A stretch of DNA of 64,000 nt from assembly GCF_007556815.1 (NCBI RefSeq), contig NZ_CP041745.1:868001-932000 (forward strand). Reading direction: 5' to 3'. Source of the stretch: Paraburkholderia megapolitana. Lineage in GTDB: Bacteria; Pseudomonadota; Gammaproteobacteria; Burkholderiales; Burkholderiaceae. Numbering within the stretch: position 1 is the stretch's first letter; every line of letters begins with the position of its first letter. Below the pieces are notes generated by a model. It did no database searches, was not told the DNA's origin, and saw only the letters and a program-made list of their open reading frames with translations. A program made the translations under genes and the position numbers. Of this stretch, positions 1 to 64,000 are shown piece by piece.

Positions 1-1029
1 GTTGCGACCTCCTTCCGACGCGAGCCAGTCAGGCACATCGCGCTGCAAGCGACCGTCCTTGCCGATGATCGCGCGCGTCGGCAAGTGAAGTTCGCGCCAC
101 CAGATCACGTCGGTCAGATCGCCGAACGTGCAGATCATCGCGAGGCCGGTTCCTTTTGTCGGATCGGCGAGCCGATGTGCCAGCACGGGAACGTCCATGC
201 CGAACAGCGGACAGTGAACGAGACTGCCGATCAGCGAGCGAAATCGTTCGTCCTCGGGATGCGCGACCAGTGCCACACAGGCCGGCAGCAATTCGGGCCT
301 CGTGGTGGACACCGTCACTGCATGGCCGCTAGCGCCGATGAAACGGAGATCGTGATAAGCCCCAACCGCGTCGCGATCTTCGAGTTCGGCCTGGGCGATT
401 GCGGTCTGAAACGTCACGTCCCATAGACACGGTGCCTGCTGGCTATAAAGTTCGCCGCGTTTCAGATTTCGCAGCAACGCACGCTGACTGGCGCGCTGGG
501 CGCGTTCGTCGATGGTCGCGTAGGTGAGGCTCCAATCGACCGAGATGCCGAGGCGCGTGAACAGATCGCGGAACGCCACTTCATCGAGCTTGATCAGGCG
601 ATGACAAAGCTCAAGGAAGTTGCGCCGGCTGATGCGGGCGAACGACGATCTCCGCGTCGGCACGGTGTCGGGTTCGGGGGCGCGATAGTCCGGATCGTAG
701 GCGGTCTCGAGATCGCACATGACGCCGTAGAAGTTTTCCACGCGCCGCTCGGTCGGCAGTCCGTTGTCGTCCCAACCCATGGGATAGAACACGGTCTTGC
801 CCGTCATGCGCTGGAAGCGGGCGATGATGTCGGTGTGCGTGTAGCTGAACACGTGACCGACGTGCAGGGAACCCGACACGGTTGGCGGCGGTGTATCGAT
901 CGAGAAGACTGCTTCACGACCGGCGTTACGATCGAACGCATACGTGTGCTGCGCTTCCCATTGCGCGGACCATCGCGCTTCGATGCCTTCGAGTTGCGGC
1001 TTGTCCGGAACGCGAATAGGGCTCGCCAT
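1..1029 (-). CDS. valS: Valyl-tRNA synthetase, non-canonical second type (partial, C-terminus beyond left edge)
   Basis: Class I aminoacyl-tRNA synthetase that would charge tRNA-Val with valine in the cytoplasm. Reading the minus strand from an ATG at 1029 gives 343 open codons running off the left edge. The class I nucleotide-binding motif is clear: a TPPPTVSG stretch followed by HVGH (residues 56-59), then [11 protein letters not shown] about 30 residues later. That last motif is typical of actinobacterial-type ValS. As I recall it, the usual Burkholderia enzyme carries a PGTDHAG-type motif at the same place, so this is probably an additional copy, perhaps giving tolerance to a ValS inhibitor (inference). 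A 9-codon leader ORF and a hairpin lie upstream. No strong ribosome binding site precedes the chosen start. The family call is firm; the idea of a second copy needs the rest of the genome. Confidence 0.85.
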
Positions 1030-1148
1030 CACGCTAGCGGTGGCAAAAAGCTCTGATGAACCAGCAAGGGGAACTGGATAACGCTGCGCGCAATGACGCG
1101 TGCGTTCGGGGTGGGAATGATCGGTAGACGGTGAGGTTGTTGCGGCGA

Positions 1149-1178
1149 TTAGAGCGTCGTTACGTTTAACGGTGACAT
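1149..1178 (-). CDS. Possible 9-aa leader peptide upstream of valS
   Basis: The minus strand carries a textbook Shine-Dalgarno sequence (GGAGG, 6 bases before the start) followed by an ATG and nine codons reading MSPLNVTTL, then TAA. It lies in the 5' leader of the valS-like gene, about 120 bases before that start. A leader peptide could couple translation to expression of the synthetase, but it holds only one valine codon, so simple valine-codon attenuation is not obvious. It may also be an unrelated short ORF. Confidence 0.3.
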
Positions 1179-1203
1179 AGCATCCTCCGAAGGTAGGCGT
1201 AGG

Positions 1204-1241
1204 AAAAAGAGTGTCCGGGTTCGTGGCCCAGACGCTTTTTT
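1204..1241. promoter_or_regulatory. Hairpin with A- and T-tracts between divergent genes (attenuator- or terminator-like)
   Basis: Arms AGTGTCCGGG (1210-1219) and CCCAGACGCT (1227-1236) pair over 10 positions with one mismatch and one wobble, loop of 7. It is flanked by A5 on the left and T6 on the right, so it looks like an intrinsic terminator on either strand. No gene ends here: valS leaves leftwards and the TPR gene starts at 1357. A termination-type hairpin in a divergent region therefore suggests control rather than ordinary termination. Confidence 0.4.
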
Positions 1242-1267
1242 ATAACCGATTCCGGTATTTGCTGCAA
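1239..1267 (-). promoter_or_regulatory. Predicted sigma-70 promoter for valS
   Basis: On the minus strand a -35 TTGCAG (1262-1267) and a -10 TATAAA (1239-1244) are separated by exactly 17 bases. The predicted transcript start falls at about 1232, inside the right arm of the adjacent hairpin, so promoter and hairpin overlap. If this promoter is used, the RNA can form only part of the stem. Confidence 0.4.
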
Positions 1268-1356
1268 TGCCTTATCGGGCAATGAGTGAAAGTGTGCGAT
1301 GCTTTTGCACGATCTGTAGTTGCAGTTACTTCTCCCCTAAGAGGTGAAATCAAAAC

Positions 1357-1869
1357 ATGACGACAGACGAGAAAACTGGCCAACCCGATTGGGAGCAACG
1401 TATCGCCGGTCTGTGGGCCAACATCGACAGCTACACGCCCGATGACTTCGTCGAAAAAATGCGCCTGCTCACCGACGAACTGCCTGCAGGCAATGCAATT
1501 GCCTTATTTGAACTCGCATCGGCAAACGACTCGACCGGTCACGAGCAGCAAGCTGCCCCGCTTTATCGGCAGGCGCTTGCTGCCGGGCTCGCTGGAATAC
1601 GGCGTCGCCGTGCCGTCATCCAGTTGTCGAGCACGCTGCGTAACCTCGGTGAGGCCGAAGAGAGCGTCGCCCTTCTTACTGCGGAGCGCAACGCGGGTTC
1701 GGACGAACTGGACGACGCGGTTGCCGCATTTCTCGCTCTGGCGCTGGTAGACACCGGACGCGAGCGAGAAGCGGTTGCACTCGCTCTCGACAGATTGTCT
1801 CGCCATCTGCCAAGGTACAACCGCTCGCTTGCCAGATATGCCAGGGAGTTGATCGACGACCACGGATGA
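1357..1869 (+). CDS. Tetratricopeptide-repeat (TPR_5-like) protein
   Basis: 170 aa cytoplasmic helical-repeat protein without a signal peptide. Residues about 45-160 form alternating amphipathic helices with TPR spacing (for example LFELASANDSTGHEQQAAPLYRQAL and a second unit near residues 120-145). This matches the small stand-alone TPR proteins common in Burkholderia, which act as protein-interaction scaffolds of unknown partner. The ATG at 1357 has a GAGGTG ribosome binding site nearby. It converges on the next gene with abutting stop codons. No specific function can be given. Confidence 0.7.
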   Translation: MTTDEKTGQPDWEQRIAGLWANIDSYTPDDFVEKMRLLTDELPAGNAIALFELASANDSTGHEQQAAPLYRQALAAGLAGIRRRRAVIQLSSTLRNLGEAEESVALLTAERNAGSDELDDAVAAFLALALVDTGREREAVALALDRLSRHLPRYNRSLARYARELIDDHG

Positions 1870-2148
1870 TCATCCCTTGTCGAAGTGGCGAAAGAACAAA
1901 TACATGCAGACTGCCACAGCGAACCAGACCGCGGCTCGCGCAGCGCCCGAGGCCTTGCTTGTCCCGAAGCGCCGTGTCCACAACACGTTCAGTCCTTCAA
2001 AGGCCATCGTCGTAGCCAGGAACGCGATGACGTACACCACGATTCCCAAAGCACTCACGTTGCCGGTTTCACGGTACTGAATGACGAAGGTGATCAATGC
2101 AGCGGGAACCAGAATCCATAAGATGCGCTTGATTGCTTCGGTGAACAT
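1870..2148 (-). CDS. Small integral membrane protein, unknown function
   Basis: 92 aa with three hydrophobic spans (near residues 8-22, 33-52 and 72-86). The start at 2148 is preceded by GGAGAAAG at good spacing and is preferred to in-frame starts further upstream. The C-terminus is basic (RHFDKG), suggesting it is cytoplasmic. The stop codon abuts the stop of the convergent TPR gene, forming TGATCA, so the two genes share no intergenic space. I do not recognise the family. Confidence 0.6.
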   Translation of the reverse strand: MFTEAIKRILWILVPAALITFVIQYRETGNVSALGIVVYVIAFLATTMAFEGLNVLWTRRFGTSKASGAARAAVWFAVAVCMYLFFRHFDKG

Positions 2149-2285
2149 TGCTTTCTCCGGGGTGCTGCGATTTTTGCCAGATTGTACGGCTAAGAGCATG
2201 GTCGAAAAAATGATGAGTTCGTTGCGCGTTGCGACCCGTCGATCCATCTGCAGTTGCAGTTGCCAAAAATGCCCCAGCCCGATGC

Positions 2286-3137
2286 TCAATCGACGATGCC
2301 AAGCGCAGATGCTGCGAGTTTCGCTATTTCCAGCCTACTGCCTGCGTCTTCCCCATCGTCGAGCATCCATACTGCCGATAACCCACTCCACGCGAGTACC
2401 CATTGCAGAAGTCGACGATGCTCGATACTGGAGGCTTCAGCGATTAACGCGAGGCGACGCGCGAAGGTACCTGGCGCCAGGGCAGCCTTGCTGTCAGGGT
2501 TACAAAGGAGGTTGGCATAGTCGAAACCGCGCTCGCCAAGCAAACCTTTTGGGTCGATAGCAAGCCAGCCAGACTGTCCGAAGTCGAGCACATTCTCGTG
2601 ATGAACGTCGCCGTGTAGCACCGTAACGTCGCGCGGCGCGCCCAGCAAATCGGATGCCGTACGCGCACAGTGCCCGAAAATGCGACCGCGCCCGGTGGTC
2701 CCGGACAACAGCGCGTTGAACCATTGTGTCAACGGAACCAGCGCGGGAAGTGGTTTGGCACGCGGTCCATGCAGGCGCGAGATGACTGTACACAAGATGC
2801 GCGTCGCGTCGTCGTCGCGACCGAGCTTGACCATCTGTGTGAGCGAGCCAAGGCCTTGCGCGCGCACCATGAGTAACGCTTTGTCGTCGTGAGCGAGTAC
2901 AGGCGCCGCACCGTCACCGTTCCACCACACCATTAGACGGCTTCCCGCCTGCTCCTCAGTTGCTTGCGAAATCTTGAGCATGGCAGGTACGCAGCCTTGA
3001 CGTACCGGGAGAAGGTTGCCGCTGCGTGTAGCAAACGGATCGCCATCTATCGTCAGATCCCACTGCTGTAAATACTTGTCGAACATCGATTGATCTTCTC
3101 GGGTGAACAGGAGCGTTTCGTGTTTTGCGACGGACAT
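2286..3137 (-). CDS. APH(6)-type aminoglycoside (streptomycin) phosphotransferase-like protein
   Basis: 283 aa, the usual length for APH(6)/streptomycin 6-kinase proteins (about 270-280 aa). The kinase catalytic loop HGDVHHEN is at residues 175-182, with Asp177 the expected base. The metal-binding Asp is in AIDPKGLLGE (near residue 195), which is the family's IDPxGLxGE signature. Such enzymes transfer phosphate from ATP to the 6-hydroxyl of streptomycin. Chromosomal Burkholderia members are common and many are not shown to confer resistance, so the substrate is uncertain. An in-frame ATG at 3086 (MFDKYL) is an equally plausible start. Confidence 0.8.
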   Translation of the reverse strand: MSVAKHETLLFTREDQSMFDKYLQQWDLTIDGDPFATRSGNLLPVRQGCVPAMLKISQATEEQAGSRLMVWWNGDGAAPVLAHDDKALLMVRAQGLGSLTQMVKLGRDDDATRILCTVISRLHGPRAKPLPALVPLTQWFNALLSGTTGRGRIFGHCARTASDLLGAPRDVTVLHGDVHHENVLDFGQSGWLAIDPKGLLGERGFDYANLLCNPDSKAALAPGTFARRLALIAEASSIEHRRLLQWVLAWSGLSAVWMLDDGEDAGSRLEIAKLAASALGIVD

Positions 3138-3156
3138 CAGGCGTTACTTTAGGGCG

Positions 3157-4092
3157 CTAACTCCGGGCTTCCTCAAGAATCCATCTAGCAAACGCCTGCA
3201 CTGGCGCTTCACTCAACTCAATCGGCTCAGGAAGCACGAGGCAGAAGTTTTTGGTAATCGCCTTGCCGTCCGGCCATGGCGCAACCAGACGACCTTCTTC
3301 AAGTTCTGCCTCGACGTAAAGGCGCGGCACCAATGCCACACCCAGACCGGATAACGCCGCTTCGATCAGCATGGAATGAAGATCGTAACGCGCGCCAACT
3401 GCCGAATTGGTCAACTCGATACCGACCTCCTGTGCATAAAGCTGCCACGCGTCGGGATTTTGTCGCCGGTGAAGTCGTGGCAAATCATCTAGCGATACGT
3501 TCGCATTGGTGCCTGCGAGGAGCGCCGGACTACAGACCGGCACCAGCACTTCCTCCAGCAGATGATGCAGATGCATACCCGCCCACGCAGGATTTTCAAA
3601 GTGAATGGCCGCGTCGAAACCGCTACCAGCGAGAAGGAAGGGCTCCATCCGTTCGGCGATATGCACGGTAATGTTCGGATGCTTGTCCTGGAAGCGCTTT
3701 AGCCGGGGGATAAACCAGCGCGTAGCAAAGGTAGGAATGGCGGCGATATCAATGCTCGCCCCCTCGATGGGCTGACCCATCAGATACAGGCTGTCCCGTT
3801 CCAGCCGGTCCAGCGTCTCGCGAACCTGCACCGCGTATCGCGTGCCATTGGGCGCTAGCCGAACCCGATTTCCAACGCGCTCGAATAGCGTGACATTCAA
3901 AAACGCCTCCAGTCGACCAATCTGACGACTGATGGCGCCCTCGGTCAGCGCGAGTTCCTCGGCGGCGCGAGCGAAGCTGCCGTGTCGAGCCGCGGCCTCG
4001 AAAGCCATGAGCGCGGAATTGCTTGGAATCTTACGTCGCATTGGAGTCTCTGCGGTGGGTATGCATTCGACGTCAGCTTGATAAAACGTCAC
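3157..4092 (-). CDS. LysR-family transcriptional regulator (GcvA-like)
   Basis: 311 aa. N-terminal winged helix-turn-helix begins at SNSALMAFEAAARHGSFARAA and includes the recognition helix region AISRQIGRLE; a LysR substrate-binding domain follows. The opening 'LxAFExAARHxSFxxAA' pattern and the end 'FxxWILEEA' are typical of the GcvA-like subgroup. An internal ATG at 4041 (MRRKIPS) may be the true start, since the first 17 residues lie before the family's usual N-terminus. It is divergent from the 4208-5954 operon, which is its likely target. The effector is unknown. Confidence 0.85.
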   Translation of the reverse strand: MTFYQADVECIPTAETPMRRKIPSNSALMAFEAAARHGSFARAAEELALTEGAISRQIGRLEAFLNVTLFERVGNRVRLAPNGTRYAVQVRETLDRLERDSLYLMGQPIEGASIDIAAIPTFATRWFIPRLKRFQDKHPNITVHIAERMEPFLLAGSGFDAAIHFENPAWAGMHLHHLLEEVLVPVCSPALLAGTNANVSLDDLPRLHRRQNPDAWQLYAQEVGIELTNSAVGARYDLHSMLIEAALSGLGVALVPRLYVEAELEEGRLVAPWPDGKAITKNFCLVLPEPIELSEAPVQAFARWILEEARS

Positions 4093-4098
4093 TGAAAG

Positions 4099-4134
4099 CT
4101 GACTTTATATCGATATATACGCGGTAAATGTCAG
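4099..4134. promoter_or_regulatory. Candidate LysR operator region
   Basis: The 115-base gap between the LysR gene and the divergent operon contains a 12-base perfect palindrome TATATCGATATA (4106-4117), set inside a wider inverted repeat CTGAC (4099-4103) / GTCAG (4130-4134). The position, A+T richness and symmetry fit a regulator binding site. The assignment to this LysR protein is inference. Confidence 0.4.
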
Positions 4135-4207
4135 ATTAGCATTACCTCAATGCAATGAGCGTGAGTCATTTGCTGCAATACGCTCACCCGTCACGAAGGA
4201 CAATCCG

Positions 4208-4753
4208 ATGATCTACACCGTGGAATGCAGCTTCGCCGATTCCAGCAGCGAAGCCGAATGGAACGACTTCTACAGCCTCGAAAAACTGCCCGCGCTCATC
4301 TCGGTTAGCGGCTTTCGCACGTCGCAGCGCTTCAAGTCGCTAAGCGAGGGTTGCCCGCTCTACCTCGCGGTCCACACGATCGACGGTCTCGAAGTTCTGA
4401 CGGGAGATGAGTATCGCCAGAAAGGCGGCGGTAATTTCGCAAGGTGGCAGCAACACATCACCGACTGGCATCGAAATCTCTACAGCGATATCGGCCTTGC
4501 GCCGGCAATAAATGCAAACGAACTACTCGTGCTTGGCGCAAGCGGTCCCGATCCCATGACCCAGATGGGTCTCGAACCGTTGGCCATGCATGCCGTTGCG
4601 CTGGAGAAATTTCCGGAGCGTCGCTGGATCGCAACATTGCCTCGGCGCAACGCTCCGTTTATCGAGAGCGTGCCTGAAGGCATTCACCTCTATGCGCCGA
4701 TGACGGAACAGCTGACACGCTCCCGCACTGTTTCGACAGAACAGCAGCAATAG
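4208..4753 (+). CDS. Hypothetical protein, probable dimeric alpha/beta-barrel fold
   Basis: 181 aa without signal peptide. The first half (MIYTVECSF... EWNDFYSLEKLPALISVSGFRTSQRF) has the beta-alpha-beta layout of the dimeric ferredoxin-like barrel (EthD/DUF4286-like) proteins, and a second similar unit seems to start near residue 125 (MHAVALEKFPERRWIATL). It begins a three-gene operon with a tautomerase (7 bases on) and a metallo-hydrolase, suggesting a small catabolic or detoxifying pathway. No catalytic residues can be assigned. Confidence 0.6.
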   Translation: MIYTVECSFADSSSEAEWNDFYSLEKLPALISVSGFRTSQRFKSLSEGCPLYLAVHTIDGLEVLTGDEYRQKGGGNFARWQQHITDWHRNLYSDIGLAPAINANELLVLGASGPDPMTQMGLEPLAMHAVALEKFPERRWIATLPRRNAPFIESVPEGIHLYAPMTEQLTRSRTVSTEQQQ

Positions 4754-4760
4754 GTCCGCG

Positions 4761-5087
4761 ATGCCCAACGTCACTATCTATATTCCTATGGAGCAGATGC
4801 CGTGTGACCAGAGGCTTGCCGAGCTTTCAAGCGACTGCACCAAACTCTGTACGAGAGTCCTTGCAGCGGAGCTCGACAACGTTCACGTCATCTTTGTCGA
4901 CGTACGACATGGGCGCGGGCATCCGGTCTTCGCGGAAGTCCAATATCGTCTTGAGACGTTTCGCACGCCCGAGGTCATGAACAGGTTCATGGAAGCCCTG
5001 GAGGATGCCATCGCGCGCTGCACGGGGCTGACGGCACGCATCCGCTGTTTTGGTTATGGCGCGTCGAACATTCACGCTCGAAGTTAG
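4761..5087 (+). CDS. Tautomerase-family protein (4-oxalocrotonate tautomerase-like)
   Basis: 108 aa. Methionine is followed directly by proline (MPNVTIYIP), giving the N-terminal Pro that acts as catalytic base in the tautomerase superfamily after Met removal. The central NVHVIFVDVRHGRG stretch corresponds to the active-site strand. Length fits the fused or longer tautomerase subgroup rather than the 62-aa 4-OT. It follows the barrel protein by 7 bases. It probably isomerises an enol or unsaturated acid intermediate; the substrate is unknown. Confidence 0.65.
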   Translation: MPNVTIYIPMEQMPCDQRLAELSSDCTKLCTRVLAAELDNVHVIFVDVRHGRGHPVFAEVQYRLETFRTPEVMNRFMEALEDAIARCTGLTARIRCFGYGASNIHARS

Positions 5088-5108
5088 AAAGTTTTAGGGA
5101 GAAGCATA

Positions 5109-5954
5109 GTGTCCAACGTTGTCTTTCCAGATCAGCGAACCGGGGATTTCACAGTCACGGCAATCAGCGACGGCTACCTCACCGCTAGCCTCGACTTTCT
5201 TTCGAACATCGATCCACAAGAGGCCGCGAGAATACAAAGCGATGCAGGACAGAAGGAGCCTTCCGCTGTGCATATCAACTGCTACGTCGTACGCGGAGCG
5301 GGGCACACAGTGCTCATCGACAGTGGAGCGGGTGGCATCAAGCAATGGGGCGGCCGGCTGAGAAGCAATTTATCGCTGGCGGGTGTCGAACCGTCCGGAA
5401 TCGATACGATCCTGCTCACACACGCGCATCCTGATCATGTTGGAGGACTCGTCGACACAGCCGGACACATCGCGTTTCCGAATGCGGAGCTGGTTGTTCA
5501 TCAGCGCGAGCTAGCGTTCTGGCAGGACGACGGAAATCTGGCGCGTGCCAGCGAGCGGGCGCGCGGTAACTTCCTGATCGCGCGTCGGGTGTTCGACGGC
5601 TACCGCGACAGGCTTCGCACTTTCGATGAAGGTGACGTGCTTCCCGGCATCCGTGCGCTGCCGCTACCGGGCCACACCGATGGACACACCGGATATCTTC
5701 TCGAATCCCGCGATCAGAGCCTGCTTGTCTGGGGAGATATCGTTCACTTTCCTCACATCCAGATCGAGCGGCCAGACGTATCGATTGCGTTCGATCAGGA
5801 TGCTTCGCTGGCAGCCGCCACGCGATCGCAGCTTCTGGATCTGGTCAGTGCGGAGGGGCTACTAGTCGCAGGCATGCATCTGGGCGAACTGGGCTTCGCG
5901 CGAATCAGGCGAACGAGCGGGGGCTACGGTCTGCACTACGAGACCGAAGCATGA
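5109..5954 (+). CDS. Metallo-beta-lactamase-fold hydrolase
   Basis: 281 aa. The HxHxDH metal motif is THAHPDH (His105, His107, Asp109, His110), followed by PLPGHTDGH and a WGDIVH stretch that supply further zinc ligands. This layout resembles the AHL-lactonase and quinolone-hydrolase-like branch of the fold. The start is GTG at 5109 with an AGGGAGAAG ribosome binding site. It is the last gene of the LysR-controlled operon. It would hydrolyse an ester, lactone or thioester; the substrate is unassigned. Confidence 0.8.
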   Translation: MSNVVFPDQRTGDFTVTAISDGYLTASLDFLSNIDPQEAARIQSDAGQKEPSAVHINCYVVRGAGHTVLIDSGAGGIKQWGGRLRSNLSLAGVEPSGIDTILLTHAHPDHVGGLVDTAGHIAFPNAELVVHQRELAFWQDDGNLARASERARGNFLIARRVFDGYRDRLRTFDEGDVLPGIRALPLPGHTDGHTGYLLESRDQSLLVWGDIVHFPHIQIERPDVSIAFDQDASLAAATRSQLLDLVSAEGLLVAGMHLGELGFARIRRTSGGYGLHYETEA

Positions 5955-5999
5955 AGCCTAAGCATGAGACCGCACAGCGCGCGTAGACCACCCACAGGT

Positions 6000-7427
6000 C
6001 TAGCTCACTTCCTGCTCGACGAGGAAAATCGACATTGCCCTGCGCAACGTTCGCGCTTCCTCGCGCAAGCCCGCCGACGCCGACGCAACTCCCTTCACGT
6101 GTTCGACATCGCGCCCGAGCATCGTGTCCATCGTTCCCATGCCCTTGCTGAGCCGGTCGACATCGTGACTCTGGGCATCGCTCGACGTACTGATCTGGTC
6201 GATCAACCTCGCGACGTCTTCCACATCGCCCACCACGTCGCGCATCGCCGTGCCGGCGCGTATCGCGAGCGTCGAGCCGTGCTCGACCCGTTGCAGCGAA
6301 TCGACGATCAAACTTTTTATCTCGCGCGCGGCGCTCGCGCTCCGATGGGCGAGCGTGCGAACTTCTTCGGCCACCACCGAGAAGCCGCGTCCCTGGTTAC
6401 CCGCGCGGGCCGCCTCGACCGACGCGTTAAGCGCGAGCAGGTTCGTCTGAAACGCAATGCTCTCGATCATCGCGGTCATATCGCCCATCCGGTGCACGGC
6501 CTGATCGATCTCGCCCATCTTGTCAACGACCTCGCTGACCACCTGTTCGCTTTGCTTCGCCGCGCTCGACGTTTGCCGCGCGAGGCTGTTTGCCGATGCG
6601 GCATGCTCCGCGCTTTCCCTGACCCGTTGTGCGATTTGCTCCATCGCCGTGTTGGTCGCATTGAGCGTTTCGGCCTGGGTGGTGAATTCCTGCGACAGGA
6701 TGTGGTTTTCGGCAGCGATGTTGTCCGACGATGCCGCCATCTGATCGATCGTCCGGGTGATTTCCCGCATCGCATCGTGGATCGCGTGGAGCGTGTTCTT
6801 GAACGTGCGGCTGCTGCTTCCCGCGAGCTCCATGGGCGGAAGACGCAGGTCGAATCGACCGGTTTGCCGCGCAAGGTTTTCGCCGAGCACGGCGAGTTCG
6901 CGGCCCGTTTGCGCATCGGCTTTCATATGCAACGCGATGAAGATCAGCAAGCCGGCCTGGACCACGACGTACGCTGCATGCAACAGCACGATCGACCAGG
7001 CGGGTTCGGTGAAGCAATAGACGTCCAGTCCCGCCAGCTGCAGATAATTGAACGTGAAGTGATGCACCGCGATGACAGCGGCGGCGCAGAGGATTGGCCG
7101 CCAGTCCCGATAGGCCAGCAGGAACGACATCAGCACGAAAACGCCAAAATGCAATTCGGTCAGACCGTGTGCCTGATGAATCTGCAGCGCGGCGAACGTC
7201 ATCAGACTCGCAGCGAGAAAGAGGCGTGTGACGAGTGTGCCTGGCCGCCAGTAAACCAGCCCCGACGCAACGGCGGCGACAGGTAATCCGATCGACAGGA
7301 CGGCGCGCAGGTTGTAGTCGCGTATCGCCAGCAGGCAGGAAATCGCGAACAGGCTCCAGACGACAATAATCATGAGCCTGTCGGCCTTCACATAAACCGT
7401 ATGCAACAACTCTTCCGGCTGTTTCAT
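6000..7427 (-). CDS. Methyl-accepting chemotaxis protein with N-terminal multi-pass membrane domain
   Basis: 475 aa. The first about 190 residues contain five or six hydrophobic spans and the HHFTFNYLQLAG motif seen in this MCP subgroup; there is no large periplasmic loop. The cytoplasmic signalling domain follows, with the near-invariant hairpin tip ESIAFQTNLLALNASVEAARAG and VVAEEVRTLAHRS. It should couple to CheA/CheW to bias flagellar rotation. The signal is probably sensed in or near the membrane. It is convergent with the hydrolase gene (46-base gap). The long ORF on the opposite strand is its shadow. Confidence 0.9.
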   Translation of the reverse strand: MKQPEELLHTVYVKADRLMIIVVWSLFAISCLLAIRDYNLRAVLSIGLPVAAVASGLVYWRPGTLVTRLFLAASLMTFAALQIHQAHGLTELHFGVFVLMSFLLAYRDWRPILCAAAVIAVHHFTFNYLQLAGLDVYCFTEPAWSIVLLHAAYVVVQAGLLIFIALHMKADAQTGRELAVLGENLARQTGRFDLRLPPMELAGSSSRTFKNTLHAIHDAMREITRTIDQMAASSDNIAAENHILSQEFTTQAETLNATNTAMEQIAQRVRESAEHAASANSLARQTSSAAKQSEQVVSEVVDKMGEIDQAVHRMGDMTAMIESIAFQTNLLALNASVEAARAGNQGRGFSVVAEEVRTLAHRSASAAREIKSLIVDSLQRVEHGSTLAIRAGTAMRDVVGDVEDVARLIDQISTSSDAQSHDVDRLSKGMGTMDTMLGRDVEHVKGVASASAGLREEARTLRRAMSIFLVEQEVS

Positions 7428-7566
7428 GGAGGTCTCTCAGATAGTCGTTTTTATAGGGTTGGTGCGGATGTGCCTTCTCCGCATCCGTGGGGCAATACCT
7501 TGCCGACGTGGGGCCCTTGTCCACGAAGTACGCCTGCATAACGGCAGGCAGCGCGGATTTCTTGAG

Positions 7567-9513
7567 TTAGGGCGTCCAGCGATAAACCGTGACGCTGTCG
7601 CCCTTGACGTTGTTCTTGGTGACCACGTATTCCCCGGTCGTTCGTAGATACGCCCTGACGCCGTACATCGAATCGATGGCGCTGCTGGCGTCTACGGTGC
7701 TGGGGCTGGGGTTGGTCAGCGTCGTGTCGAGCTTGCCGGTCGCGAGATTGATGGCGTCGATGTTCGACAGGGCATCGCCACTGCTGAACCAGTAGCCGAC
7801 GAAGAGATAGTTGCCGGCTGCGTCAATCGCCTTGGCGTTGGCATGGGGAAGGGTGATCACCGGGTTGGGCGTCGTGGTGTTGCCCGCGCTCCAGCCGTGA
7901 TACACCTCGATCCGCGTGCCGATCGCGGTCCAGTCCGTACTTCCCGTTACGCCCTGGCCGAGAATCATCGTGTCGCTGTCCGCGAGGTAGACGATGCGCG
8001 TCAACTGCTGGATGGTCTTCGGAATGGCGTAGCGGATTGCGGGTCCCCATGTCGGCTTGCCGCTGGCGTCGAAGCCGGTCAGCGGGTAGTGGTCGATGTA
8101 ACCGGTCTTGTCCAGACCGACCCATATACCGCCTTTGCTATCCAGACAGAATCCATGTCTGACCCATGTGGTCGCGTTGAACGCCGGACTGGGAAGCACG
8201 GCGTCCGGAATGGCGATGTCGCCATTCGCCGCGTTGAAGTGGAAGAAGTAGAACGTCTCGGGGTTCTGGCCGGACACCACGAGGATCCGGTTGCCGCCGA
8301 CAGCGGCAAGTTGACTGAAGTGCTCATCCCGGTCGCCGTTGGTGGCGATGCGCGGGTCCGTCGGGTAGGTGAACGGATCGACGGTGTTGGCGACGAAGGT
8401 GCCCCCGGCGCTGCCGCTGCCGTTGTAGATGTTGGTGCCGCCATAGAACAGCGTGCTGTCCGTGGCCGGGTCTGGGGTCGCGATGCCCTCGAAGTTCAGG
8501 GCCTGAAGCGTCCAGCGCAGGTTGCCGGCGCTGTTATACGCATGAATGTCGGTGCCGCCGTCGCGGGCGAGATCCCAGCCGCCGCCCCACGGGTTGTTGA
8601 GCACATAGAGGTTGCCCGCAGTGTCCTTGCCGATGCCAGCGACACGCGTGAAACGCTTCGCACCGACCTGGCCTTTGATTCCTGTCGTGGTGTCGAGATA
8701 GCCGCCCTGAACGCCGAAGGTACCGGCCAGCGTCGGCGTGCCCGCGAGCGTGTAGCGCTTGATGTTCATGTCGGGGCCTTCGTCTCCGATCATGAGCTGC
8801 TTCGATGACGCATCGAAATAGAGCGCCGACGGCCGCGATCTGGTCGACATCCGGATGGTGTTCAGCAGGGCGCCGGTAGGACTGAACCCGACGATCGCAC
8901 CCTCGCTCTTCTGTGCGACCCAGAGGTTGCCTGTGCCATCCACAGCGAGCGCGCCCGGGCCCGAGATGTTGATGTCGCGCTGCCAGACACCGTCGGTGGT
9001 GTAGACGCGGACACGATTGCCATAGAAGTCGCTCGCATAGAGGAGCGTGCCCGCCGTGGCGAGTCCGGTGATGGTGTCGACCTTCTGCTGATTGGTCGTC
9101 GCGCTGACGTGTATCAGAACATCGCGCGCTTTTGTCGTGCGGTTGTAGCGCCCTACAGCGCCGCTTCCGTACACCGTGCTGAACTGGAGCGCCGCGAAAA
9201 TCGATGTGGCATTGCCGGTAATCGCGCTGCCCTGGAACTCGCCGTGAATACCGATCGAGCCGGCGCTGCGGCCGTTCTGATAGATGGCGACACCGCCCTC
9301 GTATTCGTCCCACATCGATGCCGTATAGATAACGCCCTCGGGCGCGACCCACATGGAACGTGCGGTGTTGCCCACCTGAGCGGCCAGCGTGCCGTAGGTG
9401 TTCGCGAGCCAGCCGATGGTGTTTCCGGCCTGAGAGGCCGGCGCAATCGTGGCGAATGCCGCGGCGAGAAACGTGGCGAGAAGCACAGCATGAATGCGTT
9501 TTCTTGCGACCAT
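7567..9513 (-). CDS. Secreted NHL/beta-propeller-like repeat protein
   Basis: 648 aa. A signal peptide is evident: KR-rich N-terminus, hydrophobic core and a likely cut after PASQA (residue about 29). The mature protein is rich in Gly, Thr and Asn, with repeated units such as GPGALAVDGTGNLWVAQ, ASSKQLMIGDEG and GIGKDTAGNLYVLNN, which are NHL/YVTN-type propeller blades. It should be periplasmic or extracellular. No catalytic motif is visible; a binding or lactonase-like role is possible. It stands alone between the MCP gene and the oxygenase gene. Confidence 0.7.
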   Translation of the reverse strand: MVARKRIHAVLLATFLAAAFATIAPASQAGNTIGWLANTYGTLAAQVGNTARSMWVAPEGVIYTASMWDEYEGGVAIYQNGRSAGSIGIHGEFQGSAITGNATSIFAALQFSTVYGSGAVGRYNRTTKARDVLIHVSATTNQQKVDTITGLATAGTLLYASDFYGNRVRVYTTDGVWQRDINISGPGALAVDGTGNLWVAQKSEGAIVGFSPTGALLNTIRMSTRSRPSALYFDASSKQLMIGDEGPDMNIKRYTLAGTPTLAGTFGVQGGYLDTTTGIKGQVGAKRFTRVAGIGKDTAGNLYVLNNPWGGGWDLARDGGTDIHAYNSAGNLRWTLQALNFEGIATPDPATDSTLFYGGTNIYNGSGSAGGTFVANTVDPFTYPTDPRIATNGDRDEHFSQLAAVGGNRILVVSGQNPETFYFFHFNAANGDIAIPDAVLPSPAFNATTWVRHGFCLDSKGGIWVGLDKTGYIDHYPLTGFDASGKPTWGPAIRYAIPKTIQQLTRIVYLADSDTMILGQGVTGSTDWTAIGTRIEVYHGWSAGNTTTPNPVITLPHANAKAIDAAGNYLFVGYWFSSGDALSNIDAINLATGKLDTTLTNPSPSTVDASSAIDSMYGVRAYLRTTGEYVVTKNNVKGDSVTVYRWTP

Positions 9514-9539
9514 GACTCATCCTCTCCTGAATGTTGATC

Positions 9540-9551
9540 ATTCACGTGAAT
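9540..9551. promoter_or_regulatory. 12-base perfect palindrome upstream of the propeller gene
   Basis: ATTCACGTGAAT is a perfect 12-base inverted repeat 27 bases upstream of the propeller gene start (minus strand). It may be an operator. It could arise by chance in a region of this size. Confidence 0.2.
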
Positions 9552-9676
9552 AGTCGGCCAGCCAGGTTTCCTGAAATCCGTGATCGGTGAAATCGCCCTC
9601 GAAACCGTCCGGCACATTCTGTATCGCGTCTAGCGTACCGTCGACACGTTACAGGACGAGGATGATTTCCTGAACA

Positions 9677-10312
9677 TTAAGTGCGGCGTTTAAACCATCC
9701 GGTGAGCGACAGGCGATCGCGTGTCGCGGGCAATACCTCATGCAGCATATCGGCGGACAGAAATACCGCGATCCGGCTACCGACCGGCAAGATGTCCCGC
9801 ATGCTCGAGCCTTCCGGATGCAGTCGCAATTCGCCGCCGTGGTGAGGCAGCCAGTCGGCATTCAGATAGACGACAACCGACACGATGCGGCTGTCGTCGT
9901 GGCGAAACTGATCGCGATGTTGTCGATAGGAATCGCCCGGTGCGTAGAACGCGAAATGGCTTTCGTATTCTTCGAGTCCGAGGAAGAACCTGCGATTCAA
10001 CGCCGTACGCAGCGTTTCCATGATCGCAAGATATTGATCGCAGGCTGCGGATTGTCCCGCGTCCAGCCAGCGAATCCGGTCGCCGCGTATCTCGGGCTGA
10101 AGCGCACGCGCCGCACCCTGGCTGACCCGCGCCAATGCGAGCGCCCCGGACGCCGCAAGCCCGGCACATTCCTGCGCGAGCGCGAGCGTCAAATCATGGG
10201 GAAGAAAATTGTCCTGTTCCGACCAGCCATGTTCTTGAAGGGTATCCAGGATCTGTCGATGCCCTTCGTCGCGAGGCGCATCGGAATGCGCCGACGAGTG
10301 TGTGCGGTTCAC
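9677..10312 (-). CDS. 2OG-Fe(II) dioxygenase, SM-20/prolyl-4-hydroxylase-like
   Basis: 211 aa. The iron-binding HxD is in QHRDQF (His132, Asp134), the distal iron His is His191 in MLHEVLPATRDR, and a 2-oxoglutarate-binding Arg follows at 198 or 200. The domain matches small bacterial SM-20/P4H-like oxygenases. The start is GTG at 10312, chosen because AAGGA lies 7 bases upstream; longer in-frame readings run into the neighbouring SDR gene. It lies 38 bases after the SDR gene at the end of the sugar operon and may be co-transcribed. Its substrate (a protein residue or small molecule) is unknown. Confidence 0.8.
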   Translation of the reverse strand: MNRTHSSAHSDAPRDEGHRQILDTLQEHGWSEQDNFLPHDLTLALAQECAGLAASGALALARVSQGAARALQPEIRGDRIRWLDAGQSAACDQYLAIMETLRTALNRRFFLGLEEYESHFAFYAPGDSYRQHRDQFRHDDSRIVSVVVYLNADWLPHHGGELRLHPEGSSMRDILPVGSRIAVFLSADMLHEVLPATRDRLSLTGWFKRRT

Positions 10313-10350
10313 TACCTGTTCCTTCGAACGTCCGTTAGTGAGCCATTGTA

Positions 10351-11118
10351 TTACCAGAGCGTATAACCCCCATCGACAACAAGAACCGAGCCCGTCATGA
10401 ACGACGATGCGTCGCTCGCAAGCATCAGCGCAACCGGTGCGATTTCTTCGGGCGTCGCATAGCGTTGCATCGGTACTTCGTCGCGCCAGTAGTGCCGGTA
10501 ATCCTCGTACTCGGTGCTGGCAATCTCGGTCTTCACATAGCCCGGCGCGATGGCATTGACGCGCACACCCGATTGCGCCCACTCGGCCGCGAGCGAACGC
10601 GTCAGATGGTGGACCGCGGCCTTGGCGATGCCATAGGGCGAGTGCCATTGCGGCCGGTTGACGATGAGCCCCGAGATCGAGCCGATGTTGATGATCGAGC
10701 CGCGTCCGTTCTTGACCATCTGTCGTCCGACGATCTGGCTGGCTTTCCAGACACCGTCGAGATTGATCGAGAAAAGCCGTTGCCATTCGTCGTCTTCCAA
10801 CGTCAATGCGTTAGCGTGGAAGCCGATGCCTGCGTTGTTGACGAGGACGTCGATGGGTCCGAGGGTACGGGTCACCGTATTGACCATCGCTTCCAGTTCT
10901 TCGCGATTCGAAACATCCGCCTTGACGCTGATCGCTTCCACGCCCAGCTTTTGCAGCTCGCCGATGGCGATCGCGCTCTGTTCCTCGTCTCTGGCAGCGA
11001 TCGCAATCGCAGAGCCGGCCTCGGCCAGCCCCTGTGCAATTGCCCGGCCAATGCCCCGATTGCCGCCGGTAACGATGGAGACTTTCCCGCGCATCGAGAA
11101 ACGATCCAGTATGGACAT
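10351..11118 (-). CDS. Short-chain dehydrogenase/reductase (sugar- or polyol-type)
   Basis: 255 aa classical SDR. NAD(P)-binding TGGNRGIG is at residues 17-24, NNAG follows near residue 90, and the catalytic Ser and YGIAK (YxxxK) are present. The C-terminal SSFMTGSVLVVDGGYT is the family's usual end. The start at 11118 has AAGGA upstream. It lies between the ABC importer genes and the oxygenase in the ROK-linked operon, so it probably oxidises the imported polyol or sugar before or after phosphorylation. Closest named families are gluconate 5-dehydrogenase and sugar-alcohol dehydrogenases; the exact substrate is not deducible. Confidence 0.85.
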   Translation of the reverse strand: MSILDRFSMRGKVSIVTGGNRGIGRAIAQGLAEAGSAIAIAARDEEQSAIAIGELQKLGVEAISVKADVSNREELEAMVNTVTRTLGPIDVLVNNAGIGFHANALTLEDDEWQRLFSINLDGVWKASQIVGRQMVKNGRGSIINIGSISGLIVNRPQWHSPYGIAKAAVHHLTRSLAAEWAQSGVRVNAIAPGYVKTEIASTEYEDYRHYWRDEVPMQRYATPEEIAPVALMLASDASSFMTGSVLVVDGGYTLW

Positions 11119-11138
11119 ACGATGTTTTCCTTCTCCGA

Positions 11139-11960
11139 TTAAAGCGTTGCAAGCGATGGTGTGGAATAGACGGCCGGCTTGACGGCAGTGGGATCGAGTG
11201 CGCCCGTCATGACCGCGACGACTTCGCTCATCGACGTGGACTTCGGCTCCACGATGGTGGCGCGCCGGCCCAGCCGGTGGATGTGAATGCGATCGGCGAT
11301 CTCGAACACGTTTGGCATGCTGTGGCTGATCAGAACGATCGACAGCCCGTGGCTGCGCACCTTCAGGATCAGGTCGAGTACCTGTCGCGTTTCCTTGACG
11401 CCGAGCGCGGCTGTCGGCTCGTCGAGAATGACAACTTTTCTTCCCCACGCTGCGGCCCGCGCAACCGCGATGGCTTGCCGTTGTCCGCCTGAGAGCGTCT
11501 CGACTTTCTGCCGGATCGACTGCACGCGGATACCGAGGTTCTTCATGTGCTCGGCGGCCTGTTTGCGCATGCCTGCCTTGTCGAGCTGGCGAAAGAGAGT
11601 CCCGAGTACACCGGGCTTGCGCAACTCGCGGCCTAGAAACAGGTTTTGCGTAATGTCGAGTTCGGTCGCGACCGCGAGTTCCTGATAGACGGTTTCGATC
11701 CCTGCCAGTCGCGCGTCGAGCGGGCTGCGAAACCGGACCGCTTCGCCATCGATGAATACCTCGCCGCTGTCGGGACTTACCGCTCCGGTGAGCGCACGGA
11801 TAAGGCTCGATTTGCCCGCGCCGTTGTCGCCTACAACCGCGAGGATTTCGCCTTGTGCGAGTTCGAAGTCGGCGCTGTCCATGGCGACGACGTGGCCGTA
11901 TCGTTTGGTCAATCCTTTCGCCTGGAGGACCAGCTGAACCGTTGAGCTTTGCGGATTCAC
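11139..11960 (-). CDS. Sugar ABC importer, ATP-binding protein (FrcA-type, single domain)
   Basis: 273 aa. Walker A GDNGAGKSS (residues 44-52), signature LSGGQRQ, Walker B VVILDEPTAAL and the switch His in VLISHSM are all intact. There is only one nucleotide-binding domain, unlike the double-domain RbsA/XylG type, so two copies should pair. The start is GTG at 11960, preceded by GGAGGA; it overlaps the permease stop by 4 bases (GTGA), which implies translational coupling. With the permease and binding protein upstream it forms a CUT2-type carbohydrate importer. Confidence 0.9.
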   Translation of the reverse strand: MNPQSSTVQLVLQAKGLTKRYGHVVAMDSADFELAQGEILAVVGDNGAGKSSLIRALTGAVSPDSGEVFIDGEAVRFRSPLDARLAGIETVYQELAVATELDITQNLFLGRELRKPGVLGTLFRQLDKAGMRKQAAEHMKNLGIRVQSIRQKVETLSGGQRQAIAVARAAAWGRKVVILDEPTAALGVKETRQVLDLILKVRSHGLSIVLISHSMPNVFEIADRIHIHRLGRRATIVEPKSTSMSEVVAVMTGALDPTAVKPAVYSTPSLATL

Positions 11961-12979
11961 GATTGTTTCCTCCTGCTCAGGTAGTGATCGACGCCGACCG
12001 CGAGGATCACAAGAATGCCCGTGGCGATCTGCTGATACAGCGAGTCGATGCCGGCCTGGGTGAGGCCGTTCTTCAGCACCGTCACGATCAGCGCGCCGAC
12101 GAACGTTCCTGCTACGCCGCCACGCCCGCCGAACAGGCTCGTGCCGCCGATCACAACCGCGGTAATGGCATCCAGATTGGCCGTCTGATAAGCGCTTGGA
12201 TCGGCAATGGGCGTGCGGCCCAACGCCTGCCACGCAGCAAAGAAATAGAACAGCCCCGCAAGTGCATACACGCTGAACGTAATACGCCCGACGTGGATAC
12301 CGTTCAGCCTCGCAGCGCTCGACGAATTGCCGATCGCATACACGCGCACGCCCCAGGCTGTCTGGTTCATCACATAGCTGAGCACCAGCGTCAGAACGAT
12401 CCAGAGCAGGCTGCCGTAAGTGAAGGTCACGACGCCGCTTGTGAATCCGCTACCCAGAATGGTCAGAAAATCGGACGAGACCGGATAGCTTTGCGAGTGC
12501 GTATAGAGACGCGAGGCGGCCGCAAGAATGGTCAGCGTTCCAAGCGTGACGATAAACGGCGGCAACTTGAAACGCGTGATGACGAGCCCGTTGAGCGACG
12601 CTGCCGCGAGACACACGACCAGACCGGCCGCAATCGCCGCCATGTCGCCGTGCCCCGCGAGGCTCCCGATGAGGACGGTGCCGAGCACCAGAATTGCTCC
12701 GCACGCGAGGTCGATACCGGCAACTAGCACGATCAGCGTCTGGCCCAGCGCAATCGTGCCGACCACCACCGACTGCTGAAACAGCAGCGAGATGTTGCCG
12801 ACGTTGAGAAAAGTCGAGGTCGTCACCGAGAACACGAATGTGATGACGACCAGCGCGAACAGCGGCCCCGACATCGGTTGCGCGAGCAGGGTACGCATGA
12901 CGTCGCGCATCCCGTTACGGCGATCGCTGGGCTCGTTGATCACTGGAAGGTCGCCACTCGAATGACGGTTCGAGTTCAT
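11957..12979 (-). CDS. Sugar ABC importer, permease (RbsC-like)
   Basis: 340 aa with about ten hydrophobic spans. It carries the CUT2 permease features GIDLACGAILVLG (near residue 88) and AVVIGGTSLFGGRGGVAGT (near residue 275), the latter forming the ATPase contact region. It sits in the inner membrane as a homodimer with the 11139-11960 ATPase. One base separates it from the binding-protein gene. The N-terminal about 40 residues are hydrophilic and cytoplasmic. Confidence 0.9.
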   Translation of the reverse strand: MNSNRHSSGDLPVINEPSDRRNGMRDVMRTLLAQPMSGPLFALVVITFVFSVTTSTFLNVGNISLLFQQSVVVGTIALGQTLIVLVAGIDLACGAILVLGTVLIGSLAGHGDMAAIAAGLVVCLAAASLNGLVITRFKLPPFIVTLGTLTILAAASRLYTHSQSYPVSSDFLTILGSGFTSGVVTFTYGSLLWIVLTLVLSYVMNQTAWGVRVYAIGNSSSAARLNGIHVGRITFSVYALAGLFYFFAAWQALGRTPIADPSAYQTANLDAITAVVIGGTSLFGGRGGVAGTFVGALIVTVLKNGLTQAGIDSLYQQIATGILVILAVGVDHYLSRRKQS

Positions 12980-12980
12980 C

Positions 12981-13991
12981 TCATCCTCCCCAGCAATTGG
13001 CGAGACCCCATTTCGAATCTTTTGAATCGAGACCCGGCACGGGATGGTCGGTGATCAGCACGGTGCCCGTATTGTTGAAGCCAGTCGGCTTCTTTCCTCC
13101 GCCGGCCGCCTGGATAATCGATTCGACGGCCAGTTGACCCATCTTCGACGGGAACTGCATCACCGTGGCGCCGATCTGACCGCTCGCCACGCTGCGTACA
13201 CCCGAGCAGCTTCCATCGATCGACGTCACGATGATGTCGCGCTTCGCTTTCTTGATGGCGAGCGATGCGCCCTGCGCAGTCGGCTCATTGATCGTGTAGA
13301 GAATATTGATGTCCGGATGCGCGGAGAGAAGATTTTCCATCGTCACCTGACCGGTCTCGACATTGCCCAACGTCAGCGCGGTGCCGGCGATCTGCGGCGA
13401 ACCGTCGGCAATGCCGAAGCCCTGCAGGAAACCGACGTGGCGTGCATTCGCGGTTCGGTCCGCGAGATCGTAGTCGAGCATGGCAACGTGAGGCGCAGTC
13501 GTGCCGATCCGGGCCTTGGCCCACTGGCCGATCAGTTTGCCGGCGGTGACGTTGTCCGTTTCGAACGACGCGTCTGCAGCGGTCATGGGGTTCAGGGAGC
13601 TGTTCACGGTGACGACCACGATGCCGGCGGCGCGTGCTTTCCTGACAATCGGAACCAGCGCGTAGGCATTGGCGTTATCGAGCGTAATGCCTTTCACGCC
13701 GCGATTGATCATGTTTTCGATCGCCGCGATCTGCGTGGACGAGTCGCCGGCCACCGTTGCCTCGGCGGTCATGACTTTCCAGCCGTGTTTCGTTGCGGTT
13801 TCGACCGCCGATTTTTCCAGCTTGTCGAAGAACGGATTGGACAACTGCAACTCGACGATTCCGATCGTGGGCTGGGCGTCGGCTGCATGAGCGACGTGCC
13901 ACGAAGCGGATATCAGCAGGCTCAGCAGTGTGAGCGCCGCGCGGGCACGCAAATAACGCGGCCTGTGTGTGGTTTTACGATGCAACTCCAT
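12981..13991 (-). CDS. Sugar ABC importer, periplasmic binding protein (Peripla_BP_4)
   Basis: 336 aa. The signal peptide is an Arg-rich start, hydrophobic core and AHA cleavage site near residue 36. The mature domain starts IGIVELQLSNPFFDKLEKSA, the canonical ribose/galactose-type periplasmic-binding opening, and NPFF is the typical ligand-loop motif. Later DGSCSGVRSVASGQIGATV forms the hinge and second lobe. It delivers the ligand to the permease encoded just downstream. The ligand is unknown, but the kinase and SDR in the operon point to a monosaccharide or polyol. Confidence 0.9.
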   Translation of the reverse strand: MELHRKTTHRPRYLRARAALTLLSLLISASWHVAHAADAQPTIGIVELQLSNPFFDKLEKSAVETATKHGWKVMTAEATVAGDSSTQIAAIENMINRGVKGITLDNANAYALVPIVRKARAAGIVVVTVNSSLNPMTAADASFETDNVTAGKLIGQWAKARIGTTAPHVAMLDYDLADRTANARHVGFLQGFGIADGSPQIAGTALTLGNVETGQVTMENLLSAHPDINILYTINEPTAQGASLAIKKAKRDIIVTSIDGSCSGVRSVASGQIGATVMQFPSKMGQLAVESIIQAAGGGKKPTGFNNTGTVLITDHPVPGLDSKDSKWGLANCWGG

Positions 13992-14046
13992 GTTCGCCTC
14001 CTGTTCGACCTTGTACGGTTCGGGTCTGTCTCGTTAGGTTGTTTCT

Positions 14047-14103
14047 TTAATGCTCGTGAATGACGATCGGTGCTTCGCTTGCTTTCGGTATGCGTGTCGA
14101 CAT
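14047..14103 (-). CDS. 18-aa ORF translationally coupled to the FGGY kinase
   Basis: The sequence MSTRIPKASEAPIVIHEH starts at an ATG that overlaps the kinase stop as TGATG, with AGGAG a few bases upstream inside the kinase gene. It ends in TAA 55 bases before the binding-protein start. The arrangement is what one expects for a coupled gene, although the product is very short. It may be a regulatory small ORF, a remnant of a lost gene, or chance. Confidence 0.35.
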   Translation of the reverse strand: MSTRIPKASEAPIVIHEH

Positions 14104-15713
14104 CAGTGCTCCTGGCCGCTCAAGGCCAGGTGTTCGCAGGCTGGATCGCTCAACGAGTCTTTCAGGCCGTTCAAGACCCGCATCGAATGAAGGATCGTTT
14201 CGTCGGCGCTCAGTTCGCGGTATTGGCCGTACTGTTCGGCATGGATCACCGCGAAATTCGGGTTGGGCTGGAATCGCTCGAAGCGTTGCGCGCCAAACTT
14301 CGCGCTGCCCGCCACGAAACCGGCGACGAGTCCGGCTGCAACGGCTCCATGGATAGCCGCGCCGACGGCCGTTGCGTGCGCAATGTCCGGCACTTCCACT
14401 TCGCGCCCCAGTACGTCGGCCATGGTCTGGACCAGAAACGGATTGTTCTGCGCGAGTCCGCTCGTGAGGACGACGCGATTGATCGCGAGTCCGCCACTTT
14501 CGAAGAGATCCACGATCGCGCGCGCGCCGAAACACAATGACTCGATCAGTGCGCGATAGATATCGACGGCGGTCGTATTTGTCGTGAGGCCGACCAGCAG
14601 GCCGCTCAAACTCGAATCCGCCAGCGGCACGCGATTGCCGTTCCACCAGTCGAGCGCCACGAGATGATTCGCGCCCGGTTCGAGCTGAGCGGCCTCGCGG
14701 TTGTAGTGACGAAAGCTCTCCGCTGAATCGGCGCCGCGCGGAAACGCATTGACGAACCAGCCGAGCGTATCGCCGAAACCCGCCTGGCCCGCTTCGTAAC
14801 ACCAGAGATCGCGAATCGAACCGTCTTTGGCGACACCTTCGATACCGGGTGGCAACGGCTGGAACCGCTCGTTCAGCAGGAGATAGGCGGCTGAAGTGCC
14901 GAGTGCGCCGACGAGGCAGCCATTCGAGACCGCGCCGGCCGCCGGCAGGACCACATGAGAATCGATGACCGCGACCGCCACGACGGCGTTGCCGCTGATC
15001 CCGGTGAGCTGGCGCCAGCCTTCGGACAGGCTGCCGGCCGCGCTGCCGATACGATGCGGCTCCGCCAGTTTGTCCGTCAGACCAGGCACGATCCCGTGCG
15101 GATAGCCATCCATGGCGGAGTATTGAGCCTTGTAGGCAGCAAAGCCGAGGCTGCGCGCTTCCGTGCCGGTCAACTGCCAGACGAGCCAGTCGCCCGACTC
15201 GATGAACCGATCTGTGGCATCCCAGATGTGCGGTGCTTCGTCGGCGATCTGGGCGGCCTTCGGCAGCAGCCATTCACCGGAGAGCTTGCCGCCGAAATTG
15301 CGCAGAAAAGACCCGCCGCGACGGTTGATCTCGTCGGCGTACGGTTGTGCGGCGTGGTGTTTCCATAGCTTCACGTAGGCGTGAGGCTCGCCGGGATACA
15401 GCTCGGAAAGGGCGGTGCCATCTTGCCTCGCGGGCATGGGCGAACTGGCGGAGAAGCCGAGCCCGATCGACGCGATGTTGCGACCGCGCCCGAGTTTGCT
15501 GAGGATTTCCTGCGCCGCCTCGAGATAATCCGCGGCGTTCTGCAGGGCCCAGGCTCTGGGCAACGGCGTACCGTCGGGCAAGCTCCGCGTCATGACATCG
15601 TGCCGGTAGGCGTGCATATGGCTGCCGATCTGCTCGCCGGTCGCCGCGTCGAGCAATACGCCGCGGGCTGAGCTCGTGCCGTAGTCGAGTCCGACGATAT
15701 AAGTCTCGGTCAT
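14103..15713 (-). CDS. FGGY-family carbohydrate kinase (ribulokinase-like)
   Basis: 536 aa, typical of FGGY kinases. The N-terminal phosphate-binding loop is VGLDYGTSSARGVLLD (from about residue 7). The C-terminal half has LGTSAAYLLL and the FGGY-type VVLTSGLAQNNPFLVQTMADVLG signature, followed by ATAVGAAIHGAVAAG. It phosphorylates the imported or oxidised sugar in the cytoplasm; pentuloses and polyols are the usual substrates. The start at 15713 (MTETYIVG) has GGAG upstream and is preferred to longer readings. It is the first gene of the operon and faces the ROK regulator across the operator. Confidence 0.9.
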   Translation of the reverse strand: MTETYIVGLDYGTSSARGVLLDAATGEQIGSHMHAYRHDVMTRSLPDGTPLPRAWALQNAADYLEAAQEILSKLGRGRNIASIGLGFSASSPMPARQDGTALSELYPGEPHAYVKLWKHHAAQPYADEINRRGGSFLRNFGGKLSGEWLLPKAAQIADEAPHIWDATDRFIESGDWLVWQLTGTEARSLGFAAYKAQYSAMDGYPHGIVPGLTDKLAEPHRIGSAAGSLSEGWRQLTGISGNAVVAVAVIDSHVVLPAAGAVSNGCLVGALGTSAAYLLLNERFQPLPPGIEGVAKDGSIRDLWCYEAGQAGFGDTLGWFVNAFPRGADSAESFRHYNREAAQLEPGANHLVALDWWNGNRVPLADSSLSGLLVGLTTNTTAVDIYRALIESLCFGARAIVDLFESGGLAINRVVLTSGLAQNNPFLVQTMADVLGREVEVPDIAHATAVGAAIHGAVAAGLVAGFVAGSAKFGAQRFERFQPNPNFAVIHAEQYGQYRELSADETILHSMRVLNGLKDSLSDPACEHLALSGQEH

Positions 15714-15779
15714 GCTCTTTGTCTCCGTGCCGCAAGATTTGCGATGATGGCGGCGCGCCGCATCGTGTTGTTGACGGCA

Positions 15780-15808
15780 AGTTAAGCAATAAATTAGGCG
15801 TAAGTCAA
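15780..15808 (-). promoter_or_regulatory. Predicted promoter of the sugar operon
   Basis: On the minus strand TTGACT (-35; 15803-15808) and TTAACT (-10; 15780-15785) are 17 bases apart, 67 bases upstream of the kinase start. The -35 lies 2 bases from the ROK operator palindrome, a position where a bound regulator would block RNA polymerase. Confidence 0.45.
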
Positions 15809-15810
15809 AT

Positions 15811-15838
15811 ATGTTTTGTATATTAATGTTCAAAACAT
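15811..15838. promoter_or_regulatory. Probable ROK operator: ATGTTTTG-N12-CAAAACAT
   Basis: Two perfect 8-base inverted half-sites (15811-15818 and 15831-15838) with a 12-base A+T-rich spacer lie midway between the divergent kinase operon and the ROK regulator gene. Symmetry, spacing and location match NagC/XylR-type operators. Binding by the adjacent ROK protein is inferred. Confidence 0.6.
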
Positions 15839-15899
15839 ACCCCGGTCTTATGGAGGCGGCCTAGGCCGGGCAGGTGACCCAATTCGGAGCGTGGAAGAA

Positions 15900-17117
15900 A
15901 TGTCGAAGGTGAATAGCGTGGCGGAGCGTCCCGCGCTCGAGAACAGCGGCGAAATTCTCTCGTTGATCGCAACCGGGGCGGCAACGTCGCGTCCCGCGCT
16001 GCTCGATGCATCGGGATTGTCGCGGGTGACCGTCACGCTTCGGTTGAATGCCCTGATCGACTCCGGCGTGGTGCGAGAAGCCGCGCAAACCATCCCGAGC
16101 GGCGGGCGGCCGACGCGCGTGTTACGCATCAACGAACGGGCGGGTTTCCTGCTGGTCGCCAATATCGGCGAGACCTATATTCATCTCGCCGCGATGGATC
16201 TCGAACCCGCGGTGATCGCGCAGAGCACGGTACCGTTTCGTGCTTCGGATGGGCCGGCCAGTACGCTCGAGCAGATCGCCCGCGAGTTCGACAAACTGGC
16301 GAAGAAGGTTCGTGCCACCCACGGGATGCTGTTCGGTATCAGCCTTAGCCTGCCCACGCCGGTCGATTTCAAACGCGGTCGTATCGTCGGGCCGTCGGTG
16401 CTGCATCTGTGGGACGAATTCGACATCATCGGCTGGCTGCGCGAGCGCTTCGACGCGCCGATCTACGTCGAAAACGACGTGAACCTGATGACGATCTACG
16501 AACATCGCCAGAACTTCCCGCACGTGGAAGACATGTTTTTCATCAAGGCCGGTACCGGCATAGGCAGCGGTATCGTGACGGGTGGCAAGATTTTTCGCGG
16601 CGCTCAGGGTGCGGCCGGCGATATCGGCCACATACAGTTCAATTCCGACGACGCGCCTTTGTGCCGCTGCGGCAAGCTTGGTTGTGTCGAAGCGCGCGCG
16701 GGTGGCTGGGCGATTGCCCGGCATCTGTCCAGTCAAGGCTTCAAGGCGGAGAATGCGCGCGATGTCATCTCGCTGGTCGAAACGCAGCAGCCCGAAGCGC
16801 TGATGTTGCTTCGCGGTGCAGGACGCGTCATCGGTGAGGTTGCTGCCGACGTGGTCAGTATTCTGAATCCGAGCTTGATCGTGGTGGGCGGCACGCTCGC
16901 CCGGGGCGGGGAAGTGCTGCTCTCAGGTATTCGCGAACTTGTCTACCAGCGATGCCTGCCGCTTGCCACGCGCGAACTGCAGATCGTTCTGGCTGATCCG
17001 CCTAAGGACAGCGTGCTTTTCGGCGCGGCGTTTCTCGCGCTAGAAGATGTGTTCAGCCATGTGAACGTGGGCGGGTTGATCGAGCGGCTGGGTGCTTATC
17101 ATGCGCAGGGGCGCTGA
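15900..17117 (+). CDS. ROK-family transcriptional repressor (NagC/XylR type)
   Basis: 405 aa from ATG 15900 (GGAAGAA ribosome binding site). The N-terminal helix-turn-helix spans roughly residues 12-70, with RPALLDASGLSRVTVTLRLNALIDSG. The ROK sugar-kinase-like domain has GTGIGSGIV, GDIGHIQ and the zinc-binding CRCGKLGCVE cluster. Such proteins repress sugar operons and release DNA on binding the sugar or its phosphate. It is divergent from the kinase-importer operon and shares the operator palindrome with it. Confidence 0.9.
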   Translation: MSKVNSVAERPALENSGEILSLIATGAATSRPALLDASGLSRVTVTLRLNALIDSGVVREAAQTIPSGGRPTRVLRINERAGFLLVANIGETYIHLAAMDLEPAVIAQSTVPFRASDGPASTLEQIAREFDKLAKKVRATHGMLFGISLSLPTPVDFKRGRIVGPSVLHLWDEFDIIGWLRERFDAPIYVENDVNLMTIYEHRQNFPHVEDMFFIKAGTGIGSGIVTGGKIFRGAQGAAGDIGHIQFNSDDAPLCRCGKLGCVEARAGGWAIARHLSSQGFKAENARDVISLVETQQPEALMLLRGAGRVIGEVAADVVSILNPSLIVVGGTLARGGEVLLSGIRELVYQRCLPLATRELQIVLADPPKDSVLFGAAFLALEDVFSHVNVGGLIERLGAYHAQGR

Positions 17118-17186
17118 TTGCCGGGTAGTTTGTTGCAAAGTCTCGATGCCGCTGCGGGTGTGTCAACCCGATGCGCGTTCACCGCG

Positions 17187-18077
17187 TCACATTTGCCGGA
17201 ACAGGTGTGCGTATTGCCTGCTCACCGCGATTGCTTCGCCACGACCACGCAGTTTCAACGATGTCTTCCCCAGCGCGCTGACGGACGCACTCTCCACCTG
17301 ATCGACATTCACCACGGTGCCGCGGTGTACCTGCCAGAAGCGCTCGGGATCGAGTTGCGTACACAGTTCCTTGAGACTCGAACGGATCAGCAACTCGCCG
17401 CTGCGCGTCGTGACGACGACGTACTTGTCCGCTGCTTCGAAAAACAATACATCCTCTACCGGGACCATCCGGACGTCGTTGCCGCTGGATGCGCGCAGGT
17501 AGCGTAGCGGTGCACCGTGGCCGTCGTCCTGTGTGCGTTTCTTCCCGTCGAGGTTTAGCGTAATCCGCTCAAGTTGCCCGAGCAGGCGCTGCAGGTCCGC
17601 CTGAACGTTGACGCCGGATGTTTCTGCTGATGCCGGGTGCCGAAGTTGCGTCTTTAACCGCTCGATAGTGCGCGTCAGCCGCGCGGTATCGACGGGCTTC
17701 AGAAGATAGTCGATGGCCGCAGCGTCGAATGCGGCGAGCGCATATTTGTCGTAGGCGGTCACGAATACGATCTGCGGCGGCGCCGCGAGCGCTGCGCACG
17801 CACGCGCGACGTCGAGACCCGTTGCGCCAGGCATCGAGATGTCAAGAAACGCGACGTCTGGCCGCAATGCGACGATTCGCTCGATTGCATCCTCGCCGTT
17901 GCCGACTGTCGCGACGATCTCCAACTCGGGCCAGGCCGCCTCCAGTTCCCGCTGAAGCGCGGCTGCTACCAGCGGTTCGTCTTCGGCGATCAGCGCGCTC
18001 GGCGCGTCGGATGCAGCAGCCGGGCGCGTCATGTCGCTATCGTTCGAAGCCGGAGCCCGCGCTCGACCAGCCCTCAT
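17187..18077 (-). CDS. LytTR-type response regulator
   Basis: 296 aa. The receiver domain (residues about 28-145) has the acidic pair EDE, the phospho-acceptor Asp79 in FLDISMPG and the conserved Lys in LLKPVD. The LytTR DNA-binding domain (about residues 190-296) carries VPVEDVLFFEAADKYVVV and FWQVHRGTVVNV. It starts with an ATGA overlap on the stop of the histidine-kinase gene, so the two are coupled. Targets are unknown. Confidence 0.9.
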   Translation of the reverse strand: MRAGRARAPASNDSDMTRPAAASDAPSALIAEDEPLVAAALQRELEAAWPELEIVATVGNGEDAIERIVALRPDVAFLDISMPGATGLDVARACAALAAPPQIVFVTAYDKYALAAFDAAAIDYLLKPVDTARLTRTIERLKTQLRHPASAETSGVNVQADLQRLLGQLERITLNLDGKKRTQDDGHGAPLRYLRASSGNDVRMVPVEDVLFFEAADKYVVVTTRSGELLIRSSLKELCTQLDPERFWQVHRGTVVNVDQVESASVSALGKTSLKLRGRGEAIAVSRQYAHLFRQM

Positions 18078-19210
18078 GAATTCATCCCCTCTTTACGTGG
18101 ATCGTCGTCTACGGGAAGCAAGACCCTGGCGACGACGCCGTGCGGCAGATTCTCGCTGAGAACCAGCGACGCGCGCTCGCCGTATAGCGCTGCAAGCCGG
18201 TCGCGTACATTCGCGAGTCCGACGCCGGAGCCCTGCGTGGCCGGAGTCACACCGAAGCCGCGGCCTGTGTCGCTCACGGTCAGTTCGACTTGTTGTTCAC
18301 TGCGCATCGCGCGCACTTCGATCCGGCCGCCGGCTACCGCGACCTGAATACCATGCTTCAGCGCATTCTCGACGAGCGGCTGCAGGAGCATCGGCGGGAC
18401 CTGCAGGTTCGCACAATCGGCAGGAAGATGGAGCACATAGGAAAGCCTCGAGCCGAGCCGTATTGCCTGCACGCCGAGCATCGATTCGAGTACCGCGAAC
18501 TGGTCCGCAAGCGTTTCGCGCTCGGCTCTCGATGCTTCAAGCGTTGCCCGCAGCAGCCGATTGAGGCTACCTAGCAACTCTCTTGCCTTGGGCGGATCGG
18601 AGGCGATCAGGCTGTCGAGCGTCGCGAGTGTGTTGAAAAGAAAGTGCGGTTCGATCTGTGCCTGCAATGCCTGCAAACGGGCGCTCAGTGCGTTCTTTTC
18701 GGCGATTTCCTTCAATAGCGCAGTGCGAACCACCTGTTCACTCAGACCGGCGATCCTGTCCCGCGACCAGCCGTACCAGGTGGCCAGCAGGGTTGCCACA
18801 AGCGCGATCCAGCCAGTCATGGCTAGCCCCTGGGTGGCAAACGTTTTGTTGATCTCGAGGCCCAGCAGTGCGCTAGCCAACCCCACTCCAATCGCCGTGC
18901 CGCCACCGACCGCTGCGATCGTCAGAACGGCGTGTCGCGGCGCGGTCAGTGCGTGTCGACGCTGGAGGAGAAAACGGCCGAGCTGGATCAGCAGCATGAT
19001 CGACAGCCCGATCGCTTCGCTGAAGATCAGGTTTTCACCGAAATCAAGGCCACCGCCGGCTCCAGTAAGACCCGCCGCGATCAACGCATTGCCGCCTGCG
19101 ACCAGCATAAACTCGCGCGCATACCCGGCGAGTAGTTGTCTTCGCCGGGCGGGTAGATCGACGTATGCACCTGGCGGCTTGCTGTTGCTGCGGGGAGTCA
19201 TGCAATCCAT
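18074..19210 (-). CDS. LytS-like sensor histidine kinase
   Basis: 378 aa. About four transmembrane segments lie in residues 30-150, without an extracytoplasmic sensor domain. The His_kinase domain has the phospho-acceptor His189 in QIEPHFLFNTLATL, and the ATPase domain has LLQPLVENALKHGI and DTGRGFG...GVGLANVRDRL. It would phosphorylate the adjacent LytTR regulator. It overlaps the DUF2306 gene by 13 bases, suggesting one transcript. Confidence 0.9.
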   Translation of the reverse strand: MDCMTPRSNSKPPGAYVDLPARRRQLLAGYAREFMLVAGGNALIAAGLTGAGGGLDFGENLIFSEAIGLSIMLLIQLGRFLLQRRHALTAPRHAVLTIAAVGGGTAIGVGLASALLGLEINKTFATQGLAMTGWIALVATLLATWYGWSRDRIAGLSEQVVRTALLKEIAEKNALSARLQALQAQIEPHFLFNTLATLDSLIASDPPKARELLGSLNRLLRATLEASRAERETLADQFAVLESMLGVQAIRLGSRLSYVLHLPADCANLQVPPMLLQPLVENALKHGIQVAVAGGRIEVRAMRSEQQVELTVSDTGRGFGVTPATQGSGVGLANVRDRLAALYGERASLVLSENLPHGVVARVLLPVDDDPRKEGMNS

Positions 19211-19575
19211 CCAGTGACGATGACGTTCAGCAGACGGTGGGGTGTGGCTACAGCCGCGATACCGGCCACCGCCAGACCGACAAACAAGCCTCGCATGGCG
19301 GCTCTGTGGCCGCGAACGTTACCTCGCCGAATCGCCCAGATTGCACGTGCGAGGCTAACCAACGTCAGCAGCGACAGCGCGTGTGTCCAGGAGAAATGGC
19401 CGGGATTCAACACCCGGATGCCAAACGAACTGAGCGCCGTGACGAACATGGCCATTGCCCAGATGCGGCCCAGCAACCTGTGGCGCGCGGTACCTTTTTC
19501 GAGCACGAGCACAGCTACGCCGAGTATGACAGAAAGGGTCGCAGCGGCGAGATGCACGGCGATAGGGGGAGGCAT
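19198..19575 (-). CDS. DUF2306-like membrane protein
   Basis: 125 aa with four hydrophobic spans. The pattern HRLLGRIWAMAM... FSWTHALSLLTL... NVRGHRAAMRGLFVG, with conserved His and Arg between helices, matches the small DUF2306 membrane family. It overlaps the start of the histidine-kinase gene. It could be a sensory or membrane partner of the two-component system; the family's biochemical role is not known to me. Confidence 0.7.
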   Translation of the reverse strand: MPPPIAVHLAAATLSVILGVAVLVLEKGTARHRLLGRIWAMAMFVTALSSFGIRVLNPGHFSWTHALSLLTLVSLARAIWAIRRGNVRGHRAAMRGLFVGLAVAGIAAVATPHRLLNVIVTGWIA

Positions 19576-19754
19576 GCTGGACTCCTTGGCGGGACGAGAT
19601 AACTCGATGGCCGGAGTCTGTGCGATAGCCCGATTCCCTGCGAGCGTCTTGCGACGAAGCGTGCGAATTCCGGCGCCAGTGGCGGTTAGAGCGCCGCGAG
19701 GGCGCGCTACGATATGCGACGATTCGCATGCGCCTGTCGAAGGGTTGTTTCTGG

Positions 19755-19781
19755 CGGGCGGCTGCGCAAAGCAGCCGCCCG
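19755..19781. terminator. Strong GC hairpin downstream of the VOC gene
   Basis: Perfect 11-bp stem CGGGCGGCTGC / GCAGCCGCCCG with a 5-base loop, 20 bases beyond the VOC gene stop on the minus strand. There is no T-tract on either side, so it may act as an RNA-stabilising 3' hairpin or weak terminator. Confidence 0.5.
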
Positions 19782-19800
19782 AATTCGCTCGATGGAGCGG

Positions 19801-20181
19801 CTAGGCGCCGGGTTTGTGGCAAACCAGTTCGACGTTATGCCCGTCCGGATCAAACACGAAGGCCGCATAGTAGTTCGCATGGTATTGCGGACGAAGACCC
19901 GGCGCACCGTTGTCTTTCCCACCTGCTTCCAGCGCCGCGCGATAGAAAGCATCGACCTGCTCGCGATTCTCGGCGACGAACGCCAGATGAAGATGCGCCG
20001 GTTTTTCCGTAGTCTGGTACAGACACAACGATGACTCACCCGGTGCGCTCATCTCGACACCGTATTCCGGCGGCGCATGCCGTTCGCCGATCACTGCTAC
20101 GCCGATCGGCGCGAGGGCCTTGAGGTAGAACGCTTTGCTCACGGGATAATCGCGGACGCCGAATTTGACGTGGTCGAACAT
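19801..20181 (-). CDS. VOC-family (glyoxalase/bleomycin-resistance fold) protein
   Basis: 126 aa. The start at 20181 (MFDHVKFGVRDYPVSKAFY) has AGGAAA upstream and gives the standard N-terminal VOC strand with a metal-ligand His at residue 4. The second module ends YYAAFVFDPDGHNVELVCH, with the conserved Glu ligand. Single VOC proteins of this size act as dimeric glyoxalases, isomerases or dioxygenases; no substrate can be assigned. It is divergent from the LysR gene at 20472. Confidence 0.8.
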   Translation of the reverse strand: MFDHVKFGVRDYPVSKAFYLKALAPIGVAVIGERHAPPEYGVEMSAPGESSLCLYQTTEKPAHLHLAFVAENREQVDAFYRAALEAGGKDNGAPGLRPQYHANYYAAFVFDPDGHNVELVCHKPGA

Positions 20182-20471
20182 GAGTTTTCCTGAGATATAT
20201 GGGCTTGTGCGAGGCCCGACGTGATTTAAAGAGCATCGCGATGTTGCCATACGTCGCTACGGGTAGCCATGGGGGGAAATCGTAGTGTGACAAACGCGCG
20301 GTGCGCGCCATGTCCGGATACCCCAACGAGCCAGACGCCATCTGTTCTATCCACCCCCTCCCGTCGTGTAAGCTTGACGTCTCTGTCACCCCCCGTCGAC
20401 CGGCAACGGCTATCCGCCTGCGCGCATCGTCCGGAGACGCTCGTGATTAACCGGAATTTCAGGGCATAGAT

Positions 20472-21392
20472 ATGGACCGCTTCGAAGCAATGGAGATTTT
20501 TACTCGCGTCGTCGAGGCGAATAGTTTTTCCAAGGTTTCCGAACTGCTCGACCTGCCGCGCGCGAAAGTGAGCCGGACGATCCAGGCACTCGAGGAACAC
20601 GTCGGCGTACGGCTGCTGAACCGTTCGACACGCCAGGTCAGCGTCACCGAAGACGGCGCACTGTTCTATGAACGCTGCGTGCGGATTCTCGCGGAAGTGG
20701 TCGATGCGGAATCGTCGCTCTCGAGCAAGCGCGACAATCCAACCGGCATGATTCGCGTCGATACATCGGGCACGCTTGCGCGGGTACTGTTGCTGCCCGC
20801 GCTCGGCGATTTCTACCAGAAGTATCCGGGCATCGAAGTGCGGCTCGGTCTCGCGGACCGCAACATCGATCTGATCCAGGACGGTGTGGACTGCGTGATC
20901 CGCATGGGTGCGCTCGAAGAATCGAGTCTTGTTGCACGGCGCATCGGCGATTCGCGCATCGTCACGTGCGCTTCGCCGGCTTACCTCGAGCGCTACGGCG
21001 TACCGGAGACGCTCGACGATCTCGACCAGCATCGCGCAGTGAACTACGTGTCCGCGCGCAGCGGCAGAACCTTTCCGTTCGAGTACGAGGTGGACGGCGA
21101 GAGCGTCAAGGTGCAGATGAAGAGTGTGCTCGCGGTGAACGACGGCAACGTGTACATCGGTGCCGGTGTGCAGGGCTACGGGATTATCCAGCCGTCGCGC
21201 TTCATGGTGGCTGAGTTAATCCAGCAAGGTGCGTTGCGGGAAATCCTGACGTCGTATCGCTGTCCTTCCACGCCGCTATCTATTCTTTACGCGCATCGGC
21301 GCAATCTCAGCTCTCGGCTGCGGGCTTTTGCGGACTGGTTTAGCGAGCTCGTGCAGCGCAATCCGGATCTACGGCTACCGACGCACGGCTGA
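20472..21392 (+). CDS. LysR-family transcriptional regulator
   Basis: 306 aa. The winged HTH begins MDRFEAMEIFTRVVEANSFSKVSELLDL and has the recognition segment KVSRTIQALEEHVGVRLLNRSTRQ. The LysR effector domain includes LADRNIDLIQDGVDCVIRMG, typical of the DmlR/AaeR-like subgroup. It faces the VOC gene across a 290-base gap in which no clear operator stands out. It probably regulates itself and the VOC gene (inference). Confidence 0.85.
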   Translation: MDRFEAMEIFTRVVEANSFSKVSELLDLPRAKVSRTIQALEEHVGVRLLNRSTRQVSVTEDGALFYERCVRILAEVVDAESSLSSKRDNPTGMIRVDTSGTLARVLLLPALGDFYQKYPGIEVRLGLADRNIDLIQDGVDCVIRMGALEESSLVARRIGDSRIVTCASPAYLERYGVPETLDDLDQHRAVNYVSARSGRTFPFEYEVDGESVKVQMKSVLAVNDGNVYIGAGVQGYGIIQPSRFMVAELIQQGALREILTSYRCPSTPLSILYAHRRNLSSRLRAFADWFSELVQRNPDLRLPTHG

Positions 21393-21442
21393 ATGTAGAG
21401 AGGGGTGCCGGCAAACCTCGGCGGTCGGCCAGGACAGGCGAT

Positions 21443-21544
21443 TTATCGGCGGCGGAAATGGCCGCTGGAAGGATCGATGAACGTTGCGAATGCAACGAGC
21501 GCCAGGATACCAATTGGCGAAGCAATCAGAAAAGCGATCAGCAT
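21443..21544 (-). CDS. Small single-span membrane peptide (33 aa)
   Basis: Minus-strand ORF starting at 21544 with MLIAFLIASPIGILALVAFA, a continuous hydrophobic helix, followed by a short charged tail ending in three arginines. A weak purine-rich stretch precedes the ATG. The composition suits a small inner-membrane protein, oriented with the Arg tail inside. It occupies most of the otherwise empty 21393-21698 gap. It is unsupported by homology I can recall. Confidence 0.4.
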   Translation of the reverse strand: MLIAFLIASPIGILALVAFATFIDPSSGHFRRR

Positions 21545-21698
21545 TTTTTACCCCGTCATTCATGCTTGATTTATGGCATGAATCATCCGCTGAGTTGGCA
21601 TAACTGAACATAGGGACCCTACATTAAGTAGATTCCCTGCAGCGCGGCCCTGGTGTTTGCGAGAACGGTAATTTCTGCCACGCGCGGTGCTCGCGTAG

Positions 21699-21911
21699 TC
21701 AGCAGCACGAGCATCCTGCGCGGTGTCGCATGCCGTACGCCCCCTCGCCGTCGCTGTTGCCGTCGCTTGAGGCGAGCATCGGCGCACCGGTGTGGATACG
21801 TTCGACCGCACCACTGCACTGCGGACAATCGACAGGATCATCGCGCTCCGCGATGCGACGCATCACCTCGAAGGCACCGCAATCCGCGCACTCATAGTCG
21901 TAAATCGGCAT
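21699..21911 (-). CDS. FmdB-family zinc-ribbon protein
   Basis: 70 aa. It starts MPIYDYECADCG with the first CxxC (Cys8, Cys11), and a second CPQC follows at residues 29-32, forming a zinc ribbon. The sequence ends CSCC, giving additional C-terminal thiols that could bind metal. FmdB-like proteins are often annotated as regulators, but their function is uncertain. Confidence 0.8.
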   Translation of the reverse strand: MPIYDYECADCGAFEVMRRIAERDDPVDCPQCSGAVERIHTGAPMLASSDGNSDGEGAYGMRHRAGCSCC

Positions 21912-22023
21912 CACGCTCTCACTGGTTCGACGGCCCTTCCAACGCGCAACGCGCATGGCTGCCGACATTCTATCGGCAAGCCGCGAGAATTTCCGTGAAC
22001 CGCGCACGTGATGCGCGCACCGT

Positions 22024-22974
22024 TCACGCGGGTTGCTCATCCTCGGTACGCGACGCACGCCGGATAGCCTGCGGAGGCTGACCGAACGCACGCAAAAACG
22101 CACGCCGCATCCGCTCGCGATCGCCGAAGCCGGTGTCGCGCGCGATCACATCGATAGGATGCCGGCCCGATTCGAGCATCAGCCGCGCGGCTTCGATGCG
22201 CAGATGCTCGACCGCTTTCCCCGGCGATTGTCCGGTCTCCGAGCGAAACGCCCGGCTGAACTGCCGCGGACTCAGATGCGCAGCCTGCGCGAGCTGCTCG
22301 ACAGACAGCTCGGTATGCAGATGCTGCTTCGCGTAGGCGAGCGCGGTCTGGATGCGATCGGAACGCGGTTCGAGATCGAGCAGCGCGGAGTACTGCGACT
22401 GGCCGCCCGCGCGCCGGTGATACACCACGAGCTTCTTCGCGACGAGCCGCGCGAGCTCCGCGCCCATATCCTTTTCGACGAGCGCGAGCGCGAGATCGAC
22501 GCACGCGGTCATGCCCGCCGAGGTCCATACCGGCCCGTCGATGATGAAGATGCGGTCTTCCTCCAGTTTTACCGCCGGGTAGGTGCGCCGGAACTGCGCG
22601 GCGAACGCCCAGTGCGTCGTCGCGCGTCTCCCGTCGAGCAGACCCGCTTGCGCCAGGTTGAATGCGCCGGTGCAGGTCGAACCGATGCGCCGCGAGGTTT
22701 GCGCCGCCCGTTGCAGGAAGGCGGTCAGCCCGGGTGGCGGCTCGGATACGTCGTTGTCGCCGACCACCAGCACGGTGTCGAAGCGGCTGTCGTCGAACGC
22801 CTGGGTCGCCACCGCAAAGCCCGCCGAACTCAGCACCGGGCCGCCCTGTGGCGACAGCAGCACGACGTCGTAGAACGCTTCGCCGGCGGTGATATTGGCG
22901 AACTCGAACACCGTCGTGACGGAGAGATTCAGCACCTGAAAGCCGGGATACAGCACGAGTCCGATACGCAGCAT
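22024..22974 (-). CDS. GlxA-type AraC regulator with DJ-1/PfpI domain
   Basis: 316 aa. The N-terminal DJ-1/PfpI-like domain (residues 1-170) has the nucleophile-elbow equivalent GSTCTGAF. The C-terminal AraC domain contains two HTHs, VEQLAQAAHLSPRQFSRAFR and VIARDTGFGDRERMRRAFLRAFG. The start at 22974 (MLRIGLVLYPG) is the family's usual beginning. It is divergent from the SDR gene at 23092, which is a likely target. The ligand is unknown. Confidence 0.9.
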   Translation of the reverse strand: MLRIGLVLYPGFQVLNLSVTTVFEFANITAGEAFYDVVLLSPQGGPVLSSAGFAVATQAFDDSRFDTVLVVGDNDVSEPPPGLTAFLQRAAQTSRRIGSTCTGAFNLAQAGLLDGRRATTHWAFAAQFRRTYPAVKLEEDRIFIIDGPVWTSAGMTACVDLALALVEKDMGAELARLVAKKLVVYHRRAGGQSQYSALLDLEPRSDRIQTALAYAKQHLHTELSVEQLAQAAHLSPRQFSRAFRSETGQSPGKAVEHLRIEAARLMLESGRHPIDVIARDTGFGDRERMRRAFLRAFGQPPQAIRRASRTEDEQPA

Positions 22975-23091
22975 GGGTTTGCTCCAGCGATGTCCTAAAA
23001 AGAGGCATCTACGACATTTGTGCCGCTCGATTATGCCTCTATTCTCGGTTTCATGCAGACCGATACCGGTCGGCCCTACTGGAGAACAGAC

Positions 23092-23904
23092 ATGAGCACG
23101 ACAACTGATAACACGACGCAACACCCCGGCACCGCGCTAATCACCGGCGCTTCATCGGGCATCGGCGCGGTCTATGCGGACCGTCTCGCGCGCCGCGGCT
23201 ACGACCTGATCCTGGTCGCCCGCAACCGTGAACGGCTCGACACGCTGGCCAGCCGACTGACGGACGCGACCGGCCGCTCGATCGAAGTTGTCGCCGCGGA
23301 TCTCGGCAAGCGCGAGGACGTACGTCGCATCGAGGAAATCCTGCGCACGGATTCGAGCATCACATTGCTGGTGAACAACGCCGGCATCGGCGGCGCCGCG
23401 CCGCTGCTCCAGTCCGATGCAGACCAGATGGAAGCGATGATCGATCTGAACGTGACCGCGCTCACGCGGCTCACCTACGCGGTCGCACCGAAGTTCGTCG
23501 CGCGGGGCGCTGGCGCGATCGTCAACATCGCATCGATCGTAGCGGTGGCGCCGGAGGTACTCAACGGCGTCTACGGCGGCACCAAGGCATTCGTGCTCGC
23601 GTTCAGCCAGTCGCTGCATCACGAACTCGGCGCCAAGGGCGTGCGCGTGCAGGCGGTATTGCCGGGCGCGACACGCACGGAGTTCTGGGACGTGGCAGGC
23701 CACCCGGTCGACAACCTGCCGCAGGAAATCGTGATGAGCGCCGGCGATCTCGTCGACGCGGCACTCGCCGGTTTCGATCAGGGCGAACTCGCGACCGTTC
23801 CGTCGCTGCCCGAACTGGCCGACTGGACCGCGTTCGAATCGGCGCGTGCGGCGCTCGGGCCGAATCTGTCGCGTAGCAAGCCGGCTGCGCGTTACGGTGT
23901 GTAA
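23092..23904 (+). CDS. SDR-family oxidoreductase
   Basis: 270 aa. The Rossmann motif TGASSGIG is near residues 19-26, NNAG near 100, and the active site has the Ser followed by YGGTK (YxxxK). The start ATG at 23092 has GGAGAA upstream. It resembles the DltE/YqjQ-type SDRs that reduce varied carbonyls with NADPH. It is divergent from the GlxA-type regulator. The substrate is unknown. Confidence 0.85.
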   Translation: MSTTTDNTTQHPGTALITGASSGIGAVYADRLARRGYDLILVARNRERLDTLASRLTDATGRSIEVVAADLGKREDVRRIEEILRTDSSITLLVNNAGIGGAAPLLQSDADQMEAMIDLNVTALTRLTYAVAPKFVARGAGAIVNIASIVAVAPEVLNGVYGGTKAFVLAFSQSLHHELGAKGVRVQAVLPGATRTEFWDVAGHPVDNLPQEIVMSAGDLVDAALAGFDQGELATVPSLPELADWTAFESARAALGPNLSRSKPAARYGV

Positions 23905-23940
23905 GTGACGGCGTGACCGTACGAGCACACGAAGGCACGA

Positions 23941-23972
23941 CGGAGCCACCGGAGTTCAGTCCGGTGGCTCCG
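23941..23972 (+). terminator. Hairpin terminator after the SDR gene
   Basis: A perfect 13-bp stem CGGAGCCACCGGA / TCCGGTGGCTCCG with loop GTTCAG lies 36 bases after the SDR stop. The following ATATACTTT is only weakly T-rich. Its place between the SDR and the next LysR gene fits transcription termination. Confidence 0.65.
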
Positions 23973-24007
23973 ATATACTTTGCGCTTCGTTGCCCCGGTC
24001 GACGCCC

Positions 24008-24925
24008 ATGTCCCTGTCACTCCGAAGCGTGCGCTATTTCATCGCGGTCGCCGAAGCCGAATCGATCACGGGCGCGACGCAGTCGCTGAACATTTCGCAA
24101 TCGGTCATCACGGACGCGATCAAAAGTCTGGAGACCGAAGTGGGCACGCAGCTGTTCGTGCGTCACGCGCGCGGGATGGTGCTCACGCATGCGGGCCACC
24201 AGTTCCTGCGCCACGCCCAGCAGATCCTCGTCGCCGTGCGCAACGCCGAACAGGCGATGTCGTCGCGGCCCGATACGGTGGTAGGGCGCCTGAACATCGG
24301 CGTCACGACGATGATGACCGGCTACTTTCTGCCGTATCTGCTCGATCACTACCGGCGCGTATTTCCGCAGGTACAGATCAACGTCACCGAAGACCAGCGC
24401 AGCTATATCGAGCACCTGCTCGTGAACGGCGAACTCGATGTCGCCGTGCTGATCGCGTCGAACATCGAGAACGTTCAGACAATCGAAAGCGAATCGCTGA
24501 TCCGTGCCGCGTGGCGACTGTGGATGCCGGCCAACCACGCACTGCGCAGGCTGGAAAGCGTATCGCTGCGCGACATCGCCAGCGAGGCGATGATCATGCT
24601 GAAGGTCGACGAACTCGAAGACAACACCACCGCCTACTGGCGCGCAGCCGGGCTCAAGCCGAACGTCGTGATGCGCACGGCGTCGGTCGAGGCCGTGCGC
24701 AGTCTGGTCGCGACCGGCGCGGGTCTCGCGATCCTGCCGGACATCCTGTACCGGCCATGGTCGCTCGATGGCGATCGCCTCGAAGTGCGCGATATCGCCG
24801 AGGACATGCCGAAGATCGACATCGGCATTGCATGGCGACGCGGGCTCACCCAGTCCGAGACGGCACAGAATTTTCTCGTCGTCGCCCGCGAATACACGCG
24901 CAGTCACGCGAAATCCCCCATATAG
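24008..24925 (+). CDS. LysR-family transcriptional regulator
   Basis: 305 aa from ATG 24008 (MSLSLRSVRYFIAVAEAESITGATQSL). HTH recognition region SQSVITDAIKSLETEVGTQLFVRHARG, then a LysR effector domain with MTGYFLPYLLDHYRRVFPQVQINVTE. It is upstream of, and on the same strand as, the aldehyde dehydrogenase and APC permease genes, so it may control them. The effector could be an amine or amino acid (inference from neighbours). Confidence 0.85.
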   Translation: MSLSLRSVRYFIAVAEAESITGATQSLNISQSVITDAIKSLETEVGTQLFVRHARGMVLTHAGHQFLRHAQQILVAVRNAEQAMSSRPDTVVGRLNIGVTTMMTGYFLPYLLDHYRRVFPQVQINVTEDQRSYIEHLLVNGELDVAVLIASNIENVQTIESESLIRAAWRLWMPANHALRRLESVSLRDIASEAMIMLKVDELEDNTTAYWRAAGLKPNVVMRTASVEAVRSLVATGAGLAILPDILYRPWSLDGDRLEVRDIAEDMPKIDIGIAWRRGLTQSETAQNFLVVAREYTRSHAKSPI

Positions 24926-25216
24926 TTTTCCGATAGTGCTCGTACTGCATTCTGTTTGACGGAAGACAGCGCAGCGTGTTGCGGCGCTTTCGAGGGTAAT
25001 CCCGCAAGCCGTGCGTTGCTGCAACCGCAGCATGTCGCTGGATGCCTTCGCGAATTCGGTTTTCCAGATGACTCGTATCTGCGTTTCGGGCTGGCGTTCA
25101 AAAAAATCGCGATCCTAGAATCGCTCCATTCGCGGTCGTCTTTGCAATGGCAGTCACGTTTTTTGCCAGCCGGCCGGCCGCAGCTCCTTCCTTTCTTCGA
25201 CATGAGAGACAGGCAC

Positions 25217-26656
25217 ATGGAACAACTCGAACAGACCGGACTATTGATCGGCGGCGCGCTGATCGCAGGCGAAGGCGAACTGGAAGACATCCTGAATCCC
25301 GCCACCGGCGAGACCATCGCGCGGGTGGCCGAAGCATCGATCGACCAGGTGCAGGCAGCGGTTGCCGCGGCGCGCCAGGCGTTCCCCGCATGGGCGAAGA
25401 CCGTGCCGAAGGATCGCGCGACGTTGCTGCTCAAGCTCGCTGACGCAATCGAAGCGCGCGCCACCGAATTCGCAAGGCTCGAATCGCTGAACTGCGGCAA
25501 GCCGTATGTCGGCGCACTCAGCGATGAAATTCCCGCAGTCGCCGATGTGTTTCGCTTCTTTGCAGGAGCCTGTCGCACGCAGCACGGTCAGCTTGCCGGT
25601 GAATATTTGCCGGGTTATACCAGCATGGTGCGACGCGATCCGCTCGGTGTGGTGGCCTCGATCGCGCCGTGGAACTACCCACTGATGATGGCCGCCTGGA
25701 AGATCGCCCCAGCCATCGCAGCGGGCAACACTGTTGTGCTGAAGCCGTCCGAGCAAACCCCGCTCACCACACTCAAGCTCGCCGAACTTATCACCGCGAT
25801 CTTTCCGCCGGGCGTGGTCAACGTCGTGACCGGGCGCGGCGACACGGTCGGCGCGCCGCTGATCTCGCAGCCGGACGTGCGAATGATCTCGATCACGGGC
25901 GACGTATCGACGGGACAGAAAGTGCTCGAGGCCGCGTCGCGCACCGTGAAGCGCACGCATCTCGAGCTGGGTGGCAAGGCACCGGTCATCGTGTTCGATG
26001 ATGCCGATCTGCAGCAGGTGGTCGACGGGTTGCGCACGTTCGGCTACTACAACGCAGGGCAGGACTGCACGGCGGCGTGCCGCGTGTATGCCGGGCCGAA
26101 GATCTACGAGAAGCTCGTCGCGGACCTGTCGAGCGCGGTGAGCACGATCCGCTTCGGCGAGCAGCACAGCGAAGGTGTGGAGATGGGACCGCTGATCTCG
26201 GAGCGCCAGCGCAGCCGCGTCGCGAGTTTCGTCGAGCGTGCGGCGAGCCAGAGTCATATCGAAGTGACCGCGGGCGGCAAGGCCGCCGGGTCGCGCGGGT
26301 TCTTCTACGAACCCACGGTGATCGCCGGAGCGTTACAGGCCGATGAGATCGTGCGGCGCGAAGTGTTCGGCCCGGTCGTGTCGGTGACGCGCTTCGACGA
26401 CCCCGCGCAGGCGATCGACTGGGCCAACGATTCCGACTTCGGTCTCGCCAGTTCGGTCTGGACCCGCGACGTGAGCCGCGCGTTCAAGGTCGCCGCCGAA
26501 CTGCAATACGGTTGCACCTGGATCAACTCGCATTTCATGCTGGTGAGCGAGATGCCGCACGGCGGCATGAAACGCTCCGGCTACGGCAAGGACATGTCGG
26601 TGTATGCGCTCGAAGACTATACGTGCGCGCGTCATGTGATGGCGAAGTTCGAGTAG
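25217..26656 (+). CDS. NAD-dependent aldehyde dehydrogenase (gamma-aminobutyraldehyde/betaine-aldehyde type)
   Basis: 479 aa. Conserved motifs: [31 protein letters not shown], the general-base Glu in [16 protein letters not shown], and the nucleophile Cys in [11 protein letters not shown]. The sequence and length are closest to PatD/gamma-aminobutyraldehyde dehydrogenases of putrescine catabolism, which oxidise 4-aminobutanal to GABA. The neighbouring APC permease supports an amine or amino-acid catabolic role. ATG 25217 (MEQLEQ) was chosen over an in-frame ATG five codons earlier. Confidence 0.85.
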
Positions 26657-26675
26657 TGCCGTAGTGCCGGGTCAC

Positions 26676-26699
26676 GTAGTGGTAGTGGTAGTGGTAGTG
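26676..26699 (+). repeat. Hexanucleotide tandem repeat (GTAGTG)x4
   Basis: Four perfect copies of GTAGTG lie between the aldehyde dehydrogenase stop and the permease start, 48 bases before the permease ATG. Two further GTAGTG copies with spacers precede it (from about 26652). Copy-number change here could alter spacing of the permease leader, but no effect is demonstrated. Confidence 0.85.
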
Positions 26700-26747
26700 G
26701 CCTTTGGTTCATCCATCTTGGTAGTCCAACCGATCACGAGGTAAATC

Positions 26748-28265
26748 ATGGAACCTCTGCAGCAGGGCGACGCGCCAGGCGCGCTCGACCACGACGCCAG
26801 GCAACTGCAAAGAATGGGCTACAAGCAGGAACTGTCGCGCAGGATGGGCGGTTTTTCCAATTTCGCGATTTCGTTTTCGATCATCTGCATACTCGCGGGC
26901 GGTATTACCGCGTTTCCGCAGGCACTGAGTGCGGCGGGCGGCGCATCGGTGGGGATCGGCTGGCCGCTTGGCGCTCTCTTTGCCGGCGTCGTGGCGGCCG
27001 CGATGGCGCAGATCGCGTCGTCGTACCCGACGGCGGGCGGGCTGTATCACTGGAGCTCGATTCTCGGTAACAAGGGCTGGGGCTGGGCGACTGCGTGGTT
27101 CAACCTGCTCGGGTTGATCTTCGTCGTCGCATCGGTGAATTTCGGCGTCTACGATCCGTTCTTCAAGACGCTCGTGGCGCCGCTCTTCGGCATCAATCCC
27201 GACTCGCTGACGTTCTGGCATCAGACCGCTTTCATTGCCGTGATCACGTTTAGCCAGGCGTGGCTCAATCACAGCGGTATCAAGATCACGACGCTGCTCA
27301 CCGACATTTCCGGCTATCTGATCTTTGCGATCGCGGTGATTCTCACGCTGGCGCTGCTCGGTTTTTCGAAGACGCCGTTCGATTTCGGGCGGCTCGTCGA
27401 CTTCACCAACTACACCGGCTTCGACGGCGGTGCGTGGCCGAAAGAAGGCATGGTCTCGGCGTTCCTGTCCGGTCTGCTGCTGACCGTCTATACGATCACC
27501 GGCTTCGATGCGTCCGCGCACACCTCGGAGGAAACCCACGACGCGGCGCGCAATGTACCGAAAGGGATGTTGCGCTCGGTAGGCTGGTCCGCGCTCTTTG
27601 GCTACATCATGGTCTGCGCATTCCTGCTGGTGATGCCCGACATCAAGGAAGGCGTGAAGGCCGGCGGCGGCTTTTTCAACGCGCTGCTCGGCACGCTGCC
27701 GACGTGGCTGCGCGTGCCGCTCGGCATCGGCATCTTTCTGTCGAACTACCTGTGCGGTCTCGCGTGTCTGACCTCGTGTTCGCGCATGATGTATGCGTTT
27801 GCGCGCGACGGCGGCTTGCCGGCATCGCGTGCATTGCGTCGCGTCAACGATACGCATCGCACGCCGGGCACGGCGATCTGGGTGTCGGCGGTGCTGGCCA
27901 TCGCGGTGACGCTGTACGGCGATGCGTTCGCGGTGCTGTCGACGGGCAGCGCGGTGTTTCTCTACGTGTCGTATGTGATGCCAGTGGCCGCCGGGCTCAG
28001 CGCGGAAGGCCGCACGTGGGTGCACAAGGGGCCGTTCAATCTCGGCGTCTGGTCGAAACCGGTGGCGCTGCTAGCGGTGCTCGGCGGGGCCGTGCTGGTG
28101 TACGTCGGCATCCAGCCGCCTAACGAGAAGGTGCTGTATATCAGCTTCGCGCTGGTGGTGGCGATGGCGGTGTGCTGGTATGGGCTTGGCGTGCGCTCGC
28201 GCTTTACGGGGCCGCCTGAAGTGAAGGAGGAACTGCCCGCCGATGTCGAGGCAGCGGGGTCCTGA
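26748..28265 (+). CDS. APC-superfamily amino-acid/GABA permease
   Basis: 505 aa with about 12 transmembrane spans. The first span region MGGFSNFAISFSIICILAGGITAFPQAL is the hallmark of the bacterial GabP-like/yeast Uga4 type APC transporters, with the substrate-backbone-binding GG-rich segment. The substrate-site helix motif is YTITGFDASAHTSEET. It follows the aminobutyraldehyde-type dehydrogenase by 91 bases. It probably imports an amino acid, GABA or a polyamine; exact specificity is not deducible. Confidence 0.85.
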   Translation: MEPLQQGDAPGALDHDARQLQRMGYKQELSRRMGGFSNFAISFSIICILAGGITAFPQALSAAGGASVGIGWPLGALFAGVVAAAMAQIASSYPTAGGLYHWSSILGNKGWGWATAWFNLLGLIFVVASVNFGVYDPFFKTLVAPLFGINPDSLTFWHQTAFIAVITFSQAWLNHSGIKITTLLTDISGYLIFAIAVILTLALLGFSKTPFDFGRLVDFTNYTGFDGGAWPKEGMVSAFLSGLLLTVYTITGFDASAHTSEETHDAARNVPKGMLRSVGWSALFGYIMVCAFLLVMPDIKEGVKAGGGFFNALLGTLPTWLRVPLGIGIFLSNYLCGLACLTSCSRMMYAFARDGGLPASRALRRVNDTHRTPGTAIWVSAVLAIAVTLYGDAFAVLSTGSAVFLYVSYVMPVAAGLSAEGRTWVHKGPFNLGVWSKPVALLAVLGGAVLVYVGIQPPNEKVLYISFALVVAMAVCWYGLGVRSRFTGPPEVKEELPADVEAAGS

Positions 28266-28290
28266 AGTGAGGCTATGAGGACTGTCGACA

Positions 28291-28311
28291 CGCGCTGCCA
28301 TTGGCAGCGCG
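28291..28311. terminator. Bidirectional terminator hairpin
   Basis: CGCGCTGCC / GGCAGCGCG form a perfect 9-bp stem with a 3-base centre, in the 49-base gap between the convergent permease and DUF6723-like genes. It probably serves both strands. Confidence 0.6.
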
Positions 28312-28314
28312 GTT

Positions 28315-28548
28315 TCATTCCGGCACTGCGATGTCGCCGTCGACCAGTTGCCGCCCGTAGGTCTCGGCAAAACTGATTGCGCTTTCCGCGTCCGCGCACA
28401 ACGGCATGTCCGCGCAGCCGCGAAACGGATAGATCACGCGTTTGTCGGACAGGCGGATTACTTTTAGCGTCGGAATGGAACCGCTCGACGTGCGTCTGTA
28501 CGACGCAGCCACCGCGTAATCGTCGCGGCTGCGCTCACGGTGCTGCAT
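28315..28548 (-). CDS. Small DUF6723-like protein (paralogue 1)
   Basis: 77 aa, cytoplasmic, no signal peptide. The start has AGGAG immediately upstream. Its C-terminal half (DAESAISFAETYGRQLVDGDI) is similar in layout to that of the following gene, and the two look like a tandem duplication of the small Burkholderia-specific family I associate with DUF6723. The function is unknown. Confidence 0.6.
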   Translation of the reverse strand: MQHRERSRDDYAVAASYRRTSSGSIPTLKVIRLSDKRVIYPFRGCADMPLCADAESAISFAETYGRQLVDGDIAVPE

Positions 28549-28599
28549 GGGCGGCTCCTGTTCTGGTGTCGCGGCGAGTTTCGCTGGGCAGCGCGAACC

Positions 28600-28887
28600 T
28601 CAACATATGTCGTGGACCGATTGCCCGTCCACTTCGCCGTCGATCAGCCGCTCGGCGTACGCGGTCGACGCCTTGCGCGCCTCGCCCGCCGACAAGAACG
28701 GTGTCTGCTGCGGAATCGGGTACACACGGCTCGCGGTCTGCGAATCGTCGTCGCCGCGGCGGCATATCTTCACGGCGGCGTCGAAGCCCGCAGCGTAGTC
28801 ATACGATCCGGTCGCGCCGCGCGGCGTGTGAGGGTAGACGAGTGGATGGATCTCGAGACCTCGGTAGGTTCTGACAGTGTCGTTCAT
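28600..28887 (-). CDS. Small DUF6723-like protein (paralogue 2)
   Basis: 95 aa from ATG 28887. The N-terminal RTYRGLEIHPLVYPH matches the LKVIRLSDKRVIYPF region of the neighbour, and SAGEARKASTAYAERLIDGEVDG matches its C-terminal helix. It lies upstream of paralogue 1 with a 51-base gap, so both could be one transcript. The function is unknown. Confidence 0.6.
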   Translation of the reverse strand: MNDTVRTYRGLEIHPLVYPHTPRGATGSYDYAAGFDAAVKICRRGDDDSQTASRVYPIPQQTPFLSAGEARKASTAYAERLIDGEVDGQSVHDIC

Positions 28888-29216
28888 GATGAAGTCCAGG
28901 GTTAGCGCTGCCGCCTTCAATGAACGGGCGGCTTGACAGGGCGGCGCGGGCGGACGGCGCACGGATCGGTCAGGCGGCACGTGCCGCGGGTTACGCAACG
29001 AACCCGCTATCGCGCAGCGCAGGGATTGAATCGGCGGCCAGGAGACCGGGCTGTCGGACTGTCGCTTCCTCTGGAAACGAACCGGGATGAACGGGGTAGG
29101 GGAAGAGGATTTCGGCGTGCCGCGCGCAATCGCGACAGGGCGGGAATCGACACTCATACGACGTAAAAGTCGAAGCGATGCACGGAGTGTACCACCCGGC
29201 CAGGAGCGGGTTTTGC
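28888..29216. other. Intergenic region without a recognised feature
   Basis: This 329-base stretch between the second DUF6723-like gene and the Nudix gene has no reading frame with credible coding features and no clear promoter, hairpin or repeat that I could see. It should hold the promoter of the DUF6723-like pair. Confidence 0.5.
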
Positions 29217-29741
29217 TTATCGGAGCGACTGCTTGCCGCGTTTTACGGCATGGCCGCGCTTCCTTGTCGGCGCATGCTCGTGTGCCCCGAGCGTGCCGGC
29301 GTTCTGTTTGCGCAGTCGGCGTCGGGCGGCCCGCATTCCTTCATGCGGCCGTTTGAGCGACGCGTGCGCGTGTCCCATTGCGTGCCCCATCAACTGGACG
29401 ATGCCGCGGGTCGAGACGCTCGCGGGCAGCGACGCGATGCGGCTGACCGGAAACCAGCCGCAGCGTTCGATCTCGTTGGCGGGCTTCGGGATGGCGTCGC
29501 CCGGCAGCGTCGCAACAAACACGTAGTGCCGGGTGCGGATGCCGCCGAACTGGAACAGATAGGTCACGTTCGTCGCATGCAGCGACGTTTCCTCGCGCAG
29601 TTCGCGCAGCGCGGCATCGCGCAGCGTTTCACCAGGCTTGACCCTGCCGCCCGGCAACGCCCAGCGGCTCAATGTCCGCGCGACCAGCAGCACATGGCCG
29701 GCCTCGTGACAGATCACCGTCGCTCTATGCTTGATTGCCAT
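29217..29741 (-). CDS. Nudix hydrolase
   Basis: 174 aa. The Nudix box reads G-x5-E-x7-RELREETSL (from GGRVKPGE, near residue 31), so the REUxEE core that binds metal is intact, although the usual Gly at the end is Ser. The fold hydrolyses nucleoside diphosphates linked to other moieties. The last about 50 residues are basic and low complexity and lie outside the domain. The substrate is unknown. Confidence 0.8.
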   Translation of the reverse strand: MAIKHRATVICHEAGHVLLVARTLSRWALPGGRVKPGETLRDAALRELREETSLHATNVTYLFQFGGIRTRHYVFVATLPGDAIPKPANEIERCGWFPVSRIASLPASVSTRGIVQLMGHAMGHAHASLKRPHEGMRAARRRLRKQNAGTLGAHEHAPTRKRGHAVKRGKQSLR

Positions 29742-29968
29742 TTTGTCCGGCGTGTTGGGTGTCTTTGCACTTCCTGTGCCTGCATCGGGTAGTTGAACGT
29801 CGCGAACCTCATGCTCATGGCGCGGTCCATAACGGGGTCGACGGAGTCACGCACAGTCCGCATACTCCGCTATCGATGATATCGGGGAAACCGAGTGTAC
29901 CCAACCGGTTGCGGACGAATCGAAAACAGACTTCAATGCGATAACTCTTTATTAAAGGAAACAAGACC

Positions 29969-30559
29969 ATGCGTCGACGTCAATTCATCGCGGGCAGCAG
30001 TGCAATTCTTGCAACGGGCGGGCTTGCGCTGACGGGTTGTACGACTACGTCGCTGAGCGCGCGCGACGGCACGAGCGAAGACACCGCGAAGCGCGCGACG
30101 ATCAACACGGGGATCGACTCCACGCTCGCGCGTCTCTACAACTCGGTCAACGGCTCGCGCGAACTGATCGGCAAGGCGCGCGGCGTGCTCGTGTTCCCCT
30201 CGGTGATTGCGGCCGGCTTCTGGATCGGCGGGCAATACGGCGAGGGCGCGCTGCGCGTGGACGGCCGCACGACGAGCTACTACACCACGGTGGGCGGGTC
30301 GTTTGGTTTGCAGATCGGCGCGCAGTCGAAAGCGATCATCTTCGCGTTCATGAACCAGGAAGCGCTCGATCGTTTCCTGCAAAGCCAGGGCTGGGCAGCA
30401 GGTGCCGATGCGACGGTCGCCGTCGTGAAGGTCGGTGCGAACGGCAACATCGATACGTCGACGGCAGCCAGTCCGGTCGAGGCATTCGTGTTGACCAACG
30501 CAGGGCTGATGGCCGGCATCTCGCTCGAAGGGACCAAGATCTCGCGGCTCGTCATCTAA
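29969..30559 (+). CDS. YSC84-type (BPSL1445-like) lipoprotein
   Basis: 196 aa. A lipoprotein signal peptide ends in the lipobox LTGC with Cys24; MRRRQF at the start gives a Tat-like Arg cluster. The remaining domain has the YSC84/SYLF features ELIGKARGVLVFPSVIAAGFWIGGQYGEGALRVDGRT and ends EGTKISRLVI. Family members are abundant Burkholderia envelope lipoproteins, and the eukaryotic relatives bind lipid. It should sit in the outer membrane facing the periplasm. Confidence 0.9.
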   Translation: MRRRQFIAGSSAILATGGLALTGCTTTSLSARDGTSEDTAKRATINTGIDSTLARLYNSVNGSRELIGKARGVLVFPSVIAAGFWIGGQYGEGALRVDGRTTSYYTTVGGSFGLQIGAQSKAIIFAFMNQEALDRFLQSQGWAAGADATVAVVKVGANGNIDTSTAASPVEAFVLTNAGLMAGISLEGTKISRLVI

Positions 30560-30576
30560 AAACACGTGCGATGGGA

Positions 30577-30598
30577 CCGCGAGGGAAGATCCTCGCGG
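30577..30598 (+). terminator. Hairpin after the YSC84 lipoprotein gene
   Basis: A perfect 8-bp stem CCGCGAGG / CCTCGCGG with a 6-base loop lies 18 bases beyond the stop. There is no clear T-tract. It is likely a weak terminator or 3'-end stabiliser. Confidence 0.45.
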
Positions 30599-30698
30599 CT
30601 GGCGGTTCATGGCTTCCGATGACGAGGACACCGGCTCACCGACACCTGTCGCACCACCGCTGAGGGAGCGGGCGACGCCCCCACCGCACGCTGAAAAC

Positions 30699-31196
30699 CT
30701 ACTGCTGTGCGTGTAGCGTGGCGCGGTCGGCGGCCTTGAGCTTGAGGATCGCGTCCCGCGCGGACGGGTCGAGGTCCTGCTCGGCAACGCTCGTCTTTAG
30801 TGCCACGACCTGGGCCTGCTGACCTTCATTGAGGTCGGCTTCGAGTTCGCCGATGCGACGGTTGTACCAGTTGACCACACAGGTCTTGTCCTTGCAGTTG
30901 TGCTGACGCCATTGCCACTGGTTCACGCGGTCCGCTTCGAGCGCATCGCGGTCGGGTGTCGCATCCTTCGCGCGTTGATAGACGGTGGCGAGTTTGTCGT
31001 CGAGCGACGACAGCGTCGGGTCGCCGCACACGAGCCGTTCGGAACTCGACGCATTCTTCGGGCACTGAAAGCTCGCCGCCTGTGCGAGCGTGGCGTAGCT
31101 GCCCGCCGACAGCGCCGCCAGCAGCACCGCGGCGCCGAGAGAATGTCGGGCGAGGCGTGCTTGCCCGGTGGTGTCGATAAGGGTTTTCGTCCTCAT
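30699..31196 (-). CDS. LprI-like (DUF1311) secreted protein
   Basis: 165 aa from ATG 31196. A signal peptide ends near LAQA|ASFQC. The mature part carries four cysteines in the LprI spacing (FQCPKNASSSERLVCGD ... RQHNCKDKTCVVNWYNRRI), with the family's SLDDKLATVYQRA helix between. LprI-type proteins inhibit lysozyme in Mycobacterium; the role here is inferred only from family. It is periplasmic. Confidence 0.8.
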   Translation of the reverse strand: MRTKTLIDTTGQARLARHSLGAAVLLAALSAGSYATLAQAASFQCPKNASSSERLVCGDPTLSSLDDKLATVYQRAKDATPDRDALEADRVNQWQWRQHNCKDKTCVVNWYNRRIGELEADLNEGQQAQVVALKTSVAEQDLDPSARDAILKLKAADRATLHAQQ

Positions 31197-31297
31197 GCTG
31201 ATCGCTCCGTTTAGGGGTTTAAAGGCCGCTTCAAGTAATTCGATCCGGCTGGCCGGGTGAGGCCTCTGCATGGCATCGACGTGTGGCTCCAGCGTTG

Positions 31298-31444
31298 TCA
31301 GTGGCAGGTGATGGTGCAGGCGATACTGCTCACGGCCGCTACCGCTCCGACCGCGCTGCCCGCGAGGAACGTCTGCCAGGACGTGGCGCAGCCCTGCATG
31401 TTCAGCAGGGAAACGATGAATAAAACAACGATGGATCGCCGCAT
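31298..31444 (-). CDS. Small putative lipoprotein (48 aa)
   Basis: Minus-strand ORF starting at 31444 with MRRSIVVLFIVSLLNMQGCA: a basic start, hydrophobic core and Cys19 in a near-lipobox context (NMQGC; Met at -3 is unusual). The remainder is Ala/Gly-rich with a second hydrophobic stretch and ends CTITCH. CAGGA precedes the ATG. It resembles the tiny envelope lipoproteins often missed in annotation. Confidence 0.5.
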   Translation of the reverse strand: MRRSIVVLFIVSLLNMQGCATSWQTFLAGSAVGAVAAVSSIACTITCH

Positions 31445-31621
31445 GTCCTGAAGCCCGCAGAGAGTGCCTTCGATACGTCGAGCGCTGCGCGATGCAGCGT
31501 CGCTCGATCACGTCCGGATCGAATTATCGTTATGCCGCTGCGATGGAATGGGGGGAACAGCGTGGGATGTCTGGCGGGGCTTACGGGGTGTTGCGGGGTG
31601 GAAGGAATGGGGCGCGGGTAA

Positions 31622-31684
31622 GGGTGTGAAAAGCGGGTGTGAAAGGCGGGTGTGAAAGGCGGGTGTGAAAGGCGGGTGTGAAAG
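31622..31684 (+). repeat. 13-base tandem repeat, GCGGGTGTGAAAG x4 plus partial copy
   Basis: Four perfect copies occupy 31633-31684, preceded by a partial, slightly diverged copy. It ends 11 bases before the stop codon of the acyltransferase gene, in its 3' flank (minus strand). Slippage there could extend or shorten the downstream untranslated region but not the protein. Confidence 0.9.
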
Positions 31685-31694
31685 ACGCCGACCG

Positions 31695-32864
31695 TTATCC
31701 CGCGCGCACAGCGCTACCGACAGGCCGCCCGGCCAGTCGACGCCTGAAGTAGCGGTTCAACGGCTCCGCATAGAACCGCGCGATCGCCGCGGCCAGCACA
31801 GCCGCGAGCGCGAAAAACAGCGCCATCAGAACCAGCTTGTCGTTACCTGCCGTCTGGTGCGGTGGATAGACGGTGCGCAGCGCCCCGAGCGCGATCAGAT
31901 GGAACAGGTACAGCTCGTAGCTGTGGCGCCCAAACCAGGCAGGCAGTGCGGCGGCCCACACACGCGGGTCCAGGCGGTTGCGCACAGCAGCCGGCTCGTC
32001 GAGCGAACCGAGCATCAGCACGGCGGTGCCGAGCGCCATCGCGGTCACACCGAACACATGGGTTTCGCCGATCGGCCCGGACAGGTACAGCGCCACCATG
32101 CCCACCAGCGCGACGAGGCGCAGCAAGTACGCATGACTGCGTTGCAGAACGATGCGCGCGTCGAGCAGCGCGGCACAGCAGCCAATCGCGATGCCGTCGA
32201 ACGATGCAAAGTAGGCGTAGAGAAAACCCGCCTCGTCGCCGCGATGCGCGAAGCGGTACAGCGGCCCGACGATCACGATCAGCGTCCAGAACACGAACAG
32301 CGCTTTCTCGCGGCGTAACAGCAGGCACAGCAGCGGGAACGACAGGTAAAACACTTCCTCCACCGAAAGCGACCACAGCACGCCGAGCGCGTAGTTGAAC
32401 CAGCCGTGATGTGCGATCAGCACGTTCATCCAGAACGTCAGCGACGCGAAGTTCACGAGCCAGAACGACAGCATGTCGCCGTTCTCGGGCCGGTTCTGGA
32501 AGATCTCGATGCCCGCGAACGCGAGCAGGTTGACGGTGACGAGCAACAGTACGAGGCAGGGCAGGATGCGCGCCGCGCGCAGCGTGTAAAACGTGCGCGC
32601 GTCGACATTGCGCAACGACGACCAGCGACGCAACGCATTCGACGTGATCAGGAAACCCGACACGACGAAGAACGCGGTGACGCCGTAGTTGCCGTTGCGC
32701 GCGACGGCGCGTACCGCATCCCAGCCGAAGGTGCTCGCAAGCCAGGTATCGCGCAACGGGTACGCGATGTTGAAGTGATGGAACAGCACGACGAGGATGG
32801 CGATGCCCCGGGTGATGTCGATCTGCTGACTGCGTCGGTTGTTGCTCATGCGGCGGTTCGCCAT
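31695..32864 (-). CDS. Acyltransferase-3 family membrane protein (OafA/YrhL-like)
   Basis: 389 aa with about ten transmembrane spans. It starts with the family signature DITRGIAILVVLFHH (catalytic His pair) and has GNYGVTAFFVVSGFLIT, RAARILPCL and ALGVLWSLSVEEVFYL motifs. These enzymes move acyl groups onto surface sugars, peptidoglycan or lipids in the inner membrane. It is divergent from the siderophore cluster. A role in that cluster is possible but unsupported. An ATG five codons in (MSNNRR) may be the actual start. Confidence 0.85.
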   Translation of the reverse strand: MANRRMSNNRRSQQIDITRGIAILVVLFHHFNIAYPLRDTWLASTFGWDAVRAVARNGNYGVTAFFVVSGFLITSNALRRWSSLRNVDARTFYTLRAARILPCLVLLLVTVNLLAFAGIEIFQNRPENGDMLSFWLVNFASLTFWMNVLIAHHGWFNYALGVLWSLSVEEVFYLSFPLLCLLLRREKALFVFWTLIVIVGPLYRFAHRGDEAGFLYAYFASFDGIAIGCCAALLDARIVLQRSHAYLLRLVALVGMVALYLSGPIGETHVFGVTAMALGTAVLMLGSLDEPAAVRNRLDPRVWAAALPAWFGRHSYELYLFHLIALGALRTVYPPHQTAGNDKLVLMALFFALAAVLAAAIARFYAEPLNRYFRRRLAGRPVGSAVRAG

Positions 32865-33043
32865 CGAAGAAGAACGGACACGGCGTCGTCGGATCGACCA
32901 CGCCAGCGCCGGAGTTTATCGGCTTTCCGCCCGCCGTTGGGCTCAATGCGCATAACCGTTCAAAGCCGCGCGGCATATCTCTCATCGCGCTAGAACGAAC
33001 TCGCCGAGGTTCTTTTTCCTGTCACCATTTATCTTGAAACTCC

Positions 33044-33072
33044 TTGACAAAGGTCTGGCGCGGCACTAATTT
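33044..33072 (+). promoter_or_regulatory. Promoter of the siderophore operon
   Basis: A perfect -35 TTGACA (33044-33049) is followed after exactly 17 bases by TAATTT (33067-33072), about 180 bases before the MbtH start. The Fur-like box lies 14 bases downstream of the -10, so bound Fur would cover the transcription start region. This looks like a housekeeping (sigma-70) promoter. Confidence 0.65.
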
Positions 33073-33085
33073 ACGCGTCTTAAAC

Positions 33086-33104
33086 AACAATGATTCTCAT
33101 TTGC
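33086..33104 (+). promoter_or_regulatory. Fur-like box upstream of mbtH-like gene
   Basis: AACAATGATTCTCATTTGC matches the 19-base Fur consensus (GATAATGATAATCATTATC) at 13 positions, including the central ATGAT and TCATT half-sites. It lies just after the predicted -10. Iron repression of the siderophore genes is therefore likely. Confidence 0.7.
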
Positions 33105-33249
33105 ACCAAGCCGCATAGCGGCAGGTCATGAGAATGCATGAGTTTTCCGGGCTAACCGGCCCGCCTCGTTTCCGTCGCGCGGCATAGTCGATGAGAAGCT
33201 GAATGATACTTATTTCGCATAGCATTTCGCACATTTACGGAGCGTTCGA

Positions 33250-33495
33250 ATGAGCTGGGGTGACGAGAACACCAATTTTCACGTCGTGATCAACGACGAA
33301 GAGCAGTACTCGATCTGGCCGGACTACAAGGCCATCCCGGCCGGCTGGCGCGAAGCGGGCAAGTCGGGCAAGAAGGACGAATGCCTCGCGTGGATCGACG
33401 AGGTGTGGACTGACATGCGTCCGCTCAGCCTGCGCCAGGCAATGGCCGAGAGCGATGCGAACCCCGCCGCCCGTTCGGGATCGCCGGCGGCCTGA
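33250..33495 (+). CDS. MbtH-like NRPS accessory protein
   Basis: 81 aa. All hallmark residues are present: [19 protein letters not shown], then [18 protein letters not shown]. MbtH proteins bind NRPS adenylation domains and are needed for their folding or activity. The last about 15 residues are an Ala/Ser-rich extension. It is the first gene of the cluster, ATG 33250, and its stop is 3 bases before the thioesterase start. It is the equivalent of orbH in ornibactin clusters. Confidence 0.95.
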
Positions 33496-33498
33496 CCG

Positions 33499-34311
33499 AT
33501 GACTGTTACCGTTGGACCGTCCGCCGTGACGCCGTCCGTTACGTTGATCTGTCTCGCGCACGCCGGCGGCAGCATTGCGCTGTATCGCGAATGGCAGCGG
33601 CGTCTGCCGTCGTCGGTGCGCGTGCATACGCTCGAATTGCCGGGCCGCGGCGCCCGCCGCATGTTGCCCGCTCATACCGAATGGCCTGCATTGATCGACC
33701 AGCTCTGCGCGGATCTGCGCGGGCACGTCGATACGGCGCGTCCGTTCGCGGTATTCGGTCACAGCATGGGCGCGCTCGTCGGACTCGAACTGATTCACGC
33801 GCTGCGCCAGCGTGACGGCTGTTCGCCGGTGTGGTTCGGTGCGTCCGCCACGGTCGCGCCGCTGCGGCGCAAGACCGAAACGCACTGGATCGATGCGCCG
33901 CACGACCTCATGGTCGACATGCTGCACAAGCGCGGCGGCACGCCCGCCGAGCTGCTCGCCGACCGCGATTTCCTCGACCTCGTGATGCCGGCGATGCGCG
34001 CGGATTTCCATCTGTGCGGGCTGCATCCGCGGCATGTGGCGCAGGCCGCGCGCGCGCCGCTCGACTGTCCGGTGTCGGTGCTGATCGGTCGCGACGATAG
34101 AGCGACCGCCAATGCCGACGACGTCGCGGCCTGGTCGCACGAAACGCGCGGCCCGTGCACGACGCACACGTTCGACGGCGGCCACTTCTATCTCGACGAC
34201 ACGCCGGACCGGGTCCTCGCGTGCGTTGCCACTTCTCTCGCGGGCGCGCTTGCGCCACCGATTCACGTCACGCCTGCGCAACCGACCAAAGGCGAAGCAT
34301 GGATGCATTGA
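33499..34311 (+). CDS. Stand-alone (type II) thioesterase
   Basis: 270 aa alpha/beta hydrolase. The nucleophile is Ser89 in FGHSMGALVG, the acid Asp lies in LIGRDDRAT, and the catalytic His229 is in GGHFYLDD. CLAHAGGS at the start is the family's substrate-channel motif. Type II thioesterases free NRPS carrier domains from wrong or stalled acyl groups. The gene overlaps the hydroxylase start by 13 bases. Final release of the peptide is probably by a different domain beyond the right edge. Confidence 0.9.
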   Translation: MTVTVGPSAVTPSVTLICLAHAGGSIALYREWQRRLPSSVRVHTLELPGRGARRMLPAHTEWPALIDQLCADLRGHVDTARPFAVFGHSMGALVGLELIHALRQRDGCSPVWFGASATVAPLRRKTETHWIDAPHDLMVDMLHKRGGTPAELLADRDFLDLVMPAMRADFHLCGLHPRHVAQAARAPLDCPVSVLIGRDDRATANADDVAAWSHETRGPCTTHTFDGGHFYLDDTPDRVLACVATSLAGALAPPIHVTPAQPTKGEAWMH

Positions 34312-35267
34312 TCAGCAATGATGTGCTCGGCGAAAGCGTGCTCGAGCAAAACGGCACCCGCGTACTGGTGGTGAGCGCGAAGGAGCGCATCAGCCTCGAC
34401 ACCTGCCTGCCGCAGATCCACGCCATCGCCGCACGGGCGAAGCCGGTTTACGGCGGCGTGTTGCTGCGCGGCTTCGACGCACTCGGCGCGGGCGGCCTCG
34501 ACCGCTTCGTCGCGAGTTTCGGCTCGCCGCTGCTTACGTACGAATTCGGCTCGACGCCGCGCAGCCGTGTCGAGAAGGGCGTGTATTCGTCGACCGAGTA
34601 TCCAGCCGATCAATGGATCGACCAGCACAACGAGCAGTCGTACACGCGCAAGTGGCCCGCGACGATCTGGTTCTACTGCGAAATCGCGGCAGAGCAGGGC
34701 GGGGCCACGCCGATCGCCGATAGCCGCAAGGTGTACGAGCGGCTCGATCCCGCGCTGCGGCGTCTGTTCGCCGAACGCGGCGTGATGTACGTGCGCAATT
34801 ACGGCAACGGACTCGATCTGCCGTGGGAGCAGGTGTTCGGCACCGACGATCGCGACGAGGTCGAAGCGTATTGCCGCGTGCACCGGATCGACCTCGAATG
34901 GCTCGACGACGGCGACGCGCTGCGCACGAAGCAGGTGTGCCAGTCGGAGCTGCGTCATCCGGTGACGGGCGAAACGGTCTGGTTCAACCAGGCGCATCTG
35001 TTCCACATTTCGAATCTGCCGCTGACTTTGCGCGAAACCCTGCTCGATGTGGTCGATGAAGACCGCCTGCCGCGTAACACGTATTTCGGCGACGGCACGC
35101 CGATCGACCTCGCATTGCTCGACGAAATCCGCGCGGTGTATCGCGACACGATGCTGTCGTTCGACTGGCAGCCCGCCGACGCGCTGCTGCTCGACAACAT
35201 GTTGATGTCGCATGGCCGCGCGCCGTTCTCGGGCAAGCGGCGCGTGCTGGTCGCGATGACCGGCTGA
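34299..35267 (+). CDS. SyrP-like (TauD-fold) aspartyl beta-hydroxylase
   Basis: 322 aa Fe(II)/2-oxoglutarate dioxygenase. The iron triad is His110-x-Glu112 (in QHNEQSY) plus His305 (in MSHGRAPF), with the 2OG Arg shortly after. HNE instead of HxD is the SyrP-type signature. SyrP hydroxylates carrier-bound Asp at the beta carbon. The second NRPS gene opens with an adenylation domain carrying an Asp code, so hydroxyaspartate, an iron ligand, is the expected product. The start at 34299 overlaps the thioesterase gene. Stereochemistry cannot be read from sequence. Confidence 0.85.
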   Translation: MDALISNDVLGESVLEQNGTRVLVVSAKERISLDTCLPQIHAIAARAKPVYGGVLLRGFDALGAGGLDRFVASFGSPLLTYEFGSTPRSRVEKGVYSSTEYPADQWIDQHNEQSYTRKWPATIWFYCEIAAEQGGATPIADSRKVYERLDPALRRLFAERGVMYVRNYGNGLDLPWEQVFGTDDRDEVEAYCRVHRIDLEWLDDGDALRTKQVCQSELRHPVTGETVWFNQAHLFHISNLPLTLRETLLDVVDEDRLPRNTYFGDGTPIDLALLDEIRAVYRDTMLSFDWQPADALLLDNMLMSHGRAPFSGKRRVLVAMTG

Positions 35268-35367
35268 CCGCCGTCGCGCGACGCGCCCCGGATGCCGTAC
35301 GCGCCGCGCCCCCATTCACTTCCGTATGCCTCCTACGCCAGGACCCCAGCAAAAGGATCGACCGATC

Positions 35368-36804
35368 ATGACGCAATCACTGCCACCGCTCTTTGCCTTC
35401 TCGCCATTCGACGGGCAGAGCGAACACTACGTCTCGCTCATCAAGCAGTTCTCCGCCGCGCATGCGTTCCGCAGCGCGACTGTCGACGAACTGCTGCTCG
35501 ACGACGACTACCATCGTCGCCCGCTGCGTCCCGAGGACTTCGAGTTCCTGAAGTTCATGAAGCCGGTGCGGCCGCATAACGTGAGCCGCCTGCCGGCGCT
35601 CGCGTCGAACCGCACCCTGCTGTCGATTTACGAGCTCGACGTGATGCGTCTGCCGCGCAGCGGCGAGCCCGCCGAATGGCAGCACTTCTCCGACTTCTAT
35701 CGCGACGACACCAAAGTGCTCGGCGCGCAGATCGCGCCGTTCCTCGAAGCGTATGCGTTCGAATACCTGGCCGAAGGCGTCGATGGGACCGAAGACGTGT
35801 CGTCGGCAAGCGCACGCCTTGCGCAGATCGTCGACGACGAAACCGCGTTCTGGAGCGAAACCTTCGGCCGGCTGATGCGCAACGACTACCTCGAGGAAGG
35901 CTTGCGCTTCATCATGGTTCAGCGCTGGGCGCTCGCGCTGTCGAAGCGTCGTGCGGTCGCGCAGGCCGCGGCGAGCGGTTTCTTCGACATGCTGCCGCCG
36001 CAAGAGCGGCCGTCGCTCACGGGCGATCTGCCCGACGACGCGCTGCTCGAACGGGTTGCCGCCGCCTGTGGCGTGACGCGCCAGCAGCATGCGTACTGGC
36101 AGTTCTATCTGCCGACCAGCATGGCGAAATGCAACCTGCTGTATGCGCTCGCGCGCCGGCCGGACCGCGCGTTCGGTTTCATCGGCGCGGTGTTTGCGGC
36201 CGAAGCCGAATGGGTCGCGTTCGGTCTCGCGCTGGAACGGGCGTGCGCGCATCTGCAACCGGCCGCGCGCCAGCCCGCTGATGCCGCCGCACGCAAGGCC
36301 GAACTGGTCGCGCGTTTCGCGAACGCGCAGCGGCGCATCGCCGAGCGCTTCGGCGCGGCCGCGTCGGGTCAATGTGTGCAGGGCGCGATTGCCGGACAGC
36401 GACTGGCGGAGCGCGGCCGCTGGGATCTCGGCGAACAGCTACGCTGGTTGTCGTCGATTCGCCGCTACGTCGAATTCGCGCAGCGCATCAGCACGCGCAT
36501 CGATGCCGAGTGTCCCGACATCGATCGCGAAACCTTCATCGAGCCGCACGAAATGTGTTCGACGACGCACGTGCACAACGATCACCGGCTCGTCACGATC
36601 CAGGAAGGCGAGATGCTGTTCTGGGGCAACGTCGGCATGCAGTTGAAGATGAACCAGGGCGACATGGTGCTGATTCCCGATGGCCGGCTGCACGGGTCGA
36701 CGGTGGTGTCGGGCGAATGTACGTATCACCAGCCGATCATTCCGGACGACTGGGTTCAGGCGCTCGTCGCCGAACTCGAGCAGCCCGCGGAAGCGGCTGC
36801 CTGA
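35368..36804 (+). CDS. SznF-like protein with C-terminal cupin, candidate graminine (N-N bond) synthase
   Basis: 478 aa from ATG 35368 (AAGGA upstream). The layout matches SznF, the streptozotocin N-nitrosourea enzyme: N-terminal region (1-130), central helical heme-oxygenase-like domain (about 130-330) and C-terminal cupin (about 380-470). The cupin iron triad is His401-x-His403 (HVHNDH) and His442 (GRLHGST); the 39-residue spacing between the second and third His is the same as in SznF (His409, His448). In the central domain I could not find the expected Glu/His/Glu/His/Asp di-iron set. It lies next to the YqcI/YcgG gene; the two together match the grbD/grbE pair required for graminine in gramibactin. 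Which letter belongs to which gene is not certain to me. Confidence 0.8.
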   Translation: MTQSLPPLFAFSPFDGQSEHYVSLIKQFSAAHAFRSATVDELLLDDDYHRRPLRPEDFEFLKFMKPVRPHNVSRLPALASNRTLLSIYELDVMRLPRSGEPAEWQHFSDFYRDDTKVLGAQIAPFLEAYAFEYLAEGVDGTEDVSSASARLAQIVDDETAFWSETFGRLMRNDYLEEGLRFIMVQRWALALSKRRAVAQAAASGFFDMLPPQERPSLTGDLPDDALLERVAAACGVTRQQHAYWQFYLPTSMAKCNLLYALARRPDRAFGFIGAVFAAEAEWVAFGLALERACAHLQPAARQPADAAARKAELVARFANAQRRIAERFGAAASGQCVQGAIAGQRLAERGRWDLGEQLRWLSSIRRYVEFAQRISTRIDAECPDIDRETFIEPHEMCSTTHVHNDHRLVTIQEGEMLFWGNVGMQLKMNQGDMVLIPDGRLHGSTVVSGECTYHQPIIPDDWVQALVAELEQPAEAAA

Positions 36805-36962
36805 AGCTTTGTGAACGAGGCGCTACGCCGCCTCTCTCCGATGCGCCTCGACAGAAGGCGCCGGTTCTCCCCACAGGTGCTGTATCGACTGCCCCAGCCG
36901 AGTGCGCGGGGCCCTATGCATGCGCGCGGCGCATGCGTAACCGTTGGCTGAGAACGAGAGAG

Positions 36963-38090
36963 ATGACGATGGAATCAAGCAATGTCGGCGTGACGAATTT
37001 CGACGGCTTCGTGGCCGAAGACTGGAAAAGCCGCATCATCGACGGCCGCGCGACCGGTGCCGCGGTGACGCTGCCCGCGTGGCTCGACGCGTCGTACGAG
37101 ACGCTGCGCGAACAGGTAATGCATCCGGAGTACCCGTGTTTCTTCGGCACGATGGCGGAAAAACGCGGCGAGATGTTCTACGCGTTCGTGAACGGCAAGG
37201 ACATCGGCACGCTGCCCGCGACGATGCAGACGTTCGCCGAACTCGCGTCGCTGCCGCAGTACCGGAAGAACAACATCGCGGTGTTTTTCGAGCCGGACGC
37301 GCAGCCGCTCACGCATGACACGTATCACGATCTGTTCTGGAACATCCTGCAGACCCTGCATAACGTCGACCCGGACCCGAGCGCCGCGGACCAGCCCGAA
37401 CCGTCGCACGAAGACTGGGAGTTTTCGTTCGCGGGCGTGCAGATGTTCGTCGTGTGCGCATGCCCGTCGTTCAACGAGCGGCACAGCCGCAATCTTGGGC
37501 CGGGCATGGTGCTGCTGTTTCAGCCGCGTAGCGTGTTCGTCGATACGATCACGAACAAGGTGATCGGCCGCGAGGCGCGCAACCAGGTGCGCAAGCGCCT
37601 CGAGACGTGGGATGACGTGTCCGCGCATCCGGACCTCGGCTTCTACGGCGATCCGGGCAACCTCGAGTGGAAGCAGTACTTCCTCTCCGACGACAACACC
37701 GCTGCCGCCGATCGTTGTCCGTTTTTGCGCAGGCAGAAAGACGCCGTTGTTCCTGCGACGGCGCAGGTATCGCAGGTTCCGCACGTGCCTCATGCGCAGC
37801 CGGTGCTACAGGTGCCGCAGGTTCACACCTCGCACGCCGCACACGCCGCGCAGCCGCTGCATGGCCACCGCGACACGCCGCATCTGCCGCATGCCCATCC
37901 GCACCCGCATGCCCACGCTCATGCGCAACAGTCCGCCGAAGCCGAGGCGAGCCACGCACCCGGCACGTCGTGGCGGCCGGTGGTGTCCGGCGAGCGCGCG
38001 GGTGTGTTCGAACATGGCGATGCGCGGCGCGCTGCCGAGCGGCCTCACGCAGGTGCTCTCGACAGGCACGACGGCAACAACGACGAATAG
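36963..38090 (+). CDS. YqcI/YcgG-family (heme N-oxygenase type) protein with His-rich tail, graminine pathway
   Basis: 375 aa. Residues 1-258 form the YqcI/YcgG domain, including YPCFFGTMAEKRGEMFYAF, FVVCACPSFNERHSRNLGPGM and the closing DRCPFLR with Cys252. The family includes GntA, a heme-dependent guanidine N-hydroxylase of guanitoxin biosynthesis, so N-oxygenation of arginine or a derivative is plausible here. Residues about 260-375 are an extra low-complexity tail with more than 20 His (for example PHAHPHPHAHAHAQ), not part of the family domain, probably metal binding. Start 36963 (or 36969) follows a GAGAG stretch. Next to the SznF-like gene it forms the graminine gene pair. Confidence 0.75.
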   Translation: MTMESSNVGVTNFDGFVAEDWKSRIIDGRATGAAVTLPAWLDASYETLREQVMHPEYPCFFGTMAEKRGEMFYAFVNGKDIGTLPATMQTFAELASLPQYRKNNIAVFFEPDAQPLTHDTYHDLFWNILQTLHNVDPDPSAADQPEPSHEDWEFSFAGVQMFVVCACPSFNERHSRNLGPGMVLLFQPRSVFVDTITNKVIGREARNQVRKRLETWDDVSAHPDLGFYGDPGNLEWKQYFLSDDNTAAADRCPFLRRQKDAVVPATAQVSQVPHVPHAQPVLQVPQVHTSHAAHAAQPLHGHRDTPHLPHAHPHPHAHAHAQQSAEAEASHAPGTSWRPVVSGERAGVFEHGDARRAAERPHAGALDRHDGNNDE

Positions 38091-38152
38091 GACGTAGCGG
38101 TCATTTCGTCACGTGAAAAACGCGTCCCCACGGCTCGACGGTCACTGTAAAT

Positions 38153-38171
38153 AAGAATGATTGTCATTGTC
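38153..38171 (+). promoter_or_regulatory. Second Fur-like box, upstream of the exporter gene
   Basis: AAGAATGATTGTCATTGTC matches the 19-base Fur consensus at 14 positions and lies 81 bases before the exporter ATG. It overlaps TAAAT (38148-38152) and CGTG (38171-38174), 18 bases apart, which resembles promoters of PvdS/OrbS-type iron-starvation sigma factors. A separate iron-controlled transcript for the transport genes is likely. Confidence 0.7.
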
Positions 38172-38251
38172 GTGAACGCATCGTTTCGTTACCATTGGCG
38201 CTCTTGAGAAGCTTTTTAGCGTCACGTAGTCGCAGCACATAAAGGAATTTC

Positions 38252-39949
38252 ATGTCCCTGCTCTGGTATCTGGTCCGCCATTCACGCTGGGTGCTGGTGG
38301 TCGCACTGCTGACCAGTCTTGTCAGCGGCTTCGGCAACGCGGCACTGCTGGCGCTGATCAACCAGGCGCTCAGCGCACCCGCCGACAGCATCACCAGACT
38401 CGGTTTGCAGTTTCTGGTGATCGGGATTGTCGTGCTCGTTACGCGCACGCTGTCGGCGACGCTCTTCATGTACCTCGGTCAGAAAGCGAAGGCGACACTG
38501 CGCATGCACACGATCCACCGCCTCGGTGAAGCGTCGTTTCCGCATCTGGAGAAGCAGGGTGCGGCGAAGTCGCTCGCGATCCTTACGCAGGATCTCGACC
38601 AGATCGTCATTTTCTTCACGAGCATGCCGACGCTGGCCATGCAAAGCGCGGTGATCCTCGGCTGTCTCGTGTATCTCGGCTACCTGTCGTGGCCGATCCT
38701 CATTGCCGCTATCGTGACGATCTTCATCGGCGCGCTCGGTTTTCGCCTTGTGAATGCGCGCGGTATGTTCCATCTGCGCGCGTCGCGGCGTCGCGAGGAC
38801 GACCTCGTCAAGTATTTCCGCGCGCTGTTCGACGGTGCAAAGGAACTGAAGCTGCATCGTGCGCGCAAGCAGGCCTTCATCGACGACACGCTCGCGACCA
38901 ACGTCGAAGCCGTGCGCGTGCAGCGTACGCGTGGCTACGTGCTGTACGCGGCCGCGGCAAGCTGGGGCAGTTTCGTGCTGTTCGCGTTCATCGGCATTAC
39001 GATCTTCGTGCTTGCGCGGCGTTTCGTGCCGGTCGATCTGCACGTGATGTCCGGCTACGCGATCGTCTTCGTCTACATGATTGCGCCGATCGACGGCGTG
39101 CTCTCGGCGATTCCGAACATCGGGTCCGCGCGCGTGGCACTCGAGCGCATCGAGCAGGTCAACGCGGAACTGCCGATCGAACAGACGCTCGACGCCGCAC
39201 CGGCCACTTCATTCGACAGCATTGCGCTCGAAGGCGCCACGCACAGCTACTTCCGCGAAAAGGAAAACGAGGTCTTCACGCTCGGCCCGATCAACCTGGC
39301 GTTCCGTCCTGGCGAACTCGTGTATCTGATCGGCGGCAACGGCAGCGGCAAGACCACGCTCGCGAAAATGCTGGTCGGCCTGTATGTGCCGGAAAGCGGG
39401 CAGGTGCTGCTGAACGGCAAGCCGGTCGACGAAGCGCATCGCGACATCTATCGTCAGCATTTCTCGGTCGTGTTCAACGACTTCTATCTGTTCGACAACC
39501 TGCTCGGCATGCGCGTGGACGGACTCGATCAGCACGCGCAGCAACTGCTGCGGGAGCTGCAGCTCGATCACAAGGTCACGGTGAAGGACGGCGCGTTTTC
39601 GACGATCGATCTCTCGCAAGGTCAGCGCAAGCGGCTCGCGTTGCTGGTCGCGTATCTCGAGAACCGGCCGTTCTACGTGTTCGACGAATGGGCCGCCGAC
39701 CAGGACCCGCTGTTCAAGGAAGTGTTCTACAAGCGCCTGCTGCCCGAACTGCAGGCGAAGGGCAAGACGGTCCTCGTCATCACCCACGACGACCGCTACT
39801 TCCATCTCGCCGACCGCTATATCAAGCTCGATTTCGGTCAGGTGGTCGAACAGGGAAGCGGCAGCGAACTGCAGGCGGCAGGCCACCACGGTGCCACGCA
39901 ATCGCATGCCGGGCACGGCGCGTTTGCTGCGCCTGAAGCTGCGACCTGA
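38252..39949 (+). CDS. Cyclic-peptide-type ABC exporter (SyrD/PvdE/OrbE-like)
   Basis: 565 aa fused half-transporter: six transmembrane helices (residues about 10-310) then a nucleotide-binding domain with Walker A GGNGSGKTT (from residue 361), signature LSQGQRKR (from 454), Walker B FYVFDEWAADQDP and switch His in VITHDDRY. LSQGQ and the DEWAADQDP element are the marks of the SyrD/PvdE/OrbE group that moves siderophore precursors across the inner membrane. The start has AAGGAA. It is the first gene after the second Fur box. Confidence 0.9.
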   Translation: MSLLWYLVRHSRWVLVVALLTSLVSGFGNAALLALINQALSAPADSITRLGLQFLVIGIVVLVTRTLSATLFMYLGQKAKATLRMHTIHRLGEASFPHLEKQGAAKSLAILTQDLDQIVIFFTSMPTLAMQSAVILGCLVYLGYLSWPILIAAIVTIFIGALGFRLVNARGMFHLRASRRREDDLVKYFRALFDGAKELKLHRARKQAFIDDTLATNVEAVRVQRTRGYVLYAAAASWGSFVLFAFIGITIFVLARRFVPVDLHVMSGYAIVFVYMIAPIDGVLSAIPNIGSARVALERIEQVNAELPIEQTLDAAPATSFDSIALEGATHSYFREKENEVFTLGPINLAFRPGELVYLIGGNGSGKTTLAKMLVGLYVPESGQVLLNGKPVDEAHRDIYRQHFSVVFNDFYLFDNLLGMRVDGLDQHAQQLLRELQLDHKVTVKDGAFSTIDLSQGQRKRLALLVAYLENRPFYVFDEWAADQDPLFKEVFYKRLLPELQAKGKTVLVITHDDRYFHLADRYIKLDFGQVVEQGSGSELQAAGHHGATQSHAGHGAFAAPEAAT

Positions 39950-39973
39950 AGCCCCCACCCGAACGAATTCATC

Positions 39974-40813
39974 ATGAACGCAAACCCATCGCTGCTCGAA
40001 GCCGACGCAGTCGTCACCGAAACAGGCGTCGCGACTGCCGTGCCGATGTACGAACTCGACGACGTGTCGTTCCGGGTGGGCGAGCGCACGTTGCTGCATC
40101 CGCTCACGCTCACGCTGCCGACGCAGCGTGTGTGCGGCCTGATCGGCCACAACGGCTCCGGTAAATCCACCTTGCTCAAGCTGCTTGCGCGCCAGCAGGA
40201 ACCGGCGAGCGGCACCGTGCGCTTCGGCGGACGTTCGCTGCGCGAATGGGACAACCGCGCGTTCGCGCGCAAGGTCGCGTATCTGCCGCAGCAGCCGCCG
40301 GCCGCCGAAGGCATGACCGTGCGCGAACTGGTCGCGCTCGGGCGCTACCCGTGGCATGGCGCGCTCGGTCGCTTCACGGGGCGCGACAGCGAGAAGGTGC
40401 ACGAAGCGATGCAGCTCACCGACCTCTTGCGCTTCGCGGATCGCACCGTCGACAGTCTGTCGGGCGGCGAGCGGCAGCGCGCATGGATCGCGATGCTGGT
40501 CGCGCAGGACAGCGAATGCCTGCTGCTCGACGAACCGATTTCGGCGCTCGACATCGCGCATCAGATCGAAGTGCTCGATCTCGTGCGCAATCTGAGCCAG
40601 CAGCGCGGCCTCGGTGTCGTGGTCGTGCTGCACGACATCAACATGGCCGGCCGCTTCTGCGACGATCTGATCGCGTTGAAAGGCGGCAGCCTGCTCGCGA
40701 GCGGCACGACCGCCCAGTTGATCGAGGGCGAGACGCTCGGTGCGATCTATGGTGTGCCGATGGGTACCGTGCCGCATCCGCGCGGCGGCCTGCCGATCAG
40801 TTTCGCGTACTGA
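39974..40813 (+). CDS. Ferric-siderophore ABC importer, ATP-binding protein (FecE/FepC/OrbC-like)
   Basis: 279 aa. Walker A GHNGSGKST (from residue 58), signature LSGGERQRAWIAML, Walker B CLLLDEPISALDIAHQ and switch His in VLHDINMA. This sequence style is that of the FecCD-type iron-siderophore importers. Its permease and periplasmic partners are not in the window, so they are expected beyond the right edge. It follows the exporter by 24 bases and ends 55 bases before an intrinsic terminator. The N-terminal about 25 residues are an unconserved leader. Confidence 0.9.
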   Translation: MNANPSLLEADAVVTETGVATAVPMYELDDVSFRVGERTLLHPLTLTLPTQRVCGLIGHNGSGKSTLLKLLARQQEPASGTVRFGGRSLREWDNRAFARKVAYLPQQPPAAEGMTVRELVALGRYPWHGALGRFTGRDSEKVHEAMQLTDLLRFADRTVDSLSGGERQRAWIAMLVAQDSECLLLDEPISALDIAHQIEVLDLVRNLSQQRGLGVVVVLHDINMAGRFCDDLIALKGGSLLASGTTAQLIEGETLGAIYGVPMGTVPHPRGGLPISFAY

Positions 40814-40867
40814 TATCTGCTTCACGCGGGCGCTGGTCTACCCGCTTCTGTTGTACCTGCTGCATCA

Positions 40868-40893
40868 GGCGTTTCAAAGAAGACGCCGTTTTT
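40868..40893 (+). terminator. Intrinsic terminator or attenuator before the NRPS genes
   Basis: GGCGTTT / AGACGCC form a 7-bp stem (one wobble) with a 6-base loop, followed immediately by GTTTTT. It lies 55 bases after the importer ATPase and before the NRPS genes on the same strand, so transcription of the NRPS genes needs read-through or an unrecognised promoter. Confidence 0.55.
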
Positions 40894-40916
40894 CTCCCCA
40901 CAACTTGAGCGATTGA

Positions 40917-40948
40917 GCGCCCGCCACCCTCTGCGGTGGCCGGGGCGC
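40917..40948 (+). promoter_or_regulatory. GC-rich hairpin in the NRPS leader
   Basis: GCGCCCGCCACC and GGTGGCCGGGGCGC pair around loop CTCTGC with two single-base bulges. It follows the T-tract terminator by 24 bases and precedes the 41-aa leader ORF. It may compete with the upstream hairpin or delay RNA polymerase; no partner RNA is identified. Confidence 0.3.
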
Positions 40949-41027
40949 GCTATTTCCTGTCGCCTTCGCCGTTCTGCCGCAGATGCGAGGAACGGCCGCG
41001 ACGGTCGACGAACACGAGGAGAGAACG

Positions 41028-41149
41028 ATGTCACTGATCGACATGCAGCGCCGGCAGGCCAGTGGGGCCGGCACGCAGTGCGCGGTCCGCAAGGCCGGCT
41101 GTGCGTCGGCGAACGATGCTGTGACGCCTCGCATGAAGGAGCGTGTGCT

Positions 41150-41153
<4 letters not shown>
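41028..41153 (+). CDS. 41-aa leader ORF coupled to the first NRPS gene
   Basis: ATG at 41028 is preceded by GAGGAGAG, a better ribosome binding site than that of most genes here. The ORF begins MSLIDMQRRQASGAGTQ, has two Cys and a basic C-terminus, and its stop TGA overlaps the NRPS GTG start as GTGA. Ribosomes ending here could start directly on the NRPS gene. The peptide resembles nothing I know; it may serve only for coupling. Confidence 0.45.
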
Positions 41154-45751
<4,598 letters not shown>

Positions 45752-45794
45752 CGTAACCCCCTTTTACTGTTGCCGCCGGGCGAACGGCCGACAT

Positions 45795-45808
45795 GGCCGG
45801 CGCCGGCC
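45795..45808 (+). repeat. 14-base perfect palindrome between NRPS 1 and NRPS 2
   Basis: GGCCGGCGCCGGCC is self-complementary and lies in the 82-base gap 26 bases before the NRPS 2 start. In a transcript the fully symmetric sequence would give only a tight or imperfect hairpin. It may be chance in such GC-rich DNA. Confidence 0.3.
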
Positions 45809-45833
45809 CACCGGAATCCAGAGTAGAGACATC

Positions 45834-48800
45834 ATGCAAGACTATCGTTTCGACACCGACTTTCTGCCCGCGCGTGTGGCGCGGCTTGCCGTCCAGACGC
45901 CTGCTACGACTGCACTCGTCGACACCGACGGCACGCTCGACTGGGCGACGCTATGGGCATGGTCCGGCCGCCTCGCGGCTGCGCTCGCTGACGCGGGCAC
46001 GCAGTCCGGCGAGCGCGTCGCGCTCGCGCTGCCGCGTAGCGCGGCGCTCGTCGCGAGCATTCTCGCCGTGTGGCGCGTGCGCGCCTGCTACGTGCCGCTC
46101 GATCCGGCGTTGCCCACCGCGCGTTTGCGCTGGCAGGCGGAGGATTGCGGCGCACGGACGGTGATCGCGAGCGACGCGTCGGTGGCAGGCTGGCTGCCCG
46201 ACGGTGTACGCACGCTCGATCCGGCAGCGACCCGCGAGTCGCAATCCGATGCCACTCACACCTTCGCCGCGGATGCCGCCGACGAGCGCGCCTTTGCGTG
46301 GCCCGCCTACGTGATCTACACGTCGGGTTCGAGCGGCCGGCCGAAGGGCGTCGTGCTGAGCCATCGTGCTCTGTCCGCGTATCTGCAAGGCGTGAGCGAG
46401 CGGCTGCCGGAAGGCATCCGCAGCGCGGCTTACCTGTCGACGCCCGCTGCCGACCTCGGCCACACCGCGCTGTTCGGCGCGCTATGGCATGGCTGGACGC
46501 TGCATCTGATCGACGCGCAGGTTGCGGCCGATCCCGATGCGTTCGCCACCTACATGCAGACGCAGGCCATCGATCTGCTGAAGATCGTGCCGAGCCATCT
46601 CGACGCGTTGATGCAGGCGCAGTCGCCGGAAGCGGTGTTGCCGGGGCGCTGTCTGCTGGTCGGCGGCGAGGCTGCGCCGACACGCCTCGCGGAACGCATC
46701 GCACAACTACGGCCCGAGTGCCGGTTGATCAATCACTATGGGCCGACCGAAACGGCAGTCGGTGTACTCACGCGCAGCGGGGCGGAAAGCCGCTCGGCAA
46801 CCTTGCCGCTCGGCACGCCGCTCGCGCACGTGCGTGCGCGCGTTGTCGATGCGGACGGCAACAGCGTGCCGAAGGGCGCGACCGGTGAGTTGTGCATCGG
46901 TGGCGCGAGTGTCGCGGACGGCTATCTGAACCGGCCGTCGCTGACCGCCGAGCGCTTCGTGCCGGATGCCGAAGGCAACGGCACGCGCGTCTATCGCACC
47001 GGCGACCGCAGCCGCCGGTTGCCGAGCGGCGAGTACGCGTTCCTCGGACGGATCGACGATCAGGTGAAGATTCGCGGCTACCGCGTGGAGCCCGAAGAGA
47101 TCGCGGCGCGTTTGCGCCAGGCGGACGGCGTGCGCGATGCGATCGTGATTGCGCGTGCGGACAGCGAGGACGCGCCGCTGCGGCTTGTCGGTTACGTGAC
47201 GTCGTCGGTGCCGCTCGACGGCGATACGTTGCGCGCAACCCTCGCTGCCGATCTGCCTGACTACATGGTGCCGTCGTCGATCATGGTGTTGGCCGCGTTG
47301 CCGCTCACGGCGAACGGCAAGATCGATCGCGCGGCGTTGCCGGCCGAAGGGACGGTCACGTCCGCGGCGACGAACGATGTCGCCGCATCGACGCATGTCG
47401 AGCCGCGCAACGACGCGGAGCGCACGCTTGCCGACGTCTGGAAACAGGTATTGAAGCGCGACGACATCGGCGTCACCGATAACTTCTTCGAGATCGGCGG
47501 CGATTCGATCCTGAGTCTGCAGATCATCGCGAAGGCGCGCCGCGCCGGGCTCAAACTGACGCCGAAGCAGATGTTCGAGCATCCGACGATCGAAGCGGCG
47601 GCGCGGATTGCGCAACCGATGACGGCGGCGCCTGCCGTTGCTGCACCTTCTGCACCGCAAGCCCGTCCCGACGATGCATGGTTCGCACAAGCCGGCGTGA
47701 CACGCGACACCGTCGAAGCTGTCTATCCTGCGACGCCGATGCAGCAGGGCTTGCTGTTCCACGGCATGCTCGACAGCGTGCCGGGTCTGTACATCGGACA
47801 ACTGCGGCTTACACTCGACGCGCTACGTATCGACGATATGCAAAGCGCGTGGCAAACGGTCGTCGCGCGGCATCCGGTGTTGCGCACGCGCTTCTTCTGG
47901 CCGGCCGGCGGCGAACCGCTGCAGGTAGTCGAACGCAATGCAACGATTGCATTCGACGTGCATGACACCATCGCACTCGCCGCTGATGAATACGACACAC
48001 GCTTCGCCGCCACACGCGATGCGATAGCCGCGCGCGGCTTCGATCCAGTCCATGCACCGCTGATGCGCGTCGACGTGTTCACGCGTGCCGACGGCGCCTG
48101 CGATCTGTTGTGGACACACCATCACGCGCTGACCGACGGCTGGAGCACCGCACAGGTGATTGCGGATGTCGCACGCGCGTACGGTGCGATCGTCGCGGGC
48201 GAGACGCCCGATCAAACGCCAGGCGCACCGTATGCGAACTACGTGCAATGGCTGCGCAGTCAACCGGACACGGGCGCCTTCTGGCGCGCGCGTCTCGCCG
48301 CACTCGACGACCCCGCTCGGCTCGTCGACGCACTCGGTCCGGATTTCCATGCGGCGGTCTCGAAGGCCGGCGCGGCCGGGTACAAAGACAGCGACCATGC
48401 CCCCGGTCTGCTCACGCATGAACTCGGTGCGACGCGTCACGCGGCACTGCTGCATGCGGCGCGCCGCGCGCGCGTGACGCTCAACACGCTTGTGCAGGGC
48501 GCATGGGCGCTCGTGCTGTCGCGTTTCGCGAGTCGCCCGCAGGTCGTGTTCGGCACGACCGTATCGGGCCGCCCGGCGGATCTGTCGGACGCGCAGGAGA
48601 TCGTCGGCCTGTTTATCAACAGCTTGCCGCTGTGGGTCGACGTCGCGCCCGATGCGCCGCTCGCCACGTGGCTCGCCGCGTTGCAGGACCGCAATGCGGA
48701 GCTGCGCGAAGTGGAGCACACACCGCTCGCAAACCTGCGTCAGTGGACGGGTTTGAGCGGCGATGCGCTGTTCGACAGCCTCGTCGTGTTCGAAAACTAT

Positions 48801-51800
48801 CCACTCGACGAAGCGGTCAATGCCGCGAACGCGGCGCTCGGTGTACGCGCAGTCGAAGCGCTGGACCGCACACATCTACCGTTGACACTCGTCGTCGCTC
48901 CACGCGATGCGGCCGCCGGTGCGAACGGTCTCACGATGCAGTGGCGCTGGGACGCGACACGCATCGAGGCCGACGGCATTGCGCGGCTTGCGCGTCATGT
49001 CGATGCCGCGCTCGACCGGATCGCGGCGGCGTTGACTTCATCGCATGAAGCGCACGATGCACACGCTACGCCGATCCGTCTGCGCGACATCGCGCTTGAC
49101 GTAGAAGCTTCCACCGATGCACCGCCCGCGCAGTTCGCCTTCGAACCCGCGCTCGCACGCATCGCCGCGCAGGTCGGCGCGCAGCCCGATGCGGTGGCGC
49201 TGGTGTTCCCGCAGCCGGACGGCGCCGTATCGACGCTGACGTATAGCGAACTGCACGCGTGGTCCGCGCGCATCGCGCGCGCCTGCGCGGCGGTCGTTAC
49301 GAAAACGCGCCGCGACGGCGAACGCCGTATCGGCATCGCCATGGGCCGCACGCCCGCGCTCGTCGCCGCGATTCTCGGCGTGTTGCGTGCCGATGCGGCC
49401 TACGTGCCGCTCGATCCCGCTTACCCGGACGACCGGTTGCGCGACATCGCGCTCGACGCCGGTCTCGATGCGATCGTCACCACCGATGCGGAACGTGCGC
49501 GCTTCGCAGCGCTCGTACCGGGCATCGACCTGATCGACGCGGTGTCCGCGGATCGGAACGGCGAGCATGCGCACGTCGCAATCGACCGCGTGCCACATCC
49601 GGAGCAGCTTGCGTATGTGATCTACACGTCCGGTTCGACCGGGCGGCCGAAGGGCGTCGGTATCACGCACGCCAACCTGACGCGTCTCTTCACCGCAGGC
49701 GACCGCTTCTACACGTTTGGGCCGTCCGATGTATGGCCGTTGTTCCACTCGTATGCGTTCGACGTGTCGGTGTGGGAGCTGTTCGGCTCGCTGACGCATG
49801 GCGGCCGGCTCGTGGTCGTGCCGCACGATATCGCGCGCGATGCACCTGCGTTGCAACGCCTGCTGCGCGAGCAGCGCGTGACTGTGCTGAACCAGACGCC
49901 GTCGGCGTTCATGCCGCTGTGCGAGATCGATGCGGAGATTGCGCGGCGCGATCCGCTTGCAACGATGGAAACGCTGCGCTATGTCGTCTTCGCTGGCGAG
50001 AAACTCGATCCACCCGCGCTCGCTAACTGGTTCGTGGCACGCGAGGAAAACGGCATTCCAGTGCCAGCGCTGATCAACATGTACGGCATCACAGAAACGA
50101 CAGTGCACGTAACGTTCCGCTCCCTCGGGCGCGGCGATATCGTGCGTGCCGAGGCGCCGAGCGTGATTGGCGGTCCGTTGTCGGACCTGACGCTGACGGT
50201 GCTCGATCCGTTCGGCGAGCCGGTGCCGGTCGGTGCGGCCGGTGAACTGCATGTCGGCGGTGCGGGGCTCGCGCGCGGTTATCTTGGCCGGCCGGGGCTG
50301 ACGGCCGCGCGCTTCGTGCCCGATCCTGCCGGTGCGCCGGGGGCGCGCGTGTATCGCTCGGGCGACGTCGCGCGACGTCTGGCGAGCGGCGACATCGACT
50401 ATCTCGGCCGCAACGACAGTCAGATGAAGGTGCGTGGCTTCCGGATCGAAGCGGGTGAGGTTGAGGCGGTGCTGCGCACGCATGCTGACGTGCGCAACGT
50501 TGTCGTGCTGGTGCGCGATCAGCGCCTGGTGACGTGGATCGTGCCGGCCGCAGGTTCCGCGCTGACCGCGGATGCCCTGCGTGCGTTTGCCGCACGCACG
50601 CTGCCTGCGCATATGGTGCCGTCGGCGTATGTGCTGCTCGACAGTCTGCCGGTGACGCAGAACGGCAAGCTCGACCGGCGCGCGTTGCCCGCGCCGGAAG
50701 ATGGCGCGGCTGGCGCGCCGTACGTTGCGCCGCGCGATGCCACCGAAGCCGCGCTCGCATCGATCTGGCAGCAGGTGCTGGGCGTCGAGCGTGTCGGTGC
50801 ACACGATGACTTCTTCCTGCTCGGCGGTCATTCGCTGCTCGCGGTGCGGGTGATTTCGGCGATCCGTGCGACGTTCGGCCATGCGCCGACCCTGCGTGCG
50901 GTGTTCGAGCAACCGGTGCTGGCGGATCTTGCGGCGAGTGTGCGCGATGCGCAACGAACCGGCGAAGCGAGCGCAATCGTTGCGCCTGCCGCGGACGCGA
51001 CGAAAGACGTTGTCAATTTGCCGCTGTCTGCGGCGCAAACACGACTGTGGTTCCTGTGGAAACTCGATCCGCACAGCGCCGCGTACAACGTGAACGGTGC
51101 GCTGCAATTCGACGGCGCGCTGGATGTGGCCGCGCTGCAAGGTGCGCTCGATGAACTGGTCGCGCGTCATCCGGCACTCCGGATGCGCTTCGGTGAAACG
51201 CAGGGTGTGCCGTATCAGACGATTGGTGCCGGGAGCCGTTGTGCGCTGCTGGTCGCCGATCTGTGCGATGAGCAAGACGTGGCGACCGCACTCGACACAC
51301 AGCTCGCCGAACTCGCACGCAAGCCGTTCGATCTCACCGTCGATGCGCCGATTCGCGCGACGCTGCTGCGTACCGCAGCGGATCGTCATGTGCTGCATCT
51401 GGTGCTGCATCACATCGTCAGCGACGACTGGTCGGTCGGTATTCTGTTCGCGGATTTCGCCGCGGCGTATCGCCGTCGATTGAGCGGCGCAGTGCAACCC
51501 CACGCGGCGAATACTGCTGCGGATGCCGCCTACCGCGACGTATTGCGCGCCCAGGCCGCCCGTCTTGCCGATGGGCGCGACGCCGCGCAGCTCGCCTACT
51601 GGCGCGATGCGTTGGCAGCCGAATCCGGCAGTGACGACGTGCTCGCGCTGCCGTATGACCGCACACGTAGCGGTGCGCGTCGCTATGTGCGCGGTGCAAG
51701 GACACACGTGCGTGTGCCTGCAAACACCGCGAACGCGCTACGTACCCAGTCGCGCGAACGTCGCACGACGTTGTTCATCACCCTGCTGGCCGCGTTCAAC

Positions 51801-54800
51801 GGGCTGCTGTATCGCTACTCGGGGCAGCGCGACATTCGCGTCGGTGTGCCGCTCGCGGGCCGCGATGCACCGGGCGCCGCCGATGTAGTCGGCTTCTTCG
51901 TCAACACGGTGGTGATCCGCACGGCGCCGGACGGCGAGATGCGCGCGGAGCGCCTCGTCGACGACGTGCGCGAGCGGCTGCTGGCTGCGCACGCGAACCA
52001 GGATGTCCCGTTTGCGAGCGTCGTGAATGCGGTGCAGCCGGAGCGCAATCTCGCGCAGACGCCGCTGTTCCAGGTGCTCGTCAATCATCAGCAGCACCAT
52101 GACTTCGGCACGCTGTTCGGCGACGCGCTGCGCGTCACGCCGCGCGAGGTCGAGAGTGGCGAGGCGCAGTTCGATCTGATGCTGAACATCGCGGAAACCG
52201 CGGATGACGGTGCGCTCGACCTGACGCTGACGTACGCACAGGACGTGTTCGATGCGACGACGATCGATCGGCTTGCGAATAATTTCGTCGGCTTGCTGAC
52301 GCAATGGAGTGCTACGCCGCATACACCGCTTGCATCGTTCAAGCTGGCAGAACAAGCGGATTCGCAGGCCGTAGTGCACGACCGGAAAGACCCGCTCGAC
52401 ATCGTGTCGCGCTTCATCGAGCAGGCGGCGCAGCATGGCGATGCGGTTGCACTCAGCGACGGCGCTACGCAGATTACGTACGCGCAACTCGATGCGTGGT
52501 CGCGCGCCATTGCTGCTGAACTGCTGCTGCAGGGTGTGCACGCGGAAACGCGTGTCGGTGTGGCCATGCAGCGCTCGGCGGGTCTCGTCGCTGCGTTGCT
52601 CGGCATTCTGCGTGCGGGCGCGGCCTACGTGCCGCTCGATCCGTCGTATCCCGCCGAACGTCTCGCGCATATCGTCAGCGATGCACAGCTCGGTCCGATC
52701 GTCGCCGATGCAGCGAGCCTCGAGCAGCACGCGGCGTTGTTCGCCGCGCATGCGACGCTCGATGCAGACGCGCTGCGTGATAGGAAACTCACGGCATCCG
52801 CCGGCGCCGATTTCCGTGCACCGCATCCTGAGCAGCTTGTGTACGTGATCTACACGTCGGGTTCGACCGGTTTGCCGAAAGGTGTCGGCATCACGCATCG
52901 CAACGTCGCGCGGCTTTTCGATGCCACTGCGGCGCGCTTCGCATTCGATGCGCACGACGTATGGACGCTGTTCCACTCGTACGCGTTCGACTTCTCCGTG
53001 TGGGAAATTTTCGGCGCGCTGGTGCACGGCGGTCGTCTTGTGATCGTGCCGCACTGGACTGCGCGCGAACCTGCCGCATTCCATCGCTTGATTCGCGATG
53101 AGCGCGTGACGGTGCTGAACCAGACGCCGTCCGCGTTCACGCAGTTGATCCACGAGGACGAAAACAATACGCTCGATTCGCTGCGCGCCGTGATCTTCGG
53201 CGGCGAGCGGCTCGATCCGGCGGCGCTCGCTCGCTGGGCCGACGGGGCGCGTGCACGCGGTGTGCTGCCGGCACTCGTCAACATGTACGGCATTACCGAA
53301 ACGACCGTGCACGTCACGCATCGCGACATCGACGCGACCGCGTTGCACGATGCGCGCAGCGTGATCGGCGCAGCGCTCGACGATCTGACGCTGCATGTAC
53401 TTGACGCCGACCTGAACCGCGTGCCACTCGGTGCGAGCGGCGAGATGCACGTCGGCGGCGCGGGGCTCGCGCGTGGCTATCTGGGCCGCGCGGCGCTGAC
53501 GGCCGAACGCTTCGTGCCGGACCCGTTCGGAGCGCCGGGCGCGCGGCTGTATCGCTCGGGCGATCTTGCGCGGCGTCTCGCGGACGGCGACCTCGAATAT
53601 CTTGGCCGCAACGATCATCAGGTGAAGATTCGCGGCTTCCGTATCGAACTCGGTGAAATCCAGGCGGCGCTGCTGGCGCATCCGGATGTGCGTGAGGCAG
53701 CGGTGCTTGCGCTCGATACGGCCGGTGGCGATCGTCGGCTGGTTGCGTATGTGGTCCCGACCAACCCGGATCTGGACGCACAGGGCAACGCCGAAGACTG
53801 GCAGACCTGGCTGTCCGCGCGATTGCCCGCGCACATGGTGCCGTCCGCGTTCGTCGCGCTCGCGCGCTTCCCGCTGACGCCGAACGGCAAGCTCGACCGG
53901 CGTGCGTTGCCGGCACCGGAAACGGTGGCCACGACGAGCGCCGCAGTCGCGCCGTCCACGCCCGCGGAAGAAACGCTGCTCGCAGTGTGGCGCAACGTGC
54001 TGCGCCGCGACGACATTGGCGTGACCGACAACTTCTTCGTGATCGGCGGCGATTCGATCCTGAGTCTGCAGATTGTCGCGAAGGCGCGCGAAGCAGGACT
54101 GCATCTGACGCCGCGTCAGGTATTCGAAGAGCCCACCGTCGAGCGACTCGCGAAAGCCGCGCAGATGTCGACGCAGGTCGCGACTGCCGCGCTGCCCGAC
54201 GACGAGCGCAGCGCGAACAGCGAACTGTGGCGTGCGCTCGGTCTGACGCCGGAGCACATCGAGGACGTCTATCCGGCGACGCCGCTGCAAACCGGGCTGC
54301 TGTATCACGCACTCGCGGAACCGGAGCAGCGTGCCTATCTGAACCAGTTGCGTCTGACATTGTCGGGACCGCTCGATCGCGCGGCAATGCAAGCCGCGTG
54401 GCAGGCAGCGCTCGAGCGTCATGCGGTGCTGCGTACGCGCTTCGAGTGGCGGCATGGCTCGACTCGCAGTTCGGCCGGCTCGCAGATCGTGCATCGTCGG
54501 CTCGTGCTGCCGTTCGCGGTGCACGACTGGTCGGCGGCAACCGACTACGACGCGCGTCTGACAGAGTGGCGCGAGCGCGATCTCGCTGCCGGCATTGAGC
54601 TCGATGTGGCGCCGCTCATGCGCACTGCGCTGTTTATCCGCGATGCGCAGACGGTCGACCTCGTGTGGACGCATCATCACTTGCTGCTCGACGGCTGGAG
54701 CGTTGCGCAACTGCTGGGCGAGATTCTGCGCGACTATCGTTCGCGGACCGATGGTGCGACTCCTGCGCCGGCGACCTTCGTCGCACCGGCTCCGTATCGC

Positions 54801-57800
54801 CGCTACGTCGACTGGCTGCAACAATCGGCCGACGATGCCGCTACCGAAGCATGGTGGCGCAAGCGCGCCGCACAGATCGAAGAACCGGCGACGCTCACCT
54901 CGAGCCTCGGCGCGCCCGCGGTCATCGAACCGGGCGCGCATGCGGTACGCCGTGCGCTCGATACATCGCTTGGCGAACGTCTCACCGATGTCGCGCGCCG
55001 TCATGAGGTGACGCTGAACACGCTGATGCAAGGCGCCTGGGCTGTGGTGCTCGCGCGCTACGGACATCGCCGCGGCATTGCATACGGGACGACGCTCGCG
55101 GGACGTCCCGCGCATCTGCCTGGTGTCGAGCAGATGCTGGGTCTCTTCGTCAACACGCTGCCCGTGTGGATCGACGTCGATCCGAACGCGCAGGTCGGCG
55201 ACTGGCTGCGCACCCTGCAACGCGATCTGACCGACCTGCGTCAGTACGAGCACACACCGCTTTCGCGCGTGCAGCAGTGGACCGGCCGTAGCGGCGATGC
55301 GCTATTCGACAGCCTCGTCGTATTCGAGAACTATCCGGTCGATCCGGCTGCGCGCGGCGCAGACGACGCACTGCGTGTGAGCGCGACTGAATCGGTCGAT
55401 CCGACGCATTACCCGCTCGCGCTATCGATCATTCCGCGCGAACGGATTTCGCTGGAATGGGCGTGGGATGGCGAGCGTATCGATCGATCGACGATCGAGC
55501 GGTTGTCGTTGCATTACGTTGAGGTGCTGGAGCAACTGGCGGCGGGAGAGGGGGTGCGGGTGGGGGCGCTGACGCTAGGCTCGGTGGGCGAAGGTCAGGC
55601 TGCACAGCAGTATGCATTTGCCTCGCTCGGCGAGCAGTTGGGCGCGCAGGCAGCGCGTTCACCGGATGCAATCGCGGTGCGCTGCGAAGACGCCTCGCTA
55701 AGCTACGCGCAACTCGACGCATGGTCGGGTGCGATTGCTGCACGCCTCGTCGCGCGCGGCGTGCGAGCCGAAACACGGGTAGGCCTGTGCGTGACGCGCG
55801 GCCCGGCGATGCTCGCGGCGCTGCTGGGTGTGATCCGCTCGGGTGGCGCGTTCGTGCCGCTCGACCCGGAGTATCCGGCCGCGCGTCTCGCGCAGATGAT
55901 TGAGGATGCGGCGATCGTGCAGGTACTGGCCGACGACGCGAGTGCGCAACGCGTGGCTGACGTGCTGGCGGGCTGTGAAGTGGTGCCGGTGGCGTTTGAC
56001 GGTGTCGCTGTGGTTTCGCCCGCTGTGACACTGCACCCGGACCAGCTGGCGTACGTGCTGTACACGTCCGGCTCGACCGGTAAGCCCAAGGGCGTAGCAG
56101 TCAGCCATGGCTCGCTGTGGACCCACCTGCAGGACTTCCTGCAGACGTACCGCATCACCTCCGCCGATACGGTGCTGCACTCGTCGACGATCAACTTCGA
56201 CGTGGCACTGCACGAAACGCTGCCCGCCCTGCTCATGGGCGCGACGGTAGAAATGCGCGGCGTCCAGCCGTGGGACCTGCAGAGCCTGAGCGAGCGTCTG
56301 GTGCAGCGTCAGGTGACGTTTGCGCGTATCCCGACCGCGCTGTGGCAGCAGTGGCAGCGCTCGGCGCCGGCGCGCGAGTCGCTGGCGCTGCGCCAGGTGA
56401 CAGTCGGTGGCGAGGCACTACCGGGCGATGCGCTGGGCCGCTGGCAGTCGGGGCCACTCGGCGGGATCCGGCTGGACAACCTGTACGGGCCGACGGAAAC
56501 GACGGTGGCCGCGCTGTACCGCGAAACACTGACAGAGGATGTACAGCAGGTGACGGTGCCGATCGGCAAACCGTACCCGGGCCGCACGGCGCGCGTGATC
56601 GATGCGTTCGGCGATGCGGCACCGGCGGGCGGTCTTGGAGAGCTGTGCATCGGTGGGCCGACCGTGGCCCGCGGTTACCTGGGCCGGGCGGCCCAGACAG
56701 CGGAGCGCTTCGTACCGGACCCGTATGGTGAACCGGGCTCACGGCAGTACCGCAGTGGCGACCTGTGCAGGATGCGGGCAGACGGCACGGTGGAGTTCCT
56801 CGGACGTCTGGACCAGCAGGTGAAGCTGCGTGGCCAGCGTATCGAGCTCGGCGAGATCGAGGCGGTGATGCGCCAGTGCGCGGGCGTGCGCGAGGCGGCG
56901 GTGATCGTCACGGGAGCGGGCGAGCGGCAACGGCTCGCGGGTTATATCGCGGGTGACGTGAATACGGACGTCGTACAGCGCGAACTGGAACAGAAGCTGC
57001 CGGCCTACATGGTCCCGTCGACACTGACGGTGCTGGAGAAACTGCCGGCGATGCCTAACGGCAAGCTCGACCGTGCGGCGCTGCCGGCACCGCAGGCACG
57101 AGAGCGCGAGCAGGTCGTACCGCGCAACGCAACGGAAACCTCATTGCTGTCGATCTGGTCAGCAGTACTCGGTCGCGACGACCTGGGCGTGACGGATAAC
57201 TTCTTCGAGGTGGGAGGCGATTCGATCCAGAGCCTGCAGATCATTGCACGGGCGCGGGAGGCGGGATTGAAGCTCACGCCGCGTCAGGTGTTCGAGCATC
57301 CGACGGTGGAGCGGCTGGCGTTGCGGGCCGAAGCGGTCGAAGCAGGCGCACAGGACGAAGCAGAGATCACCACGGAGCTCCCGCTCACGCCGATCCAGCA
57401 GTGGTTCTTCGAGCGCTACCCGCAGGGCGAGTCGCACTGGAACCAGTCGGTGCTGCTGAAGGTGGAAGGGCGGCTTGATCCGCAGGCGCTGGAGCAGGCG
57501 GTCAACGCACTGGGTGCACGACACGATGCGTTGCGGTTGCGCTTCGGAACGACACAGGAAGGCTGGCGTCAGCGGGTGATTCCCGCAGCGGCAGCAGAAG
57601 AGCACACGCTGATCCATCGCGAGACGCTGAACTCGCTGGAAGAACTCGACGCAGCAGGTCAACGCGTGCAGTCGAGCCTGAGCCTGACGGAAGGTCCGCT
57701 GTGGCGTGTCGGTTACTTCGAGGCGCCACAAAACGAAACACGGCTGCTGGTGGCCATCCACCACCTGGCGGTAGATGGCGTGTCGTGGCGCGTACTGCTG

Positions 57801-60800
57801 GAGGAATTGCAGACGGCGTACGCACAGGCCGAACGTCGCGAGACAGTCGCACTACCCGCACCATCGACATCATGGAGTGCATGGGTACGCCGCGTGCACG
57901 ACTACGCACACACACCCGCGGTACAAGCCGAAGCTGAAAAATGGCAGCAGGTATCGGAAGCACTCGACGCCGCGCATCTGCCGTTGCTCCCTGCCACCAA
58001 CACGCGCATCGCCGACAGCGAAACGATCGAATGGACGCTCGCCGCCGACCGCACGCGCGAACTGCTGCAAACCGTGCCGCGCGCCTATCGCACGCGCACC
58101 GACGAACTGCTGCTCGCCGCACTCGCGCAGGCGCTCGGCGCCTGGAGCGGGCTCGATGAAATCGCCATCGAACTCGAAGGACACGGTCGCGAGGATCTGA
58201 TCGACGGCGTCGATCTGAGCCGCACTGTCGGCTGGTTCACGACACGCTTCCCGGTGACGTTGCCGGCGAAACAGGCCATCGCGGGGACCGCGCTCGTCGC
58301 AGTGAAGGAGCGCCTGCGCGCGGTGCCGAACAAGGGCATGCATTGGGGCTGGCTCGATGCCGCACAAGGTCAGCGTCGCGCGCCAGTCAGCTTCAACTAT
58401 CTGGGCCGTTTCGACCAGTCGCTCGACGAAGATTCGCGCTTCGCGTTCAGCGCCGAACGGGCAGGCAGCAGCCTCGGCGCCGCCGCGCGTCTCGACTACG
58501 CGCTCGATCTGAACGGCCTTGTCAGCGGTGACGAACTGGTGCTGCGCTGGCGTTTCGATCCCGCGCGAATCGATCGTGCGACGGTGGAACGACTCGTTGC
58601 CGCGTTCGATCGCGAAGTGCTCGCGATGATCGCGCATTGCGTCGTGGCGGCACCTGGCGCGAGCGCGTCGGATTTCCCGCTGTCCGGTCTCGACCAGGCG
58701 CAGTTGCAGTCGCTCGATCTCGCACTTGGCGGGGTCGCCGATATCTACCCGGCCACGCCGTTGCAGCAGGGGCTGCTGTATCACAGCCAGTTGCAGCAGG
58801 GGCAAGGCGTCTACTTGAATCAGCTGCAGTTGACACTGCGCGGACCGCTCGATGCAGCCGCACTGCGCGACGCGTGGCAGGCCGCAGTGGCGCGCCACGA
58901 AATGCTGCGGACGCGCTTCGAATGGCGACATGGCGGCAACGCGCTGCAGATCGTCGAGCGTCAGGCGGTGCTGCCGTTCGCGATGCACGACTGGAGCGAC
59001 GTGTCGGATCTCGCCGACTACGACGTGCGCCTCGCTGCATGGCGCGCAGAAGATCTGTCCGCGGGCGTCGAACCTTCGCGCGCACCGCTGATGCGCATCA
59101 ACGTATTCCGTCGTCCCGATGGCGGCCACGATCTGGTGCGCACGCATCATCACGTGCTGACCGATGGTTGGAGCGGCGCACGGCTCTTCGCCGAAGTGCT
59201 CGACGACTATGAGCGTAGAACGCAGCGCACCGACACGAGCCGTGCGAAGGCCGCGCCCGCATCGCCGCCGCCGTATCGACGCTACGTCGAATGGCTCGCG
59301 AAGCAACCCGATCCGCGCGACTGGTGGATCGAACGTCTCGCGGCCGCCGACGATGCCGCGACGCTCACCGGTAGTCTCGCCGCACCGCAGGCCGACACGA
59401 CGGCGACGAACGTGCAGCAGAAATTCACAGTGACGCTCGATGCCGCACTCGATGCGCGCGTACGTCGTGCCGCGCAGCGTCATCAGGTGACGCTCAACAC
59501 GCTGATGCAGGGCGCGTGGGCCGTGCTGCTCGCGCGGCTCGGCGGCAAACGGTCGGTTGCGTTCGGTGTCACGGTGTCGGGGCGACCCACAGCACTCGCG
59601 GGTTCGGACGAGATGTTCGGCTTGTTCATCAATAGTCTGCCGGTGTTTATCGGCGTGCCCGGCGATGCAAGCGTGCCTGCGTGGCTGCGTTCCTTGCAGG
59701 ACTACAACACGCAGATGCGCGAGGTCGAGCACACGCCGTTGTCGTCGTTGCAGCAGTGGGCGGGCCGCAGCGGCGATGCGCTGTTCGACAGCCTCGTCGT
59801 GTTCGAGAACTACCCGGTCGCCGCGCGTTCGGGAACGCCCGCGCAGGACGCGTTGCGCATCGACGGTGTGGATGCCGTGGAGCGTACGCACTATCCGCTG
59901 ACGCTGACCATCTTGCCGTCGAACGGGCTCGATCTGCATTGGGGCTGGGACAACCGACGGCTGGCGCGCGCCCAGGTCGAAGCGTTGCAGCGGCAGTACG
60001 TTGCGCTGCTCGCTCAACTGAGCGACGACACGCCGCGCCGGCTTGGCGATCTCGCGGTGCCGCACGATGCGATGCAAGCGGAGGCGCTGCCCGCCTACAC
60101 GTTCAAGCCGATGCATGCGCGCTTCGAAGAGCAGGCCGCCCGCACGCCGCAACGCATCGCGGTGCGTCAGGGCGAGACGTCGGTCGATTACGCATCGCTT
60201 GCGAACTGGGTGGTCTCGCTCGATGCGCGACTGCGCGACAGCGGCGTTGCGCGTGAAGAACGCGTGGCCGTGTGCATGCGTCGCGCGCCGGCGATGCTCG
60301 CCAGCATGCTTGCGGTGTGGCGCAGCGGCGCGGTCTACGTGCCACTCGATCCGGCGTTCCCGCTCGATCGTCTGCAGCACATGCTCGTCGATGCGGGCGT
60401 CACACGCGTGCTGACCGACGCCGATGGGACGCAACGGCTCGGTGCGTTGCTCGACGGGCGCATCGCGATCGATGTCGGCAATGTGCACGATGTGCCGCCA
60501 GCTACGGTTGCCCCCGCTGCATTGCCGTTCGTGGATCAGCAACTGGCGTACGTGATTTACACGTCCGGTTCGACCGGTCGGCCGAAGGGTGTTGGTGTGC
60601 CGCACGGTGCGCTCGACCGGTTGCTCACGAGTGTCGGTCACGTGCCTGGGCTCACACCTGACGACGTGCTGCTGTCGGTGACGACCGCATCGTTCGATAT
60701 TTCGCTGAACGAGTTCTGTCTGCCGCTCGTGAGCGGTGCGTGCATCGAACTCGCGGATGCCGCAACAACTGGCGACGGTGCCGCGCTCGCGCGCCTGATC

Positions 60801-61922
60801 GACAGCAGCGGCGCAACGTTTCTACAACCGACGCCGAGCGGCTGGCGTCTGCTGCTCGAAGCGGGCTGGACAGGTCCGGCAAGCGGCAAGCTGGTGGGCC
60901 TCGCGAGCGGTGAGCCGTTGCCGCCCGATCTGGCGGAAGCGCTCAATGCGCGCGGCGTCGAAGTGTGGAACATGTACGGTCCAACCGAGACGACGATCTG
61001 GTCGACCGGTGGCCGGGTGCCCGCGCACGCACCGGTGACGATCGGCCGTGCGTTGCACGCGACCACGTTGCGCATCGTCGATGCGAGCGGCCAGGCGACG
61101 CCCTCGGGCGGCACCGGCGAGCTGTGTATCGGCGGCGAGAATCTCGCGCGCGGCTATCTCGGCCGGCCGGGTGTAACGGCGGAGCGCTTCGTGCCCGATC
61201 CGTGGGGCGCGCCGGGTGCACGCATGTATCGCACCGGCGATTTGTGCCGCGAGCGCCCCGATGCGACGTTCGACTGTCTTGGCCGCGTCGACCAGCAGGT
61301 GAAGCTGCGTGGTTACCGGATCGAACCGGGCGAGATCGAAGCGGTGTTGCGCAGCCACGAAGGCGTGCTCGACGCGGCGGTGACGCTCGTTGCGGCGAGT
61401 GGCGGAGCGGAGGCACGGCTCGTCGGTTACGTCGTGAGTGCGAGCGATGCGCTGCCCGACGACTGGCGCCGCATGCTCGCGGGACGACTGCCCACGTACA
61501 TGATTCCGGCGGCGCTGCATCGCGTCGACGCGCTGCCGCGTACCGCGAACGGCAAGCTCGATCGCAACGCGCTGGCGCGGCTCGAAGTTGCGAGCGACGC
61601 GTCGTGGGTCGAACCGGCCAGCGACAGCGAACGGCTCGTCGCGCAACTGTTCGGCGACATGCTGGGCGTCGCGCGAGTCGGTGCGCACGACGATTTCTTC
61701 GCGCTTGGCGGTCATTCGCTGGCGGCCGTGCGTGTCGTGGCGCGCTTATCGGAGCGCGCAGGACGCAAGGTCGAACTCAAGTTGCTGTTCGAACACCCGA
61801 CGCCTGCTTCGCTCGGCGCGCTGCTCGATACGCATGACGTGAACACTCAACAGGGTGCAAGCGAGGCCGGCAGCGATGCCGACATGCAGGCGCTCGACGA
61901 TCTGTTCGATGCACTGGACTGA
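45834..61922 (+). CDS. NRPS 2: A(Asp)-T-C-A3-T-C-A(Thr)-T-C-A5-T-E-C-A6-T, five modules
   Basis: 5,362 aa from ATG 45834. Approximate positions: A2 45850-47330, T 47400-47540, C 47700-49080, A3 49130-50690, T 50740-50860, C 51025-52300, A4 52400-53900, T 53970-54080, C 54260-55560, A5 55610-57080, T 57130-57260, E 57380-58660, C 58730-60050, A6 60090-61560, T 61630-61760. Codes read by eye: A2 DLTKLGHVG (Asp), A3 DVWNVAMVH (Thr-like class, altered), A4 DFWNVGMVH (Thr), A5 DVHRTGLVA (unassigned), A6 DINQLSMIW (unassigned, Gly-like frame). The only epimerisation domain (HHLAVDGVSWR) follows module A5. It begins with A, so it takes its acceptor chain from the C domain ending NRPS 1. The long antisense reading frames across it are shadows. 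Confidence 0.92.
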   Translation: MQDYRFDTDFLPARVARLAVQTPATTALVDTDGTLDWATLWAWSGRLAAALADAGTQSGERVALALPRSAALVASILAVWRVRACYVPLDPALPTARLRWQAEDCGARTVIASDASVAGWLPDGVRTLDPAATRESQSDATHTFAADAADERAFAWPAYVIYTSGSSGRPKGVVLSHRALSAYLQGVSERLPEGIRSAAYLSTPAADLGHTALFGALWHGWTLHLIDAQVAADPDAFATYMQTQAIDLLKIVPSHLDALMQAQSPEAVLPGRCLLVGGEAAPTRLAERIAQLRPECRLINHYGPTETAVGVLTRSGAESRSATLPLGTPLAHVRARVVDADGNSVPKGATGELCIGGASVADGYLNRPSLTAERFVPDAEGNGTRVYRTGDRSRRLPSGEYAFLGRIDDQVKIRGYRVEPEEIAARLRQADGVRDAIVIARADSEDAPLRLVGYVTSSVPLDGDTLRATLAADLPDYMVPSSIMVLAALPLTANGKIDRAALPAEGTVTSAATNDVAASTHVEPRNDAERTLADVWKQVLKRDDIGVTDNFFEIGGDSILSLQIIAKARRAGLKLTPKQMFEHPTIEAAARIAQPMTAAPAVAAPSAPQARPDDAWFAQAGVTRDTVEAVYPATPMQQGLLFHGMLDSVPGLYIGQLRLTLDALRIDDMQSAWQTVVARHPVLRTRFFWPAGGEPLQVVERNATIAFDVHDTIALAADEYDTRFAATRDAIAARGFDPVHAPLMRVDVFTRADGACDLLWTHHHALTDGWSTAQVIADVARAYGAIVAGETPDQTPGAPYANYVQWLRSQPDTGAFWRARLAALDDPARLVDALGPDFHAAVSKAGAAGYKDSDHAPGLLTHELGATRHAALLHAARRARVTLNTLVQGAWALVLSRFASRPQVVFGTTVSGRPADLSDAQEIVGLFINSLPLWVDVAPDAPLATWLAALQDRNAELREVEHTPLANLRQWTGLSGDALFDSLVVFENYPLDEAVNAANAALGVRAVEALDRTHLPLTLVVAPRDAAAGANGLTMQWRWDATRIEADGIARLARHVDAALDRIAAALTSSHEAHDAHATPIRLRDIALDVEASTDAPPAQFAFEPALARIAAQVGAQPDAVALVFPQPDGAVSTLTYSELHAWSARIARACAAVVTKTRRDGERRIGIAMGRTPALVAAILGVLRADAAYVPLDPAYPDDRLRDIALDAGLDAIVTTDAERARFAALVPGIDLIDAVSADRNGEHAHVAIDRVPHPEQLAYVIYTSGSTGRPKGVGITHANLTRLFTAGDRFYTFGPSDVWPLFHSYAFDVSVWELFGSLTHGGRLVVVPHDIARDAPALQRLLREQRVTVLNQTPSAFMPLCEIDAEIARRDPLATMETLRYVVFAGEKLDPPALANWFVAREENGIPVPALINMYGITETTVHVTFRSLGRGDIVRAEAPSVIGGPLSDLTLTVLDPFGEPVPVGAAGELHVGGAGLARGYLGRPGLTAARFVPDPAGAPGARVYRSGDVARRLASGDIDYLGRNDSQMKVRGFRIEAGEVEAVLRTHADVRNVVVLVRDQRLVTWIVPAAGSALTADALRAFAARTLPAHMVPSAYVLLDSLPVTQNGKLDRRALPAPEDGAAGAPYVAPRDATEAALASIWQQVLGVERVGAHDDFFLLGGHSLLAVRVISAIRATFGHAPTLRAVFEQPVLADLAASVRDAQRTGEASAIVAPAADATKDVVNLPLSAAQTRLWFLWKLDPHSAAYNVNGALQFDGALDVAALQGALDELVARHPALRMRFGETQGVPYQTIGAGSRCALLVADLCDEQDVATALDTQLAELARKPFDLTVDAPIRATLLRTAADRHVLHLVLHHIVSDDWSVGILFADFAAAYRRRLSGAVQPHAANTAADAAYRDVLRAQAARLADGRDAAQLAYWRDALAAESGSDDVLALPYDRTRSGARRYVRGARTHVRVPANTANALRTQSRERRTTLFITLLAAFNGLLYRYSGQRDIRVGVPLAGRDAPGAADVVGFFVNTVVIRTAPDGEMRAERLVDDVRERLLAAHANQDVPFASVVNAVQPERNLAQTPLFQVLVNHQQHHDFGTLFGDALRVTPREVESGEAQFDLMLNIAETADDGALDLTLTYAQDVFDATTIDRLANNFVGLLTQWSATPHTPLASFKLAEQADSQAVVHDRKDPLDIVSRFIEQAAQHGDAVALSDGATQITYAQLDAWSRAIAAELLLQGVHAETRVGVAMQRSAGLVAALLGILRAGAAYVPLDPSYPAERLAHIVSDAQLGPIVADAASLEQHAALFAAHATLDADALRDRKLTASAGADFRAPHPEQLVYVIYTSGSTGLPKGVGITHRNVARLFDATAARFAFDAHDVWTLFHSYAFDFSVWEIFGALVHGGRLVIVPHWTAREPAAFHRLIRDERVTVLNQTPSAFTQLIHEDENNTLDSLRAVIFGGERLDPAALARWADGARARGVLPALVNMYGITETTVHVTHRDIDATALHDARSVIGAALDDLTLHVLDADLNRVPLGASGEMHVGGAGLARGYLGRAALTAERFVPDPFGAPGARLYRSGDLARRLADGDLEYLGRNDHQVKIRGFRIELGEIQAALLAHPDVREAAVLALDTAGGDRRLVAYVVPTNPDLDAQGNAEDWQTWLSARLPAHMVPSAFVALARFPLTPNGKLDRRALPAPETVATTSAAVAPSTPAEETLLAVWRNVLRRDDIGVTDNFFVIGGDSILSLQIVAKAREAGLHLTPRQVFEEPTVERLAKAAQMSTQVATAALPDDERSANSELWRALGLTPEHIEDVYPATPLQTGLLYHALAEPEQRAYLNQLRLTLSGPLDRAAMQAAWQAALERHAVLRTRFEWRHGSTRSSAGSQIVHRRLVLPFAVHDWSAATDYDARLTEWRERDLAAGIELDVAPLMRTALFIRDAQTVDLVWTHHHLLLDGWSVAQLLGEILRDYRSRTDGATPAPATFVAPAPYRRYVDWLQQSADDAATEAWWRKRAAQIEEPATLTSSLGAPAVIEPGAHAVRRALDTSLGERLTDVARRHEVTLNTLMQGAWAVVLARYGHRRGIAYGTTLAGRPAHLPGVEQMLGLFVNTLPVWIDVDPNAQVGDWLRTLQRDLTDLRQYEHTPLSRVQQWTGRSGDALFDSLVVFENYPVDPAARGADDALRVSATESVDPTHYPLALSIIPRERISLEWAWDGERIDRSTIERLSLHYVEVLEQLAAGEGVRVGALTLGSVGEGQAAQQYAFASLGEQLGAQAARSPDAIAVRCEDASLSYAQLDAWSGAIAARLVARGVRAETRVGLCVTRGPAMLAALLGVIRSGGAFVPLDPEYPAARLAQMIEDAAIVQVLADDASAQRVADVLAGCEVVPVAFDGVAVVSPAVTLHPDQLAYVLYTSGSTGKPKGVAVSHGSLWTHLQDFLQTYRITSADTVLHSSTINFDVALHETLPALLMGATVEMRGVQPWDLQSLSERLVQRQVTFARIPTALWQQWQRSAPARESLALRQVTVGGEALPGDALGRWQSGPLGGIRLDNLYGPTETTVAALYRETLTEDVQQVTVPIGKPYPGRTARVIDAFGDAAPAGGLGELCIGGPTVARGYLGRAAQTAERFVPDPYGEPGSRQYRSGDLCRMRADGTVEFLGRLDQQVKLRGQRIELGEIEAVMRQCAGVREAAVIVTGAGERQRLAGYIAGDVNTDVVQRELEQKLPAYMVPSTLTVLEKLPAMPNGKLDRAALPAPQAREREQVVPRNATETSLLSIWSAVLGRDDLGVTDNFFEVGGDSIQSLQIIARAREAGLKLTPRQVFEHPTVERLALRAEAVEAGAQDEAEITTELPLTPIQQWFFERYPQGESHWNQSVLLKVEGRLDPQALEQAVNALGARHDALRLRFGTTQEGWRQRVIPAAAAEEHTLIHRETLNSLEELDAAGQRVQSSLSLTEGPLWRVGYFEAPQNETRLLVAIHHLAVDGVSWRVLLEELQTAYAQAERRETVALPAPSTSWSAWVRRVHDYAHTPAVQAEAEKWQQVSEALDAAHLPLLPATNTRIADSETIEWTLAADRTRELLQTVPRAYRTRTDELLLAALAQALGAWSGLDEIAIELEGHGREDLIDGVDLSRTVGWFTTRFPVTLPAKQAIAGTALVAVKERLRAVPNKGMHWGWLDAAQGQRRAPVSFNYLGRFDQSLDEDSRFAFSAERAGSSLGAAARLDYALDLNGLVSGDELVLRWRFDPARIDRATVERLVAAFDREVLAMIAHCVVAAPGASASDFPLSGLDQAQLQSLDLALGGVADIYPATPLQQGLLYHSQLQQGQGVYLNQLQLTLRGPLDAAALRDAWQAAVARHEMLRTRFEWRHGGNALQIVERQAVLPFAMHDWSDVSDLADYDVRLAAWRAEDLSAGVEPSRAPLMRINVFRRPDGGHDLVRTHHHVLTDGWSGARLFAEVLDDYERRTQRTDTSRAKAAPASPPPYRRYVEWLAKQPDPRDWWIERLAAADDAATLTGSLAAPQADTTATNVQQKFTVTLDAALDARVRRAAQRHQVTLNTLMQGAWAVLLARLGGKRSVAFGVTVSGRPTALAGSDEMFGLFINSLPVFIGVPGDASVPAWLRSLQDYNTQMREVEHTPLSSLQQWAGRSGDALFDSLVVFENYPVAARSGTPAQDALRIDGVDAVERTHYPLTLTILPSNGLDLHWGWDNRRLARAQVEALQRQYVALLAQLSDDTPRRLGDLAVPHDAMQAEALPAYTFKPMHARFEEQAARTPQRIAVRQGETSVDYASLANWVVSLDARLRDSGVAREERVAVCMRRAPAMLASMLAVWRSGAVYVPLDPAFPLDRLQHMLVDAGVTRVLTDADGTQRLGALLDGRIAIDVGNVHDVPPATVAPAALPFVDQQLAYVIYTSGSTGRPKGVGVPHGALDRLLTSVGHVPGLTPDDVLLSVTTASFDISLNEFCLPLVSGACIELADAATTGDGAALARLIDSSGATFLQPTPSGWRLLLEAGWTGPASGKLVGLASGEPLPPDLAEALNARGVEVWNMYGPTETTIWSTGGRVPAHAPVTIGRALHATTLRIVDASGQATPSGGTGELCIGGENLARGYLGRPGVTAERFVPDPWGAPGARMYRTGDLCRERPDATFDCLGRVDQQVKLRGYRIEPGEIEAVLRSHEGVLDAAVTLVAASGGAEARLVGYVVSASDALPDDWRRMLAGRLPTYMIPAALHRVDALPRTANGKLDRNALARLEVASDASWVEPASDSERLVAQLFGDMLGVARVGAHDDFFALGGHSLAAVRVVARLSERAGRKVELKLLFEHPTPASLGALLDTHDVNTQQGASEAGSDADMQALDDLFDALD
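55481..55997 (+). repeat. Direct repeat, copy 1 (start of A5 domain)
   Basis: This segment, spanning the end of a condensation domain and the first about 130 residues of A5, is nearly identical in DNA and protein to 63484-64000, at a constant offset of 8,003 bases. Differences are scattered substitutions plus one 25-base divergent patch in the linker. It marks a duplicated or gene-converted NRPS module. Confidence 0.9.
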
Positions 61923-62008
61923 CATGACGCACATAGCGATGCGAAACGCGCTTCATCCATCCGACCCACTGACTTCGCACGTGCGGTGTACCGCATGTGC
62001 TTCGAACC

Positions 62009-64000
62009 ATGCCGAGTGACACAACCTTGACGCTTGACCGCCGCACGCCCGGCGACGCGGATTCTGCGAAACCCGCGGGTTCTGCGAATTCCGCGAGTTC
62101 CGTGACTCCGGACCAGCCCGCCGACGCGTCCGCGCAGCAGCGCGCCTATGCAATCGCGCGGAAATACGCGGCGTTGCCGGAAGACCGGCGACGTCTCTTT
62201 CGCGAGAAGGCGCAGCAGCAGGGCATCGATCCCGCGCGCTTGCCGGTGGTGCCGCTCGTTTCCAGTCACGCATCGCGCTATCCGCTGTCGCATGCGCAGG
62301 AGCGTCTGTGGTTTTTGTGGAAGCTCGATCCGCAGAACCCCGCGTACAACCTCGCGCGCGCGGTGCGGCTGACAGGGGCGCTCGATGTGCCCGCGTTGCG
62401 TCGCGCGATGGCGGCGCTTGTCGCGCGGCATGGAGCGTTGCGTGCGCGGTTCGTCGAAGAGCAGGGCGTCGCATCGCAGTGGATCGATGCGACGGCCAGC
62501 TACAGCTGGCGTGAAATTGCGCTCGACGATCCCGACGCGTTGCGCGACACGCTGCGTGAGCTGGCACGCGAACCGTTCGATCTTTCCGCCGGGCCGTTGC
62601 TGCGCGCGAGTCTCGTCGCACTCGGTGGCGAGCGTCACGCGTTGCTGATCGCCACCCATCACATCGTGTCGGATGGCTGGTCGCAGGGGCTGCTGGTGCG
62701 CGAGCTGGTCGCGTTGTATCGCGCGGCGCGCCAGGGCGACACCGCGGATCTCGCTGCGGCTTTGCCGCCGCTGCCGATCCATTACGGCGATGTGGCCGCA
62801 TGGCAGCGCGAATGGCTCGACAACACGATCGAGAGCGATCTCGCGTACTGGACGCAACAGCTCGGCGGCGACCGGCCGGTGCTCGAACTGCCGCTCGACC
62901 GTCCGCGCAATGCGGTGCGCGGCATCGATGGCGGGCGTTGCCGGATCGATGTCGATGCATGGCTGGCGGGCCGGTTGCGCGAACGCGCGCGCGGTCGGCG
63001 TACGACGTTGTTCACATTGCTGCTCGGCGCGTATGCGGTGCTGCTGCATCGCTACGGAGGACAGCGGCATGTGCGGATCGGCGTGCCTTCGGCAGGGCGA
63101 GATCGCAGCGAGACCGAAGGGCTGATCGGTTACTTCGTGAACACGCTGGTGATCGAAGCGGAAGTGGATGGCGCACTGCCGTTCGATGCGCTGCTGGATA
63201 CGCTGCATACGCGCGTGCTGGACGCGCAGGCGCATCAGACGGTGCCATTCGGCCGCATCCTCGACGAGCTGAAAATTGCGCGCGACCTTGGCCGTTCGCC
63301 GCTGTTTCAGGTGATGTTCAATCTCGAGCAGGCGGGCGGCAATGAAGCTGCGGCGACGATGCCTGGTGTGACCGTCGAAGCCGAAGAAGGCGGTACGGAC
63401 ACGGCGCGCTTCGATCTCGTGCTGAACGCGGTCGACGATCGCAGCGGGCTGAAGCTGATGTTCAACTATGCGACTGATGTGTTCGATCGATCGACGATCG
63501 AGCGGTTGTCGGTGCATTACGTTGAGGTGCTGGAGCAACTGGCGGCGGGGGATGGGGTGCGGGTGGGGGCGCTGACGCTGGGTTCTTCTGCTGGAGTGGA
63601 TGTCGCACAGCAGTACGCGTTTGCCTCGCTGGGCGAGCAGTTGGGCGCGCAGGCAGCGCGTTCACCGGATGCAATCGCGGTGCGCTGCGAGGACGCCTCG
63701 TTAAGCTACGCGCAACTCGACGCATGGTCGGGTGCGATTGCTGCACGCCTGGTCGCGCGCGGCGTGCGCGCCGAAACACGCGTGGGCCTGTGCGTGACGC
63801 GTGGCCCGGCGATGCTCGCGGCGCTGCTCGGCGTGATCCGCTCGGGTGGCGCGTTCGTGCCGCTCGACCCGGAGTATCCGGCCGCGCGTCTCGCGCAGAT
63901 GATTGAGGATGCGGGGATCGTGCAGGTGCTCGCCGATGACGCGAGTGCACGACAGGTAGCCGATGTACTGGCGGGTTGTGAAGTGGTGCCGGTGTCGCTC
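62009..64000 (+). CDS. NRPS 3 (partial): C-A7..., continues past the right edge
   Basis: 664 aa visible from ATG 62009, 86 bases after NRPS 2. The first about 45 residues are a Ser/Ala-rich leader. A helical linker (YAALPEDRRRLFREKAQQQGIDPARLP) follows, typical before LCL-type condensation domains. The C domain spans about 62275-63560, with THHIVSDGWS and YPLSHAQERLWFLWKLDP. The adenylation domain starts near 63600 and is nearly identical to A5 of NRPS 2, so the same monomer is expected; the specificity residues are beyond the edge. No strong ribosome binding site is visible at the start. Confidence 0.9.
   Translation, partial: MPSDTTLTLDRRTPGDADSAKPAGSANSASSVTPDQPADASAQQRAYAIARKYAALPEDRRRLFREKAQQQGIDPARLPVVPLVSSHASRYPLSHAQERLWFLWKLDPQNPAYNLARAVRLTGALDVPALRRAMAALVARHGALRARFVEEQGVASQWIDATASYSWREIALDDPDALRDTLRELAREPFDLSAGPLLRASLVALGGERHALLIATHHIVSDGWSQGLLVRELVALYRAARQGDTADLAAALPPLPIHYGDVAAWQREWLDNTIESDLAYWTQQLGGDRPVLELPLDRPRNAVRGIDGGRCRIDVDAWLAGRLRERARGRRTTLFTLLLGAYAVLLHRYGGQRHVRIGVPSAGRDRSETEGLIGYFVNTLVIEAEVDGALPFDALLDTLHTRVLDAQAHQTVPFGRILDELKIARDLGRSPLFQVMFNLEQAGGNEAAATMPGVTVEAEEGGTDTARFDLVLNAVDDRSGLKLMFNYATDVFDRSTIERLSVHYVEVLEQLAAGDGVRVGALTLGSSAGVDVAQQYAFASLGEQLGAQAARSPDAIAVRCEDASLSYAQLDAWSGAIAARLVARGVRAETRVGLCVTRGPAMLAALLGVIRSGGAFVPLDPEYPAARLAQMIEDAGIVQVLADDASARQVADVLAGCEVVPVSL
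63484..64000 (+). repeat. Direct repeat, copy 2 (start of A7 domain, cut by the window)
   Basis: Second copy of the segment at 55481-55997, offset 8,003 bases. The adenylation part differs at only a few residues in the visible stretch (for example Ala to Gly in IEDAAIVQ/IEDAGIVQ). The repeat continues beyond the window. Confidence 0.9.

Follow-up and report, generated by a model that had tools for sequence, protein, structure and literature searches.

The window, that is, the whole stretch of 64,000 nucleotides analysed here (C3:868001-932000 of a genome of 7,627,590 bases in three contigs), carries a run of plus-strand genes encoding an MbtH-like protein (33250-33495; PF03621, 2.8e-23), a stand-alone (type II) thioesterase (33499-34311; PF00975, 1.5e-40), a TauD-fold hydroxylase (34299-35267; PF02668, 9.4e-45), a SznF-like protein (35368-36804), a YqcI/YcgG-family protein (36963-38090), a cyclic-peptide exporter of the SyrD/PvdE type (38252-39949), an import ATPase (39974-40813) and three nonribosomal peptide synthetases (NRPSs). 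All of these genes had been named in a previous sequence-only reading, and all were found on that strand. The exporter reached 482 bits against TIGR01194 (2.8e-144), above the cut-off of 286. The ATPase had been called FecE-like; it is indeed an ATPase, but the FecE label has to be replaced, since it scored 425 bits with the FhuC model NF007863 (slightly below the cut-off of 433) and only 253 bits with FecE, and we describe it as a FhuC-like ferric siderophore import ATPase. The hydroxylase, previously termed SyrP-like, retains its general assignment and is refined to a TauD-fold, mobD-like Asp beta-hydroxylase, being 67% identical over 228 amino acids to the product of the Tistrella gene at the mobD position, which according to the publication encodes a free-standing Asp beta-hydroxylase. 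By homology to this named member, it is assigned to the TbetaH-Asp hydroxylases. Just upstream of the cluster, on the opposite strand, lies a gene for an Acyl_transf_3 family acyltransferase (31695-32864), and a member of the aminoglycoside/hydroxyurea kinase family is encoded at 2286-3137, also on the minus strand (PF04655, 2.8e-81). A 41-codon open reading frame at 41028-41153, the stop of which overlaps the GTG of NRPS1, was dropped as a cluster gene, its sole match in the 21 genomes searched being in its own genome (0 of 20 relatives).

The cluster runs on past position 64000. NRPS3 extends to 67558 in window numbering and terminates in a thioesterase domain, and downstream of it lie genes for a FhuA-like TonB receptor (L009:7814-10030), FhuD (L009:10079-11053) and FhuB (within L009:10342-13056). 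The next Pfam-matched gene after these uptake genes encodes an OpuAC protein on the opposite strand. The locus therefore combines a siderophore receptor and transporter, namely the FhuA-like receptor, FhuD, FhuB and FhuC, with an exporter, and offers a complete view of one family member, full uptake set included. Every 19-mer of the plus strand over 104 kb was scored against what we take to be the Fur consensus, with a threshold of at least 13 of 19 bases. Five positions reached this score, compared with about 1.25 expected from 20 first-order Markov simulations, and they form four distinct places, one of which lies at 7359 and three just upstream of cluster genes: 33086-33104, ahead of the MbtH gene (score 13 of 19), 38147-38171, ahead of the exporter gene (two overlapping 19-mers with 13 and 14 of 19), and 67694, ahead of the receptor gene. 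Since three of the four places precede the MbtH, exporter and receptor genes, iron control of the cluster is likely, in line with the Fur boxes noticed earlier.

The SznF-like protein, GrbD (SznF, E 5.7e-33), consists of an HDO-fold domain without the diiron ligands and a three-His cupin domain. The cupin Fe ligands, which we take to be H407, H409 and H448 in SznF numbering (the letters were verified on the SznF chain), are kept in all 32 GrbD-like rows, and none of the 32 has the full set of six HDO diiron ligands, in a region where the sequence alignment is uncertain. In the structural comparison the GrbD chain is predicted to take the whole SznF fold, HDO domain included, so that GrbD here would be a SznF fold minus the diiron ligands of its first domain. 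The adjacent gene encodes GrbE, a candidate guanidine N-hydroxylase of the YqcI/YcgG family (YqcI_YcgG, 3.3e-66; AglA, 7.6e-34). Its C-terminal tail (37737-38087) comprises 117 amino acids, 18 of them His; no other free-standing tail among the 36 loci compared is as rich in His. The remaining tails are variable, and 12 of the 36 loci have a GrbE frame that continues for more than 2,000 residues into an NRPS-like protein.

Both proteins fall where the graminine siderophore reading of the locus had placed them. The 35368 protein belongs to the proteobacterial GrbD group, which also contains the Tistrella homologue and the GrbD of P. graminis (22 rows; support 100/98), and the 36963 protein lies inside the matching GrbE group (21 rows, support 92/93). 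The pairing of the two is not chance, because a GrbE homologue (E <= 1e-8) is present in all 29 GrbD loci tested, i.e., L115 and 28 of the 79 loci obtained from the best 80 of 102 relatives. Adjacent GrbD and GrbE homologues, as found here, are the mark of graminine siderophore clusters, and for gramibactin the arginine origin of graminine (Gra) and the need for both grbD and grbE have been published. GrbD was found in 40 of 144 genomes of the genus, its own included (E <= 1e-30). The window GrbD groups with that of genome G048 and not with the gramibactin-type GrbD proteins (p-AU 0.009, for a group named after tree inspection); therefore, GrbD history and NRPS architecture are not fully parallel.

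NRPS1 (41150-45751, plus strand, with a GTG start assigned by inspection of the sequence) has the order C-A1(Gly)-T-C, with a putative starter C domain. NRPS2 (45834-61922, plus strand) has the order A2(Asp)-T-C-A3(Ser)-T-C-A4(Thr)-T-C-A5(Gra)-T-E-C-A6(Ala/Ser)-T, and NRPS3, on the same strand from 61997 to 64000 and on to 67558 (L009:1997-7558), has C-A7(Gra)-T-E-TE. C and E domains were located by a Pfam search of the genome, and A and T domains by their motifs. The A-domain pattern misses acyl-ligase-like loading domains, which were found by tblastn, and by modules we mean amino-acid-type A domains throughout. Specificity codes were obtained by alignment to PheA as the template; nine letters were read, and the tenth, K, was added by convention. 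Codes 1 (DILQLGVIW) and 4 (DFWNIGMVH) are what we take to be Gly and Thr codes, and P. graminis has DILQIGLIW once and DFWNIGMVH twice. The P. graminis product contains Gly and two Thr (PMC9679993). Codes 3 (DVWNVAMVH), 5 and 7 (both DVHRTGLVA) are identical to the published Ser and graminine codes (PMC10391617), A5 and A7 matching the graminine code DVHRTGLVAK at all nine letters read, and code 2 (DLTKLGHVG) is one letter off the Asp code given there. As a control for the reading of codes, all seven published tistrellabactin codes were reproduced. Code 6 (DINQLSMIW) departs from the Gly-type code of the relatives chiefly through N in place of L and S in place of G, and the same code was not found among the published codes compared, as far as their sources were accessible; we assign residue 6 as probable Ala/Ser by analogy with megapolibactin. 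The skeleton acyl-Gly-OHAsp-X-Thr-X5-X6-X7 proposed earlier was right and can be completed with Ser at X, Gra at X5 and X7 and, by the same analogy, Ala/Ser at X6. The line thus shows the seven-module order of megapolibactin, Gly-Asp-Ser-Thr-Gra-Ala/Ser-Gra, with residues 1 and 4 read in part from P. graminis, and its sixth module suggests a change of specificity relative to gramibactin, from a DILQLGLIW-like code to DINQLSMIW.

The GGDSI motif is found in the T domains after A2, A4, A5 and A7, and GGHSL in those after A1, A3 and A6; the two E domains stand behind A5 and A7. A YPATPxQxGLL start is common to the C domains after A2 and A4 and the C domain behind the first E domain, and the C domains after A1, A3 and A6 resemble ordinary LCL domains, the subtypes (starter, dual) being read from motifs and not with a reference classifier. 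From the T-domain and C-domain motifs and the two E domains, residues 2, 4, 5 and 7 are therefore predicted to be D. The megapolibactins contain D-threo-OHAsp, L-Ser, D-allo-Thr, D-Gra and L-Ala (or L-Ser), carry a 3-hydroxy C10-C14 acyl group introduced via a C-starter domain, and are colinear with their modules (PMC6771848). Our prediction agrees with this published configuration at every position, with D at OHAsp, Thr and both Gra.

The start of the line differs from that of gramibactin-type clusters. In all six compared (P. graminis, P. kururiensis, G066, G081, G064 and G063), the first NRPS consists of an AMP-ligase-like domain, T and C; in the P. graminis protein, Pfam detects AMP-binding, PP-binding and Condensation and no AMP-binding_C. 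In the six clusters the loading domain is only 24-27% identical to A1 of the window, and the C domain that follows is 60-65% identical to the second C domain of NRPS1. C-A(Gly)-T (41150 to 44.3 kb) hence occupies the place of the acyl-ligase-like domain and T, ahead of a conserved C, and judging from this arrangement a start-module exchange at NRPS1 is possible. We infer a 3-hydroxyacyl-Gly start via the C-starter domain for megapolibactin as opposed to direct acyl loading for gramibactin.

On these grounds we propose the following pathway. Iron starvation would relieve Fur at the three sites. GrbE, as a YqcI/YcgG-family N-hydroxylase, would oxidise the guanidine of L-arginine, and GrbD would rearrange the hydroxylated guanidine, presumably joining Ndelta and Nomega, to give L-graminine. 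The C-starter domain would load a 3-hydroxy fatty acid, the three NRPSs would add Gly, Asp, Ser, Thr, Gra, Ala/Ser and Gra, and the TauD enzyme would hydroxylate Asp at Cbeta, with T- and C-domain types and the two E domains setting D at residues 2, 4, 5 and 7. The thioesterase domain would release a linear peptide or lactone, the exporter would secrete the siderophore, two diazeniumdiolates and one beta-hydroxyaspartate are predicted to bind Fe(III), and the FhuA/FhuD/FhuB/FhuC-like set would re-import the ferric complex. As expected of a C-diazeniumdiolate siderophore, the peptide would also be able to release nitric oxide (a loss of 30 Da). For the linear Ala forms with 3-OH-C10, C12 and C14 chains, m/z values of 954.44, 982.47 and 1010.50 were computed, to be shifted by +15.99 for Ser and by -18.01 for a lactone; applied to gramibactin B, this calculation assigns 126.10 to the acyl group, in agreement with C8.

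The two graminine modules are alike well beyond their codes. A plus-strand tract of about 2.2 kb (55588-57825), which covers A5, T and the N-terminal part of E, has a near-identical counterpart in module 7, at about 63.6-65.9 kb in window coordinates. With the tract divided into 15 bins of some 150 bp, identity is 86-100% in 14 of them and 79% in the remaining one, and it drops to 46-76% in the flanking bins. In a tree of 19 domains, the two graminine A domains are sisters in five of the seven clusters having two, the exceptions being Burkholderia sp. 4M9327F10 and Pandoraea iniqua, and a grouping of the first-position graminine domains of four clusters was rejected (p-AU 1.2e-66), the group being named after tree inspection as in the AU test on GrbD. 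We then compared the window and seven other genomes, i.e., 8 of the 17 genomes with a match to the C domain of module 7 (C7), own included; the nine left out are six cut at a contig end beside C7, G102, G103 and G020 (52% match). In seven of the eight clusters the two A cores of a genome resemble each other more than they resemble the copy at the corresponding position in other genomes (the exception is G064, with 86% within versus up to 87% elsewhere), and the N-terminal part of E behaves likewise in six, P. graminis and G043 being the exceptions. The opposite, with the same position elsewhere closer, holds for the upstream C domain in all eight clusters and for the C-terminal part of E in seven (all except G043).

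The within-genome likeness of A-T-E(N) is of the kind produced by gene conversion. Collapsing of a repeat during short-read assembly could give the same picture, and six draft genomes have a contig start no more than about 530 bases from C7, where the tract begins, a break such as a repeat would be expected to cause; against this, the pattern is also seen in the genome of the window (three contigs) and in G066 (two contigs). We consider it probable that graminine modules exchange repeatedly by gene conversion, with A, T and mostly the N-terminal part of E as the unit of interchange and with selection for matched iron-ligand loading, so that the pair would be kept alike in each species while the history of the C domains and of the C-terminal part of E would stay tied to position. 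Concerted evolution of NRPS domains has already been published (PMC4256081; PMC9205934). For gene conversion in graminine clusters, a search of titles and abstracts, with most subscription journals outside its range, found no paper. The homogenised blocks suggest natural breakpoints that may be usable for module swapping.

As regards the identity of the locus, P. megapolitana has a published GrbD cluster, that of megapolibactin (PMC6771848), and we are highly confident that the window contains this biosynthesis, export and uptake cluster, with P. megapolitana as the probable host; the match rests on the published description and not on an alignment to the published DNA. The proposal of an iron-regulated graminine siderophore cluster with a grbD/grbE pair was thus borne out by clade placement and A-domain codes, and the accompanying suggestion of a possibly undescribed member was not, as the predicted product matches megapolibactin: an unusual metabolite class had been recognised correctly from the letters of a locus that is very probably known. 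Elsewhere in the genome, which has 35 condensation-domain matches across several NRPS loci, a PfaD/PUFA-synthase-type gene set beside NRPS genes (G000:C1:1736000-1778739) resembles the megapolipeptin cluster. Its PfaD protein has a carrier domain, and the neighbouring genes encode a cupin protein, a pyruvyl transferase, a TPP enzyme and a PPTase; P. megapolitana LMG 23650 has a like set in its published megapolipeptin cluster (PMC13291983). PfaD exceeded the cut-off in 2 of 144 genomes of the genus (this one and G016) and reached E <= 0.001 in 93, the rest being weak, partial matches.

Three other readings deserve consideration. The DNA might come from a sister species of P. megapolitana with a megapolibactin-like cluster, the product of which would be a new congener differing at residue 6 or in the acyl chain. 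Code 6 has no counterpart among the published codes compared, within the accessible parts of their sources, and the PfaD marker is common to P. acidicola; however, the published megapolibactins themselves differ from one another at this residue and in their acyl chains (PMC6771848), and the megapolipeptin-type gene set points to P. megapolitana, which makes this reading unlikely. That the locus is a gramibactin cluster like that of P. graminis, with which it shares gene order and 62-90% identity for MbtH, the thioesterase, GrbD, GrbE, the exporter and FhuC, is highly improbable, since the window has seven A domains, starts with C-A(Gly)-T-C, uses Ser in place of Thr and differs in the sixth code, and P. 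graminis has six (Asp-Thr-Thr-Gra-Gly-Gra) behind an acyl-ligase-like domain-T-C; domains and codes rule it out. Clusters of the ornibactin/malleobactin type likewise contain NRPSs, an exporter, Fhu-type uptake and an Asp hydroxylase, and the genome has six matches to PF13434 (Lys/Orn oxygenase) that reach the family cut-off of 21.3 bits. These matches, however, are short and weak (20-43 bits), lie outside the window and also occur in 12 of 14 control genomes, whereas two A domains have the graminine code. A hydroxamate siderophore, whose chances we regard as negligible, was rejected on the A-domain codes, GrbD/GrbE and the missing ornithine N-hydroxylase; a Pfam scan detected no such enzyme among the cluster genes scanned, as the earlier reading had stated.

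Among eight gramibactin-like clusters, five have the order Asp-Thr-Thr-Gra-Gly-Gra, G064 has five A domains and G043 eight, and Gly-Asp-Ser-Thr-Gra-X-Gra occurs in the window only. The G043 cluster (L140-L142) reads Gly-type, Ser, Asp, Thr, Gly, Gra, Gly, Gra, an order without a matching product among the published graminine siderophores compared, as far as their sources were available, and undescribed members may be sought elsewhere, for instance in this eight-module cluster.

Among known systems, the megapolibactin cluster (PMC6771848) agrees with the window in backbone, D/L pattern, C-starter, grbD/grbE, graminine A domains and uptake genes, and no difference from the published text was found, the window DNA being compared by description only. 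The gramibactin cluster of P. graminis C4D1M (L015, L095, L096) has the same gene order and Gra-X-Gra end, with 79% identity for GrbD, 76% for GrbE, 78% for the exporter and 82% for FhuC; its differences are the number of amino-acid A domains (six, against seven in the window), a loading protein made up of an acyl-ligase-like domain, T and C, Thr for the Ser of the window and Gly for Ala/Ser between the graminines. No hydroxylase gene was found in the 40 kb of its cluster (L095-L096), and the sole P. graminis homologue that reaches E <= 1e-30, with 52% identity, is encoded on a different contig (G002:C69:46405-47289). The tistrellabactin cluster of Tistrella mobilis (L061, L093, L094; PMC10391617) shows 49% identity for GrbD, 54% for GrbE and the above 67% over 228 amino acids for the hydroxylase; its graminine and Ser codes are identical to those of the window, whereas its GrbE runs into an NRPS, it has one graminine A domain plus a hydroxamate, and its host is an alphaproteobacterium. 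At the level of single enzymes, GrbD resembles SznF of streptozocin biosynthesis (PDB 6m9r, 6vzy) without the full HDO diiron ligand set, and AglA of the YqcI/YcgG family (PDB 9uba) resembles the core of GrbE, which carries the 117-amino-acid His-rich tail in addition.
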